Shown one piece after another: positions 1 through 48,840 of a DNA stretch of 48,840 nucleotides. The DNA lies in contig JAFRGW010000010.1 of NCBI GenBank assembly GCA_017433615.1, positions 1-48,840 of the forward strand, written 5' to 3'. The notes beneath the pieces are model-generated. The model had not been told where the DNA came from and made no database searches. It was given only the letters and a program-made list of their open reading frames with translations. This stretch comes from Eubacterium sp. GTDB taxonomy: Bacteria; Bacillota; Clostridia; Lachnospirales; Lachnospiraceae. Positions within the stretch are counted from its first letter, which is position 1. Every line of letters begins with the position of its first letter. The position numbers and the translations under genes are program-made.

Positions 1-8
1 ACTGAGTA

Positions 9-455
9 ATGAGTAGATTATATGTTTCAGATATTTGGAATTTGGGAAAAAAGGGACATCACATTATCGAATTCGTCGATATTGCCGTCAATGATGATAC
101 AAAACTGTTTATCGATCCATGCCTTCTTAGAAAGTCACGGTCGAAGTTCTGTGTACGGGCAAATGAAGAGATCGAATCCTTTTTTGATAGATTTTATAAA
201 GCATACAAAACACAGGATATCCTAGAAAAACAAAGACTATTATCACATGCAGGTGAGCAAAACGCCACAAAGCTTGGATATGGTAATGGGTTTAATGGAA
301 AAGGCAATACAAGAGACGGGATTCTTCTAGACTTCAAGCCATTGGATGATTTGATAAAAAGAATAGGTGACCTCCTTTTGTATGCGGTAATCCCTGTTAC
401 CATTGATCTTGACAATCATCAGTATACAGGTAAATCCACGTTGCTACAAATGTGA
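9..455 (+). pseudogene. N-terminal fragment of a conserved protein of unknown function
   Basis: The reading frame encodes 148 residues beginning MSRLYVSDIWNLGKKGHHI, followed by a well-formed segment with VNDDTKLFIDPCLL (about residues 27-40) and an N/G-rich stretch ATKLGYGNGFNGKGNTRDG (about 86-104). This looks like the start of a soluble protein family seen in clostridial accessory regions, whose members I recall as clearly longer. After about residue 122 the sequence loses that character and stops at a TGA. I therefore read it as a 3'-truncated gene. No ribosome site can be judged because only eight bases precede the start. Function unknown; it lies in an A/T-rich accessory stretch next to other broken genes. 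Confidence 0.45.
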
Positions 456-537
456 GGTCACTTCATATTATCTCATAAATGTTACTGTGAAGGAGGATGA
501 TGGGAGCGGCAGAGGCCATATTCCAACAATGATTTCT

Positions 538-655
538 GGCTTTTTCAGGTGTGCTATGATATAATTTACTTAATACAAACGCGCAGCGGAGAATTCAGCC
601 GTAGAATAATGTGACAGCAGTCTGCCATATTATTTCTATGGCCTTTTTCTTTTTT
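538..655 (+). promoter_or_regulatory. Promoter and leader with an intrinsic terminator ahead of the surface-protein gene
   Basis: A -10-like TATGAT/TATAAT pair lies at 555-565. The transcript would then cross GAATTC flanked by CGG and CCG (about 587-601) and a hairpin GCCATA/TATGGC (624-629 with 637-642) followed at once by TTTTTCTTTTTT (644-655). The terminator sits before the start codon at 687, so it looks like a leader attenuator rather than the end of the preceding fragment, although the second reading cannot be excluded. AATAAT/ATTATT arms (605-610 and 629-634) overlap the terminator and could form an alternative pairing. I do not recognise a named riboswitch here. The rest of 456-537 shows nothing definite. 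Confidence 0.4.
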
Positions 656-686
656 ATGCCGCGAGAACGAAAGAAAGGAGCGCATT

Positions 687-1751
687 ATGAAGCAAAATGT
701 ATTACGCAGGCTATGTTTGCTGCTGACAGTCATTATGATTGTATGCCCGGCAATGATCTGGATCAGCGGAACGGATGTTTCGGCAGCCTATTCGATGTGT
801 CCGATGTGCGGTGGTACGGGACATAGAAGCATTACGATTATGCAGACACAAACGATTGGTTACAATTCGGTTACGGGCATGCCGCAGACCATTATGGTTC
901 CTTATACATCTTCTTATCCCTGCTCATCCTGCGGTGGTTCCGGACGAATCTATTCTTATTCCGGAAGCTCCTCGTCGTCATCGTCATCTTAGTCGTCCTA
1001 CACATCCTCATCCACTGCTGATGACTCCGTCAAGTACGGCACCGTGATTGACGCGACACAAGGCGTTGTCAGCAGCGAGTGCGGCCCGAACCTGCTTGAC
1101 GGCAAGACGGAAACAAAGTTCAACGTATTGGCAACAAGCGCCTATATCATCTGGAAGGCGCCGAAAATGCTCCGTGTCACTTCTTACAGCGTCACGACAG
1201 CCAATGATACTTCCATCTATACAGGCAGAAATCCAAAAACGTGGGAGCTTTACGGAAGCAATAAGAAACTGTCAAGAAATGACAAGGGGTGGAAGAAAAT
1301 TCACTCCGTCAAAAATGATAAAAAGCTGAAACCCGTTGATTTCAAGAAATATACCTATAAACTGAAAAAGATCGCAAAGCCTTACCAGTATTATAAGCTT
1401 GAAATCAAGTCAAACAAAGGAGCCGACTGTACACAGCTCTCCGAATTCAGGCTAAAAGGAAAGACTGTGACCGTCAATAAAACAACGCTTTCTGTCGCAA
1501 AAAAGAAAGGCGCAAAGCTGACGCTCAAATGGAAAAAGGTTAAGGGCGCAACAGGATATCAGGTCCAATACAGCACGTCTTCAAAGTTCAAGAACAGTAA
1601 GAAAGAGGATTTAAAGGGCGCATCAAAGATTTCTAAGACAATCAAAAATATAAACGCCGGCAAGACTTATTATGTAAGGGTGCGTGCCTACAAAAAAGTA
1701 AACGGCGGAACTGTTTACTCCGGGTGGAGCGCAAAACGTAAACTTACATGA
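687..1751 (+). pseudogene. Secreted surface protein (CxxCGGxG repeats, discoidin-like and fibronectin III domains) with an in-frame amber codon
   Basis: Read through position 990, this is one frame of 354 codons. It has a signal peptide (basic start, hydrophobic residues 9-25, cut near VSA-A), two zinc-ribbon-like CxxCGG(T/S)G motifs (C38/C41 and C79/C82), a serine run, and after a TAG at 990-992 continues with SSYTSSS in the same frame. The continuation has an F5/8C (discoidin)-like domain with LLDGKTETKF and WELYGSNKK, then a fibronectin type III domain with GATGYQVQYS and YYVRVRAYKK. The start has a good ribosome site (AAAGGAG). The downstream half has only a GTG at 1044 with no ribosome site, so it is probably silent unless TAG is read through. 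A single TCG-to-TAG change in the serine tract would explain the break. Probably cell-surface carbohydrate or protein binding. Confidence 0.7.
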
Positions 1752-2340
1752 AATACAGTGGCAGGAGAACATCTATGAAGACAAGGAAAACAGCAAAGTT
1801 CAGCTGAAGAAAATGGATGGAGACAATACACCCGAAACATCCTTCAAATATAACAGGAAAGGCCTGTTGAAGCAGCAAAGCAAGCTCTATAATTATATGG
1901 GTGCAAAGCCCGAAATGCTGCAGCCGCACAGGCAGCAGCAGCCCAAAAAGCCGCAGCGCAGAAGGCCGCAGCAGAGAAAGCTGCAGCCGCACAGAAACTT
2001 CAGGTCTACAACAGTGCAAAAGTCGCAGCGCAGGTAGGAAAGGTCACAAAGCCCAAAACCAAAGCAAAAGCGAAGAAAAAAAGCACAGGTCACCTGGAGG
2101 CAGGCTGCCGGCGCATCCGGTTACGAAATCCAGTATGGCTTGAAGAAAAACTTCAAAAAAGCGAAGACGCACACTGTGAGCGGCGGCAGCAAGAAAAAAG
2201 CTACGTTGAAAAAACTCAAAGCCGGCAAGAAATACTTCGTCCGGATCCGGCCGTACACGAATATAACAAACACCAGTGGAGGTACTGAGAAAGTATACGG
2301 TAAGTGGTCTAAGACCATGAAAATCAAAGCGAAGAAATAA
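1752..2340 (+). pseudogene. Frame-shifted remnant of a second surface protein (Ala-rich helix plus fibronectin III domain)
   Basis: Three pieces of protein-like sequence lie in alternating frames. First, about 1752-1912 in frame 1 encodes a charged segment containing NIYEDKENSKVQLKKMDGDN and NYMGAKPEM. Second, about 1917-2080 in frame 3 encodes an Ala/Gln/Lys-rich coiled-coil segment with AAAAQKAAAQKAAAEK-like repeats ending in KTKAKAKKK. Third, about 2083-2340 back in frame 1 encodes a fibronectin type III domain with ASGYEIQY and KYFVRIRPY. A run of seven A residues near 2074-2081 is a natural slip site for the second shift. Frame 1 also has a TAG at 2035. No start codon with a ribosome site covers the whole. 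The fibronectin domain resembles the one just upstream, so this may be the tail of the same ancestral locus or a duplicated gene. Confidence 0.6.
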
Positions 2341-2363
2341 GTTAAAAATGTAACCTAAATGAA

Positions 2364-2391
2364 ACGGTCTTCCTCGCGGAAGGCCGTTTTT
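2364..2391 (+). terminator. Intrinsic terminator after the surface-protein remnants
   Basis: Ten paired bases (ACGGTCTTCC with GGAAGGCCGT, one T-G wobble), loop TCGC, then TTTTT. It closes the surface-protein region. Confidence 0.85.
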
Positions 2392-2450
2392 ATGCAAAAA
2401 AACTAATTTCATAGCATATATCTTAACATTTTGAGAGAAAGATATAGCTG

Positions 2451-2645
2451 TTGTCCGGAACAGAGGGGGAAGGGAAACGGAGTAATCCTTCTGATACGTT
2501 GATTATCAGAAAAGATTCAGATCTTGGTCGCCTTGTGGTGGATTATCTGGCAATGAATCAGACGATGCAGGGCCGGCTTCAGGGATACATGCAGGCTTTG
2601 AAAGAGATCAACGAGGACAGTGTTGGCGTAAAAGATTATATTTGA
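2451..2645 (+). CDS. Possible small protein of unknown function
   Basis: A 64-codon frame from TTG with GAGAGAAAG about ten bases upstream. The product is acidic and helical in character (IIRKDSDLGRLVVDYLAMNQ in the middle, then MQALKEI), with no signal peptide or membrane segment. I do not recognise it. It could be a remnant of a longer gene or a chance frame; its position between a terminator and a toxin-antitoxin pair gives no clear functional hint. Confidence 0.25.
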   Translation: MSGTEGEGKRSNPSDTLIIRKDSDLGRLVVDYLAMNQTMQGRLQGYMQALKEINEDSVGVKDYI

Positions 2646-2700
2646 AACAGTAGTTTGATTCGGCACCGATGTGAAATGTGAAAGCACAAGTGCCGAGTAT

Positions 2701-2730
2701 TTAGAAAGTGTGATACGTATAAACGATAAT
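2701..2730 (+). promoter_or_regulatory. Candidate promoter of the toxin-antitoxin and AbiH genes
   Basis: TTAGAA (2701-2706) and GATAAT (2725-2730) are separated by 18 bases and lie about 170 bases before the antitoxin start. Both boxes are moderate matches. Type II antitoxins of this family usually repress their own promoter, so an operator would be expected here, but I see no convincing palindrome. Confidence 0.35.
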
Positions 2731-2899
2731 ATTCGATAAAAAGATGCGGGACGGTATTGTGCAACGCCGGGTGAAGGATATTTTTAAAACCCGTTTAATT
2801 CATAAAAAAGAAGGTGGAAGAAAAAGTATGGACACGAAAAGAATTGACGTACAGAATCCTGTACAGTATAATCGAGGGCAAGAAAGGAGTGCTTGTCCA

Positions 2900-3163
2900 A
2901 TGATTGCAATCAATTACACCAATTTCAGAAATGAAATGAAGAGACATTTGGATCGTGTGACTGAGGATTTCGAGACGGTTATCGTTACCAGAAAAGAAAA
3001 CAAAAATGTGGTAATCATTTCGGAAGATAGTTATAACAACCTGCTGGAAAACATTTATGTTTTAGGAAATAAAGCAAACTATGACTGGCTGATGGAATCG
3101 AAAAGACAGCTCATGGCCGGAGCAATACAGCGTCATGAATTAATCGAGGATTCGAATGAATAA
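2900..3163 (+). CDS. yefM: YefM/Phd-family antitoxin
   Basis: An 87-residue protein. The start at 2900 is chosen because GAAAGGAG precedes it with normal spacing and the protein then begins with the family pattern MIAINYTNFRNEMKRHLDRV. The upstream in-frame extension from 2744 lacks family character. The N-terminal half matches the Phd/YefM DNA-binding fold, with the typical VIVTRKENKNVVIISEDSY strand-turn-strand segment (residues 27-45). The variable C-terminal half would bind and mask the toxin. It overlaps the downstream toxin gene by eight bases, the usual coupled arrangement that keeps antitoxin in excess. In this family the antitoxin, with the toxin as co-repressor, represses the operon. 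Confidence 0.88.
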   Translation: MIAINYTNFRNEMKRHLDRVTEDFETVIVTRKENKNVVIISEDSYNNLLENIYVLGNKANYDWLMESKRQLMAGAIQRHELIEDSNE

Positions 3164-3419
3164 ACTGTTTACAGATAATGCCTGGAAAGATTATATATAC
3201 TGGGAAACAGAAGATCGGAAGACGCTTCGCAGAATTAATAAGCTAATTGAAGATATCAGCAGAAACGGAAACGAGGGGATCGGAAAACCGGAAGCACTGG
3301 CTGGAGATTTGGCGGGGTTCTGGAGTCGAAGAATCAATGATAAGGATAGATTAATATATCAGATTATCGGGAACGATATATGCATACTATCCAGTCGCTA
3401 TCACTATGATGATCATTGA
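3156..3419 (+). CDS. yoeB: YoeB/Txe-family ribosome-dependent mRNA interferase toxin
   Basis: An 87-residue RelE-superfamily toxin. Family members bind the ribosomal A site and cut mRNA, stopping translation. Residues matching the catalytic set of E. coli YoeB fall at the same numbers: Glu46 (KPEAL), Arg65 (DKDRLIY) and His83-Tyr84 (SRYHYDD). The N-terminal DNAWKDYIYW segment is also typical. Length equals the family norm (84-90), with no truncation, so it should be active when not bound by the adjacent antitoxin. The next gene, an AbiH-type defence protein, starts 35 bases downstream on the same strand, so the pair may share a transcript with it. Confidence 0.9.
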   Translation: MNKLFTDNAWKDYIYWETEDRKTLRRINKLIEDISRNGNEGIGKPEALAGDLAGFWSRRINDKDRLIYQIIGNDICILSSRYHYDDH

Positions 3420-3454
3420 ATCCAGAACCGGATGGCAGACAGGAATGATCTCGG

Positions 3455-5038
3455 ATGGAAGTAAAAACATGTAAAACGTGTGAGAAACAATTCTTAAACA
3501 ACGGAGCCAAATCCTATTGCCGTATCTGCAGCAAGAAATGGCATGCAGAGAAGGAAAGACGGCAGAAAGAAGCAGATGACCAAAAATGGCAGGAAGAGAA
3601 TAAAAGGAACCAAGCCTTATTTGAGAAGAAAATATCAGGATATTCCTTGATTAACATGAAGGATATCGTTCCCCATGCAAATACGCTATACATCATTGGA
3701 AATGGTTTTGATCTGATGCACAGGGTTCCATCGAGCTATTATAGCTTTCGTGACAGTCTTGGAAAACGAAATAGTCTGCGAGAAACACTTGAAATTGCAT
3801 TGACGGCAGAGGATATCTGGGCAGATTTTGAGAACTCGCTCGGCAGCTTGAATCTCGATTTAATGGGAAGACGCCACAATATTGACATGTGGTTGAATGA
3901 TTTTGGCTTTTATGATGATGAAGATGCCGGCGCTGCAGAATTCTATATGGCTGTGGAAGCCGCTGCAAATCCGATTATCAATCTGGTCAACGAATTACAG
4001 CCAGCCTTTCGCAGATGGGTCAACAGCCTTGAAATCGGAACCGATGACAGACCATTGTCTGACTTAATCAGTTCTGACGGTAAGGTGCTTGATTTCAATT
4101 ACACAGAGTTCGTTGAAACACTATATTGTGTCCATGATGTCTGCTATATACATGGGAACAGAAAGAAAAAGGGAAAGCTGATTCTTGGTCACAGACCAGG
4201 TGTCGAAAGCGTATTCCATGAAAGAGAGAGGAAGCCACAGAGCTACTGTCAGGCCGTGATTGATGTGGCACAAGACAATGTATTTGACCTCATTGGGCAG
4301 TATGATGAAGAACTGACGAAGGACAGTCAAGAGATCATTAACAATCATCAGGCGTTCTTTAACGGACTGGCAGATATTGATCAGATCATTGTAATAGGGC
4401 ATTCAATTTCACGGGTCGATTGGGACTATTTTATTGAGATCAAGAAAAGAACGGAGAATGCGAATTGGTATTTCGGCATCTTTGGATTAAATGATTTGAA
4501 GAATATGGAGGAACTGATACATACTCTTGGCATAAAGGAATATAGTATATTCCGAACAGATGAGATTTGGACAAGGGCAAACAGAGTTGATAGTGCAAAG
4601 CCACGAACACCAAGTAAATCAAAGTCAAGAGTTTTTAAATGTAACGATACCGTAGTTACCGTCAATGAGGTGTATGATCTCTTGATCGATGGGAAATATG
4701 AACTGGTTCTTCCGAATAGTGTCAAGAAGGTTGTATTCATCGGTGATTATATCCTGATAACGATAGATGATCTCGATGGCAGTATTTTGCTTTTCAAACG
4801 GCTAGAAAAGAGCTGGACGTTTGTTGACCGGCTGGAAAGCTTTGAGCATCAAAGCCTGATCAATCGGAGGCTTAATCATGTCTACTATGAGGGAAATGCT
4901 ATAACTTTCGTGTTCAACAACCGTGTGCGAAAGTATGATCTGAACTCTGGCAAGATGGTTGTTAATCAACAATTACGCGATGCAAAGAGCAAAGAATATA
5001 CGGGTATCGATATAATGATGCGACTTGTTGGAAGATAG
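3455..5038 (+). CDS. AbiH-family abortive phage infection protein with N-terminal zinc ribbon and C-terminal extra domain
   Basis: A 527-residue protein in three parts. Residues 1-30 carry a zinc ribbon (C6, C9, C22, C25) followed by a charged helix (28-58). Residues 77-375 are an AbiH domain: YIIGNGFDLMH (79-89), DFNYTEFVETLY (213-224), CYIHG (230-234) and VIGHSISRVDWDY (313-325). The nucleotide-like GNGFD, FNYT and IHG order resembles SIR2-fold proteins, which is my inference. Residues about 390-527 form a beta-rich tail (VVFIGDYILITIDDLDGS) of unknown identity. AbiH proteins are known from lactococcal plasmids as phage abortive-infection factors. It follows the toxin-antitoxin pair by 35 bp and shares its A/T-rich composition, consistent with a transferred defence cassette. 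The start ATG at 3455 has only a weak ribosome site (tcggatgga). Confidence 0.82.
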   Translation: MEVKTCKTCEKQFLNNGAKSYCRICSKKWHAEKERRQKEADDQKWQEENKRNQALFEKKISGYSLINMKDIVPHANTLYIIGNGFDLMHRVPSSYYSFRDSLGKRNSLRETLEIALTAEDIWADFENSLGSLNLDLMGRRHNIDMWLNDFGFYDDEDAGAAEFYMAVEAAANPIINLVNELQPAFRRWVNSLEIGTDDRPLSDLISSDGKVLDFNYTEFVETLYCVHDVCYIHGNRKKKGKLILGHRPGVESVFHERERKPQSYCQAVIDVAQDNVFDLIGQYDEELTKDSQEIINNHQAFFNGLADIDQIIVIGHSISRVDWDYFIEIKKRTENANWYFGIFGLNDLKNMEELIHTLGIKEYSIFRTDEIWTRANRVDSAKPRTPSKSKSRVFKCNDTVVTVNEVYDLLIDGKYELVLPNSVKKVVFIGDYILITIDDLDGSILLFKRLEKSWTFVDRLESFEHQSLINRRLNHVYYEGNAITFVFNNRVRKYDLNSGKMVVNQQLRDAKSKEYTGIDIMMRLVGR

Positions 5039-5073
5039 CCTGAAAAAATCCTTAATTATGAACATGAACACAT

Positions 5074-5087
5074 TGGTGCCTGACCCC
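5074..5087 (+). repeat. Short REP-like intergenic word GGTGCCTGACCCC
   Basis: The nine-base word GGTGCCTGA recurs in intergenic DNA at 33310-33318 and, inverted, at 39812-39820. I associate such words with REP sequences moved by Y1 (RAYT) transposases, but no transposase of that type is in the window. Confidence 0.3.
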
Positions 5088-5126
5088 ATAAAAGGCGGTA
5101 CAAATTTTATAAACAGGAGATCCAAC

Positions 5127-5831
5127 ATGATTTATATCGGCTGTCATTTATCTGTTTCGGACGGTTTTGAGGCCATGGGAAAGAAGATGTGCAGCTTCGG
5201 CGGCAATACATTAGCCTTTTTTACGCGGAATCCGCGCGGCGGCAAGACAAAACCTATCGTGCCAGAAGACGCGATGGCACTACAGCAGCTCATGGCGAGG
5301 GAGTACTTTGGACCGTTGGTCGCACATGGAAGTTATACGATGAATCTGTGCTCGGCGAATGAATTGACACGCGCAAATGGTCTGGATATGCTGCAGAAAG
5401 ATCTTGCACGAATGGAAATGCTTCCGGGAAATTATTACAACTTCCATCCTGGTTCGCATACAGGACAGGGCAGCGAGGCTGGCGTTGAGCAGATTGCGTC
5501 GGCATTGAATCAGGTTCTGCATCCGGAACTACAGACAACTGTATTACTTGAGACTATGGCAGGAAAAGGAACCGAGATCGGCGGTACATTTGAAGAACTG
5601 CAGGCAATCATCGAAAAAATACATTGTTCCGAAAAAGTGGGCATTTGCTTTGATACCTGCCACACATGGGATGCGGGTTACGATCTGGTAAATGATCTTG
5701 ATGGAGTACTACAGCACTTTGACGATGTAATCGGCCTGAACCGGTTAAAGGCAATACATCTGAATGATTCGAAGAATGTGTGCGGCTCTCATAAGGATCG
5801 ACATGAAAAGCTGGGAAAGACTGACTATTAA
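5127..5831 (+). pseudogene. nfo: Endonuclease IV, 3'-truncated by an IS110-family element
   Basis: The first 230 residues are a clear endonuclease IV (AP endonuclease of base-excision repair, a trinuclear-zinc TIM barrel). Eight of the nine zinc ligands known in E. coli Nfo are visible: H67, H107, E142, D176, H179, H211, D224 and H226. The frame then leaves the family after HEKLG (DNA position about 5817), adds KTDY and stops at 5829-5831. The last ligand (E. coli Glu261) and roughly the last 50 residues are missing, so the enzyme should be inactive. The start ATG follows AGGAGATCC. The break coincides with the left side of the IS110 element. Whether a second nfo exists elsewhere cannot be seen. 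Confidence 0.88.
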
Positions 5832-5860
5832 AAGTCAAGTCGAAAACAAATTAAATCGGT

Positions 5861-5882
5861 AAGAACTCGCTAGCGAGTTCTT
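5861..5882. repeat. Perfect 22-bp palindrome
   Basis: Each half reads AAGAACTCGCT toward the centre and AGCGAGTTCTT away from it, with no spacer. It lies between the nfo break and the transposase stop. About 10 bases further on is CACCTTGAAAACTGCATGAC (5893-5912), which resembles sequence I associate with clostridial 16S-23S rRNA spacers. Confidence 0.7.
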
Positions 5883-5915
5883 CGTAAGTCAGCACCTTGA
5901 AAACTGCATGACAAA

Positions 5916-5939
5916 CAGAGCATCCGAAAAGATGCTCTG
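5916..5939. other. Hairpin downstream of the transposase
   Basis: CAGAGCATC pairs perfectly with GATGCTCTG across a six-base loop. On the minus strand it is followed by only TTTG, so it is at best a weak terminator for the transposase. It may be an end structure of the IS element. Confidence 0.5.
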
Positions 5940-5961
5940 GGAACGAGACATCGGACTACCA

Positions 5962-7140
5962 TTAATAGGCTCTTGAAACGTATGTTTCCCCGGTCGTCTC
6001 CAGATGATAGATCAGGCGAACGAGTTTCTTCGCTGCATGCGAAACTGCAACGTTATAATGCTTTCCTTCTGTTCTCTTTTTCTCCAGATAGGCACGAAAT
6101 GTTGGATCCCAGACACAGACATACTTTGTTGCATTAAACAAGGCATAACGAAGGTATCGGGAACCGCGTTTTTCCATTTTTGCGTGCGAAGATATCAACT
6201 GCCCTGATTGATAAGTCGTCGGGGAAAGTCCTGCATATGCCAAAAGCTTATCCGGAGAGGCAAACCTGTGGAAATCGCCAACTTCTGCAACAATGACAGC
6301 AGCCATGCGGGGTCCTATACCAGGGATACCCAGCATCTTCGGCGGATTTTTATCCAAGAGATAAAAGATCTGTGTTTCAATCTCGTCGATCTCTTCATCC
6401 AGAAAACGGATGTGAGCAATCGTATGTTGAAGTTCGAGAGACTTGGAAGGGAAGACAGTACCGATGGAACAGCGTGCAGCATCTCTGATCTTGATAGCCT
6501 CTTTTTTTCCATATCGGCCTTTAGATGCGTCCGAAAAGAGATGAGACAGTCGGGTCAGATGCGCAGAAGCGATGTGCGAAGCGCCAGGAAACTCGTGGAG
6601 AAGGTCATAAACAGTTGCCATATGGAGTGTTGGTACCAGCTTCTCGAGTTCTGGGAACAGGATCACGACAAGCCTGGAAAGAGAAGATTTCAGCTTCGCA
6701 CGTTCGCGGACCTTATCGGCACGGTAGCGGGTTAGTGACTTTAGTTCCTCATTCTGGTATGATGTGAGCGAGTAGGGCTGTAAAGTCCGATCGCTCAAGA
6801 GCAGTCTCGAGATTGCTTTGGCATCTACCGTATCCGTTTTTGTCTTTCTAAAGCTTAGACTTTTTCTGAAAAGACTGGTTTGTAACGGGTTGATAAGACA
6901 GGTGGGAAGACCTTTATCAAGGAGATAGCCAAGCAGGTTGAGATGGTAGTGACCGGTCGCTTCCAGTCCTACTTTTACGTTCTGCAGGGAATCTGTCGAA
7001 GATTTGATCTTCTCGAACAGCTCGTCAAACCCGTCCTGATCGTTCCGGATAACGAAAGAATCGAAGAGGACTTCGCCATCCGCGTTCGTGATAAAGCAGT
7101 CGTGCTTATCCTTAGCGACATCAACAGCAACAATGATCAT
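5962..7140 (-). CDS. IS110-family transposase (bridge-RNA-guided DEDD/serine recombinase)
   Basis: A 392-residue protein with the two-part IS110 layout. The N-terminal RuvC-like DEDD domain has Asp7 (VAVDVAK), Glu60 (GLEATGHY), Asp103 and Asp106 (KTDTVDAK). A coiled-coil middle is followed by a C-terminal Transposase_20 domain with helix-hairpin-helix GIPGIGP (271-277) and the catalytic serine in TYQSGQ (Ser312). The start at 7140 is chosen because a near-perfect ribosome site (GGAGGTGATC) lies just upstream. The open frame continues 36 codons further but would read through that site. Length is normal and all key residues are present, so the enzyme looks intact. Family members recombine DNA under the guidance of a structured RNA made from the element's own end. 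Confidence 0.93.
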   Translation of the reverse strand: MIIVAVDVAKDKHDCFITNADGEVLFDSFVIRNDQDGFDELFEKIKSSTDSLQNVKVGLEATGHYHLNLLGYLLDKGLPTCLINPLQTSLFRKSLSFRKTKTDTVDAKAISRLLLSDRTLQPYSLTSYQNEELKSLTRYRADKVRERAKLKSSLSRLVVILFPELEKLVPTLHMATVYDLLHEFPGASHIASAHLTRLSHLFSDASKGRYGKKEAIKIRDAARCSIGTVFPSKSLELQHTIAHIRFLDEEIDEIETQIFYLLDKNPPKMLGIPGIGPRMAAVIVAEVGDFHRFASPDKLLAYAGLSPTTYQSGQLISSHAKMEKRGSRYLRYALFNATKYVCVWDPTFRAYLEKKRTEGKHYNVAVSHAAKKLVRLIYHLETTGETYVSRAY

Positions 7141-7376
7141 AGGGATCACCTCCATAGAATTATTCGATGCTGTTAGATCCACAGGGACTCGCTGCTTTCG
7201 TATCCTCGTTCCATATAAACCGTCATGCGGTATCTGACTGATCAACAAAGTAGCAGGAGGCTGTGGTCAGACCCTTTCGTAAACCATCTGGTGGTAGAGG
7301 GATGAAACTGATCCACAGCATCCATAACAGCATAGCCTTTTACCAAGAACAGGTAAAGATTGGCTACACACTATAA
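7141..7376 (-). ncRNA. Candidate IS110 bridge RNA region
   Basis: This is the non-coding stretch ahead of the transposase, where IS110-group elements such as IS621 encode their bridge RNA. In transcript order (high to low coordinates) I can fold a first hairpin with arms 7362-7365/7334-7337 (AGCC/GGCT) and 7352-7357/7339-7344 (TTTACC/GGTAAA). A second long stem has arms 7313-7319/7260-7266 (GCTGTGG/CCACAGC), 7308-7310/7268-7270 and 7298-7301/7272-7275, opening into a loop (7276-7297) that contains a small ACCA/TGGT hairpin. A third, weaker stem uses CTGCT/AGCAG. One hairpin followed by stems with large internal loops matches the known layout, but target- and donor-binding loops are not assigned. 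Confidence 0.5.
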
Positions 7377-7820
7377 TACGAGGGAGATGATTATACACCG
7401 GTCTGTGAACATCTTGCGCAGTCGATTCTGGAAATGGTTCTGCTCCGTCTGCGCAAACGCAACCAGGTCAATGAGGAGACCAGGCAGAAGAACAATGTGC
7501 TGGTCCGGTCTGTATCCGATTATCTGGATGATCATTTTATGGAAAATCTGACGCTGGAGGATCTGGAGGAGACGTTTCATGTGAGCCGCTTCGCCATCAG
7601 TCATATTTTTAAAGAAGAGACTGGTTTTTCTCCCATGAAATATGTGATGATGCGCCGCATCGGCGAATCGCAGAATCTTCTGATGAATTCAAAGATGTCA
7701 ATCGGGGATATCGGAGAACAGCTCGGATTCACGGATAACAGTCATTTCAGCAATACATTTAAGAAATACATCGGGACGACGCCGGGTGCTTACCGGAAGC
7801 ATTTCCGGGAAGAATCGTGA
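7377..7820 (+). pseudogene. AraC/XylS-family regulator, 5'-truncated
   Basis: From 7377 the frame reads as the linker and C-terminal DNA-binding part of an AraC regulator: LTLEDLEETFHVSRFAISHI for the first helix-turn-helix and MSIGDIGEQLGFTDNSHFSN for the second, ending GTTPGAYRKHF. The N-terminal effector-binding (cupin-like) domain, usually 150 or more residues, is absent. The frame begins exactly where the IS110 element ends, with a TAA at 7374-7376. An internal ATG at 7434 has no convincing ribosome site. The gene faces the SDR operon, so it was probably that operon's activator or repressor before the loss. Confidence 0.85.
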
Positions 7821-7871
7821 TATGATCCTTGCAAGAATTTACAATTTTTTTGGAAAGAAGCCTTCAAAAAG

Positions 7872-7907
7872 CCGTTATTGAGACAATTTTCTCATAACGG
7901 TTTTTTT
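7872..7907 (+). terminator. Intrinsic terminator after the AraC remnant
   Basis: CCGTTAT pairs with ATAACGG, extended by GAG/CTC around a bulged T, and is followed by seven T residues. Confidence 0.85.
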
Positions 7908-7917
7908 GATTTTCCCG

Positions 7918-7923
7918 TATAAT
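7918..7923 (+). promoter_or_regulatory. Possible -10 box of the SDR operon
   Basis: A perfect TATAAT lies at 7918-7923, just past the terminator and about 190 bases before the first dehydrogenase. The -35 region would fall in the terminator stem and is poor, which would fit an activator-dependent promoter such as those controlled by AraC proteins. Nothing else definite is visible in 7924-8100. Confidence 0.35.
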
Positions 7924-8116
7924 GAAATCATCAAAACAAAACAACAGCGCGACACAAAGAAACACGAAAATAGCAGAAAATGTAAGAAAAACGGAGTAAA
8001 CACGAGATTAAGGAAGCGGAAGAACCGTTTGGAAAACAGCATTTTGACCAGAGACCTTATTATTTTTTGAAGAAATTAAATATTATGTACACCAAACAAA
8101 TGAAAGGAGTTTATCA

Positions 8117-8893
8117 ATGAGACTGGAAAACAAAATTGCAATCGTAACAGGCGCAGCACAGGGTATCGGACGCGGCATCGCAATCGAGTTCGCAAAAGAG
8201 GGTGCAGATCTGATGCTCATGGATCTGAACGGTGACAGACTTGCCCAGACTGCAAAAGAGATCGAAGCACTCGGCCGCAAGGTTGAGACCTGCGTCGGCA
8301 ACGTGGCAGATGAAGAGACTGTCGTTGCATGTGTCAACAAGACTGTTGAGGTCTTCGGAAGAATCGACATCATGATGCATGCTGCAGGCATTCTGTTCTC
8401 CGGTTCCATCATCGACCTGGATATCAAGAACTGGCAGAGAGTTGTCGATGTTAACCTCCTGAGCTCCTTCCTGTTCTGCAAATACGTCGGTAAGCAGATG
8501 GTTGAACAGAAGAGCGGTGCGATGATCCTGATCGACTCCTGCGCATCCAAGACCGGAGAGGCATTCAACGCAGTTTACTGCGCATCCAAAGCAGGCGTCC
8601 GCCTTCTGGGACAGTCCTTCGCACTGGAAGTTGCAGCAAGCGGCGTCCGTGTAAACACTATCGCACCGGGAACCATCAACACGGAAATGATCGATAAGTG
8701 CCTGCACGAAAGAGCACCGATGTTCGGTCTTACCTATGAAGAGTACCTGGATCAGTTCAATGCAGAGACACCGCTCAAGAGAATGGGTGAGCCGGAAGAG
8801 ATCGGAAAACTCTGTGTATTCCTGGCAAGCGACGATGCTTCCTTCATCACCGGATCTTCCTACAACATTTCCGGCGGACGTGAGAATCACTGA
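8117..8893 (+). CDS. SDR-family NAD(P)-dependent dehydrogenase (UcpA-like)
   Basis: A 258-residue classical short-chain dehydrogenase. It has the cofactor-binding TGAAQGIG (11-18), an acidic residue after the second strand (MDL, Asp36) that favours NAD, the structural Asn113, a catalytic serine near 141, and Tyr154/Lys158 (YCASK). The closing TGSSYNISGG is typical. It most resembles UcpA-type enzymes. The ribosome site is AAAGGAG. The codon choice is strongly biased (AAC, ATC, TTC, TAC, CGC), as in pckA later in the window, suggesting high expression. It is the first gene of a four-gene dehydrogenase/isomerase cluster. The substrate is probably a polyol or sugar-derived alcohol, by context only. 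Confidence 0.9.
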   Translation: MRLENKIAIVTGAAQGIGRGIAIEFAKEGADLMLMDLNGDRLAQTAKEIEALGRKVETCVGNVADEETVVACVNKTVEVFGRIDIMMHAAGILFSGSIIDLDIKNWQRVVDVNLLSSFLFCKYVGKQMVEQKSGAMILIDSCASKTGEAFNAVYCASKAGVRLLGQSFALEVAASGVRVNTIAPGTINTEMIDKCLHERAPMFGLTYEEYLDQFNAETPLKRMGEPEEIGKLCVFLASDDASFITGSSYNISGGRENH

Positions 8894-8917
8894 TCGCAAA
8901 TAAAGAAAATAAGCAGG

Positions 8918-8953
8918 ATGAGCCGTCCGGCGCGGCAGGCGCCGGCGGGTCAT
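8918..8953. other. Strong G+C-rich hairpin between the two SDR genes
   Basis: ATGA, CCG and CCGGCGC on the left pair with GCGCCGG, CGG and TCAT on the right, interrupted by one bulged T and one mismatch. No T-run follows, so it is not a standard terminator. It could slow RNA decay, attenuate downstream expression, or be a small mobile repeat. The spacer between the genes is 153 bp, unusually long for an operon. Confidence 0.65.
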
Positions 8954-9046
8954 GCGATACAGATAAGAACTTACAGATATACAGGTCATAAACGACTGAA
9001 AACATAAACGGCTGAAAAGAACAACAGAAAGAAAAGAGGATACACC

Positions 9047-9820
9047 ATGAATTTAAAAGATAAAGTACTTTTCATCACAGGCGCAGCAAGAGGACTCGGC
9101 GGCACATCCGCAAAGGTTTGTGCAGGATACGGCGCAAAGATCGTAGCAGTGGATCTGCTTGAAGATCAGGTGAAGAAGACTGTCGAAGAGATCAAGGCAG
9201 CCGGCGGCGAAGCGATCTACGCGACAGCGGATGTCCGCGACAGAGAGCAGGTCAGAGCAGCTGTCCAGAAGGCAGTTGACACCTACGGCCGCATCGACGG
9301 ACTGTTCAACGCAGCAGGCGTTGACCGTATCGGCAGCGTTCTTGAGATGGATGATGAGACCTATGATTTCGTTATGGATATCAACGTAAAGGGAAGCTTC
9401 ATCTGCGCATCTGAGGTCGGAAAAGTGATGAAGGCACAGAACAGCGGAAGAATCATCAACACTTCTTCGATTGCAGCTGTCCGCGAAGAAGCGAACAATG
9501 CACCGTACTGCATGTCCAAGGCAGCAGTCGCAATGCTGACCCGTGTCCTGGCGCTGGAGCTTGCTCCGAATATCACTTCTGTTGCAATCCAGCCGGGCAA
9601 CATCGAGACCGATATGCTGCGCGGATCCTTCAAGAACCGCGGCGCTGCAGAAGGCAAGGATGTCAGCGAATTCTACGCTGAGATGGAAGCTACCATCCCG
9701 ATGGGACGCATCGGACAGCCGGAAGACATCGCAGAAGTCGTCGCATGGCTCTTCGATGACCGATCCGGTTACATCGACGGCAACGCAATCCTCATCGCAG
9801 GCGGCAAAATTATGGCTTAA
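9047..9820 (+). CDS. SDR-family NAD(P)-dependent dehydrogenase
   Basis: A 257-residue classical short-chain dehydrogenase, distinct from its neighbour. Visible elements are TGAARGLG (11-18), Asp36 after the second strand (VAVDLL), ADV (61-63), NAAG (88-91), Asn113, the serine pair at 140-141, and Tyr154/Lys158 (YCMSK). It carries the same strong codon bias as the gene upstream. The ribosome site AAGAGGA lies just before ATG. Having two different SDR enzymes with a zinc dehydrogenase and a TIM-barrel isomerase suggests successive oxidations or reductions of one carbohydrate-like substrate. The actual substrate cannot be read from the sequence. Confidence 0.9.
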   Translation: MNLKDKVLFITGAARGLGGTSAKVCAGYGAKIVAVDLLEDQVKKTVEEIKAAGGEAIYATADVRDREQVRAAVQKAVDTYGRIDGLFNAAGVDRIGSVLEMDDETYDFVMDINVKGSFICASEVGKVMKAQNSGRIINTSSIAAVREEANNAPYCMSKAAVAMLTRVLALELAPNITSVAIQPGNIETDMLRGSFKNRGAAEGKDVSEFYAEMEATIPMGRIGQPEDIAEVVAWLFDDRSGYIDGNAILIAGGKIMA

Positions 9821-9833
9821 CAGCCTGGCTGGG

Positions 9834-9871
9834 CATCACAGCGGACATGCAGCGTATGTCCTGCTGTGATG
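9834..9871. other. Long near-perfect hairpin after the second SDR gene
   Basis: CATCACAGC plus GGACAT pair with ATGTCC plus GCTGTGATG: fifteen base pairs with one bulged T and a seven-base loop. No T-run follows, so it is not a classical terminator. It begins 14 bases after the stop codon. Confidence 0.7.
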
Positions 9872-9885
9872 ATCTGACAGGCGCC

Positions 9886-9935
9886 CCTCCATGAGGACGG
9901 AGTTCTGCGAAACAGAAAGAGAGTCCGAATGGAGG
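9886..9935. other. Three-segment stem-loop upstream of the zinc dehydrogenase
   Basis: Nested pairings CCTCCAT/ATGGAGG (9886-9892 with 9929-9935), GGAC/GTCC (9895-9898 with 9923-9926) and TTCTG/CAGAA (9903-9907 with 9913-9917) make one long, internally looped stem. Together with the preceding hairpin it fills most of the 202-bp spacer. It could be a structured regulatory RNA element; no known class is recognised. Confidence 0.55.
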
Positions 9936-10022
9936 GAGTGATGCGGGAGCACGAGAGTGCGGAGCAGCACGTGTTAAGCCATATAAATATACATTCTTTC
10001 AATCATCAAGAAAGGAACCACC

Positions 10023-11051
10023 ATGGAAAAAATGAAAGCAGCCATCTTCAAGGGCAATGGCATCTTAAAAGTTGAGGAAGTCCCGGTTCCGAAGATTGAG
10101 CGGGATGACCAGATCCTGATCAAGGTCCGCGCGGCAAGCATCTGCGGAAGTGATCTGCATGCGCTGCATGTGCCGCCGGGACAGGTTTATGATACAGACA
10201 TCGTTATGGGCCATGAGTATTTCGGTGAGATCATCGAGAAAGGCGCAGGCGTAACGAATTTTGAGATTGGTGAAAATATTGCAGTCAATCCGTGCATGCC
10301 ATGTGGAGAGTGCTGGGAGTGCAAGCATAACATGCGCAACCTGTGTGTAAAACCGCGGCACTACGGACAGACCTGCGACGGCGGATTTGCACAGTATGCA
10401 ATCGTGGAATCCAGCCAGGTATATCACCTCTCTGCTAATATCAATCCGGATATCGCGGCACAGACAGAGCCGCTTGCATGTGTGATGTATTCACTGGGCA
10501 TGGTAAAGCCGTCACCGGCAGATTATGTTCTGCTTTATGGTGCGGGACCGATCGGCCTGACCTACATCAAGGCGCTGCAGGCATACGGTGTAAAGCATTA
10601 TGCAGTCGTCGCAAAAGGCGCAGAACGCATTCAGGAAGCGAAGAACTGCGGCGCACCATTTGTAATTGACAGTCAGAATGAGTCTGTTGCAGTACGTCTT
10701 CAGGAGGAATGGGGCCAGCTGGCAGATATCGTTCTGGATGCAGTCGGCAGAGGTCCCGTCCTGTCTGAAGCAGTGAAGCTGGTGAACAGCCGCGGCAGAA
10801 TCATGTTGTTCGGATTAAATCACAATGCCGTTTCGGAGATTCCGCCGGCGACCTACACACAGAAGGAACTGACAATGATGGGATCACTCGGAAAGGATTT
10901 TCCGGCATCGATCAGCCTGATTGAGTCCGGCATTGATCTGACATCCTTCGTGACACACCGGATCGAACTGGATGAGATTAATGACGCAATTGATCTTCTG
11001 AATAACAAGAAGGCATGCCGTGTCATTGTATATCCGAACGGAATCGAATAA
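10023..11051 (+). CDS. Zinc-dependent medium-chain dehydrogenase (polyol or sugar-alcohol type)
   Basis: A 342-residue MDR enzyme. Catalytic zinc ligands are Cys41 (SICGSD), His64-Glu65 (GHEYFG) and Glu149 (TEPLAC). Structural zinc cysteines are C94, C97, C100 and C108, with an additional C91. The Rossmann segment is YGAGPIGL (172-179). The family includes threonine, sorbitol, L-idonate and galactitol-1-phosphate dehydrogenases, which move hydride between a secondary alcohol and NAD(P). The ribosome site AGAAAGGA supports ATG 10023; Met4 is an alternative. It lies third in the cluster after a structured 202-bp spacer, and codon bias is weaker than in the SDR genes. Substrate unknown. Confidence 0.9.
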   Translation: MEKMKAAIFKGNGILKVEEVPVPKIERDDQILIKVRAASICGSDLHALHVPPGQVYDTDIVMGHEYFGEIIEKGAGVTNFEIGENIAVNPCMPCGECWECKHNMRNLCVKPRHYGQTCDGGFAQYAIVESSQVYHLSANINPDIAAQTEPLACVMYSLGMVKPSPADYVLLYGAGPIGLTYIKALQAYGVKHYAVVAKGAERIQEAKNCGAPFVIDSQNESVAVRLQEEWGQLADIVLDAVGRGPVLSEAVKLVNSRGRIMLFGLNHNAVSEIPPATYTQKELTMMGSLGKDFPASISLIESGIDLTSFVTHRIELDEINDAIDLLNNKKACRVIVYPNGIE

Positions 11052-11141
11052 CTGCGTTGATTTTTTGAATACCCCGGGAAGAGAGAAGCCCCGGCGGGAG
11101 CGTGCAATCTAATAGAAACCACCGGAGGAAAGGTATCAGTT

Positions 11142-11969
11142 ATGAGTGATTTTAAATTAGGCGTTGTTGAATGGGCGTGCCCGCTTCCGGGACCGGGCGG
11201 ACTGAAGATTCTGTCAGAACTGGGACTTCAGGGCATGGAACTGGACTTTGGTGAATACGAGGCCGGCTATCCGCTCTATAATGAGCGTGTCCAGGATCTC
11301 TATCTGGAAAACGGTGTAAAGTACGGCATTGAATTTCCGGCGATCGGTCTGAATGCACTGAATACACATGGTATGTGCCATGACCGTGACAGCGTCGATG
11401 GCATGATCGCAATCCAGACAATTGAAAAGGGAATCGAGACTGCAATCAAGATGAACATTCCGGTTGCACAGCTGCCGAGCTTTGACAATGGGTTTATCCG
11501 GACAGAAAAGCATTTCTACAATGTCTGCGAGAAACTGAAGCTGGCGTGTGAGCTTTCAGAAGGAACGGATCTGATCATCGCATTCGAGAATGTGCTGGAT
11601 GCAGAACAGACAAAAGAAATGATCCGGGAAGTCAATTGTCCGCGCGTGAAGGTATTCTATGATACCCAGAACTATCATCTGTTCAGCGGCCTGAATGAAG
11701 CAGAAACACTCCGTTCCATCCATGAAGACGTCGCGATGATTCACATCAAAGACGGCTACAACAATGCGATCAGTTCTGCTCTGCTTGGACACGGGGATGC
11801 AAAATTCTTTGATACGGCAAAGGTAATCAGAGACACAAAGTGTACTGACTGGCTGTTTCTTGAGAACTTCTATGCAACACTTCCGATCCGCAACATTCAT
11901 AAGGATTTTTATGAAATTATGCGGAAGGATATTGAGATCGCCCGCAATACATTTGATATTGCAGCATAA
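11142..11969 (+). CDS. Sugar phosphate isomerase/epimerase-like TIM-barrel protein
   Basis: A 275-residue protein of the xylose-isomerase-like TIM-barrel (AP endonuclease 2) superfamily. Likely metal and acid residues lie in IIAFENV (Glu, strand 5), VKVFYDTQNYH (Asp, strand 6), MIHIKDG (His, strand 7) and FLENF (Glu, strand 8); LGHGDAKF is also typical. Such enzymes interconvert ketoses or act on inositol- and sugar-acid-like substrates. The ribosome site is GGAGGAAAGG. It is the last gene of the cluster and is followed at once by a terminator. No transporter or kinase accompanies the cluster, so its substrate entry genes may lie elsewhere or may have been lost at the IS110 junction. Confidence 0.82.
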   Translation: MSDFKLGVVEWACPLPGPGGLKILSELGLQGMELDFGEYEAGYPLYNERVQDLYLENGVKYGIEFPAIGLNALNTHGMCHDRDSVDGMIAIQTIEKGIETAIKMNIPVAQLPSFDNGFIRTEKHFYNVCEKLKLACELSEGTDLIIAFENVLDAEQTKEMIREVNCPRVKVFYDTQNYHLFSGLNEAETLRSIHEDVAMIHIKDGYNNAISSALLGHGDAKFFDTAKVIRDTKCTDWLFLENFYATLPIRNIHKDFYEIMRKDIEIARNTFDIAA

Positions 11970-11972
11970 TAT

Positions 11973-11997
11973 AAAAGCTGCCGCGTTATGCGGCAGC
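11973..11997. terminator. Shared terminator between convergent genes
   Basis: An eight-base-pair stem GCTGCCGC/GCGGCAGC with loop GTTAT. On the minus strand it is followed by TTTTAT, so it is a good terminator for degV. On the plus strand the tail is weaker but the stem probably also ends the dehydrogenase operon. Confidence 0.8.
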
Positions 11998-12006
11998 CCT
12001 GTATTA

Positions 12007-12870
12007 TTAGCGGTATGATATTCCGACGCCCATTGCATCGACACTGACGTGGCAGGCGATACTGCAGGAGAGGTCGTTGTAGTAGGTGTTGCAGTCCGGG
12101 AAGTGTGTGCGGAGGGTCTCCAGCCACTGGTCGGCATCTTCTTTTTTGGCGAAGGTGCCGGCTGCACCGATCCAGATGCGGGAGGGATCGATCCCGGAGA
12201 AGCGGGTTTCCAGATCTTTTTTGACTGCTTCGCAGGTTCTGGTCTGACACTGGTGGGCGCCGCGGACCTTTGCGAACGCATCCAGCTTGCCGCCCTGAAT
12301 CGTCAGGATCGGTTTGATGTGGAAAACGGATGCGATCTTTGCAGCGGCTGGCGTGATCCGGCCGCTTTTTTTGAGCAGATCCAGTGTGTTGACCGCGATG
12401 TAGATGCTGGACTCCGGCCCTGTTTTTTCCAGGTGTTCACGGATCTCTTCTGCGGATTTGCCGGCATCAGCCAGCGCTTTGGCTTCGATGACAGAATCCC
12501 GCAGCGTGACAGAGATGCGGTGACTGTCCGCAACCTGGACATTTCCGTGGAATTCCTGTGCAAATGCCTGTGCGGTCTCACAGGAATTTGAGAGCCCGCT
12601 GGACATCGGGATGTGGACGATCGAATCATATCCGCCCGCGAGCAGATCTGTCCAGAGTGTGATCAGTGATTCGGGAGAGGGCTGAGATGTGCTGACATCA
12701 CGGCCGTCCAGAATTGCCTGATATAATTCGGCGTGTGTAATGTTGACGTGTTCCAGATAATCCTGATTATCGATGATGACCGGCATCGGGATTACATGGA
12801 CACCGAGTACTTTTCCTTCTTCCGGCGAAATGCCGCTGTTTGTATCTGTTACAATTGCCACATTTGACAT
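12007..12870 (-). CDS. DegV family fatty-acid-binding protein
   Basis: A 287-residue DegV protein. These bind a fatty acid and, where studied (FakB), present it to a fatty acid kinase for phospholipid synthesis. Family signatures are VTDTNSGI (7-14), DVSTSQPSP (58-66), PMSSGLSNS (88-96), NTLDLLKKSGRI (about 160-171) and KPILTIQGGKL (about 186-196). Length is normal. The ATG start follows ACGGAGAA. It is transcribed alone on the minus strand from a strong promoter containing a perfect palindrome and converges on the dehydrogenase operon. No fakA-like kinase gene is near. Confidence 0.92.
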   Translation of the reverse strand: MSNVAIVTDTNSGISPEEGKVLGVHVIPMPVIIDNQDYLEHVNITHAELYQAILDGRDVSTSQPSPESLITLWTDLLAGGYDSIVHIPMSSGLSNSCETAQAFAQEFHGNVQVADSHRISVTLRDSVIEAKALADAGKSAEEIREHLEKTGPESSIYIAVNTLDLLKKSGRITPAAAKIASVFHIKPILTIQGGKLDAFAKVRGAHQCQTRTCEAVKKDLETRFSGIDPSRIWIGAAGTFAKKEDADQWLETLRTHFPDCNTYYNDLSCSIACHVSVDAMGVGISYR

Positions 12871-12912
12871 ATTTGAATTCTCCGTTTAATATATACATAA
12901 ACAATCGCATTA

Positions 12913-12942
12913 ACTATATCACAGCATTGTTGACTGGTCAAC
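12913..12942 (-). promoter_or_regulatory. degV promoter with overlapping palindromic operator
   Basis: Reading the minus strand, TTGACC (12941-12936), a 17-base spacer and TATAGT (12918-12913) form a good vegetative promoter. The -35 box lies inside the 14-bp palindrome GTTGAC-CA-GTCAAC (12929-12942), a typical size for a TetR- or MarR-type operator that would block polymerase. The rest of the 292-bp spacer up to the patatin gene (12943-13162) shows nothing definite. Confidence 0.65.
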
Positions 12943-13162
12943 AAAAACCAATTGAAAAAATGTTCACGTAAAGAACACACACTTTCCGGGAAATCGTGGT
13001 AGTATTTGCTTATACGATGAGCCGGTTTTTTTATGCCTTTTTATTCAGCAGAGAAAAACGGGGCATTTGTATACAGGGAAAAAGCGCTGTACGCAGACGC
13101 GCGGAGCGACAGGTTTCGCGTGTGATACTTACAGCATTGAACAGACAGCAGGAATATATTTT

Positions 13163-14011
13163 ATGAAAAAAGGACTTGTTCTGGAAGGCGGCGCAATGCG
13201 CGGCATGTTTACGGCAGGTGTGACAGATGTCATGATGGAGCATGGCGTCACATTTGACGGAATGATCGGTGTATCAGCCGGCGCAGCCTTCGGATGCAAC
13301 TATAAATCGCATCAGATCGGGCGTGTCATCCGCTATAATAAGCGGTTCTGCAGGGAGCCGAAGTTCTGCAGCTTCCGTTCGCTCCTGAAGACAGGAGATC
13401 TTTATGGAAATGAATTCTGCTGGCATACGCTGCCGGATGAGCTGGATGTTTTCGACAGAGATGCATACCGGGCAGATCCGATGGCATTTTACGCAGTATG
13501 CACAGACATCGAGACCGGAAAGGCCGTGTATCACAGGTGTGATGCGGGTGATGATATTGATCTGGAATGGATGCGGGCATCTTCTTCCATGCCGCTGGTC
13601 TCCAGACCAGTTGTGATCGGTGATAAAAAGCTGCTGGACGGGGGCGTCTCTGACTCGGTTCCGCTCCGGTTCTTCGAGCACATCGGCTATGAGAAGAATG
13701 TTGTGATTCTGACACAGCCGGAAGATTATGAGAAGAAGCCGCAGAAATATTTCGGCCTGATCAGGCTGGCACTGCGCAGATATCCGAATCTGGTCAAGGC
13801 CATAGCGGGGCGCTATATCCGCTATAACCGCACACTGGATTACATCCGGGAGGCTGAAGCAGAAGGGCGCGCGTTTGTCGTGCGGCCGCCGGAGAAGCTG
13901 CAGATCGGATCTGTGGAGCATGATCCGGAAAAGCTGGAGGCAGTCTATCAGATCGGAAGAAAGACAGGGGAACAGTGCATTGGGGAGATGCAGCGGTTCC
14001 TGGCTGAATAA
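13163..14011 (+). CDS. Patatin-like phospholipase/acyl hydrolase
   Basis: A 282-residue patatin-domain protein. It has the oxyanion-hole motif EGGAMRG (8-14), the nucleophile elbow GVSAG (Ser38) and the catalytic Asp159 in LLDGG. With these three it should be an active lipid acyl hydrolase (Ser-Asp dyad), and it has no signal peptide. The start ATG 13163 is chosen because the motif normally lies within the first 15 residues; the upstream in-frame extension from 13067 is not family-like. The ribosome site (GCAGGA) is modest. The glycosyltransferase gene follows after 41 bp, so the two may be co-transcribed. Confidence 0.88.
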   Translation: MKKGLVLEGGAMRGMFTAGVTDVMMEHGVTFDGMIGVSAGAAFGCNYKSHQIGRVIRYNKRFCREPKFCSFRSLLKTGDLYGNEFCWHTLPDELDVFDRDAYRADPMAFYAVCTDIETGKAVYHRCDAGDDIDLEWMRASSSMPLVSRPVVIGDKKLLDGGVSDSVPLRFFEHIGYEKNVVILTQPEDYEKKPQKYFGLIRLALRRYPNLVKAIAGRYIRYNRTLDYIREAEAEGRAFVVRPPEKLQIGSVEHDPEKLEAVYQIGRKTGEQCIGEMQRFLAE

Positions 14012-14052
14012 CAAAAGATAAGCAGTATTTACAGGAATGATAAGGGGAGAAA

Positions 14053-14790
14053 ATGGATCGTTTGTTTATTATCATGCCTGCTTATAACGAGGAGGCAGTT
14101 ATCAGAGAAGTTGTTGAAGCATGGTATGCAATTGTCGAAGAACACCACGGGGACGGTGATTCCAGACTGGTTGTGATCAATGACGGCAGCACAGACCGGA
14201 CACAGGAGATCCTGGACGGCATGCAGGAGGACCGGCCGCTCCTTCACGTGATTAACAAGGCGAACGGCGGTCACGGTGATGCACTGCTGACCGGTTACCG
14301 TTGTGCTGTGGAGAATCACGCGGATTACGTATTTCAGACGGACAGTGACGGACAGACCCTTCCGGAGGAATTCGAAGCATTCTGGAGAAGAAGAGAGCGG
14401 TTTGATCTGATTATCGGAAACAGGAAGCAGCGGAAAGACGGAAAAGGCCGTGTCCTGGTGGCGCACACAGAGCGGCTGATGATTATGTATCTGTTTCACG
14501 TCAATCTGGCGGATGCCAATACCCCCTTCCGGCTGATGAACGGGGCGTGGCTCGCGAAAAGTCTGCCGCTTGTGCCGCAGGGATTCTTCCTTGTCAATAT
14601 TCTGCTCAGCGTAATTGCAGCCAAGCAGAAACGCAGAATCCTGTATCTGCCGATTACATTCGGCCAGCGTGCAGGCGGGGAAAACAGCATGAATATGAAA
14701 CGAATCTTCCGGGCGGGTGCCAGCGCACTCAGAAGCTTTCCGCGCATGAACCGGAAGATCGAGAGAGAACTTAAGGTTAAAAAGAAATGA
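14053..14790 (+). CDS. Family 2 glycosyltransferase
   Basis: A 245-residue GT-A fold enzyme. It has the N-terminal IIMPAYNEE (6-14), the nucleotide-sugar site INDGSTDRT (42-50), the metal-binding segment TDSDGQT (95-101, the DXD equivalent) and an acceptor-side segment ANTPFRLMN. There are no transmembrane helices, unlike dolichol-phosphate-mannose-type relatives with membrane tails. The acceptor is unknown; cell-surface polysaccharide or lipid-linked sugar synthesis is plausible. The stop codon overlaps the start of holA (ATGA), so translation of the two is coupled. The ribosome site is AGGGGAG. Confidence 0.88.
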   Translation: MDRLFIIMPAYNEEAVIREVVEAWYAIVEEHHGDGDSRLVVINDGSTDRTQEILDGMQEDRPLLHVINKANGGHGDALLTGYRCAVENHADYVFQTDSDGQTLPEEFEAFWRRRERFDLIIGNRKQRKDGKGRVLVAHTERLMIMYLFHVNLADANTPFRLMNGAWLAKSLPLVPQGFFLVNILLSVIAAKQKRRILYLPITFGQRAGGENSMNMKRIFRAGASALRSFPRMNRKIERELKVKKK

Positions 14791-15764
14791 AGCAGATTGA
14801 TCAGGCGATCAAAGACAATCAGTTTGCGGGCGTCTATCTCCTGTATGGAGAGGAAGAGTTTCTGAAGACGCGGTACCGGCAGAGGCTTGTGCGCGCACTT
14901 GTTGCGCCGGATGATACGATGAATCTGACGCGTTTTCTGGAGAAGGATGCGACAGAAGATGCAATCATCTCACAGGGGGAAACGATGCCGTTCTTCGCGC
15001 CGCGCCGCGTCATCGTTGCCGAGAATACGGGCCTCTTTAAGCGCAGTGCGGATGCACTTGCCGATTATCTCGGAAGACTGCCGGAATACCTGGTGCTGAT
15101 CTTCCAGGAGACAGAGATTGACAAGCGGGGACGGCTCTACAAAGCAGTTAAGAAATATGGCCATGCGGCAGAGTTTCCGGTGCAGAAAGAGGAGATCCTG
15201 ATGCGCTGGGTGCTGGGAGAGCTGAAGAAAGAGCAGAAGAAAATCACCCGGCCGGACATGGAGTATTTTCTCTCTATGAGCGGTACAGACATGGGAAATA
15301 TCACCCAGGAACTGGAAAAGCTGTTTTCCTATACGCTCGGCCGCGATGTAATTACACGCGCGGATATCGATGCAGTATGTACGCGGCAGATCACCAACCG
15401 GATTTTCGACATGGTTCGTGCCGTGGGTGCCCACAATCAGCGCAGAGCGCTGGAACTATATGAGGATCTGCTCTCGCTGAAAGAGCAGCCGATGCGGATT
15501 CTTTATCTGCTCGCACGTGAATTTAACGTAATCTACCAGGTGAAATGCCTGAGTGAAGCGGGACAGAATCAGAAGGAGATTGCTGCAAAAGCCGGTGTTC
15601 CGCCGTTTGCGGTCCGCAATTATATGCCGTTGGCAAAACAGTATGAAAAGAAGTATCTGGAATCGGTACTGGAAGCATTTACGGAGGCGGAGACAGATGT
15701 CAAGACCGGCAGGCTGAATGACCGCCTGGCGGTTGAGTTGATGCTGATCCGCTACAGCACCTGA
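14787..15764 (+). CDS. holA: DNA polymerase III delta subunit
   Basis: A 325-residue HolA, the clamp-loader subunit that opens the sliding clamp. The N-terminal AAA+-like domain carries YLLYGEEEFL (18-27), as in the family. The middle has LIFQETEIDKRGRLYK (104-119) and the C-terminal helical collar has REFNVIYQVK and RNYMPLAKQYEKKYL. Like other delta subunits it lacks a working Walker A motif. Length matches Firmicutes homologues. It overlaps the glycosyltransferase stop by four bases. In clostridia holA usually lies near rpsT, which is found here about 1 kb downstream on the opposite strand. Confidence 0.92.
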   Translation: MKQIDQAIKDNQFAGVYLLYGEEEFLKTRYRQRLVRALVAPDDTMNLTRFLEKDATEDAIISQGETMPFFAPRRVIVAENTGLFKRSADALADYLGRLPEYLVLIFQETEIDKRGRLYKAVKKYGHAAEFPVQKEEILMRWVLGELKKEQKKITRPDMEYFLSMSGTDMGNITQELEKLFSYTLGRDVITRADIDAVCTRQITNRIFDMVRAVGAHNQRRALELYEDLLSLKEQPMRILYLLAREFNVIYQVKCLSEAGQNQKEIAAKAGVPPFAVRNYMPLAKQYEKKYLESVLEAFTEAETDVKTGRLNDRLAVELMLIRYST

Positions 15765-15877
15765 TTTATGACAGGATGCTCTAGAACAGGGAAAATACAT
15801 TGGTGTATTGCGCAGCCAGCCCGCACGCGACATGAAAGAGCACAATTCAAACAGTTGTTTCAGGGAGGTATGATATT

Positions 15878-16591
15878 ATGAAAGGGACAAGAATCAGATG
15901 TTTTCTGACAGTGATGGCACTTACAGGCGTTCTGACCCTGACGGCGGGCTGCGGCAGCAGTGCCGGAACGACAGAGGCATCTTCAGCGGACAGTGCCCAG
16001 GTACAGGAAACATCTTCGGCAGGCAGCGCGCAGATACAGGGAACCTCTTCTGCTGCGGCTGCATCTGAGGAGGCAGGGGCGGCATCATCCACATCTGTGA
16101 CGGAAGCTGCTGAGAGCACAACGGAACAGGAATCTTCCGTCGGAATGGCGAACCCGTGGTCAGAGACGGAGGATCTCGAGGAGGCTGCAGCGGGGTCCGG
16201 CATCCGCCTGGAGGCGCCGATGGAAGGCCTTCCGGAACACGACGGGTCACCGATGAATTTCTGGAAATATCTGTGGATGGATGATGTCATCGAAGCACGT
16301 TATGAAAATATTAACGACGAGATGATCATCCGCGCTTCTTCCGGCAGAGAAAAACAGGATCTCTCCGGCGACTATACTGAATACAGCAAGACCTGGACGG
16401 AGTATTTCAAAGGTGTGGAAGTAGAATGTATGGGTGACGGGGAAACGGTCAATCTGGCATACTTCGACTCCAATGATATTCATTTTTCAATTGGCTATCA
16501 GATGGGGGATGAAGGCAGAGGCCTGACGGTTGATGAACTGTCGTCCCTGATCATGGGAATGTATGCGGAAAAAGCCGGTACGACGGAGTAA
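15878..16591 (+). CDS. Lipoprotein of unknown function
   Basis: A 237-residue lipoprotein precursor. It has a basic start, a hydrophobic segment (9-22) and the lipobox LTAG-Cys25, so it should be lipid-anchored on the outer face of the membrane. Residues 26-95 are a Ser/Ala/Glu/Thr-rich flexible linker. Residues about 110-237 form a small acidic globular domain with paired aromatic residues (FWKYLWMDDVIEARY, YSKTWTEYFKGVEVE). I do not recognise the domain. The ribosome site is GGGAGG. It stands alone between holA and the convergent rpsT. Confidence 0.8.
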   Translation: MKGTRIRCFLTVMALTGVLTLTAGCGSSAGTTEASSADSAQVQETSSAGSAQIQGTSSAAAASEEAGAASSTSVTEAAESTTEQESSVGMANPWSETEDLEEAAAGSGIRLEAPMEGLPEHDGSPMNFWKYLWMDDVIEARYENINDEMIIRASSGREKQDLSGDYTEYSKTWTEYFKGVEVECMGDGETVNLAYFDSNDIHFSIGYQMGDEGRGLTVDELSSLIMGMYAEKAGTTE

Positions 16592-16683
16592 ATGCCCACA
16601 GGAAGCGGCAGAATTTATATAGTATGCAGTATGCCTGTGTTCGATCTGTTTCTGTGTGAGCAGCCTCATAAAGGGTGCGTGAC

Positions 16684-16723
16684 AAAAAGAAAACCCGCCG
16701 CGGGAATGAAACCGCGGCGGGTT
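16684..16723 (-). terminator. rpsT terminator
   Basis: A twelve-base-pair stem AACCCGCCGCGG/CCGCGGCGGGTT (16692-16703 with 16712-16723). On the minus strand the tail is TTTTCTTTTT, a good intrinsic terminator for rpsT. It may also stop the plus-strand lipoprotein transcript. Confidence 0.88.
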
Positions 16724-16748
16724 ATTTGGGTCATAAATAAAGGAATGC

Positions 16749-17012
16749 TTATGCCATCTTGTTGACGGCTTTGCTCAGGCGGGAAACCTTTCTGGAAGCG
16801 TTGTTCTTGTGATAAACGCCCTTGGTACATGCCTTGTCAATTGCAGAGATTGACTTCTTAAGAGCTTCCTCAGCTGCAGCCTTATCGCCTGCAGTGATGG
16901 CAGCCTCAACACCCTTGATGGATGTCTTGACAGCAGAGCGGATCGATTTGTTGCGCTCAGCGCGCTTTCTGCTTACCAGGATACGCTTCTTCGCAGATTT
17001 AATGTTAGCCAA
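16749..17012 (-). CDS. rpsT: 30S ribosomal protein S20
   Basis: An 87-residue basic, helical protein that binds 16S rRNA in the small subunit body. It begins (M)ANIKSAKKRILVSRKRAERN, the family start, and ends with RKVSRLSKAVNKMA. The start is the TTG at 17012: GGAGGTG lies five bases ahead of it and the family N-terminus begins exactly there. An upstream frame extension would need ATT and would translate the ribosome site. A weak TTG start is common in S20 genes and helps keep translation low and feedback-controlled. It has its own strong promoter about 185 bases upstream. Confidence 0.96.
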   Translation of the reverse strand: MANIKSAKKRILVSRKRAERNKSIRSAVKTSIKGVEAAITAGDKAAAEEALKKSISAIDKACTKGVYHKNNASRKVSRLSKAVNKMA

Positions 17013-17196
17013 TGTAACACCTCCGATAATCAATGATAAATAATGTGATAGACTTCTGCTTCCGTCCGGAATGACACCGGCGGCTGCATTTTACGAATCC
17101 TGCCCGGTATTGACGGTTTCCCGGCAGTTTTTCTCATGTTGCTGTGCATTTTTGTTTCAGAGGGGAGACACGAGTCCCTCGGAAACATGCTTTTTT

Positions 17197-17225
17197 ATTC
17201 TAGGACATGCGCATGTTGTTGTCAA
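17197..17225 (-). promoter_or_regulatory. rpsT promoter and long leader
   Basis: On the minus strand: TTGACA (17225-17220), a 17-base spacer, TAGAAT (17202-17197). The spacer contains the palindrome ACATGCGCATGT. The untranslated leader from about 17190 to 17013 is long and can form a CTGCCGG/CCGGGCAG hairpin. It might carry feedback control by S20, which is not shown. Confidence 0.8.
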
Positions 17226-17278
17226 GCGCTTTTACGCGAAATCGGTGCGAAAAATGGGAGGGAATTCGTTTCATCTGA

Positions 17279-17307
17279 TTGAATCCGGCGGGAGTTTTTA
17301 GTATACT
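17279..17307 (+). promoter_or_regulatory. lepA promoter
   Basis: TTGAAT (17279-17284), 17 bases, TATACT (17302-17307), diverging from the rpsT promoter. It likely drives lepA-hemW-uvrA, whose genes overlap end to start. The remaining bases of the 402-bp spacer (17013-17414) are leaders of the two divergent transcripts. Confidence 0.75.
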
Positions 17308-17414
17308 GTACGTGCTTTGCATCCGGCTGCAGACAGACCATTGTCAGCAGTCGTCGAACAAGATCTGAATGGAAGACAGAAACGTCTAATAATAGTAAAT
17401 GGAGTAAGTGAAAC

Positions 17415-19229
17415 GTGAGTACAATTGACCAGAGCAGAATCCGTAATTTCTGTATTATCGCACACATTGACCATGGCAAATCCACACTGGCGGACCGGAT
17501 TATTGAGAAGACCGGTCTCCTGACCAGCCGTGAGATGCAGAGTCAGGTGCTTGACAACATGGAACTGGAGCGGGAGCGCGGCATTACGATCAAGGCACAG
17601 GCTGTCCGGACGGTCTATCAGGCACAGGACGGGAAGGAGTATATTCTGAATCTGATTGACACCCCCGGACATGTTGACTTTAATTATGAAGTGTCCCGCA
17701 GCCTTGCTGCATGTGACGGTGCGATTCTCGTAGTAGATGCCACACAGGGTGTCGAGGCGCAGACACTTGGAAATGTCTATCTCGCCCTGGATCATGATCT
17801 GGAAGTTTATCCGGTGATCAATAAGATTGATCTGCCCAGCGCGGATCCGGAGCGCGTCAAGAATGAGGTCGAGGAGATCATTGGCATTGAGGCTGAGGAT
17901 GCGCCGGAGATCTCGGCCAAGACCGGCGAGAATGTAGAGGCGGTACTCGAAGAAATCGTAAATAAAATTCCGGCGCCTACAGGCGATGCGAAAGCCCCGC
18001 TGAAGGCACTGATTTTTGATTCAGTTTATGATGCTTATAAGGGTGTCATTATATCCGTCCGCGTGATGGAGGGAACGGTGCGCCGCGGCACGCGGATCCG
18101 TATGATGGCAACCGGCGCGGTTGAAGAAGTTGTAGAGGTCGGATATTTCGGCGCAGGACAGTTTATTCCGTGTGACGAACTGGAAGCGGGTATGGTCGGC
18201 TACATTACGGCGAGCATCAAGGAGGTCGCTGCGACACGCGTCGGTGATACGGTTACCGACGATGAGCGGCCCTGTGAGGAGGCGCTGCCGGGTTATAAAA
18301 AGGTGACGCCGATGGTTTACTGCGGTCTTTATCCGGAGGACAGTGCCAAATATCCGGAACTGCGCGATGCGCTGGAGAAACTGCAGCTTAATGACGCCTC
18401 ACTGTTTTTTGAACCGGAGACATCAGCTGCGCTCGGATTCGGATTCCGGTGCGGCTGCCTGGGCCTGCTGCATCTGGACATTATCCAGCAGCGGCTGGAG
18501 CGGGAATATGCGCTGGATCTTGTCACAACATCTCCGAGCGTTATTTACAAGGTTTATCGGACAAACGGAACGGTCGAAGAACTGACCAATCCGTCGAATC
18601 TGCCGGATCCTTCGGAAATTGAATACATGGAGGAGCCGATTGTCAAGGCAGATCTGATGGTGACCACGGAGTTTGTCGGTTCCGTCATGCAGCTGTGTGA
18701 GGAGCGGCGCGGCGAGTATCTGGGGATGGACTATCTGGACCAGACAAGAGCAGAACTGCACTATCATCTGCCGCTCAACGAGATTATTTATGACTTTTTT
18801 GATGCACTGAAATCGCGTTCCCGCGGTTATGCATCGCTTGATTACGAGGTCGTGGGCTATCAGAGGAGCGATCTGGTCAAACTGGATATCCTGGTTAACA
18901 AAGAAACCGTAGATGCGCTTTCGTTTATCGTATTCGCCGACTCGGCTTATGCCCGCGGCAGAAAGATGTGTGAAAAACTCAAGGAAGAGATTCCGCGGCA
19001 GCTGTTTGATGTGCCGATTCAGGCGGCAGTCGGATCCAAGATTATTGCGCGGGAGACGGTCAAGGCACTGCGCAAGGATGTCCTTGCCAAATGCTACGGC
19101 GGTGACATTACCCGTAAGAAAAAACTGCTCGAGAAGCAGAAAGAGGGTAAGAAGCGAATGCGTCAGGTCGGCAGCGTAGAAATCCCGAAAGATGCATTTA
19201 TGAATGTGCTTAAGTTAGATGAGAACTGA
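17415..19229 (+). CDS. lepA: Elongation factor 4 (back-translocating GTPase LepA)
   Basis: A 604-residue translational GTPase. G1 is AHIDHGKST (16-24), G3 is DTPGH (about 81-85) and G4 is NKID (about 135-138). Domains II, III and V are present, plus the LepA-specific C-terminal domain ending with the basic segment [15 protein letters not shown]. It acts on ribosomes stalled under ionic or other stress. The start is GTG 17415, preceded by AATGGAG, and gives the family N-terminus [16 protein letters not shown]. Length is the family norm. hemW begins within its last 11 bases, so the pair is translationally coupled, a common Firmicutes arrangement. Confidence 0.96.
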
Positions 19230-20586
19230 CACGTTTGAATTATACATACATATCCCGTTCTGTGTCCGAAAGTGCGGTTACTGTGATTTTCTGAGCTTTC
19301 CGGCAGGAAAAGATGTACAGCTGCGCTATCTGGAAGCGCTGAAGACAGAGATCCGGGATACAGGGGAACGACTTCGCAGGACAGATCTGCGTTCAGACAG
19401 GAGCCGGTCTGTGAAGGAACGCCGGGGAGAATGGAACCCTGAGAGAATTACATCCATTTTCATCGGCGGCGGGACGCCTTCTGTGCTGACGGGAGACCAG
19501 ATCGCTGCGGTGATGGATGCCGTCCGGGAATCCTTTTTGGTACAGAGCGACGCTGAAATCACGATTGAGGCAAATCCCGGCACACTGGACCCGGAGAAAC
19601 TGCGCAGGTTCCGCGCGGCAGGGATCAACCGGATTTCAATCGGCTGCCAGTCTATGCATGACCGGGAGCTGGTCCGCATGGGAAGAATTCACAGTCATGC
19701 AGAGTTTCTGCAGAGCTATCAGTGGGCGCGGCAGGCGGGATTTGACAACATTAATGTTGATCTGATCGCGGCACTGCCGGGGCAGACTCTGGCGGACTGG
19801 CGGGATACCCTTCATACCGCCGCGGCACTCGGGCCGGAGCATATTTCCGCATACAACCTGATTCTGGAGGAAGGTACACCTTTTTATGAACAGCGGGATA
19901 CCCTGGATCTTCCGGATGAGGATACAGAGCGTGCAATGTATGAGGAAACCGCTTCGATTCTTGCAGCGTATGGATACCGGCAATATGAATTATCCAATTA
20001 TGCAAAACCGGGGATGACATGCCGACACAATCAGGGATACTGGACTGGCATTCCGTATCTGGGAATGGGACTCGGCGCCGCATCTTACTGGCCGGCAGAT
20101 GCCGGGGGATGGCTGCCGGATGGCAGTGTAAGGTCGGCCGGTTACAGTGTACGGCCGTCAGATGAAAGCGCACAGCCAACAGAAGATACTTTGCGGACTG
20201 CGGAAGATACTGTGCGGCCTGCGGAAGACAGCGTTCTGCTGAAAACCGGGACAGAGCCGCAGATGGTCCGGTACAACAATACATCAGAACTTCAGCAGTA
20301 TCTCGCTGCTGCCAGAACGAAGGAAAGCAGAATTGACAGCAGCACCATCGAACGGCTCAGTCAGCCGGACTGTATGGCAGAGTTTATGATTCTGGGACTG
20401 CGCATGACGGACGGAATTTCAAAAGCAGAATTCCGCAGGCGGTTTGACCGGGAGCCGGACCAGGTCTATGGGGAGATTATCCGCAAGTATCAGAATGCGG
20501 GCCTGCTGCAGTGTGAGGAAGACAGAATATTTCTGACCGGGCGGGGGCGGTCCCTCGCCAATGTGGTTATGATGGAGTTTTTATGA
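19219..20586 (+). CDS. hemW: HemW-like radical SAM heme chaperone with a repetitive insertion
   Basis: A 455-residue radical SAM protein, longer than the usual 370-390. Cluster cysteines are C15, C19 and C22 ([12 protein letters not shown]). Also visible are FIGGGTPS (81-88), NPGT (119-122), SIGCQSM and the C-terminal HemW domain with FMILGLRM. HemW binds heme and helps deliver it; many older annotations call it coproporphyrinogen oxidase. The extra length comes from two insertions: a basic stretch (about 50-72) and a low-complexity segment (about 303-345) containing imperfect repeats of the type [11 protein letters not shown], placed between the barrel and the C-terminal domain. It overlaps lepA by 11 bases and uvrA by 4. 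Confidence 0.88.
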
Positions 20587-23450
20587 GCGAAAAGACAACA
20601 AAGCCCTTCATTAAAATCCGGGGGGCTGCAGAGAACAATTTAAAACACATCGATGTGGATATTCCGCGCAATGAACTGGTGGTGCTCACCGGACTTTCCG
20701 GGTCCGGCAAGAGCTCTCTGGCATTTGATACTATTTATGCGGAAGGGCAGCGGCGCTATATTGAGAGCCTTTCTTCCTATGCGCGGCAGTTTCTCGGGCA
20801 GATGGAAAAGCCGGACGTCGAGATGATCGAAGGACTTCCGCCGGCAATCTCAATTGATCAGAAGGCGACGAACCGCAATCCGCGCTCGACAGTCGGAACC
20901 GTGACGGAAATCTATGATTATTTCCGTCTTCTTTATGCGCGCATCGGGACACCGCACTGCCCGAACTGCGGCAGGGAAATCAGCCGCCAGACAGTCGATC
21001 AGATGGTTGACAGGATCATGGAACTGCCGGAGCGGACAAAGATTCAGCTTCTGGCACCGGTGGTGCGCGGCCGTAAGGGAAGACATGAGAAGGTACTGGC
21101 CAGTGCGCAAAAAGCGGGCTATGTGCGCGCAATGATCGATGGAAACCAGTATGAGCTGACAGAAGAGATCCGGCTGGATAAAAATATCAAACATAATATC
21201 GAGATTATCGTGGACCGCCTGGTCGTAAAAGAGGGAATCGAGAAGCGTCTGACCGATTCGATCGAGACCGTACTCAAGCTCTCTGACGGTCTTTTGATTG
21301 TTGATAAAATGGATGATGACCCGATGCGTTTCAGCCAGAGCTTTTCCTGCCCGGACTGCGGGATCAGCATGGAGGAAATCGAGCCGAGAAGCTTTTCTTT
21401 CAACAACCCGTTCGGCGCATGCCCGGTCTGCGCGGGACTTGGCTATAAGATGGAATTTGATGCGGAACTGCTGATTCCGGATCCATCCGTCTCGATCAAT
21501 GACGGCGCAATTGTTGTGCCGGGATGGCAGTCTGCGACGAAAAAAGGCAGTTTTACGAATGCAATACTGGAAGCCCTCGCGAAGGAATATGATTTTTCGC
21601 TGGACACGCCGTTTCAGGATTATCCGAAAAAGATTAAGGATATTTTACTGCATGGAACAAACGGGCATGAAGTGAAAGTGCATTACCGCGGACAGATGGG
21701 TGTCGGCGTTTATGACATTGCATTTGAGGGACTGATCCGCAATGTGGAGCGCAGATACCGGGAAACTGCTTCTGAGAGCAGCAAGCAGGAATATGAGACA
21801 TACATGCGGATTACAGACTGTACGGAGTGTCATGGGCAGCGACTGAAAGCCACATCGCTGGCGGTCACCGTTGCGGATAAAAATATTTACGAGATTACAC
21901 AGCTTTCGGTTGAGAAACTCAGTACATTCATGGAAAAAATGGAGCTGACGGAACAGCAGCATCTGATCGGCGACCAGATCATCAAGGAGATCTGTGCGCG
22001 CGTGGGATTTCTGAATGCAGTCGGACTGGATTATCTGACACTTGCCCGCGCCACGGGCACACTTTCCGGCGGCGAGGCACAGCGGATCCGTCTCGCAACA
22101 CAGATCGGATCCGGCCTGGTGGGGGTTGCCTATATACTGGATGAACCGAGTATCGGCCTGCATCAGCGGGACAATGACAAACTGCTGGCTACCCTGAAGC
22201 AGCTGCGGGATCTTGGTAATTCAGTGATCGTTGTTGAACATGATGAAGATACCATGCGTGCGGCAGACTGCATTATTGACATCGGTCCCGGCGCCGGAGA
22301 ACACGGCGGAGAACTGGTCTGCCAGGGAACTGCGCAGGAACTGATGCAGTGTGAGCGTTCGGTCACAGGTGCCTATCTCTCCGGGAGAAAATCCATCGCA
22401 GTGCCGGAAGTGCGGAAGAAGCCGACAGGCTGGCTGACGGTAAAAGGCGCTGCTGAAAACAATCTGAAACGGATCAATGTTAAATTTCCGGTCGGTGTAT
22501 TTACCTGTGTCACAGGCGTTTCCGGGTCAGGCAAAAGCTCACTGGTAAATGAAATACTCTATAAACGGCTGCAGCGTGATCTGAACCGGGCGCATACCAT
22601 TCCGGGTAAACACAAAGAACTGCTCGGTGAAGAACAGCTGGATAAGGTTATCAATATTGACCAGTCGCCGATCGGGCGCACGCCGCGTTCCAATCCGGCA
22701 ACGTATACCGGCGTATTTGATATGATTCGTGATTTATTTGCAGCCACGAGCGAGGCAAAAGCCCGCGGCTACAAAAAAGGAAGGTTCAGCTTCAATGTCA
22801 AGGGCGGCAGATGTGAAGCCTGTGCCGGAGACGGTCTGTTAAAGATTGAGATGCATTTCCTGCCGGATGTCTATGTTCCGTGCGAAGTGTGTCACGGAAA
22901 ACGCTACAACCGCGAGACGCTGGAAGTAAAATATAAGGGAAAAAGTATTTACGATGTCCTGAACATGACAGTCGAAGAGGCGGTCACATTTTTTGAAAAT
23001 GTACCGTCGATCAGGAGAAAGATTGAGACGCTGAATGATGTCGGCCTTTCCTATATCCGGCTTGGACAGCCCTCCACGACGCTGTCCGGCGGCGAGGCGC
23101 AGCGCGTCAAACTGGCGACGGAACTCTCGAAGAGAAGCACAGGCAATACCATCTATATTCTGGATGAACCGACAACCGGTCTGCATTTTGCCGACGTCGA
23201 CAAGCTGGTAGGCATTTTGCGGCGTCTGGCAGAAGGCGGAAACACTGTGGTCGTCATTGAACACAACCTCGATGTTATCAAGACGGCAGATTATATTATT
23301 GATCTCGGACCGGAGGGCGGAGACCGCGGCGGAACGCTGCTGGCGGAAGGTACGCCGGAAGAAATCGCGAAGAATCCGGCGAGCTACACGGGGCAGTACC
23401 TCGCGAAATATCTGGATCCCGAAATTCAGAAGAGAGCCCGAAAGGTTTGA
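20583..23450 (+). CDS. uvrA: UvrABC excinuclease subunit A
   Basis: A 955-residue UvrA, the damage-sensing ATPase of nucleotide excision repair. It has two ABC-type ATPase halves, each with Walker A (GLSGSGKSS at 37-45 and GVSGSGKSS near 645), a signature (LSGGEAQR, twice) and Walker B (YILDEPS and YILDEPT). Zinc modules are visible as CPDCG...CPVC and CEACAGDG...[10 protein letters not shown]. Length is normal. The start overlaps the hemW stop (ATGA), so lepA-hemW-uvrA are probably one transcript. The stop codon lies within the -35 box of the next gene's promoter. Confidence 0.97.
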
Positions 23451-23475
23451 CATAATACTTATCCACGGATATAAT
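23447..23475 (+). promoter_or_regulatory. Consensus promoter overlapping the uvrA stop codon
   Basis: TTGACA (23447-23452), exactly 17 bases, then TATAAT (23470-23475): both boxes match the vegetative consensus perfectly. The TGA of uvrA is inside the -35 box. It drives the mreB-like gene and perhaps recD2 and comF. Confidence 0.9.
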
Positions 23476-23503
23476 AAGCATTATATTGTATAAAGGAGAC
23501 AGG

Positions 23504-24508
23504 ATGGCAGCAGTTACAGATATAGGAATTGACCTGGGGACTTCTACAATTGCCGTATATGTGCGCGGCAAGGGAATTACAATCCGGGAACCCGCACTGG
23601 TTGCGTATGACGCAGATGCGGGAAAAGTACGTGCGATCGGGGATGAGGCGCGGCAGCTTGTCGGTCATACGACCGGCAATCATGTGGCGATCAAACCGCT
23701 GGCACAAGGAAAGATTTCTGATTTCATGGTGATCGAGCGGATGCTTCGTTATTTTGTCGACAAAGCGATCGGAAGAAGAGGCATCCTGAAGCCGCGTGTA
23801 TCGATCTGTGTTCCCAGTGGCGTGACCGAGATTGAGAAGCGTGCGGTCATCGAGGCAACCTATCAGGCCGGCGCCCGCGATGTGACGCTGGTCAAGGAGC
23901 CGATTGCCGCTGCGATCGGTGCAGATCTTGATATTACCAGACCGAACGGGAATATGGTCGTGGACATCGGCGGCGGCCTCACAGATATTGCAGTGATGTC
24001 GCTGTGCGGAATTGTCGTTTCGGCATCGATTCCGGTAGCAGGTGATAATATGACACGCGCGATCATTTCATTTCTGCGCAGTAATTACGGACTGTTTATC
24101 GGAGAGCAGACGGCAGAATCTGTCAAGCTGAAGCTTGGCTCATCTGTCGGAAGTGAGGAAAAAGAGAAGCTGACGATCAATGGCAGAAATGTCGCGACGG
24201 GACTTCCGAAAACGGTTACACTTACCAGAAGTGATGTGCAGGAGGCGTTTCGTGATCCGATCCGTCAGATTGTGGAAGCTGTGCGCAATGTTCTGGAACG
24301 GACACCGCCGGATCTTGCCGGAGACCTGCAGAACAGGGGAATTGTGCTTGCCGGCGGCGGATGCCGCATTGAAGGACTGGAGCATATCCTCGAAAAGCAG
24401 ACAGGGCTGCATGTTATGACAGCGCAGAATCCGGAATCGGTCGTGGCACATGGCACATGGAAATTTGCTTCTGTACTGGATGCATTTGAGAACGGGAATG
24501 TCCGCTGA
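23504..24508 (+). CDS. MreB/Mbl-like rod-shape actin homologue
   Basis: A 334-residue bacterial actin. It has phosphate-1 DLGTSTIAVYV (near residue 10), phosphate-2 VVDIGGGLTDIAV (about 155-167), adenosine motif GIVLAGGG (about 286-293) and the connecting KEPIAAAIGA. MreB-family filaments under the membrane guide side-wall peptidoglycan synthesis. The start ATG 23504 follows AAAGGAGA. An earlier in-frame codon would include the ribosome site. It is not beside mreC/mreD here, which fits an Mbl- or MreBH-type paralogue, so I give no exact symbol. Transcription starts from the consensus promoter in the uvrA stop region. Confidence 0.9.
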   Translation: MAAVTDIGIDLGTSTIAVYVRGKGITIREPALVAYDADAGKVRAIGDEARQLVGHTTGNHVAIKPLAQGKISDFMVIERMLRYFVDKAIGRRGILKPRVSICVPSGVTEIEKRAVIEATYQAGARDVTLVKEPIAAAIGADLDITRPNGNMVVDIGGGLTDIAVMSLCGIVVSASIPVAGDNMTRAIISFLRSNYGLFIGEQTAESVKLKLGSSVGSEEKEKLTINGRNVATGLPKTVTLTRSDVQEAFRDPIRQIVEAVRNVLERTPPDLAGDLQNRGIVLAGGGCRIEGLEHILEKQTGLHVMTAQNPESVVAHGTWKFASVLDAFENGNVR

Positions 24509-24533
24509 CGGGCTGTATCGCATTGGAAAATGA

Positions 24534-24590
24534 CCCGCCGCTGCAGGCGGCGGGCAGCAAAGCAGTCTCAGCGGCGGGACCGGAACGCAG
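24534..24590. repeat. Dispersed structured element, partial copy 1 (upstream of recD2)
   Basis: A perfect hairpin CCCGCCGC/GCGGCGGG (24534-24541 with 24547-24554), then GGCGGGACCGGAACGCAG (24573-24590), which resembles the core GGGACTTGAACGCAG of the thyA-upstream copy. It lies in the short gap before recD2. Confidence 0.4.
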
Positions 24591-24637
24591 CTGCAGATGC
24601 CCCGCTGCTGCAGGCAGCAGGTATGCGGAGAACGATT

Positions 24638-26887
24638 ATGGAACAGGAAACAATCAGCGGATACATAGAACATATTATTTTCCGCAATGAAGAAAACGGA
24701 TACACCGTTATGAGTGTGGCACAGGGCGGCGATGAATTGACTTGTGTCGGCAGTTTTCCCATACTGCACGAAGGGGAATATATAGAGGCGGAAGGCGTGT
24801 TTACAGAGCATGCCGTTTATGGACCGCAGTTTCAGGTAAAGACATATCAGATCCGGGTGCCGGATGATATGCAGGCGTTCGAGCGCTATATCGGAAGCGG
24901 GGCAATCAAGGGAATCGGCGAGAAGCTGGCGCGCAGGATTATAAGCTGCTTCGGCAGTGATACCATGCGGATCATGGAGGAAGAACCTGAGCGGCTCGCA
25001 GAGGTCAAGGGGATCAGCCCGAGAAAGGCCATGCTGATCGGGGAACAGATTCTGGAAAAATCGCAGATGCAGAATGCCATGATTTTTCTCGCACAGTATG
25101 ATATCCCGCTTTCGCTTGGTGTGAAGATTTACCAGCAGTACGGGGACGATCTTTATCGTGTACTGCGGGAAAACCCATACCAGCTGACAGAAGATCTTGA
25201 CGGCGTCGGATTCCGGACTGCAGACAGGATCGCGTCACGCGTCGGAATCCGGCCGGATTCTGAATACCGGATCCGCAGCGGCCTCTTGTATGTAATGAGC
25301 CTGGCAGGACGGGAAGGGCATACTTATCTGCCACAGGAAATTCTCCTGCGGGAGACGGAAAAACTGCTTGAGACGGACACAGATCCAGAGCGGATCCGGA
25401 ATTGTATGATGGATCTCTGCATCGGGAAAAAACTGATTACCAGGGAAGAAATGCTGCAGGACGGCGCATCAGAGCGGCGCGTGTATGCGGCATCTGTTTA
25501 TTTTATGGAACTGAATACGGCAAGAATGCTGAAGGAATTAAACGTCGTCTGTGAGAGTGACAGCGGACGTGTTTCAGCAGGAATTGCCAGGATGGAAGAG
25601 CAGGAAGAGATCCGGCTGGATGAAATTCAGAAACAGGCAGTGTATTCTGCGGCCAGAAACGGCCTGATGATTCTCACCGGAGGACCGGGAACAGGCAAAA
25701 CAACGACGATCAATGCGATGATCCGTTTTTTTCTGGCCGAAAACATGACGATTTCGCTTGCCGCACCGACCGGGCGTGCAGCGAAGCGCATGACGGAGAC
25801 GACAGGATACGAGGCTTCAACAATCCACCGGCTGCTCGAAATAGAAGGAGGACCGGAAGGACAGCTGCAGGATATGCCGCGCTTCGTGCGCAATGCGGAC
25901 AATCCGCTGGAGTCGGACGTTATTATTATCGATGAAATGTCCATGGTGGATATCTATCTGATGCATGCTCTGCTCTCGGCGATCGTACCGGGAACCCGCG
26001 TCATCCTTGTCGGAGATGTCAACCAGCTGCCGAGTGTAGGGCCGGGAAGTGTTCTGAAAGATATGATCGCGGGCGGCGCCTGTGAAGTTGTCCGGCTCAG
26101 TCATATTTTCCGGCAGGCGGCCCGGAGCGATATTGTTGTCAATGCGCACCGGATTCATGAAGGAAAGCCGGTGCGTCTGGATAATCAGAGCAAAGATTTT
26201 TTCTTCCTGGAACGGCAGGACGTGCGGGTGATTCAGCGTGCGGTCCTGCGGCTGGTACAGGAAAAACTGCCGGGCTACGTTCACGCACAGGCGGCAGATA
26301 TTCAGGTGCTGACACCGATGCGCAAAGGTCCGCTCGGCGTGGAGCAGATGAACCTGATTCTGCAGCGCTATCTGAATCCCCCGTCTCCGGATAAAGAAGA
26401 GTGTGAGAGCGGCGGGATTCTCTACCGGACCGGCGACAAGGTAATGCAGATCCGGAATAATTATCAGATGGAGTGGGAGATCAGAGGTCTGCACGGGATT
26501 GCCGGAGACCGGGGCCTCGGTGTATTTAACGGTGATATCGGAACGATCGCCGGCATCGATCCGGTGGATGAAACGGTCGAAGTTTTATTTGATGAAAACA
26601 AAGTGGTCACGTATACGTACGGCCAGCTTAATGAGCTGGAACTGGCCTATGCCGTGACCATTCATAAATCGCAGGGGAGTGAATATCCGGCGGTTGTGAT
26701 TCCACTGCTGACCGGGCCGCCGATGCTTATGACGCGCAATCTGCTGTATACGGCCGTTACCAGGGCGAAGAGCTGTGTCGTGACGGTCGGATCCGGAAAA
26801 ATGTTTATGGATATGATTGCTAATCAGATGGAGGAAAACAGATACACTTCACTGGATGACAGGATCCGTGAGATGCGGGAAATGTAA
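24638..26887 (+). CDS. recD2: RecD2/YrrC-type ATP-dependent DNA helicase
   Basis: A 749-residue SF1B 5'-3' helicase of the RecD2 type found without RecBC. An N-terminal OB-like part (EQETISGYIEHIIFRNEENG) and helix-hairpin-helix segments (IKGIGEKLARRI, VKGISPRKAML, LDGVGFRTADRI) precede the motor. Walker A is GGPGTGKTTT (near 348), motif II is IIIDEMSMVD, motif III is LVGDVNQLPSVG, and the late motifs are VTIHKSQGSEY and TAVTRAKS. Start ATG 24638 is chosen for its GGAG site and family N-terminus. The 36-codon upstream extension is translated repeat element. Family members act in replication stress and recombination control. Confidence 0.93.
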   Translation: MEQETISGYIEHIIFRNEENGYTVMSVAQGGDELTCVGSFPILHEGEYIEAEGVFTEHAVYGPQFQVKTYQIRVPDDMQAFERYIGSGAIKGIGEKLARRIISCFGSDTMRIMEEEPERLAEVKGISPRKAMLIGEQILEKSQMQNAMIFLAQYDIPLSLGVKIYQQYGDDLYRVLRENPYQLTEDLDGVGFRTADRIASRVGIRPDSEYRIRSGLLYVMSLAGREGHTYLPQEILLRETEKLLETDTDPERIRNCMMDLCIGKKLITREEMLQDGASERRVYAASVYFMELNTARMLKELNVVCESDSGRVSAGIARMEEQEEIRLDEIQKQAVYSAARNGLMILTGGPGTGKTTTINAMIRFFLAENMTISLAAPTGRAAKRMTETTGYEASTIHRLLEIEGGPEGQLQDMPRFVRNADNPLESDVIIIDEMSMVDIYLMHALLSAIVPGTRVILVGDVNQLPSVGPGSVLKDMIAGGACEVVRLSHIFRQAARSDIVVNAHRIHEGKPVRLDNQSKDFFFLERQDVRVIQRAVLRLVQEKLPGYVHAQAADIQVLTPMRKGPLGVEQMNLILQRYLNPPSPDKEECESGGILYRTGDKVMQIRNNYQMEWEIRGLHGIAGDRGLGVFNGDIGTIAGIDPVDETVEVLFDENKVVTYTYGQLNELELAYAVTIHKSQGSEYPAVVIPLLTGPPMLMTRNLLYTAVTRAKSCVVTVGSGKMFMDMIANQMEENRYTSLDDRIREMREM

Positions 26888-26948
26888 ATCGCGGTTTTTT
26901 GCTGCACACAGACTGCCGGGAGATGTGGTCAGAAAAGGGGGGAATGTT

Positions 26949-27710
26949 ATGCGGCGGGAAATTCCGGCTTCTGACAAAAACAGATTCCTGCAGCGGATCT
27001 CCGGGATTCTGTATCCGGGCAGATGCGTCCTGTGCGACAGGATTCTGGAGAAGTCCGCACAGATGGTGTGCAGAGACTGCAGACCGCTGGTCCGGTTCAT
27101 AGAGGAACCGAGATGCTGCAGGTGCGGGCGGCCGCTTGAATCTGACACGGAGGCGTACTGCGAGAACTGTAAAATACATCCCCGGCTGTTTGAAAGGGGC
27201 TTCGCGCCTTTTGTATACGACGGAGCGGTCAAAGAAGCGATCATGCGTCTGAAGTATGGTCACCGGGCGGAAAACGCCCGCTTTTTTGCAAAATCCATGT
27301 ACGTCTGCGGAAAACCGTTTCTGACGGAGACAGCGCCACAGGCACTCGTGCCGGTTCCGATCCACAGAGAACGGAGAATGCGGCGCGGCTACAATCAGGC
27401 AGAACTGCTGGCAGAAGCATTGTCAGATCTGACGGGAATTCCGGTCGTGAAGAACAGAATTCTGCGTGTACGGGGGACTGCACCGCAGAAGGAACTCGGT
27501 ATGCAGCAACGGAAAAAGAATCTCGCAGGAGCCTTTCGAATAACCGGAGAGACCGGCAGAGACAGGATGATCCCCGCGCGGGTTCTGATCGTAGATGATA
27601 TTTTTACGACAGGAAGCACGATCGATACCCTCGCGGCACTTCTTCTGCGCGCAGGCGCAGAGAAGGTTTACTTTTCCTGCGCGGCGATTGCTGCCGGATT
27701 TTCGGTGTAA
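26949..27710 (+). CDS. comF: ComF-family phosphoribosyltransferase-like protein
   Basis: A 253-residue ComF protein. The N-terminal zinc module has CVLCDRIL, CRDC, CCRCGRP and YCENC. The C-terminal phosphoribosyltransferase fold has the PRPP-loop motif VLIVDDIFTTGST. In naturally competent bacteria ComF/ComFC works with the ComFA helicase during DNA uptake; in others its role is uncertain. The start ATG 26949 follows AAGGGGGGA. The open frame extends upstream into recD2, but nothing family-like lies there. It begins 61 bases after the recD2 stop on the same strand and is likely co-transcribed with it. No comFA is adjacent. Confidence 0.9.
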   Translation: MRREIPASDKNRFLQRISGILYPGRCVLCDRILEKSAQMVCRDCRPLVRFIEEPRCCRCGRPLESDTEAYCENCKIHPRLFERGFAPFVYDGAVKEAIMRLKYGHRAENARFFAKSMYVCGKPFLTETAPQALVPVPIHRERRMRRGYNQAELLAEALSDLTGIPVVKNRILRVRGTAPQKELGMQQRKKNLAGAFRITGETGRDRMIPARVLIVDDIFTTGSTIDTLAALLLRAGAEKVYFSCAAIAAGFSV

Positions 27711-27836
27711 ACGCCGGATATGCAGATACGTGAAAAACGGTGTCCGTGTGATTTGCCGAGACATAAAAGAGGCACTTTCCACAGGAATAGAATTATGATA
27801 AAATGGTGAGATGATGTTAAAACCGGAGGTTATAAG

Positions 27837-28235
27837 ATGCTCACGAAAAGACGCCTTCACCTGATGATCAAGCTTGCGGAATTCCGGCAGGATCATCAGG
27901 ATGATTCCATGAGAGTGGTGCGGCATTACCGAAGCGACTATATCGCACTCTCAATGATAAAAAATCTGTTCATAACAACGTTTGCCTGGCTGATTCTGAT
28001 CGGACTCTTTGCGCTGTATCACATGGATTTTCTGCTCACCAATCTCAACCAGCTGAAGGTAGGGCCGCTGGCCGCCGTGCTGGTCATTACATATCTGATG
28101 ATGCTCGGTGTTTACAGCGTCATAACATACATGACAGCAAGAATCCGCTATATCCGCTCGTTTGCAGATGTGCGGGAATATGATCAGAAGCTGCGGCTTC
28201 TTGCAAGAATCTACGACGAAGAAGCCGAATCATGA
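27837..28235 (+). CDS. Small membrane protein of unknown function (c-di-AMP locus)
   Basis: A 132-residue protein with two predicted transmembrane helices (about 43-62 and 77-98), a basic N-terminal arm (TKRRLHLMIKLAEFRQDHQ) and a basic/acidic cytosolic tail (YDQKLRLLARIYDEEAES). No enzyme motif is visible. The ribosome site is excellent (CCGGAGG). It is followed after 40 bp by a larger membrane protein and then cdaA-cdaR, so it is probably in the same operon and may have an envelope-stress or ion-related role; that is inference. A possible promoter -10 (TGATAAAAT) lies near 27795. Confidence 0.8.
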   Translation: MLTKRRLHLMIKLAEFRQDHQDDSMRVVRHYRSDYIALSMIKNLFITTFAWLILIGLFALYHMDFLLTNLNQLKVGPLAAVLVITYLMMLGVYSVITYMTARIRYIRSFADVREYDQKLRLLARIYDEEAES

Positions 28236-28275
28236 ATCCGTTTATGGATACGGGAACATTCTGGAGGAACAAAAA

Positions 28276-29289
28276 ATGAACACACTGATCACAGTGCGTG
28301 ATAAGATGAGAGCGCTGTACGCAGATTACAGCATGTATATTGTGCCGGTATTTAAATTTGCACTGGCAATGGTACTCTTTTTGATCATCAATAACAGGAT
28401 GGGATATATGCAGGTGCTGAGCAACCTGTTTGTTCTGATCATCCTTGCAGCAGTCTCTGCAATTCTGCCGCTCAATGCAACGGTATTAATCGGTTCATTT
28501 CTGATTGTGCTGCACTGTTTCGGCCTCGGGCTGGAGGTCGGTGGCTTTGCGCTGATTCTCTATATCGTTCTGGTAATGCTGTACTTCCGCTTCGTACCGC
28601 GGGATGCACTGGTCATTCTGATGGGACCGCTTGCATGTTCCCTGAATATACCGGCAGCAGTTCCGCTTTGTCTCGGACTGATGCGCGGACCGGAGTCGGC
28701 TCTTTCAGCAATCTGCAGTGTGATCTCGTGGCGATTCTTCCAGCTTACCTATGAAGAGATTGCGCCGATGAAGCAGACGGCTGATGCCGGCGCGCTCGAA
28801 ATTCTGCAGCAGATTCCGCGCTCTATGTTTAACAGTTCTCTGGTTCTTTATCTGATCGCATTTGCAGCGACGGCAATCGTCGTCTCGCTGATCTGCAGAT
28901 ATCTGACAACATTCACACGCCTGACTGCAATTGTGATCGGCGCAATTGTATTTATCGTAATTATGATTGCCGGCGGAAGAGCACTGAATGCAGATATTAA
29001 TATCGGTATTGTAGTCGGCGGAACAGCTGTTTCTGCATTGATCGCGCTGGTGCTGAATACCTTCTTCTATACAGTTGATTATTCCAGAAGTAAATTCATC
29101 CAGTTTGAAGATGATGATTATTTCTACTATGTAAAGGCAATTCCGAAGCTGAAGGCTGAGGGTACGCGTCAGGAAGAATTCTTCGATGATGATGCGATTG
29201 ACAATGAACCTCCGCTGACGATCCGCCCGGATGGAAACGGGGAAGTGGATTTTGAGACGAAGCTTGAGGATTCACTCAAAGACTTATAA
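28276..29289 (+). CDS. Polytopic membrane protein of unknown function (c-di-AMP locus)
   Basis: A 337-residue membrane protein. Hydrophobic segments come in two groups, about residues 20-150 (several helices) and about 190-270, separated by a polar stretch (RFFQLTYEEIAPMKQTADAG). The C-terminal 70 residues are acidic and cytosolic (FEDDDYFYYVKAIPKLKAEG, then EEFFDDDAIDNEPP). Start ATG 28276 has GGAGGA ten bases ahead; the upstream in-frame region overlaps the previous gene and lacks a ribosome site. cdaA begins 32 bases downstream. I do not recognise a named family. Its constant proximity to the cyclase suggests it senses or regulates the envelope together with CdaA, unproven. Confidence 0.82.
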   Translation: MNTLITVRDKMRALYADYSMYIVPVFKFALAMVLFLIINNRMGYMQVLSNLFVLIILAAVSAILPLNATVLIGSFLIVLHCFGLGLEVGGFALILYIVLVMLYFRFVPRDALVILMGPLACSLNIPAAVPLCLGLMRGPESALSAICSVISWRFFQLTYEEIAPMKQTADAGALEILQQIPRSMFNSSLVLYLIAFAATAIVVSLICRYLTTFTRLTAIVIGAIVFIVIMIAGGRALNADINIGIVVGGTAVSALIALVLNTFFYTVDYSRSKFIQFEDDDYFYYVKAIPKLKAEGTRQEEFFDDDAIDNEPPLTIRPDGNGEVDFETKLEDSLKDL

Positions 29290-29321
29290 ATGGTTTACAG
29301 AATTTGAAAGGAGTGCGCGGT

Positions 29322-30185
29322 TTGACTGGTTTCATCAGCTGGCTGCAGGTTCATATACTGCCATGGGTAACGCCCCCGAAGCAAATTGAAATCATTGACA
29401 TTATTCAGGTGATTCTGATTGCATTTTTCGTTTACAATCTGATCATCTGGGTAAAGGACACGCGTGCTTATACACTTCTTCGCGGCATTCTCTTTATCAT
29501 TGCATTTATGGTGGTTGCCAATGTTCTGGGTATGGAAGTAATCGTATGGCTGGTCAGCCGCGTTGGTATCGCGGCATTTACGGCACTTGTGATTATTTTC
29601 CAGCCGGAGCTCCGGAAAGCACTCGAACAGGTCGGCCACAGAAATTTCCTGACCAGATTTATTCCCACACGCAATGTGGAAGAAAACAAACGATTCAGCG
29701 ATCAGACGTTAAATGAAATCGTACATGCATGTTATGAGATGGCTGAAGTACGCACCGGTGCGCTGATCGTTGTCGAAAACAATATCAGGCTGGATGACTA
29801 CGAACAGACGGGAATCCCGGTGGATGCAATTATCAGCAGTCAGCTTCTGATTAATATTTTTGAGCACAACACACCGCTGCATGACGGCGCAATCATCGTG
29901 CGCGGGGACAGAATTACAGCGGCAACCTGCTATCTGCCGCTTTCGGATAATACTTCACTTTCCAAACGCCTGGGAACACGGCACCGTGCAGGGGTCGGCA
30001 TCAGCGAAGTCAGTGACTGCTTCGTCGTGATTGTGTCAGAGGAAACAGGACAGGTATCTTATGCACAGGAGGGGAAACTTCGTACAGCCGCATCACCCGC
30101 GCAGCTGCGGGAAGCGCTGCATGAGGTTCAGAAACTTGTGCAGACGCCGAAAAGACGGCGGGGTAAGGAGGCAGTGAATGTTTAA
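29322..30185 (+). CDS. cdaA: Diadenylate cyclase CdaA
   Basis: A 287-residue membrane-bound diadenylate cyclase that makes c-di-AMP from two ATP. Three N-terminal transmembrane helices (about 25-45, 52-70 and 73-93) are followed by the DAC domain with its two signatures, HDGA (187-190) and GTRHRAGVG (218-226). The start is TTG 29322 because AAAGGAG lies eight bases ahead; another TTG 18 bases earlier would overlap that site. c-di-AMP controls potassium and osmolyte transport and wall homeostasis in Firmicutes. The gene overlaps cdaR by eight bases, the standard pairing; glmM is not next to them here. Confidence 0.95.
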   Translation: MTGFISWLQVHILPWVTPPKQIEIIDIIQVILIAFFVYNLIIWVKDTRAYTLLRGILFIIAFMVVANVLGMEVIVWLVSRVGIAAFTALVIIFQPELRKALEQVGHRNFLTRFIPTRNVEENKRFSDQTLNEIVHACYEMAEVRTGALIVVENNIRLDDYEQTGIPVDAIISSQLLINIFEHNTPLHDGAIIVRGDRITAATCYLPLSDNTSLSKRLGTRHRAGVGISEVSDCFVVIVSEETGQVSYAQEGKLRTAASPAQLREALHEVQKLVQTPKRRRGKEAVNV

Positions 30186-31473
30186 AAAAGTCTCCGAAAT
30201 GCTTCGCAATAATATTGGACTGAAACTGCTTTCGCTTGCGATCGCTGTGATCATCTGGTATGCAGTGGTCAGCGTGAATGATCCGGTTATCGTACGCAGC
30301 TTCAGCGTTAAAATCACAACGCAGAATGAAACATATATCCAAAACGGAAAACAGCTGTTCCGGATTGAGGATGATTACAAGACAACGCTCGTATATGTGC
30401 GGGCGAACCGCTCAACGCTTCGGGATATCAACGCGGATGATATCGTAGTAACGGCCGATCTGACACAGATCGTGGATCTGGATGCGACGCCGGTCATGGT
30501 GCCGCTGCAGGTCAGCTGTCCCGGTGTAGACCGTACCAATCTCACACTTTCCAGAACTGCAATTCCGATTACGATTGAGGAGATTGCGACGAAGGAAATC
30601 GCAATCGCAGTTGATACCGGCGATACCAGACCGGGAAGCAGCTATGAAGTCGGAAGACTCACGGCAAATCCGGAGAAGGTTTCGGTCAGCGGTCCGAAAT
30701 CCGTCGTAGAAGATATTGAGACAATCGTTGCCCGGATCGATGTGACGGGTATGACGTACAGTGCACGGCGCAATGCAGATCTGATCCTGTATGACAGAAA
30801 TCAGAATGAACTGCCGGCGGCTACTATTGAAGATGATATCACGTTCAGTACGGAGAGTTCGGGCGTGTCGGTTGAAGTAGAACTCTGGAAACGACAGTCG
30901 GATGTTATTATTCAGGCTGCGTATACAGGTGAGCCGCAGGCCGGTTATCAGGTGGGCGCAATTACCACAAATCCGCAGACGGTTTCTGTAGTGGGAAGTG
31001 ACGATGCGCTTGCAGAACTGAAAGAAGCGGGCAATATCATCAGTATTCCGGCGGAATTAATTGATATCAGCGGATCAGATCAGGATTATACGACAGAACT
31101 GGATCTTTCTGAACTGATGCCGGAAGATATGCGGATTGCAGCAAATACATCTTCCACAGCTGAGGTTACTGTGACCATTCTTCCGGAAGGAAGCAAAGAA
31201 TTCGTGATTGATGTTGATGATATTACACCGCAGTCTCTGAACGAAGAACTCACAATTTCCTATGATCAGACCGAGGTGACGGTAGTTCTTCGTGGAAATG
31301 ATGAGATTCTCACGAGACTGAAATCTTCAGATCTCAAACCTGCAATCGACTGCAGCAGTATGGAAGAAGGCGACTATAACACTGCATTAAAGGTGACCCT
31401 TCCTGCAGATGTGGAAATCCTTGATGAGGTGAAGATTACAGTGCACATTAAGAAAGCAGCAAGGACGGATTAA
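30178..31473 (+). CDS. cdaR: CdaA regulatory protein CdaR (YbbR repeats)
   Basis: A 431-residue protein with one N-terminal transmembrane helix (about 14-34, LLSLAIAVIIWYAVVSV) and an extracellular part made of about four YbbR repeats. Each repeat shows the P-V-x-V-x-G type pattern (NPEKVSVSGPKSVVEDI and NPQTVSVVGSDDALAEL are the clearest). CdaR binds CdaA through the membrane and tunes c-di-AMP synthesis. The start overlaps the end of cdaA by eight bases and has AAGGAGG in front. Length and domain number match Firmicutes homologues. Confidence 0.93.
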   Translation: MFKKVSEMLRNNIGLKLLSLAIAVIIWYAVVSVNDPVIVRSFSVKITTQNETYIQNGKQLFRIEDDYKTTLVYVRANRSTLRDINADDIVVTADLTQIVDLDATPVMVPLQVSCPGVDRTNLTLSRTAIPITIEEIATKEIAIAVDTGDTRPGSSYEVGRLTANPEKVSVSGPKSVVEDIETIVARIDVTGMTYSARRNADLILYDRNQNELPAATIEDDITFSTESSGVSVEVELWKRQSDVIIQAAYTGEPQAGYQVGAITTNPQTVSVVGSDDALAELKEAGNIISIPAELIDISGSDQDYTTELDLSELMPEDMRIAANTSSTAEVTVTILPEGSKEFVIDVDDITPQSLNEELTISYDQTEVTVVLRGNDEILTRLKSSDLKPAIDCSSMEEGDYNTALKVTLPADVEILDEVKITVHIKKAARTD

Positions 31474-31475
31474 AT

Positions 31476-31763
31476 ATGCAGCACAGGATGATCAGACTGG
31501 ACAATGAAATGGGAATACATCTTCGGCCCGCGGGACATCTGTGTGAGCTGACCAGTAAATACCGCGCGCGGGTGACATTTGATCACATGGGACAGATTTC
31601 CGATGCAAAGAGTGTACTCAGTGTCCTGGCAGCAGGTGTCAAGGGCGGCGATACAATTACGCTCTACTGTGAGGGACCGGATGAGGAAGATGCTATGGAA
31701 GCTGTTACGGCAATGTTTCTGGAGCGTCTTTCCGGCGTGGTGATTGAGAGTACAGAAGAATAA
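31476..31763 (+). CDS. HPr-family phosphocarrier protein
   Basis: A 95-residue HPr. The phosphorylation site is His15 with Arg17 (GIHLRPAG), and the regulatory serine Ser46 is present (DAKSVLSVL), so it could be phosphorylated both by PTS enzyme I at His15 and by HPr kinase at Ser46. It therefore is not a Crh-type protein, which lacks His15. It begins two bases after the cdaR stop and so is part of the c-di-AMP operon, an unusual place for HPr. Whether it is the main PTS HPr or a dedicated paralogue cannot be told here, so no gene symbol is given. Confidence 0.9.
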   Translation: MQHRMIRLDNEMGIHLRPAGHLCELTSKYRARVTFDHMGQISDAKSVLSVLAAGVKGGDTITLYCEGPDEEDAMEAVTAMFLERLSGVVIESTEE

Positions 31764-31766
31764 CTG

Positions 31767-31795
31767 TTGCTTTTTGCGTTAATTAATAGTATGAT
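31767..31795 (+). promoter_or_regulatory. Promoter of the LCP gene
   Basis: TTGCTT (31767-31772), 17 bases, TATGAT (31790-31795), immediately after the HPr stop codon. Confidence 0.6.
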
Positions 31796-31802
31796 GTTGG
31801 AG

Positions 31803-31830
31803 CAATTCAGAACCTTACGGTTCTGAATTG
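31803..31830. other. Perfect 12-bp hairpin in the LCP leader
   Basis: CAATTCAGAACC and GGTTCTGAATTG flank a TTAC loop. No T-run follows. It sits just after the promoter above, so it would be at the 5' end of the LCP transcript, where such hairpins protect mRNA; it could also act as a weak end of the c-di-AMP operon. Confidence 0.6.
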
Positions 31831-31871
31831 TTGCATGATTACGCGCAGGAAATATTTCCGGTAAGAGGTCT

Positions 31872-33290
31872 ATGAGCAAAAAATCACTGAATAGAAAAAA
31901 GCGCATCAGAAAAAAACGTATCATGTTGATTGTCGAAGTGGTAATTCTGCTGCTGCTGGCTGTATTTGCACTCGGAAGCGGCTGGCTTCGCAACAAGATG
32001 AACCTGATCCACTTCTCTTCGACAGATGATGACAGACTGATCACAGCCACGGAGGCGAACGGCGGAGCCGTTGTCGATGAGGCTGCGCTTGAAGGGAAAG
32101 ACATGATTGCGCTGGTCGGTATTGACAGCCGTGAAGATGCCGGCGGCAATAACAGCGATACGATGATTATCGCTGCGATTGATCATGATAAGAAGACAAT
32201 TCGTCTGGTTTCTCTTTACCGCGACACCTATCTGAACATCGGTGAAGATACCTATACGAAATGCAATGCTGCCTATGCCAGTGGCGGAGCGACACAGATG
32301 CTCTCCATGATGAATACCAACATGGATCTTGATCTGACAGAGTATATGTCAGTTCATTTTGATGCAGTTGTCGATGTGATCGATGTCCTCGGCGGTCTCA
32401 ATATACCGCTCTCGAAAGAAGAGATGGATCTCGTGAATGGATATAACGCGGAGACATCACGCGTGACCGGTCATGAGTTCAGGGAAATCACCATTCCGAC
32501 CGATATGCCTGACGACGAATACTGGACCCGCCATCTTGACGGATCACAGGCGCTTTCCTATGCCCGGATCCGCTATACGGCCGGCAATGATTTCAGACGT
32601 ACGGCCCGTCAGAGGCTTCTGCTGTCATTGATGCTGCAGAAAGCCAAGGAAGCCGATCTTGCAACGCAGAATGAGATTCTCAACAAGGTGCTTCCGAAAG
32701 TTGAGACAAATATTGAACCGTCAAAGCTGCTTTCCATGGTGAAGCCGCTGATTACATATACCATTGAAGATTCTGTCGGATTTCCGTTTGATCATTTCGA
32801 GGACAGAGGTGAGCTGACCGGACTGGACTGTGTTCTTCCGGCAACTCTGGAGTCTAACGTACGCCAGCTGCATCAGTTCCTGTTTGAGAATGAGAATTAC
32901 CAGCCGTCTCAGGTGCTGATGTCCTACAGCAATGCAATCATTGAAGAAACCGGCATTACAGAAGAAGATGCACCGGAGAAGTCAGAGGACGGACAGATCC
33001 CGTGGCTGAATGACGGCGGGGTGGATGTTCCGAAATTCAACGAAGGTGAATCTGTCAGGGCAAAGAGCAGCGAAGAATCCGAAAGCACATCTGATGCGGC
33101 CGGGCAGTCAGAAGCATCTGCAGCCGCTTACACAGAAGAAACGGTCAATTATAATGCTTCCTACAGTGATTACAACGAAGAGGAAGAATATACTGCCTCA
33201 TATGATGAAGATGAATACTATGATTCGGATGCATATGAAGAAGAGCAGGACAATGAGGACTATGACACTTACGATGACGATGATGAATAG
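31872..33290 (+). CDS. LytR-CpsA-Psr family cell-wall glycopolymer ligase with acidic tail
   Basis: A 472-residue membrane-anchored LCP protein. A very basic cytosolic start (SKKSLNRKKRIRKKRIM) and one transmembrane helix (about 18-38) lead to the extracellular LCP domain: IALVGIDSRE (about 78-87), NSDTMIIAAID (93-103), VSLYRDTY (112-119) and the catalytic-arginine region SYARIRYTAGNDFRRTARQR. The family transfers lipid-linked anionic polymers to peptidoglycan. After about residue 370 the protein becomes Ser/Glu-rich and ends in a long Asp/Glu/Tyr tail (for example DEDEYYDSDAYEEEQDNED). A ribosome site (AAGAGG) precedes ATG 31872. It is transcribed alone, from its own promoter to its own terminator. 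Confidence 0.92.
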   Translation: MSKKSLNRKKRIRKKRIMLIVEVVILLLLAVFALGSGWLRNKMNLIHFSSTDDDRLITATEANGGAVVDEAALEGKDMIALVGIDSREDAGGNNSDTMIIAAIDHDKKTIRLVSLYRDTYLNIGEDTYTKCNAAYASGGATQMLSMMNTNMDLDLTEYMSVHFDAVVDVIDVLGGLNIPLSKEEMDLVNGYNAETSRVTGHEFREITIPTDMPDDEYWTRHLDGSQALSYARIRYTAGNDFRRTARQRLLLSLMLQKAKEADLATQNEILNKVLPKVETNIEPSKLLSMVKPLITYTIEDSVGFPFDHFEDRGELTGLDCVLPATLESNVRQLHQFLFENENYQPSQVLMSYSNAIIEETGITEEDAPEKSEDGQIPWLNDGGVDVPKFNEGESVRAKSSEESESTSDAAGQSEASAAAYTEETVNYNASYSDYNEEEEYTASYDEDEYYDSDAYEEEQDNEDYDTYDDDDE

Positions 33291-33328
33291 TCCGGCGGCT
33301 GTCCTGCAAGGTGCCTGATCAAACAGAA

Positions 33329-33380
33329 AGACATGTTTTTCACAGACCGCACGAGATGTGAAAAATGTGTCTTTTTTTTT
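33329..33380 (+). terminator. Strong terminator after the LCP gene
   Basis: A sixteen-base-pair stem (AGACATGTTTTTCACA with TGTGAAAAATGTGTCT, two wobble pairs), twelve-base loop, then nine T residues. Confidence 0.9.
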
Positions 33381-33404
33381 GCATAAATAAACCAATTCAG
33401 GAAA

Positions 33405-33453
33405 AATGTGTCCTTTTTTTGAATTTCCCGGAAAGTTTAAATACGGACACATT
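33405..33453. other. 49-bp dyad-symmetric sequence in the LCP-htrA spacer
   Basis: Outer arms AATGTGTCC (33405-33413) and GGACACATT (33445-33453) are perfectly complementary and centred on the same point (33429) as the inner arms TTTCC and GGAAA; the bases between are partly paired. The left arm lies in the sequence GAAAAATGTGTC plus T-run that also ends the LCP terminator, so the two may have arisen by duplication. A possible TATAAT for htrA is at 33514-33519. Nothing else is clear in this 319-bp gap. Confidence 0.6.
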
Positions 33454-33609
33454 CTCATCACATTTGCTGATTAAGATTGGATTTATCAAATAAATCAGTC
33501 GGCGGAACAGCAGAATATAATTGATTCTGAATCCGCATTAAAAAGCGGGATCCGGTTTTTCAAAGATGATCTGAACCGTCCCGGTTTTGCAGCAGAAAGG
33601 TGGTAGCTT

Positions 33610-35553
33610 ATGAATTACGATGAGTGGAAAGAAGAAATGAACCGTACATTTTCGGAGCCGGAAAATAGTGTATCTTCAGAGGCGGCTGAACAGCCGGAAC
33701 AGGTCAGTACACCAGATGCAGACCATCCGGCAGAGGGCGCAGCGGAAGCAGGACAGGCAGCGGCTGAGGAAACTCCGGCAGAATACATTGCAGAAGATGC
33801 AGCGCAGGCAGGACAGGCAGCAGATGCAGCGCAGGCAGGACAGGCAGCAGATGCGAATCCGGCCGGTGCAGATACAACAGCTGCTGAACAGCCGGAACAG
33901 TCAGTTTCAGAACAGATGTCAGCGGAACAGAATGACCGTGTTGAGCCGGTGACCTACAGCTGGGTCAATCCGAAACTGCAGACAGGAAGAAACCGGGAAA
34001 ACATGCATGCCGGTCACAGCGATTATCAGTGGCGGGCTTCTGATTCACAGGGTACAAATACATACACATCGGGCTCGCAGAGTGTAAATGCATCCGGCAG
34101 CGGAAGCACCGGAACACAGGGCGGCTCTTACAGCGACAGAAATTCATCAGCGCAGTACACCGGTTCTGTTAATGGAACAGCAAAATCTGCTGACCGCCGT
34201 GTGAAGCGAACAAAAAGCAGAAAGCCGGCAGGCGCAGGCAGCAGATGGATGCGCACGATAGCGATGGCACTTGTTTTCGGCCTGGTTGCCGGAGTTGTCA
34301 TGTTCGGCGTCAACCGTGCCGGAAACGCACTGTTCGGAAGCAATGCACAGAAGGCAGATACGGCAGCGGCAAAATCCTATACAAAGGTAGAAACAACAAA
34401 AACTTCTGAAAGCAGCAATCTCGATGATGCGCTGGACGCATCTACCAAAACAGAAGGTGAACAGGCATATGCCGGAACGGTTGCAGAAGTGGCTTCCAAT
34501 GCGATGCCTTCACTGGTAACGATTTCTACGATGTCCGTCCAGGAGATGCAGAGTTTCTTCGGCGGAACACAGCAGTACGAGGTAGAGGGAGCAGGAACCG
34601 GTGTTATCGTCGGACAGAATGACACGGAACTTCTGATTGCAACAAATGATCATGTTGTAGACGGTGCGACAGAGGTGACCGTTGGATTTATTGATGAACA
34701 GGCTGTTGAGGCATATATTAAGGGAACAGATCCTTCCAATGACCTTGCAGTTGTCGGTGTCAAACTGGAAGATATTCCGCAGGAGACACTGGATCAGATT
34801 AAGGTTGTCGCAATCGGTAATTCCGATGACCTGGTTCTGGGTGAACAGGTTGTTGTAATCGGTAACGCACTCGGAATCGGACAGTCTGTGACCAGCGGCT
34901 ATATCAGCGGATTTGACCGTGAACTGGAACTTGCCGACGAGACAGGTATGAATACACTGGTTTCCAGCGGACTGATTCAGACGGATGCAGCAATCAATGC
35001 CGGCAACAGCGGCGGCGCACTTCTGAACATGCGCGGTGAGCTTGTCGGAATCAATGAGGCTAAGTCCTCCAGTGCCGGCGGCGCCACAGTTGATAATGTC
35101 GGTTATTCAATCCCGATTTCCAAGGCAGAGCCGATTCTGCAGGAACTGATGACGCTTGAGACGAAAGATAAAGTTTCAGAAGAAGAGAAGGGATATCTTG
35201 GCATCCGCTGCGCAGATGTCAATCAGGAAACTTCCCAGCGCTACAACATTCCTGTCGGTGTCTATGTAAGAGAAATCGGAAAAGACAGTCCGGCCGCAGA
35301 AGCAGGACTGATCGAAGGGGATGTTATCACAAAGATTGACGGAAAGATTGTCAGCCAGTATGCTGACCTGGAAGCTGCACTTGATTACTGTAAGGCAGGG
35401 GAGACAATTGAAGTAATTGTTCAGCGGCAGACAAACGGTTCTTATGAAGAACAGACACTTTCCGTAACACTTGGTAAACAGGCAGTTCTGGATAATCTCA
35501 GCTCAGATGAGGAGATGCAGCGGAACATGCAGACAGGTCCGAACGGGGACTGA
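33610..35553 (+). CDS. htrA: HtrA/DegP-like membrane serine protease with PDZ domain
   Basis: A 647-residue protein. The cytosolic N-terminus (1-210) is disordered and Ala/Gln/Glu-rich with short tandem repeats. One transmembrane helix (about 214-234) puts the trypsin-like protease outside, with catalytic triad His348 (ATNDHVVDGA), Asp378 (DPSNDLAVVGV) and Ser467 (INAGNSGGALLN). A PDZ domain covers about 527-620 (EKGYLGIRC, SPAAEAGLIEGDVIT). HtrA proteases degrade or refold damaged exported proteins during heat or envelope stress. The ribosome site GAAAGGTGG precedes ATG 33610. The N-terminal extension is longer than in B. subtilis HtrA. Confidence 0.94.
   Translation: MNYDEWKEEMNRTFSEPENSVSSEAAEQPEQVSTPDADHPAEGAAEAGQAAAEETPAEYIAEDAAQAGQAADAAQAGQAADANPAGADTTAAEQPEQSVSEQMSAEQNDRVEPVTYSWVNPKLQTGRNRENMHAGHSDYQWRASDSQGTNTYTSGSQSVNASGSGSTGTQGGSYSDRNSSAQYTGSVNGTAKSADRRVKRTKSRKPAGAGSRWMRTIAMALVFGLVAGVVMFGVNRAGNALFGSNAQKADTAAAKSYTKVETTKTSESSNLDDALDASTKTEGEQAYAGTVAEVASNAMPSLVTISTMSVQEMQSFFGGTQQYEVEGAGTGVIVGQNDTELLIATNDHVVDGATEVTVGFIDEQAVEAYIKGTDPSNDLAVVGVKLEDIPQETLDQIKVVAIGNSDDLVLGEQVVVIGNALGIGQSVTSGYISGFDRELELADETGMNTLVSSGLIQTDAAINAGNSGGALLNMRGELVGINEAKSSSAGGATVDNVGYSIPISKAEPILQELMTLETKDKVSEEEKGYLGIRCADVNQETSQRYNIPVGVYVREIGKDSPAAEAGLIEGDVITKIDGKIVSQYADLEAALDYCKAGETIEVIVQRQTNGSYEEQTLSVTLGKQAVLDNLSSDEEMQRNMQTGPNGD
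33796..33849 (+). repeat. 27-bp tandem repeat (two perfect units) inside htrA
   Basis: The unit encodes DAAQAGQAA and occurs twice back to back, with a degenerate third copy just upstream. It lies in the disordered cytosolic region and is likely to vary in copy number between strains. Confidence 0.85.
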
Positions 35554-35629
35554 AGAAGCACGCCAGGTATTATCACAGAAACACGATTAAGGGTGAGTAT
35601 AAGTTAATAGTATCATGTTTTACCTCAGG

Positions 35630-35660
35630 AACGGAGTTGTGCGGGAGCGCAGCTCCGTTT
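35630..35660 (+). terminator. Stem-loop after htrA (probable terminator)
   Basis: AACGGAGTTGTGC pairs with GCGCAGCTCCGTT (two wobbles) around GGGA: thirteen base pairs. Only three T residues follow, so efficiency is uncertain. Confidence 0.55.
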
Positions 35661-35682
35661 CATGCTGTAAATCGGGGTTTGT

Positions 35683-35702
35683 GAGAACCGTCCCCTGTCT
35701 CC
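35683..35702. repeat. REP-like sequence GAGAACCGTCCCCTGTCTCC
   Basis: This word is of the kind I recall as repeated in intergenic DNA of many bacteria (GAACCGTCCCC type), often linked to Y1-type transposases. Only one copy is in the window, so the call rests on recognition alone. Confidence 0.3.
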
Positions 35703-35749
35703 TTGGTGGAAATGATCCCGGCAAACTCCGATTTGTAAATGTAAAAACA

Positions 35750-35778
35750 TTGATGCACTGAAAAAAGTAGAATATAAT
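35750..35778 (+). promoter_or_regulatory. Promoter of the ClpX-like gene
   Basis: TTGATG (35750-35755), 17 bases, TATAAT (35773-35778). A second TATAAT follows at about 35786-35791, nearer the start codon. Confidence 0.75.
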
Positions 35779-35808
35779 AACATGATATAATCTGTTAAGG
35801 AGAACTAT

Positions 35809-37386
35809 ATGTCTGACGAGAACAAATTTACGATAGAGGAAAAAAGTGACGCGTCGGAAACTGCAGAAGGGAAAATACCTGAAACGGAAGAAAGACAGGA
35901 TTCACATTATGATCCGAAAAAAGATTCACATGACCGCAGAAAAGAACCTCCGCGGATCTGCTACATGTGCCGCCGCAGTGAGAACAGAGCCGGGCGGCTG
36001 ATCGAGATACCCGGCGGTATCTGCGTCTGTGCGGACTGTATGCAGAAGAGCTTTGACAGCATGCAGAACGGCGCAATTGATTATAGTGAGATTATGCGCA
36101 ATCTGCCGCCTGGCATGGGGATGTTTGATCTCTCAAATCTGAATTTTTTTGATGGAATGTTTGGCGGAAACAGCCAGGACGACCGTTCCCGGAATCAGAA
36201 AAAAAAGCATGCGGGACATGCATCCGGGGCAGATGCAGACGGCAGCTTCCGTGCGGGTGCAGATGTAGATCCGGATGCAGACGGGCAGAATGTGCGTCCG
36301 ATGACGATACAGGATGTCATGCCGCCGCACAAGATCAAAGAGGCACTGGATGAATATGTGATCGGGCAGGAACAGGCAAAGAAAATCATGTCTGTCGGCG
36401 TATATAATCACTATAAACGGATTCTTTCGGAACCGAAAGACGGCGTAGAGATTGCAAAATCAAACATGCTGATGATCGGACCGACCGGATCAGGTAAAAC
36501 ATATCTGGTACAGACGCTTGCGAGGCTGTTAAATGTTCCCCTGGCCATGACAGATGCGACTTCGCTCACAGAGGCCGGGTATATTGGCGATGATATCGAG
36601 AGCGTTGTCTCCAAACTTCTGATGGCTGCCGACAATGATGTGGAACGCGCGGAGCATGGTATTATTTTTATTGATGAGATTGACAAAATCGCAAAGAAGA
36701 AAAATGTCAGCCAGCGCGATGTCAGCGGAGAAGCAGTACAGCAGGGTCTTTTGAAACTTCTGGAAGGCAGTGATGTCGAGGTTCCGGTGGGCGCAACCAA
36801 CAAAAATGCAATGGTTCCGCTGGAAACGGTCAATACGAGCAATATCCTGTTTATCTGCGGCGGGGCATTTCCGGATCTGGAGCTGATTATCAAACAGCGC
36901 CTGAACAAAACGGCTTCGATCGGTTTTCAGGCGGATCTGCATGATAAATACGACAACGATCCGAATCTGCTGCAGAAGGTAATGCTGGAGGATCTCCGGA
37001 AATTCGGCATGATACCGGAATTTCTGGGCCGTATGCCGGTTGTATTTGCACTGCACAGCCTTACGGAAGATATGCTGGTAGAAGTACTGAAAGAACCGCG
37101 CAATGCAATTCTGAAGCAGTATGAACGTCTGCTGGAACTGGACGAGGTGAAATTATCCTTTGAGGATGCAGCACTGCACGCCATCGCGAAGAAGGCAATG
37201 GAGCGGGATACCGGTGCACGCGCGCTGCGGGCTGTGATCGAGGAATTCATGCTGGATATTATGTATGAGATCCCGAAGGATAAAAATATCGGAGAAGTCG
37301 TTATTACGAAGGAATATATCGAACACACCGGCGGTCCGCGCATCGTGCTGCGCAGTGCGTCCGTTCCGCGGATTACGGGCGCGTGA
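35809..37386 (+). CDS. clpX: ClpX-like ATP-dependent protease ATPase subunit with extended N-terminal region
   Basis: A 525-residue AAA+ unfoldase, about 100 longer than typical ClpX. Residues 1-48 are a charged extension. The zinc-binding domain uses C51, C54, C74 and C77. A Gly/Asp-rich spacer (about 95-165, with alternating ADADG-like units) separates it from the ATPase core: Walker A GPTGSGKT (224-231), pore-loop GYIG (257-260) and Walker B IIFIDEID (285-292). The ClpP-docking loop motif IGF (371-373) is present, so it should feed ClpP. The zinc domain is divergent (CYMCRRSEN in place of the usual CSFCGKSQ) and clpP is not adjacent, which suggests a second, specialised ClpX, although this cannot be proved here. 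The ribosome site is AAGGAG. Confidence 0.88.
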   Translation: MSDENKFTIEEKSDASETAEGKIPETEERQDSHYDPKKDSHDRRKEPPRICYMCRRSENRAGRLIEIPGGICVCADCMQKSFDSMQNGAIDYSEIMRNLPPGMGMFDLSNLNFFDGMFGGNSQDDRSRNQKKKHAGHASGADADGSFRAGADVDPDADGQNVRPMTIQDVMPPHKIKEALDEYVIGQEQAKKIMSVGVYNHYKRILSEPKDGVEIAKSNMLMIGPTGSGKTYLVQTLARLLNVPLAMTDATSLTEAGYIGDDIESVVSKLLMAADNDVERAEHGIIFIDEIDKIAKKKNVSQRDVSGEAVQQGLLKLLEGSDVEVPVGATNKNAMVPLETVNTSNILFICGGAFPDLELIIKQRLNKTASIGFQADLHDKYDNDPNLLQKVMLEDLRKFGMIPEFLGRMPVVFALHSLTEDMLVEVLKEPRNAILKQYERLLELDEVKLSFEDAALHAIAKKAMERDTGARALRAVIEEFMLDIMYEIPKDKNIGEVVITKEYIEHTGGPRIVLRSASVPRITGA

Positions 37387-37405
37387 GAGGAAAACAGGGA
37401 TGTGC

Positions 37406-37498
37406 CGGAGCCGTACAGAAGCACGGCAAGGGATTTGAATTCATTGGATCAGTCCACCGCCTCAGGCGCGTGGAACGCCCACTGAGTTCAACGCTCCG
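37406..37498. repeat. Dispersed structured element, copy 2 (upstream of the lspA-like gene)
   Basis: Core 37430-37479 matches the thyA-upstream copy at 41 of 50 positions without gaps, including GATCAGTCC and GCCTCAGGCGCGT. Pairings visible here are closing stem CGGAGC/GCTCCG (37406-37411 with 37493-37498), hairpin GCCGT/ACGGC, stem GGATT/AGTCC, and stem GGCG/CGCC. The closing stem differs in sequence from the other copy yet still pairs. Confidence 0.6.
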
Positions 37499-37560
37499 CT
37501 TGAGATGCATAGGAACCCGGAAAGGAAGATGTCGGCAGATCAGAAGGGAGAAGTTATTTC

Positions 37561-38013
37561 ATGGTATATATCGCGATTGTTCTGGCAGTTTTTTCGGCTG
37601 ACATGATGCTGAAGCGCTATGTTGAGGAAAACCTGGGAGCGCAGGAGGAACGGCAGTATTTTGGCGGGAACGTGCGTGTGCGCAAAGTACATAATCATGG
37701 CATGCTCCTCGGTGCATTCAAAGATAAACCGAAGATGGTCCGCCGTGTGACTGGCGCTGTGCTGCTGGCGGCAGCAGTCCGGCTGCTTACGGTTATATTC
37801 AGCAGAAAAAAGGAGCGGCGCGCGGGGAAACTTGCACTGGCATTGATTGTCGGCGGCGCCTTGTCCAACTGGTTTGACCATTTTCACCAGGGCTATGTGG
37901 TAGATTATGTAAACGTGAAAACACCGGTGCGTTTTCTGAAGAAAATATACTTCAATCTGGCGGATTTCTTTATCGTTGCCGGCGCCCTGATCGCAGCGCT
38001 GTTTGACCGCTAA
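37561..38013 (+). CDS. Signal peptidase II-like membrane protein (divergent LspA)
   Basis: A 150-residue polytopic membrane protein with LspA-type landmarks: SADMMLKRY in helix 1, HNHGMLLGAF (42-53) in the position of the usual NxGAAF motif, GGALSNWFDHFHQGYVVDYV (98-117) with catalytic Asp115, and FNLADFFI (131-138) with catalytic Asp135. Both aspartates of the lipoprotein signal peptidase are present, so it could cleave prolipoproteins. The middle motif is unusual and the protein is short and basic (RKKERRAGK), so it may be a specialised paralogue. The ribosome site (AGGGAGAAG) precedes the ATG. It lies alone between clpX and pckA, downstream of the dispersed element. Confidence 0.78.
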   Translation: MVYIAIVLAVFSADMMLKRYVEENLGAQEERQYFGGNVRVRKVHNHGMLLGAFKDKPKMVRRVTGAVLLAAAVRLLTVIFSRKKERRAGKLALALIVGGALSNWFDHFHQGYVVDYVNVKTPVRFLKKIYFNLADFFIVAGALIAALFDR

Positions 38014-38093
38014 TGGTGAGATTTTGTCAATTTTTACCAAAGATAGGCAAAAACAAATTGTATTTTTTTATAAACAATATCGGCACCCTTTGC

Positions 38094-38122
38094 TTGTAAA
38101 TGTACTGGGAAACAGGTATAAT
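38094..38122 (+). promoter_or_regulatory. pckA promoter
   Basis: TTGTAA (38094-38099), 17 bases, TATAAT (38117-38122), about 64 bases before the pckA start. Confidence 0.8.
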
Positions 38123-38185
38123 GGCAAAAGGACTGATTTGGCAACAATTTAACAAATTAAAGTAATAGAGAAAGGTTCACAAGTT

Positions 38186-39799
38186 ATGGCAAAAATTGAT
38201 CTGACAAAGTATGGCATTACTGATGTAAAAGAAATCATCCACAATCCTTCTTATGATTTCTTCTATGAAGAAGAGATTAAGCCGGATCTGGAAGGATTTG
38301 ATAAGGGACAGGTTTCCGAACTTGGTGCTGTCAATGTCATGACCGGTATTTACACCGGACGTTCTCCTAAAGATAAATACATCGTTATGGATGAAGGTTC
38401 CAAGGATACTGTCTGGTGGACATCTGAAGAATATCCGAACGACAACAAGCCGATGAGTGAAGAGACCTGGGCTGACATGAAGAAAATCGCAATCAACCAG
38501 CTCTCCGGCAAGCGCCTGTTTGTACAGGACTGCTTCTGCGGCGCAAACAAAGACACCCGCATGGCAATCCGTTTCATCATGGAAGTTGCATGGCAGGCAC
38601 ACTTCATCAAGAACATGTTCATCAACCCGACAGATGAAGAGCTTGAGAACTTTGAGCCGGACTTTGTCTGCTACAATGCTTCCAAGGCAAAGGTTGAGAA
38701 CTATAAGGATTACGGCCTGAATTCCGAGACAGTTGCGGCATTCAATGTTACCAGCCGTGAGCAGGTTATCATCAACACATGGTACGGCGGTGAGATGAAG
38801 AAGGGTATGTTCTCCATGATGAACTACTATCTGCCGCTGAAGGGCATCGCTTCCATGCACTGCTCTGCAAACACAGATATGGAAGGCAAGAACACAGCAA
38901 TCTTCTTCGGCCTTTCCGGAACCGGCAAGACCACACTCTCCACAGATCCGAAGCGTCTTCTGATCGGTGATGACGAGCACGGCTGGGATGACAACGGCGT
39001 ATTCAACTTCGAGGGCGGATGCTATGCAAAGGTTATCAACCTCGACAAGGAATCCGAGCCGGACATCTACAATGCAATCAAGCGCAATGCGCTCCTTGAG
39101 AACGTCACACTGGATGAGAACGGCAAGATTGATTTTGCTGACAAGAGTGTCACAGAGAACACACGTGTATCTTATCCGATCGACCACATCGAGAAGATCG
39201 TTCTGAATGTTAATCCGATCTCTGCAGGTCCGGCAGCTGAGAATGTAATCTTCCTGTCAGCTGACGCATTTGGTGTACTGCCGCCGGTTTCCATCCTGAC
39301 AGAGGAACAGACCCAGTATTACTTCCTGTCCGGCTTCACAGCAAAGCTGGCAGGTACCGAGCGCGGCATCACAGAGCCGACACCGACCTTCTCCGCATGC
39401 TTCGGCCAGGCATTCCTGGAGCTGCATCCGACAAAGTACGGTGAGGAGCTCGTTAAGAGAATGGAGAAGAGCGGCGCGAAAGCTTATCTGGTTAACACCG
39501 GATGGAACGGCACCGGCAAGCGTATCTCCATCAAGGATACCCGCGGTATTATCGATGCAATCCTGAACGGCGATGTACTGAAGGCTCCGACAAAGAAGAT
39601 TCCGATCTTTGATCTTGAGGTTCCGACAGAGCTTCCGGGTGTTGATCCGGCAATTCTGGATCCGCGTGACACCTACGCAGATGCTGCTGAGTGGGATGCA
39701 AAGGCAAAGGATCTGGCAGGACGCTTCATCAAGAACTTTGAGAAGTACACTTACAATGAGCATGGCAAGGCACTTGTTCCGGCAGGCCCGCAGCTTTGA
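38186..39799 (+). CDS. pckA: Phosphoenolpyruvate carboxykinase (ATP)
   Basis: A 537-residue ATP-type PEP carboxykinase, interconverting oxaloacetate plus ATP and PEP plus CO2 plus ADP. Visible are TGRSPKDKY (near 52), the kinase-1a P-loop [11 protein letters not shown] (about 242-252), the metal site [19 protein letters not shown] and the adenine-binding TRVSYP. In anaerobic gut clostridia it often runs in the carboxylating direction to conserve energy. Codon use is strongly biased (AAG, GAC, ATC, TTC), marking very high expression. The gene has its own promoter and a strong terminator. The ribosome site is AGAAAGG. Confidence 0.97.
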
Positions 39800-39810
39800 T
39801 CACGCGTACC

Positions 39811-39824
39811 GGTCAGGCACCTGC
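39811..39824 (-). repeat. Inverted copy of the GGTGCCTGA intergenic word
   Basis: On the minus strand it reads GCAGGTGCCTGACC, sharing GGTGCCTGAC with the site at 5075. It lies just after the pckA stop. Confidence 0.3.
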
Positions 39825-39858
39825 TTAACTGAACAGACATGAAATCTATAAGAACGGA

Positions 39859-39888
39859 GGCTGCCGCATACGCGGCGGCCTTCTTTTT
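39859..39888 (+). terminator. pckA terminator
   Basis: GGCTGCCGC pairs with GCGGCGGCC (one wobble) around ATAC, followed by TTCTTTTT. Confidence 0.88.
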
Positions 39889-39960
39889 ATCTGACAGGAT
39901 TTCTTTTTTGTTTTTTAGATAATCTGAATCGGGACGGCAGATGCAGAACACAACTTATGC

Positions 39961-39989
39961 TAGACTTGCAGATGTTTTCGGGCTATAAT
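39961..39989 (+). promoter_or_regulatory. Promoter of the SH3 lipoprotein gene
   Basis: TAGACT (39961-39966), 17 bases, TATAAT (39984-39989). The -10 is perfect and the -35 is moderate. Confidence 0.6.
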
Positions 39990-40075
39990 TACACATAGTG
40001 TTAAGATAATATCAGTATGATCCGGCGTTTCATACAGTGAGATGATGCCGGATGATTCAGGGGAGAATGTAAAGT

Positions 40076-40702
40076 ATGAAAGCGACAAAGGTTTTACCGT
40101 TTATTCTTACGGCAGCAGTGCTTGCGGGACTGGCAGGCGGATGCGGCAGCAGCAATTCGGACGCGCAGGAGACAGCAGAGGCAGTCGTAACGGAGACACC
40201 AACGCCGACCCCGACGCCGACTCCGACGCCAACGCCGACCCCGACGCCGACACCAACCCCGACCCCGACACCTGAGGCGGGTTCTCTGAAGCCGGAGGCA
40301 ATTGAGGCAGTTCCGGTAGACGGCGCGGAAGAAAACGGGGAAGAAGCGAAAGACCCTGCCGGTGAAACGACAGATCCGGCTGACAGCGGGAGCGGATATG
40401 TCACAGTCAGCAGTGCAAATGTGCGTGAAAATCCGGATCTTGATTCAGAAATCTATACTTCGCTGGATCCTGGAACTGCAGTTACCGTTGTCGGAGAAGA
40501 AGACGGCTGGTATATCGTCTCTATAGACGGCGGCACTTATTATATTTCACAGGAACTTCTCGGAAAAGCGGGAACGCAGACAGATACAGAAGTAACCGAA
40601 GATACAGATGATACAGATGACGGTTACGACGACAGTGAAGAATACAGTGAAGAGGATTACGAAGAAGAGGACTACGATGACGGTGGTTCCCGTGCAGAGT
40701 AA
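40076..40702 (+). CDS. Lipoprotein with Thr-Pro repeat, SH3 domain and acidic tail
   Basis: A 208-residue lipoprotein. The lipobox is LAGG-Cys23. Residues about 40-66 are an uninterrupted Thr-Pro repeat of about thirteen units, a stiff spacer through the wall. A bacterial SH3 (SH3b) domain spans about 106-160, with VTVSSANVRENPDLDSEIYT, VVGEEDGWYIVSIDGG and TYYISQELL. The last 40 residues are Asp/Glu/Tyr-rich (DDGYDDSEEYSEEDYEEEDY). SH3b domains bind peptidoglycan or proteins, so this is likely an envelope-attached binding protein. Start ATG 40076 follows GGGGAGA. Its acidic tail resembles that of the LCP protein at 31872. Confidence 0.87.
   Translation: MKATKVLPFILTAAVLAGLAGGCGSSNSDAQETAEAVVTETPTPTPTPTPTPTPTPTPTPTPTPTPEAGSLKPEAIEAVPVDGAEENGEEAKDPAGETTDPADSGSGYVTVSSANVRENPDLDSEIYTSLDPGTAVTVVGEEDGWYIVSIDGGTYYISQELLGKAGTQTDTEVTEDTDDTDDGYDDSEEYSEEDYEEEDYDDGGSRAE
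40195..40272 (+). repeat. Thr-Pro coding repeat
   Basis: About thirteen ACN-CCN six-base units, mostly ACGCCG, ACCCCG and ACTCCG mixtures. The reverse strand reads Gly-Val repeats and is only a shadow. Length is probably variable between strains. Confidence 0.9.
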
Positions 40703-40816
40703 GACCGGCGCTGACTGAACTGCGTGCAGTCCTCACAGAAAGGCGCGCAGGAAGGTGTGCAAGTACGTGCGCAGCGCATGCGCGGCCGGCGATGGTGATA
40801 AATAATGAACATGAAA

Positions 40817-40854
40817 AACGCAGCGGCAATTATATGTTTGCCGCTGCGTTTTTT
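40817..40854. terminator. Bidirectional terminator between the SH3 lipoprotein gene and mscL
   Basis: A thirteen-base-pair stem AACGCAGCGGCAA/TTGCCGCTGCGTT. TTTTTT follows on the plus strand, and the minus-strand tail is TTTTTC, so it serves both converging genes. A further CGCGATC/GATCGCG palindrome lies at 40871-40887. Confidence 0.88.
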
Positions 40855-40920
40855 GCTCTGCGTATTCAATCGCGATCTCTGATCGCGTGCGTGCTGTGCA
40901 CCTGTGCATCTGCCGGTTAA

Positions 40921-41337
40921 TTACTTCAGTTCAGATGTGCAGTGCGGGCATCTGGTTGCATCGATGCTGACGTCATCGGACTTGCAGAACGGGCAGATCT
41001 TGGTGGTCGGTGCTGCTTCCGGCTCAGGTTTCTTGACGATGCTCTGTGCTTTGTTCAGCGCCTTGACCATGCAGAAGATTACAAATGCAATGATGATAAA
41101 GTTAATGATCGCGCCGACAAAATTACCGATGGCGATTACGCCGCCGCCTGCAAGGTGGATGCCCATCTGGCTGACATCGATACCACCGCTGATCAGAGAA
41201 ATGATCGGCATAATGATGTCATCAACCAGAGAGGTAACGATAGCAGTGAAGGCAGCACCAATGATCATACCTACAGCAAGATCCATAACACTGCCGCGTG
41301 AGATGAATTCCTTGAATTCAGATATAAATTTTTTCAC
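40921..41337 (-). CDS. mscL: Large-conductance mechanosensitive channel with C-terminal zinc ribbon
   Basis: A 138-residue MscL. The N-terminal amphipathic helix (KKFISEFKEFISRGS) is followed by transmembrane helix 1 (about 16-44, VMDLAVGMIIGAAFTAIVTS), a short periplasmic loop, and helix 2 (about 69-95). The channel opens under membrane tension and releases solutes during osmotic downshock. In place of the usual helical bundle end, the tail carries a zinc ribbon, C115, C118, C130 and C133 (CPFC and CPHC). The start is GTG 41337 with a strong GAGGAGG site. It is transcribed alone on the minus strand. Confidence 0.94.
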   Translation of the reverse strand: MKKFISEFKEFISRGSVMDLAVGMIIGAAFTAIVTSLVDDIIMPIISLISGGIDVSQMGIHLAGGGVIAIGNFVGAIINFIIIAFVIFCMVKALNKAQSIVKKPEPEAAPTTKICPFCKSDDVSIDATRCPHCTSELK

Positions 41338-41383
41338 AACAACTCCTCCTCATCTATCTGTATAATATTAAATAGTCATTTTT

Positions 41384-41411
41384 ATTATAGCAGTTTACCG
41401 AAATAAAACAA
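41384..41411 (-). promoter_or_regulatory. mscL promoter
   Basis: Minus strand: TTGTTT (41411-41406), 16 bases, TATAAT (41389-41384). The remaining part of the 302-bp gap to thyA holds the dispersed element below; I see no clear thyA promoter. Confidence 0.6.
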
Positions 41412-41537
41412 TAAAGAGTTTTGGAAATCCTCCATCGTGCAGACAACCGGCCTGTTTGTGAATCTTTCCTATAGACAGATGTCGTGGTTCAAATTACAAT
41501 AGACACTGTATCTTGTATATCTCAGTGGAAGATGAAT

Positions 41538-41615
41538 CCCGCCTTTGCAGGCGACGGGACTTGAACGCAGTCGATCAGTCCCCTGCCTCAGGCGCGTAGA
41601 GCGCCAGACGGCGGG
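41538..41615. repeat. Dispersed structured element, copy 3 (upstream of thyA)
   Basis: A 78-base unit closed by CCCGCC/GGCGGG (41538-41543 with 41610-41615). Inside are stem GGGACT/AGTCCC (41556-41561 with 41577-41582) and hairpin GGCGC/GCGCC (41591-41595 with 41601-41605). The core 41556-41605 is 41/50 identical to 37430-37479. The outer arm can alternatively pair as CCCGCC...GGCGACGGG. The unit ends 24 bases before the thyA start. The minus strand contains GTTCAAGTC but does not fold as a tRNA. Confidence 0.6.
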
Positions 41616-41639
41616 TTTGAATGACGGAGAAATAGAATT

Positions 41640-42488
41640 ATGAGTTACGCAGATCAGCTGTTTATCAGTATGTGCAGGGATATTATTGACAACGGATGTG
41701 ATACAAAAGGAGAGCTGGTGCGGCCGCACTGGCCGGACGGAACACCTGCATATACGATTAAGAAGTTCGGTGTCGTCAGCCGCTATGATCTCACCAGAGA
41801 ATTTCCGGCACTTACCCTCAGGAAGACTTATCTGAAAAGTGCGTTTGATGAGATCCTCTGGATCTGGCAGAAAAAATCGAATAACATTCACGATCTTCAT
41901 AGTCATATCTGGGATGAGTGGGCAGATGAAAACGGCTCGATCGGAAAAGCCTACGGTTACCAGCTTGGCGTGAAACACCAGTATCGCGAAGGAGAAATGG
42001 ATCAGGTAGACAGGGTGCTGTACGACCTGAAGCACAATCCCTACAGCCGGCGGATTATGACCAACATGTATGTGCATCAGGATCTTCATGAGATGGCGCT
42101 GTATCCCTGTGCCTATTCGATGACATTCAACGTCACGAAGAAGGCGGGCAGCGACAGACTAACGCTGAATGCCGTGCTGCACCAGCGCTCACAGGACGTA
42201 CTTGCCGCCAATAACTGGAATGTATGTCAGTATGCACTGCTGCTGATGATGTTTGCGCAGGTCTGTGACATGGAGGCGGGGGAACTGCTGCATGTGATTG
42301 CAGATGCACATATTTATGACAGACACATTCCGCTGATTGAGGAACTGATCACCCGGGAGACCTATCCGGCACCGGCAGTGCGGCTCAATCCGGAGATCAG
42401 GGATTTCTATGAATTTACGCGCGATGATCTGATCGTAGAAAATTATCAGGCCGGTCCGCAGATTAAGGATATTCCGATCGCTATCTGA
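41640..42488 (+). CDS. thyA: Thymidylate synthase
   Basis: A 282-residue ThyA that methylates dUMP to dTMP using methylene-tetrahydrofolate. The catalytic cysteine is Cys157 (ALYPCAYSM), the dUMP-phosphate arginine pair is in YSRRIMTN, and LHQRSQDVLAANNWN is the nucleotide-binding segment, followed by HIYDRH. Length is normal. The ribosome site ACGGAGA precedes ATG 41640. The dihydrofolate reductase gene follows after 34 bp, the classical pairing, because ThyA oxidises the folate that FolA must reduce again. Confidence 0.97.
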   Translation: MSYADQLFISMCRDIIDNGCDTKGELVRPHWPDGTPAYTIKKFGVVSRYDLTREFPALTLRKTYLKSAFDEILWIWQKKSNNIHDLHSHIWDEWADENGSIGKAYGYQLGVKHQYREGEMDQVDRVLYDLKHNPYSRRIMTNMYVHQDLHEMALYPCAYSMTFNVTKKAGSDRLTLNAVLHQRSQDVLAANNWNVCQYALLLMMFAQVCDMEAGELLHVIADAHIYDRHIPLIEELITRETYPAPAVRLNPEIRDFYEFTRDDLIVENYQAGPQIKDIPIAI

Positions 42489-42522
42489 CACACAGAAAAT
42501 AAGAATACGAGGAGATCAGAAG

Positions 42523-43011
42523 ATGAAAGCAATTGCAGCCGCTGACAGAAACTGGGGAATCGGACAGGGGAATAAACTGCTGATCAGCATTCCGGCAGAC
42601 ATGCGCTTTTTCCGTGAGAAGACAACGGGGCATGTTGTCGTTATGGGGCGGAAAACACTGGAGAGTTTTCCGAACGGGAAACCCTTGAAGGACCGCGTTA
42701 ATATTGTTCTGACAAGAGACCGCAGCTACAGCGTGAAGGGTGCTGAAATTGTCCACAGTGTGGAAGAACTGACAGAACTGCTCGAACAGTATCCCTCAGA
42801 TGAGGTCTATGTGATCGGCGGCGAACAGATCTACCGGCAGCTGCTCCCGCTCTGTGATACAGCTTATATCACAAAGATCGATTATGCTTATCAGGCAGAT
42901 GCGTTTTTTCCGGATCTGGATGCGGATCCTGCATGGGAGATTGCGGAAGAAAGCGAAGAACAGACATGCTTTGATATTGAATACACGTTCCGGACCTATG
43001 TACGGCGTTAA
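42523..43011 (+). CDS. folA: Dihydrofolate reductase
   Basis: A 162-residue DHFR. AIAAADRNWGIGQGNKL is the N-terminal strand and loop, the acidic active-site residue is Asp26 (IPADMRFFREKT), NADPH contacts are VVVMGRKTLESFP (38-50), and EVYVIGGEQIYRQLLP is the C-terminal signature. It regenerates tetrahydrofolate used by the adjacent ThyA. The ribosome site GAGGAGA is good. Probably co-transcribed with thyA. Confidence 0.97.
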   Translation: MKAIAAADRNWGIGQGNKLLISIPADMRFFREKTTGHVVVMGRKTLESFPNGKPLKDRVNIVLTRDRSYSVKGAEIVHSVEELTELLEQYPSDEVYVIGGEQIYRQLLPLCDTAYITKIDYAYQADAFFPDLDADPAWEIAEESEEQTCFDIEYTFRTYVRR

Positions 43012-43042
43012 CATGTTCTAACATAATCAGGCGGGAAATCAC

Positions 43043-43098
43043 CCCGTTCTGAGCAGCGGGACTTAAGCATGAGAAACAGTGCCGCCTCTGCAGGCGGC
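43043..43098. repeat. Dispersed structured element, partial copy 4 (upstream of ispG)
   Basis: Hairpin CCCG...CGGG ending in GCGGGACTTAAGC (43056-43068), similar to the core GGGACTTGAACGC, then a perfect stem GCCGCC/GGCGGC (43081-43086 with 43093-43098) with TCTGCA between, like CCCGCC-TTTGCA-GGCG in the thyA copy. Similarity is partial and the order of the parts differs. Confidence 0.35.
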
Positions 43099-43111
43099 CG
43101 GAGGATAGAAT

Positions 43112-44182
43112 ATGATCAGAAGAGCATCCCATACGGTCCGGATCGGAAACTGTGAGATCGGCGGAAACAACCCGATCCGGATTCAGTCGATGACAAACAC
43201 AAAAACGGAAGATATCCAGGCGACTGTCTCGCAGATTCTCGCACTTGAAGATGCGGGCTGTGAGATTATCCGGTGTGCAGTGCCGACAATGGAAGCGGCG
43301 GAGGCACTGTCCGGAATTCGTGAAAAGATTCATATTCCGCTGGTTGCAGATATTCATTTTGATTATCGTCTTGCGATCGCCGCAATGCAGAACGGTGCGG
43401 ATAAGATCCGCATCAATCCGGGGAATATCGGCGCAGAAGAACGCGTCGCTGCGGTTGTGCAGGAGGCGAAGGCCCGGGGAATTCCGATTCGGGTAGGTGT
43501 GAACAGCGGATCGCTCGAGAAGGATATTCTGGAAAAAAACGGCGGTGTCACAGCTGAGGGACTGGTTGAGAGTGCGCTCAGACAGGCCGCGGTCATTGAA
43601 GATATGGGCTATGAGAATCTGGTGCTCAGCATCAAGGCGTCAGATGTTATGATGTGTGCAGAAGCACACCGCCTGATTGCGGACCGGACAACCCATCCGC
43701 TCCATGTGGGCATTACGGAAGCGGGAACCCTTTATGCCGGCAATATTAAATCGGCAGTCGGGCTGGGCATTATTCTGTCGCAGGGCATCGGCGATACAAT
43801 CCGCGTCTCGCTGACGGGAGATCCGCTGGAGGAGATCAAATCTGCAAAGATGATTCTCCGCACGCTGGGGCTGCGAAACGGCGGCGTGGAAGTTGTATCC
43901 TGTCCGACGTGCGGCAGGACGAAGATCGACCTGATCTCACTCGCAGAACAGGTACAGGAGATGGTCGCAGAAATGCCGCTGGACAATCTGAAGGTGGCTG
44001 TGATGGGGTGTGTCGTCAACGGACCGGGAGAAGCCAGAGAGGCAGATCTCGGGATTGCAGGCGGCGACGGCGTCGGTATTTTAATCAAAAAAGGCGAGAT
44101 TATCAGAAAAATGCCGGAACAGGAACTGCTCGGGGCATTGAAAGCGGAGTTGGAAAAACTAATCAACTCAGCGGGGAATTAA
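43112..44182 (+). CDS. ispG: 4-hydroxy-3-methylbut-2-enyl-diphosphate synthase
   Basis: A 356-residue IspG of the non-mevalonate isoprenoid pathway, reducing MEcPP to HMBPP with a 4Fe-4S cluster. Cluster ligands are Cys264, Cys267 (SCPTCGR) and Cys300 (GCVVNGPGEA), with Glu307 as the usual fourth ligand. The N-terminal TIM barrel shows NPIRIQSMTNT and VADIHFDYRLA. Length fits the short two-domain bacterial form. The ribosome site CCGGAGGA is strong. It is followed after 24 bp by polC, as in many Firmicutes. Confidence 0.97.
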   Translation: MIRRASHTVRIGNCEIGGNNPIRIQSMTNTKTEDIQATVSQILALEDAGCEIIRCAVPTMEAAEALSGIREKIHIPLVADIHFDYRLAIAAMQNGADKIRINPGNIGAEERVAAVVQEAKARGIPIRVGVNSGSLEKDILEKNGGVTAEGLVESALRQAAVIEDMGYENLVLSIKASDVMMCAEAHRLIADRTTHPLHVGITEAGTLYAGNIKSAVGLGIILSQGIGDTIRVSLTGDPLEEIKSAKMILRTLGLRNGGVEVVSCPTCGRTKIDLISLAEQVQEMVAEMPLDNLKVAVMGCVVNGPGEAREADLGIAGGDGVGILIKKGEIIRKMPEQELLGALKAELEKLINSAGN

Positions 44183-44206
44183 ATAAGTAAAAGGGAAGTG
44201 AATTAC

Positions 44207-47200
44207 GTGGCGGAACAGATATCCAGACGGATCGAGGAAGTATTTCCGGGAATCAAACTGAATGACGGACTGCAGCAGGTTCTGAAGCATGCGGTCGTGA
44301 CGCGTGTCACGATGAACCGCAGCAGGAGCCTGCTTCGTGTGTATCTGGAGTGTTCTGCGTGTCTGCCAAAGGAAAAAATATATGAACTGGAGCGCGCACT
44401 GACACGGAGTCTTCAGGCGGGGTCAGACCTGCAGGTGCGGGTCATCGAGCGGTTCAGGCTCTCGCGTCTCTATACAGCCAAGACGCTTCTGGAACAATAT
44501 GGTGAGAGTATTGAACTGGAGCTGCGACAGTATAATCATATGCTGGCGTGGCTCTTTCATACTGCGGTGTTTGCGTTTCCGGCAAAAGATCAGATGAGCG
44601 TGACGATCGCGGATACCGTTGTCTCACGGGATCTGGAAGAAGAATTTTACAGAATTCTCGATAAGATTCTGAATGAACGCTGCGGGCTCGGCGTACAGCT
44701 GGAGATTACAAGGCAGGTGCGGCCGGAAACACAGGCGATTCAGGAAAATGAGCTTCTGATGCGTGCTGCGGCCAGAAATATTGTAGCGCAGACATCGCTG
44801 GCATCCCGGCAGCGTACAGACGGCAGCGACGCACAGGCAACCGGTGAGATGGCTGATGCAGACAGCACGTCCGGAACAGCTGCAGACGGGAAAGCACAGG
44901 CACAGGGCGGACTGTCGGGTGTGCAGCAGAATACTTCCTCCGGCAGTGCCGCTGTACAGCCGGCTGATGCAGCTGCTTCGTGCAGCGTCCAATCAGAGCG
45001 GGCGGGCGGACGCGGCAGAGAGGATGGCAGTAAATGGCGTTCCGGCCGCGGTAAAGGCAGCCGGGGACTGCATCTGGGTGAACCGGGTGCGGAAGTCATG
45101 TACGGAAGAGATTTTGACGACGACAGCATCCCACTTTCTGAAGTGGATGAGCTCTCCGGTACCGTGGTGATCTATGGAGAGATTATTGATATAGAGATGC
45201 GCACGCTTCGAAGCGAGCGTGTCCTGCTGATCCTTACGGTTACCGATGATACGGACACGATCCGGGTAAAGATCTTTCTGGATGGTGAAGAACAGGATGC
45301 AGCAGGTGCCATGTTTAAAAAGGGCACGTTTGTACGGATCAAGGGCCGCGCGCAGGAAGACAGTTTTGATCATGAGCTGACCATCATGTCGGTTTCAGGC
45401 ATCAGGCGTTCGGTCAGTTTCCGGAAGGTGCGGCAGGACAACAGTCCGGTAAAGCGCGTGGAACTGCATTGTCATTCCAAAATGAGCGATATGGACGGCG
45501 TCACCGATGCGGCGGCGCTGGTGAAGCGCGCCTGGAAATGGGGGCATTCCGCAATTGCCCTTACGGACCACGGCGGTGTGCAGGCATTCCCGGAGGCGAA
45601 TCATGCCATGGAGGACATTGACCGCGCCTACCGGGCTGAATGGCAGAAGGAACATCCGGAGGCGACGAAGGATGAGCTGAAGAAGATATCTGCGCCGTTT
45701 AAGGTGATTTACGGCATGGAGGCGTATCTGATTGATGATCTGAAGGGGATTGCAGTCAACAGCCGGGGACAGGATCTGCAGGATGCGTATGTTGTATTTG
45801 ATATCGAGACGACAGGACTCTCCAATCAGACCTGCAAGATTATAGAAATCGGTGCGGTCCGCGTGGAAGGCGGAAAGATTACCGACCGCTTCTCGACGTT
45901 TGTCAATCCGGGTGTCCCGATCCCGATGCGGATTGAGGAACTGACCAGTATTTCGGACAACATGGTTTTGGATGCGCCGCCGATTGAGCAGGTGCTGCCG
46001 GAATTCCTGGAATTCTGCAGCGGTGCCGTGATGGTGGCACACAATGCGGACTTTGATATGGGCTTCATTATCAAAGCCTGTGAAGAACAGGGATTCCCGG
46101 ATCATTTTACCTATGTGGATACTGTGGCAATGGCGCGCGTGCTGCTGCCGGGCCTGGGCAGTTTCAAGCTCGATAAGGTGGCAAAGGCAGTCGGTGTTCT
46201 GCTGGATCACCACCACAGAGCTGTGGATGATGCGGCGTGCACGGCGGAAATATTAGTAAAATTCATTCAGATGCTTGCAGACCGCGGGGTCACGGATCTC
46301 GACGGCCTGAATGAGATGGCATCGGTAAGTGATGAGGCGAAGCGCAAGATGCCGTCGCATCATGTGATTCTGCTGGCGACATGTGAGACGGGGCGGCAGA
46401 ATCTTTACCGGCTGGTATCCGCTTCGCATTTGCATTATGTGTATAAGATGCAGGCGCGTCTGCCCAAGAGTCTGGTGCAGAAGTACCGCGAAGGAATTCT
46501 GGTCGGTTCGGCCTGTGTCAAAGGGGAACTGTATGACGCCATGCTGCGCGGCGCGCAGGAAGAGGAGATCATCCGGCTGATTGATTTCTATGATTATCTG
46601 GAAATTCAGCCGGTCGGAAACAATGCATTTCTGATTGAAAGTGACCGGAATGAGGCGATCACCTCCGTGGAGGATCTGCAGGAAATGAACCGGCGGATTG
46701 TAAGTTACGGAGAACAGAGCGGAAAACCGGTCGTCGCAACCTGCGATGTGCATTTTATGGATCCGGAGGATGCGATCTATCGGACGATCATCATGGCAGG
46801 CAAGAAGTTTAAGGACGCTGAGGACCAGGCGCCGCTGTATCTGCATACGACAGAGGAAATGCTGGAGGAGTTCGCCTATCTGGGCAGCGAAAAAGCGCGG
46901 GAAGTGGTGATCGAAAACCCGAACAGAATTGCTGATCAGGTTGAAAAGATTTCTCCGATCCGGGCAGGCAAATTCCCGCCGGTTATCGAGGATTCTGATA
47001 AAACACTGCGTGAGATCTGTTACAGGCGGGCATACGAGATTTACGGTGATCCGCTTCCGGAGCTGGTAGAGGCAAGACTGGAGCGGGAACTGAATTCCAT
47101 TATTTCCAACGGCTATGCCGTGATGTATATTATCGCACAGAAACTCGTGTGGAAATCCAATGAGGACGGCTATCTTGTCGGATCGCGCGGTTCCGTCGGC

Positions 47201-48840
47201 TCTTCTTTCGCGGCGACCATGTCCGGTATTACGGAGGTGAATCCGCTGCCGCCGCATTATCTCTGTGATGCCTGCAAGTACGTGGATTTTGACTCAGAAG
47301 AAGTCACAAAATATAAGAATCTGGGCATGGCCGGCTGTGACATGCCGGATGCGGTATGTCCGAAATGCGGAAAGCCGCTGACCAAAATGGGGTTTAATAT
47401 CCCGTTTGAGACGTTCCTCGGTTTCAAGGGCAACAAAGAGCCTGACATTGACCTGAATTTCTCAGGAGAATACCAGAGTAAAGCACATAAATACACAGAG
47501 GTGATTTTCGGCGCGGGACAGACGTTCCGTGCGGGTACAATCGGAACGCTCGCCGATAAGACGGCTTTTGGGTACGTCAAGAATTATTACGCAGACAAGG
47601 GAATTACCAAGCGGACATGCGACATTGACCGGATCGTCAAAGGATGTGTCGGCATCCGCCGGACAACAGGTCAGCATCCCGGCGGTATCATCGTGCTCCC
47701 GATGGGAGAAGATATCAATGCATTTACGCCGGTCCAGCATCCTGCGGACGATATGACGACCGATATCGTCACGACGCATTTTGATTATCACTCCATCGAT
47801 GAGAATCTGCTGAAGCTGGATATCCTCGGCCATGATGATCCGACCATGATCCGGATGCTGGAGGACCTGACAGGTACAGATGCAACAAAGGTTCCGCTGG
47901 ATGAGCCGAAGGTCATGAGCCTCTTTAAGAGTACGGAAGCCCTGGGGATTACACCGGATGACATCGGCGGCTGTCCGCTGGGATGCCTGGGCGTTCCGGA
48001 GTTCGGGACGGACTTTGTTATCCAGATGCTTCTGGATACGAAGCCGCAGCGGTTCTCGGATCTGATCCGTATCTCGGGTCTGTCACACGGTACAGACGTG
48101 TGGCTGGGAAATGCGCAGACACTGATTGAAGAAAACAAGGCGACGATCTCCACGGCAATCTGCACACGTGATGATATTATGACCTATCTGATTGCAAAGG
48201 GGCTGGAGAGTGAGGAATCCTTTACCATCATGGAGGCAGTCCGGAAAGGAAAGGGACTGAAACCACAATGGGAAGAAGAGATGCGGGCACATGATGTGCC
48301 GGACTGGTATATCTGGTCCTGCAATAAGATCAAATACATGTTCCCGAAAGCACATGCAGTGGCTTATGTTATGATGGCCTACCGCATTGCGTGGTATAAG
48401 ATTTATTACCCGCTGGCGTATTATGCGGCATACTTTTCCATCCGCGCCTCTGCGTTCAGCCTGGAAAAAATGTGTCTCGGGAAAGAGCGGCTTGAAGAGC
48501 ACATGCGTGCCTATGAATCGCATAAAGATACCGCTACAAATCAGGAGGCGGAGCAGTATAAAGATATGAAGATCGTGCAGGAAATGTATGCGCGCGGCTT
48601 TGATTTTGTCCCGCTGGATCTGTATCAGGCACAGGCGCACAGGTTCCGGATTGTCGGAGAGAAATCGCTGATGCCTTCACTGGATTCTCTTGAGGGTCTG
48701 GGTGACAAGGCTGCAGACAGCGTCGTGCTTGCGGCCCGGGACGGAAAATTCCTCTCAAAAGATGATTTCCGTAAGAGGGCAAAGGTCGGCAGAACGGTCT
48801 CGGATACGCTGGACCGCATCGGTGTGCTGAGTGACCTGCC
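44207..48840 (+). CDS. polC: DNA polymerase III alpha subunit, PolC type (3' end outside the window)
   Basis: At least 1,544 codons from GTG 44207, preceded by AGGGAAGTG. In order: the N-terminal domain; an unusual Ala/Ser/Gly/Gln-rich linker (about 190-300, DNA 44780-45100); the OB domain (VVIYGEIIDIE); the split PHP domain beginning LHCHSKMSDMDG (His421, His423); the inserted proofreading exonuclease (FDIETTG, Asp532 and Glu534); and the polymerase core with zinc cysteines (CDACKY at 1020) and the catalytic DIDLNF (Asp1080, Asp1082). The frame stays open to the last base and the sequence there is already the family's C-terminal end, so only a few residues are missing. PolC is the replicative polymerase of low-G+C Gram-positives. 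Confidence 0.96.
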   Translation, partial: MAEQISRRIEEVFPGIKLNDGLQQVLKHAVVTRVTMNRSRSLLRVYLECSACLPKEKIYELERALTRSLQAGSDLQVRVIERFRLSRLYTAKTLLEQYGESIELELRQYNHMLAWLFHTAVFAFPAKDQMSVTIADTVVSRDLEEEFYRILDKILNERCGLGVQLEITRQVRPETQAIQENELLMRAAARNIVAQTSLASRQRTDGSDAQATGEMADADSTSGTAADGKAQAQGGLSGVQQNTSSGSAAVQPADAAASCSVQSERAGGRGREDGSKWRSGRGKGSRGLHLGEPGAEVMYGRDFDDDSIPLSEVDELSGTVVIYGEIIDIEMRTLRSERVLLILTVTDDTDTIRVKIFLDGEEQDAAGAMFKKGTFVRIKGRAQEDSFDHELTIMSVSGIRRSVSFRKVRQDNSPVKRVELHCHSKMSDMDGVTDAAALVKRAWKWGHSAIALTDHGGVQAFPEANHAMEDIDRAYRAEWQKEHPEATKDELKKISAPFKVIYGMEAYLIDDLKGIAVNSRGQDLQDAYVVFDIETTGLSNQTCKIIEIGAVRVEGGKITDRFSTFVNPGVPIPMRIEELTSISDNMVLDAPPIEQVLPEFLEFCSGAVMVAHNADFDMGFIIKACEEQGFPDHFTYVDTVAMARVLLPGLGSFKLDKVAKAVGVLLDHHHRAVDDAACTAEILVKFIQMLADRGVTDLDGLNEMASVSDEAKRKMPSHHVILLATCETGRQNLYRLVSASHLHYVYKMQARLPKSLVQKYREGILVGSACVKGELYDAMLRGAQEEEIIRLIDFYDYLEIQPVGNNAFLIESDRNEAITSVEDLQEMNRRIVSYGEQSGKPVVATCDVHFMDPEDAIYRTIIMAGKKFKDAEDQAPLYLHTTEEMLEEFAYLGSEKAREVVIENPNRIADQVEKISPIRAGKFPPVIEDSDKTLREICYRRAYEIYGDPLPELVEARLERELNSIISNGYAVMYIIAQKLVWKSNEDGYLVGSRGSVGSSFAATMSGITEVNPLPPHYLCDACKYVDFDSEEVTKYKNLGMAGCDMPDAVCPKCGKPLTKMGFNIPFETFLGFKGNKEPDIDLNFSGEYQSKAHKYTEVIFGAGQTFRAGTIGTLADKTAFGYVKNYYADKGITKRTCDIDRIVKGCVGIRRTTGQHPGGIIVLPMGEDINAFTPVQHPADDMTTDIVTTHFDYHSIDENLLKLDILGHDDPTMIRMLEDLTGTDATKVPLDEPKVMSLFKSTEALGITPDDIGGCPLGCLGVPEFGTDFVIQMLLDTKPQRFSDLIRISGLSHGTDVWLGNAQTLIEENKATISTAICTRDDIMTYLIAKGLESEESFTIMEAVRKGKGLKPQWEEEMRAHDVPDWYIWSCNKIKYMFPKAHAVAYVMMAYRIAWYKIYYPLAYYAAYFSIRASAFSLEKMCLGKERLEEHMRAYESHKDTATNQEAEQYKDMKIVQEMYARGFDFVPLDLYQAQAHRFRIVGEKSLMPSLDSLEGLGDKAADSVVLAARDGKFLSKDDFRKRAKVGRTVSDTLDRIGVLSDL

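Follow-up and report, generated by a model that had tools for sequence, protein, structure and literature searches.

The window analysed here, a stretch of 48,840 nt from a Eubacterium sp. of the Lachnospiraceae, carries on its plus strand recD2 (from 24638), lspA (Peptidase_A8, 37561), thyA (Thymidylat_synt, 41640) and ispG (GcpE, 43112), the gene names of the initial annotation being correct in all four cases. Short hairpin-forming units lie 5' of each of these genes:

24517..24584, + strand: degenerate gamma-like unit 5' of recD2 (10.4 bits, E 0.098)
24585..24621, + strand: another such hairpin, immediately 3' of that unit (repeat family D2/D8/D15)
37435..37439, + strand: TTGAA bordering the lspA copy on its left, read from the sequence and matching other alpha copies in position
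37440..37541, + strand: element copy 5' of lspA, with left end, shortened P2, P1' (CCCACTGAGTTCAA), core start and P3 and without the 3' part (15.2 bits with model R2, 29.6 bits with model R1; right limit approximate)
41516..41519, + strand: TATA, the target bases to the left of gamma, the first unit at thyA; TTGTATA is found in G001, a genome with neither unit
41520..41565, + strand: gamma unit, a deletion derivative with left end TCTCAGTGG joined to right end GGGACTTGAA; present in G002, not in G001 (compare the full-length copies L164 and L165)
41561..41565, + strand: TTGAA, which ends gamma on the right and serves alpha as its target; present in G002, which lacks alpha
41566..41621, + strand: alpha unit of 56 nt with 3' end GGGTTTGAA, a hairpin with a single-base bulge; an exact extra segment relative to G002 (model R1, 85.2 bits, a training row)
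43040..43101, + strand: degenerate hairpins of the same kind 5' of ispG (model R2, only 7.9 bits, E 0.48)

The repeat is genuine. The copies upstream of lspA and thyA share, as first noted, an ungapped core of 50 bases at 82% identity (37430-37479 with 41556-41605), and a covariance model of the unit recovers both of them, at 41561-41623 with the score of the training row given above and at 37435-37493 with 29.6 bits for a row outside the training set. The partial relatives placed at 24.5 kb and 43.0 kb do exist, but they are of sister hairpin types. Further copies are found in the same genome, in the genus and in the wider family: the 41.5-kb copy has 23 more matches at E<=0.01 within its own genome, the element is found in three of five genomes of the genus, and the 20-nt core of a longer element of about 200 nt occurs in 65 of 397 sampled Lachnospiraceae genomes, with a maximum of 73 copies in one genome and a reversed-pattern control of zero among the rows listed. 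The output of model R2 lacks the window's own 41.5-kb copy, and three alpha-only loci (L006, L008 and L017) likewise gave no match to this model. The core pattern has four matches in viral contigs, one of which (L333) scores well at 59.7 bits and the other three at 13.2 bits; a 19-nt pattern found no match in viral contigs, and neither did a search of phages and plasmids with two full copies.

The full element is strongly folded and runs from a left end through hairpin P2, an internal strand P1', the core (ACGCTCCGCGRGGATGYGCA) and hairpins P3 and P4 to a right end, which in type A is CTTGA(A). The copies in the window are shortened deletion derivatives of this element. Five helices covary, with 107 double-change cells against 30.2 on shuffling (0/500) and at most 12 in slid controls. 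Alignment A3 comprises 25 alpha rows out of 39, truncated rows being excluded. Alignment A4 was drawn from the core copies (n=103): 47 of them counted as type A and had a right end, a script dropped 7 of these, and 32 of the remaining 40 were kept, with rows picked by hand and ends corrected in some.

The covariation is significant, and the helices it supports are other than those initially proposed. Each copy had been thought to be closed by a 6-bp stem, yet the CGGAGC of the first (37406-37411) lies outside the unit, which starts after the TTGAA at 37435-37439, and its supposed partner GCTCCG (37493-37498) belongs to the conserved core ACGCTCCGCG. The second stem, CCCGCC/GGCGGG, links the arms of two successive units, the two stems are not homologous and as supposed equivalents show no covariation, and the inner stem GGGAYT/AGTCC needs an upstream neighbour ending in GGGA(C/T) that is absent in most of the alpha copies listed. 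In full copies the left end pairs with the internal strand and not with the right end, and some short copies or deletion derivatives look like near-perfect inverted repeats (L010). Folded as DNA, the alpha hairpin of the consensus-like copy L003 has one bulged T, a likeness to IS200/IS605 in that the IS605 hairpin carries a bulge. At the base of the hairpin TCA and TGA form a short pairing, reminiscent of the guide and cleavage pairing of IS608. A scan of element copies against Rfam found no family at or above the gathering threshold. The Clostridiales-1 RNA in the window was considered as a relative of the element and rejected by eye.

The element is mobile: the thyA site has three states, with no unit in G001, one (gamma) in G002 and in the window genome a second, of 56 nt, lying exactly after the TTGAA that was already in place. 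Units are also missing upstream of the same genes in sister genomes at several orthologous sites, the copy upstream of lspA is missing from both G001 and G002, and a block of about 209 nt in G000, with limits taken from BLAST coordinates, is missing at adjacent positions of G002. The initial suggestion of a dispersed, structured and non-autonomous mobile element finds support in copies in other genomes, covariation and presence or absence at orthologous sites, although its stems are not and the copies it was drawn from are truncated.

Insertion 3' of a short motif that is retained in the left flank is base-exact at thyA only, with left motifs elsewhere consistent with it. Target-site duplication is not evident: of the two TTGAA at thyA, the left one was there before insertion and the right one is the terminus of the element itself, although this arrangement is also what a 5-bp duplication would produce. 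The units could instead be a conventional MITE, whose inverted repeats a DDE transposase would mobilise, with TTGAA (in alpha) or another short motif as the duplicated target; the TTGAA that brackets alpha at thyA and the near-perfect inverted repeats of short copies such as L010 fit such a MITE. However, the left motif varies by subfamily (TTTA, TTTT, TATA, TTGA) whilst the type A right end is constant as CTTGA(A), and several alpha copies have left and right motifs that differ, for example GTGAA on the left and TTGAA on the right (L006, L013), which makes plain duplication less likely, and we regard a DDE-moved MITE as rather unlikely.

The element apparently recognises where to land through base pairing. 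The first helix extends into the left flank, with P1' fully complementary to four flank bases in 63 of 85 copies (shuffled mean 19.1, maximum 35). Because the copies are related, this evidence comes down to 28 flank/P1' types, 6 of them fully paired. Landing sites also differ between classes: 26 of 32 type B copies, a count that includes misfiled type A copies (e.g. L166, L209, L244), lie behind intrinsic terminators, and type A has no such preference (9/54 against a control of 13/54). A group IIC intron-like retroelement, transcribed, paired with a terminator-adjacent target and then reverse-spliced or copied in, would account for target pairing, strong covariation and the sense orientation of alpha. 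Group IIC introns are, though, much larger than the ~200 nt of the element, the copies scanned have no match to an Rfam intron family at E<=5 or E<=1, and no reverse transcriptase was seen in the copies read. The placement of type B resembles that of these introns, which (PMC7161350) also insert behind intrinsic terminator hairpins and read the target partly by pairing, but type A is without this preference, and an RNA-mediated route is considered improbable.

Placement relative to genes raises the question of a cis-regulatory leader RNA. By codon-scored ORF calls, 27 of 39 alpha copies have co-oriented genes on either side and none has two opposed genes around it, alpha is in sense orientation, and at thyA the units follow a conserved upstream block and precede the start codon. 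This agrees, as covariation does, with a leader for the downstream genes, and the placement directly 5' of a plus-strand gene noted at the outset holds as a strong tendency but not as a fixed rule. Nevertheless the downstream genes are mutually unrelated, the same genes in sister genomes lack the units at several sites, antisense placements occur among beta (2/10), gamma (1/7) and core copies (1/17), and type B is located after terminators, so that a leader class is very unlikely. Single copies may still influence expression.

At about 200 nt the element is too short to encode a transposase and has no room for a Y1 TnpA. A Y1 transposase match is present in 16 of 20 element-bearing genomes against 11 of 20 without elements, which is not significant (p 0.18), and within the genus it is found in all three genomes with alpha and missing in both without. 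The same search found none in four element-bearing genomes of 97-100% completeness (G199, G180, G331, G071). These four genomes speak for a single-strand element whose movement depends on an as yet uncharacterised enzyme, other than Y1, acting in trans, but movement may be past and the transposase since lost, the remaining 16 genomes do have Y1, and clustering of neighbour proteins around elements identified no recurrent unexplained protein and no mobiliser; we consider such an enzyme unlikely. A resident IS200/IS605 type is inserted behind TTGAA at three distinct sites (L033/L134, L136, L138), and L144, of the same type, is without TTGAA. By eye P2 looks like the end hairpins of the resident IS605; model R2 gives no match at five resident loci (L031-L034, L138), where the IS ends were read in part.

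The reading we favour, to which we give about an even chance, is that of a non-autonomous, single-strand IS200/IS605-like family that is PATE-like and has its own target-pairing strand, with a Y1 (HUH) transposase acting in trans. P1', which pairs with the left end and 4-5 nt of left flank, may help to pick the target during a single-stranded DNA stage, the Y1 enzyme would perform the movement, and the element would join 3' of the target without duplicating it. The window copies are short derivatives ending at some TTGAA, itself usable as the next target, giving tandem units.

PATEs (palindrome-associated transposable elements) of Haloquadratum (PMC3119063) are likewise too short for a transposase, with hairpins near the ends, a short terminal target motif, core-deletion derivatives, movement despite missing intact IS200-type transposases and no evident target duplication, with the reservation already made for thyA. 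PATEs also lack terminal inverted repeats, and their palindromes near the ends resemble those of an IS605-type transposon. Set against that description, the element's own features are a P1 formed by left end and flank with an internal strand, four more covarying helices, a conserved 20-nt core and a terminator-targeting subfamily, and R2 gave no match to the resident IS605 ends. With IS200/IS605 members such as IS608 it shares insertion 3' of a short T-rich motif that remains in the left flank and, presumably, selection of the target by element DNA through pairing, whereas it lacks tnpA and tnpB; in IS608 (PMC5934647) the guide is located 5' of the hairpin and extended 3'-side pairing was engineered, while P1' is on the 3' side of the hairpin, whose stem it lengthens. 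BOX and SPRITE of Streptococcus pneumoniae, compared by description (PMC3049150), are also modular, small, strongly folded intergenic repeats, SPRITE having AAAA/TTTT inverted ends and being terminator-like, but BOX is reported there to cause target duplications.

The sources searched contain no earlier description of the element, and its core string occurs in none of the papers searched. It is a tentative and on balance doubtful suggestion that these are miniature mobile elements of a new, self-guided class, in which the P1' of each copy carries the first helix on into the flank for 4-5 nt, mostly T-rich, target and strand have changed together across subfamilies, one subfamily homes to intrinsic terminators and the mobilising enzyme is other than Y1.

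The element would explain much of the repeated intergenic sequence in these related gut bacteria, and it places hairpins ahead of genes such as thyA and lspA. Since its target and its pairing strand vary jointly in nature, it would make target choice by pairing, engineered in IS608 (PMC5934647), directly testable.

The core shared by the copies upstream of lspA and thyA, as claimed in the initial annotation, is borne out (82% identity across 50 ungapped bases), and the 56-nt alpha hairpin unit of the window represents the left portion of a roughly 200-nt element, as seen from the copies C90 (in the window's own genome, G000), C211, C199 and C55 (G002, of the same genus). The C90 locus of G000 contains a block of some 209 nt, whilst the flanking matches adjoin in G002. 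A covariance model of the full element (R2), built from copies of the type-A subfamily and run on 20 sources, matches full copies of the beta kind in G000 (L041, L036, L053) at 90-93 bits and copies of the type-B subfamily in other genera (L290, L293, L238, L199) at 56-72 bits. Its matches in the window, together with two further features, are:

24512-24632: R2 match near recD2, 10.4 bits
37433-37515: R2 match near lspA, 15.2 bits
43082-43097: R2 match near ispG, 7.9 bits
9815-9979, + strand: Clostridiales-1 RNA (RF01699), outside the element, 92.3 bits, above gathering
40195-40278: short tandem repeats at 12-nt spacing, GACGCCGACNCC-like, where a predicted SH3-domain protein begins

Within the G000 assembly (2.97 Mb in 173 contigs) the 41.5-kb copy finds 33 places by BLASTN at E<=10, 24 of them at E<=0.01 with the query counted and two overlapping at one place. 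A more typical copy gives 27 matches in G000, 7 in G001 and 9 in G002 at E<=0.001, and none at that threshold in G003 or G004. In the named genome collection, which may leave out the window's own records, a 21-base pattern occurs only in Eubacterium sp. MAG RGIG4369 (G002) from roe deer jejunum, in 5 stretches. Across the family, which we infer to be Lachnospiraceae, BLASTN with the full element, scoring at most 3 matches per genome, found it in 27 of 250 genomes and 26 of 249 genera, and the core ACGCTCCGCGRGGATGYGCA with at most one mismatch occurs in 65/397 genomes and 61/334 genera, reaching 73 matches in one genome (G106); the core pattern read backwards gave 0 matches in all rows listed. 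An element-like copy (L333:3469-3595, R2 59.7 bits) also lies on a contig of a viral collection, the viral origin of which is putative.

Structure was assessed on 32 full copies picked by hand, in which the five named helices are paired in 94.6% of 1451 cells against 86.9% when shuffled (0/500), a percentage favoured by deriving the structure from the same sequences. Pairs changed on both sides number 17 of 46 against 11.1 shuffled, and double-change cells 107 against 30.2 (both 0/500), a test weakened by the kinship of the rows; the tally of further pair types is unremarkable (138/500). With slid structures there were at most 12 double-change cells and at most 39.6% pairing. For alpha alone (25 copies) the signal is modest, with 90.0% paired against 88.7% shuffled (5/500) and both-side changes reached in 99/500 shuffles.

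The helix between the left end and the internal strand P1' extends into the flank, where TTTATCTCAG pairs with CTGAGATAAA, TTGAACTCAG with CTGAGTTCAA and TATATCTCAG with CTGAGATATA. With the helix placed from the inner pairs alone, 63/85 copies have Watson-Crick pairing at all four outer positions (shuffled mean 19.1, maximum 35 in 2000 shuffles). By type, full pairing is found in 6 of 28 flank/P1' types against 36 of 784 over all combinations, and because the copies are related it is these six matched types that constitute the independent support. The assignment of the four flank bases to the target rather than to the element is drawn from thyA, at which TTGTATA (G001) and TTGAA (G002) exist without the following unit.

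The thyA site has three states, with neither unit in G001, the gamma unit in G002, and both units in G000, alpha there being an additional stretch of exactly 56 nt directly after the TTGAA closing gamma; only at thyA is the target defined to the base. Alpha is absent from both G001 and G002 at lspA and C88:5877 and, by eye in gapped alignments, at C88:13924 and C90:2087, and one insertion (L012/L073) is common to G000 and G002. Upstream of thyA a block at about 41483-41519, perhaps the promoter, is conserved in G000, G001 and G002, the units lying between it and the start codon.

The left motif in the 39 alpha rows of the genus is TTGAA in 27, GTGAA in 5 and others in 7, the search pattern having favoured TGAA, and in 6 rows the upstream frame stops at the TGA within TTGAA. 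Alpha lies between two genes of its own direction in 27 of the 39, with 3 divergent, 3 convergent, 6 unplaceable and none between two opposed genes (27 against 0, p 1.5e-8), although opposed placements do occur in beta (2/10), gamma (1/7) and core (1/17) rows. Upstream of 26/32 type-B copies there is a predicted hairpin (MFE below -8) whose end lies no more than 4 nt from a T-run, against an MFE below -8 in 7/31 control upstream windows, in which the hairpin position was not required; for type A a terminator-like hairpin is found in 9/54 against 13/54 in the control.

An IS200/IS605-type (Y1) transposase is a candidate mobiliser. Y1 matches occur in G000, G001 and G002, with none in G003 or G004, and one resident IS200/IS605 type has the alpha motif, TTGAA, in front of it at three distinct sites (L033 = L134; L136; L138), whilst L144, of the same type, lacks it. 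The Y1 gene of L138 is interrupted by a stop. Among 40 hand-chosen genomes of at least 97% completeness, Y1 was matched in 16/20 with the core against 11/20 without (p 0.18), and the element-bearing G199, G180, G331 and G071 gave no Y1 match. In Haloquadratum, according to PMC3119063, similar movement takes place without intact IS200 transposases. Y1 proteins in larger frames than ordinary TnpA (about 220-311 aa) were seen in G295, G194, G141, G296, G113, G158, G042, G039, G036 and G396, with and without the element in the genome. Neighbour clusters at 103 loci, judged by eye, comprise a largest one of 9 ABC transporter-like loci and others of 8, 5 and 4 loci that resemble element translations, except for one that resembles a common transporter.

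The element is not filed as IS200/IS605, since it is without a transposase and R2 matched none of five IS200/IS605 loci; closest in its way of working is the palindrome-associated transposable element (PATE). No Rfam family lies over it at gathering, the core string in three forms was not found in the literature searched, to which most subscription journals are external, and that literature, covered by title and opening lines of the abstract and by passages of PMC5934647, PMC3049150, PMC3119063, PMC7161350 and PMC10969869, yielded no description of it. The window copies are decayed members of a widespread, structured and apparently undescribed family of mobile elements.
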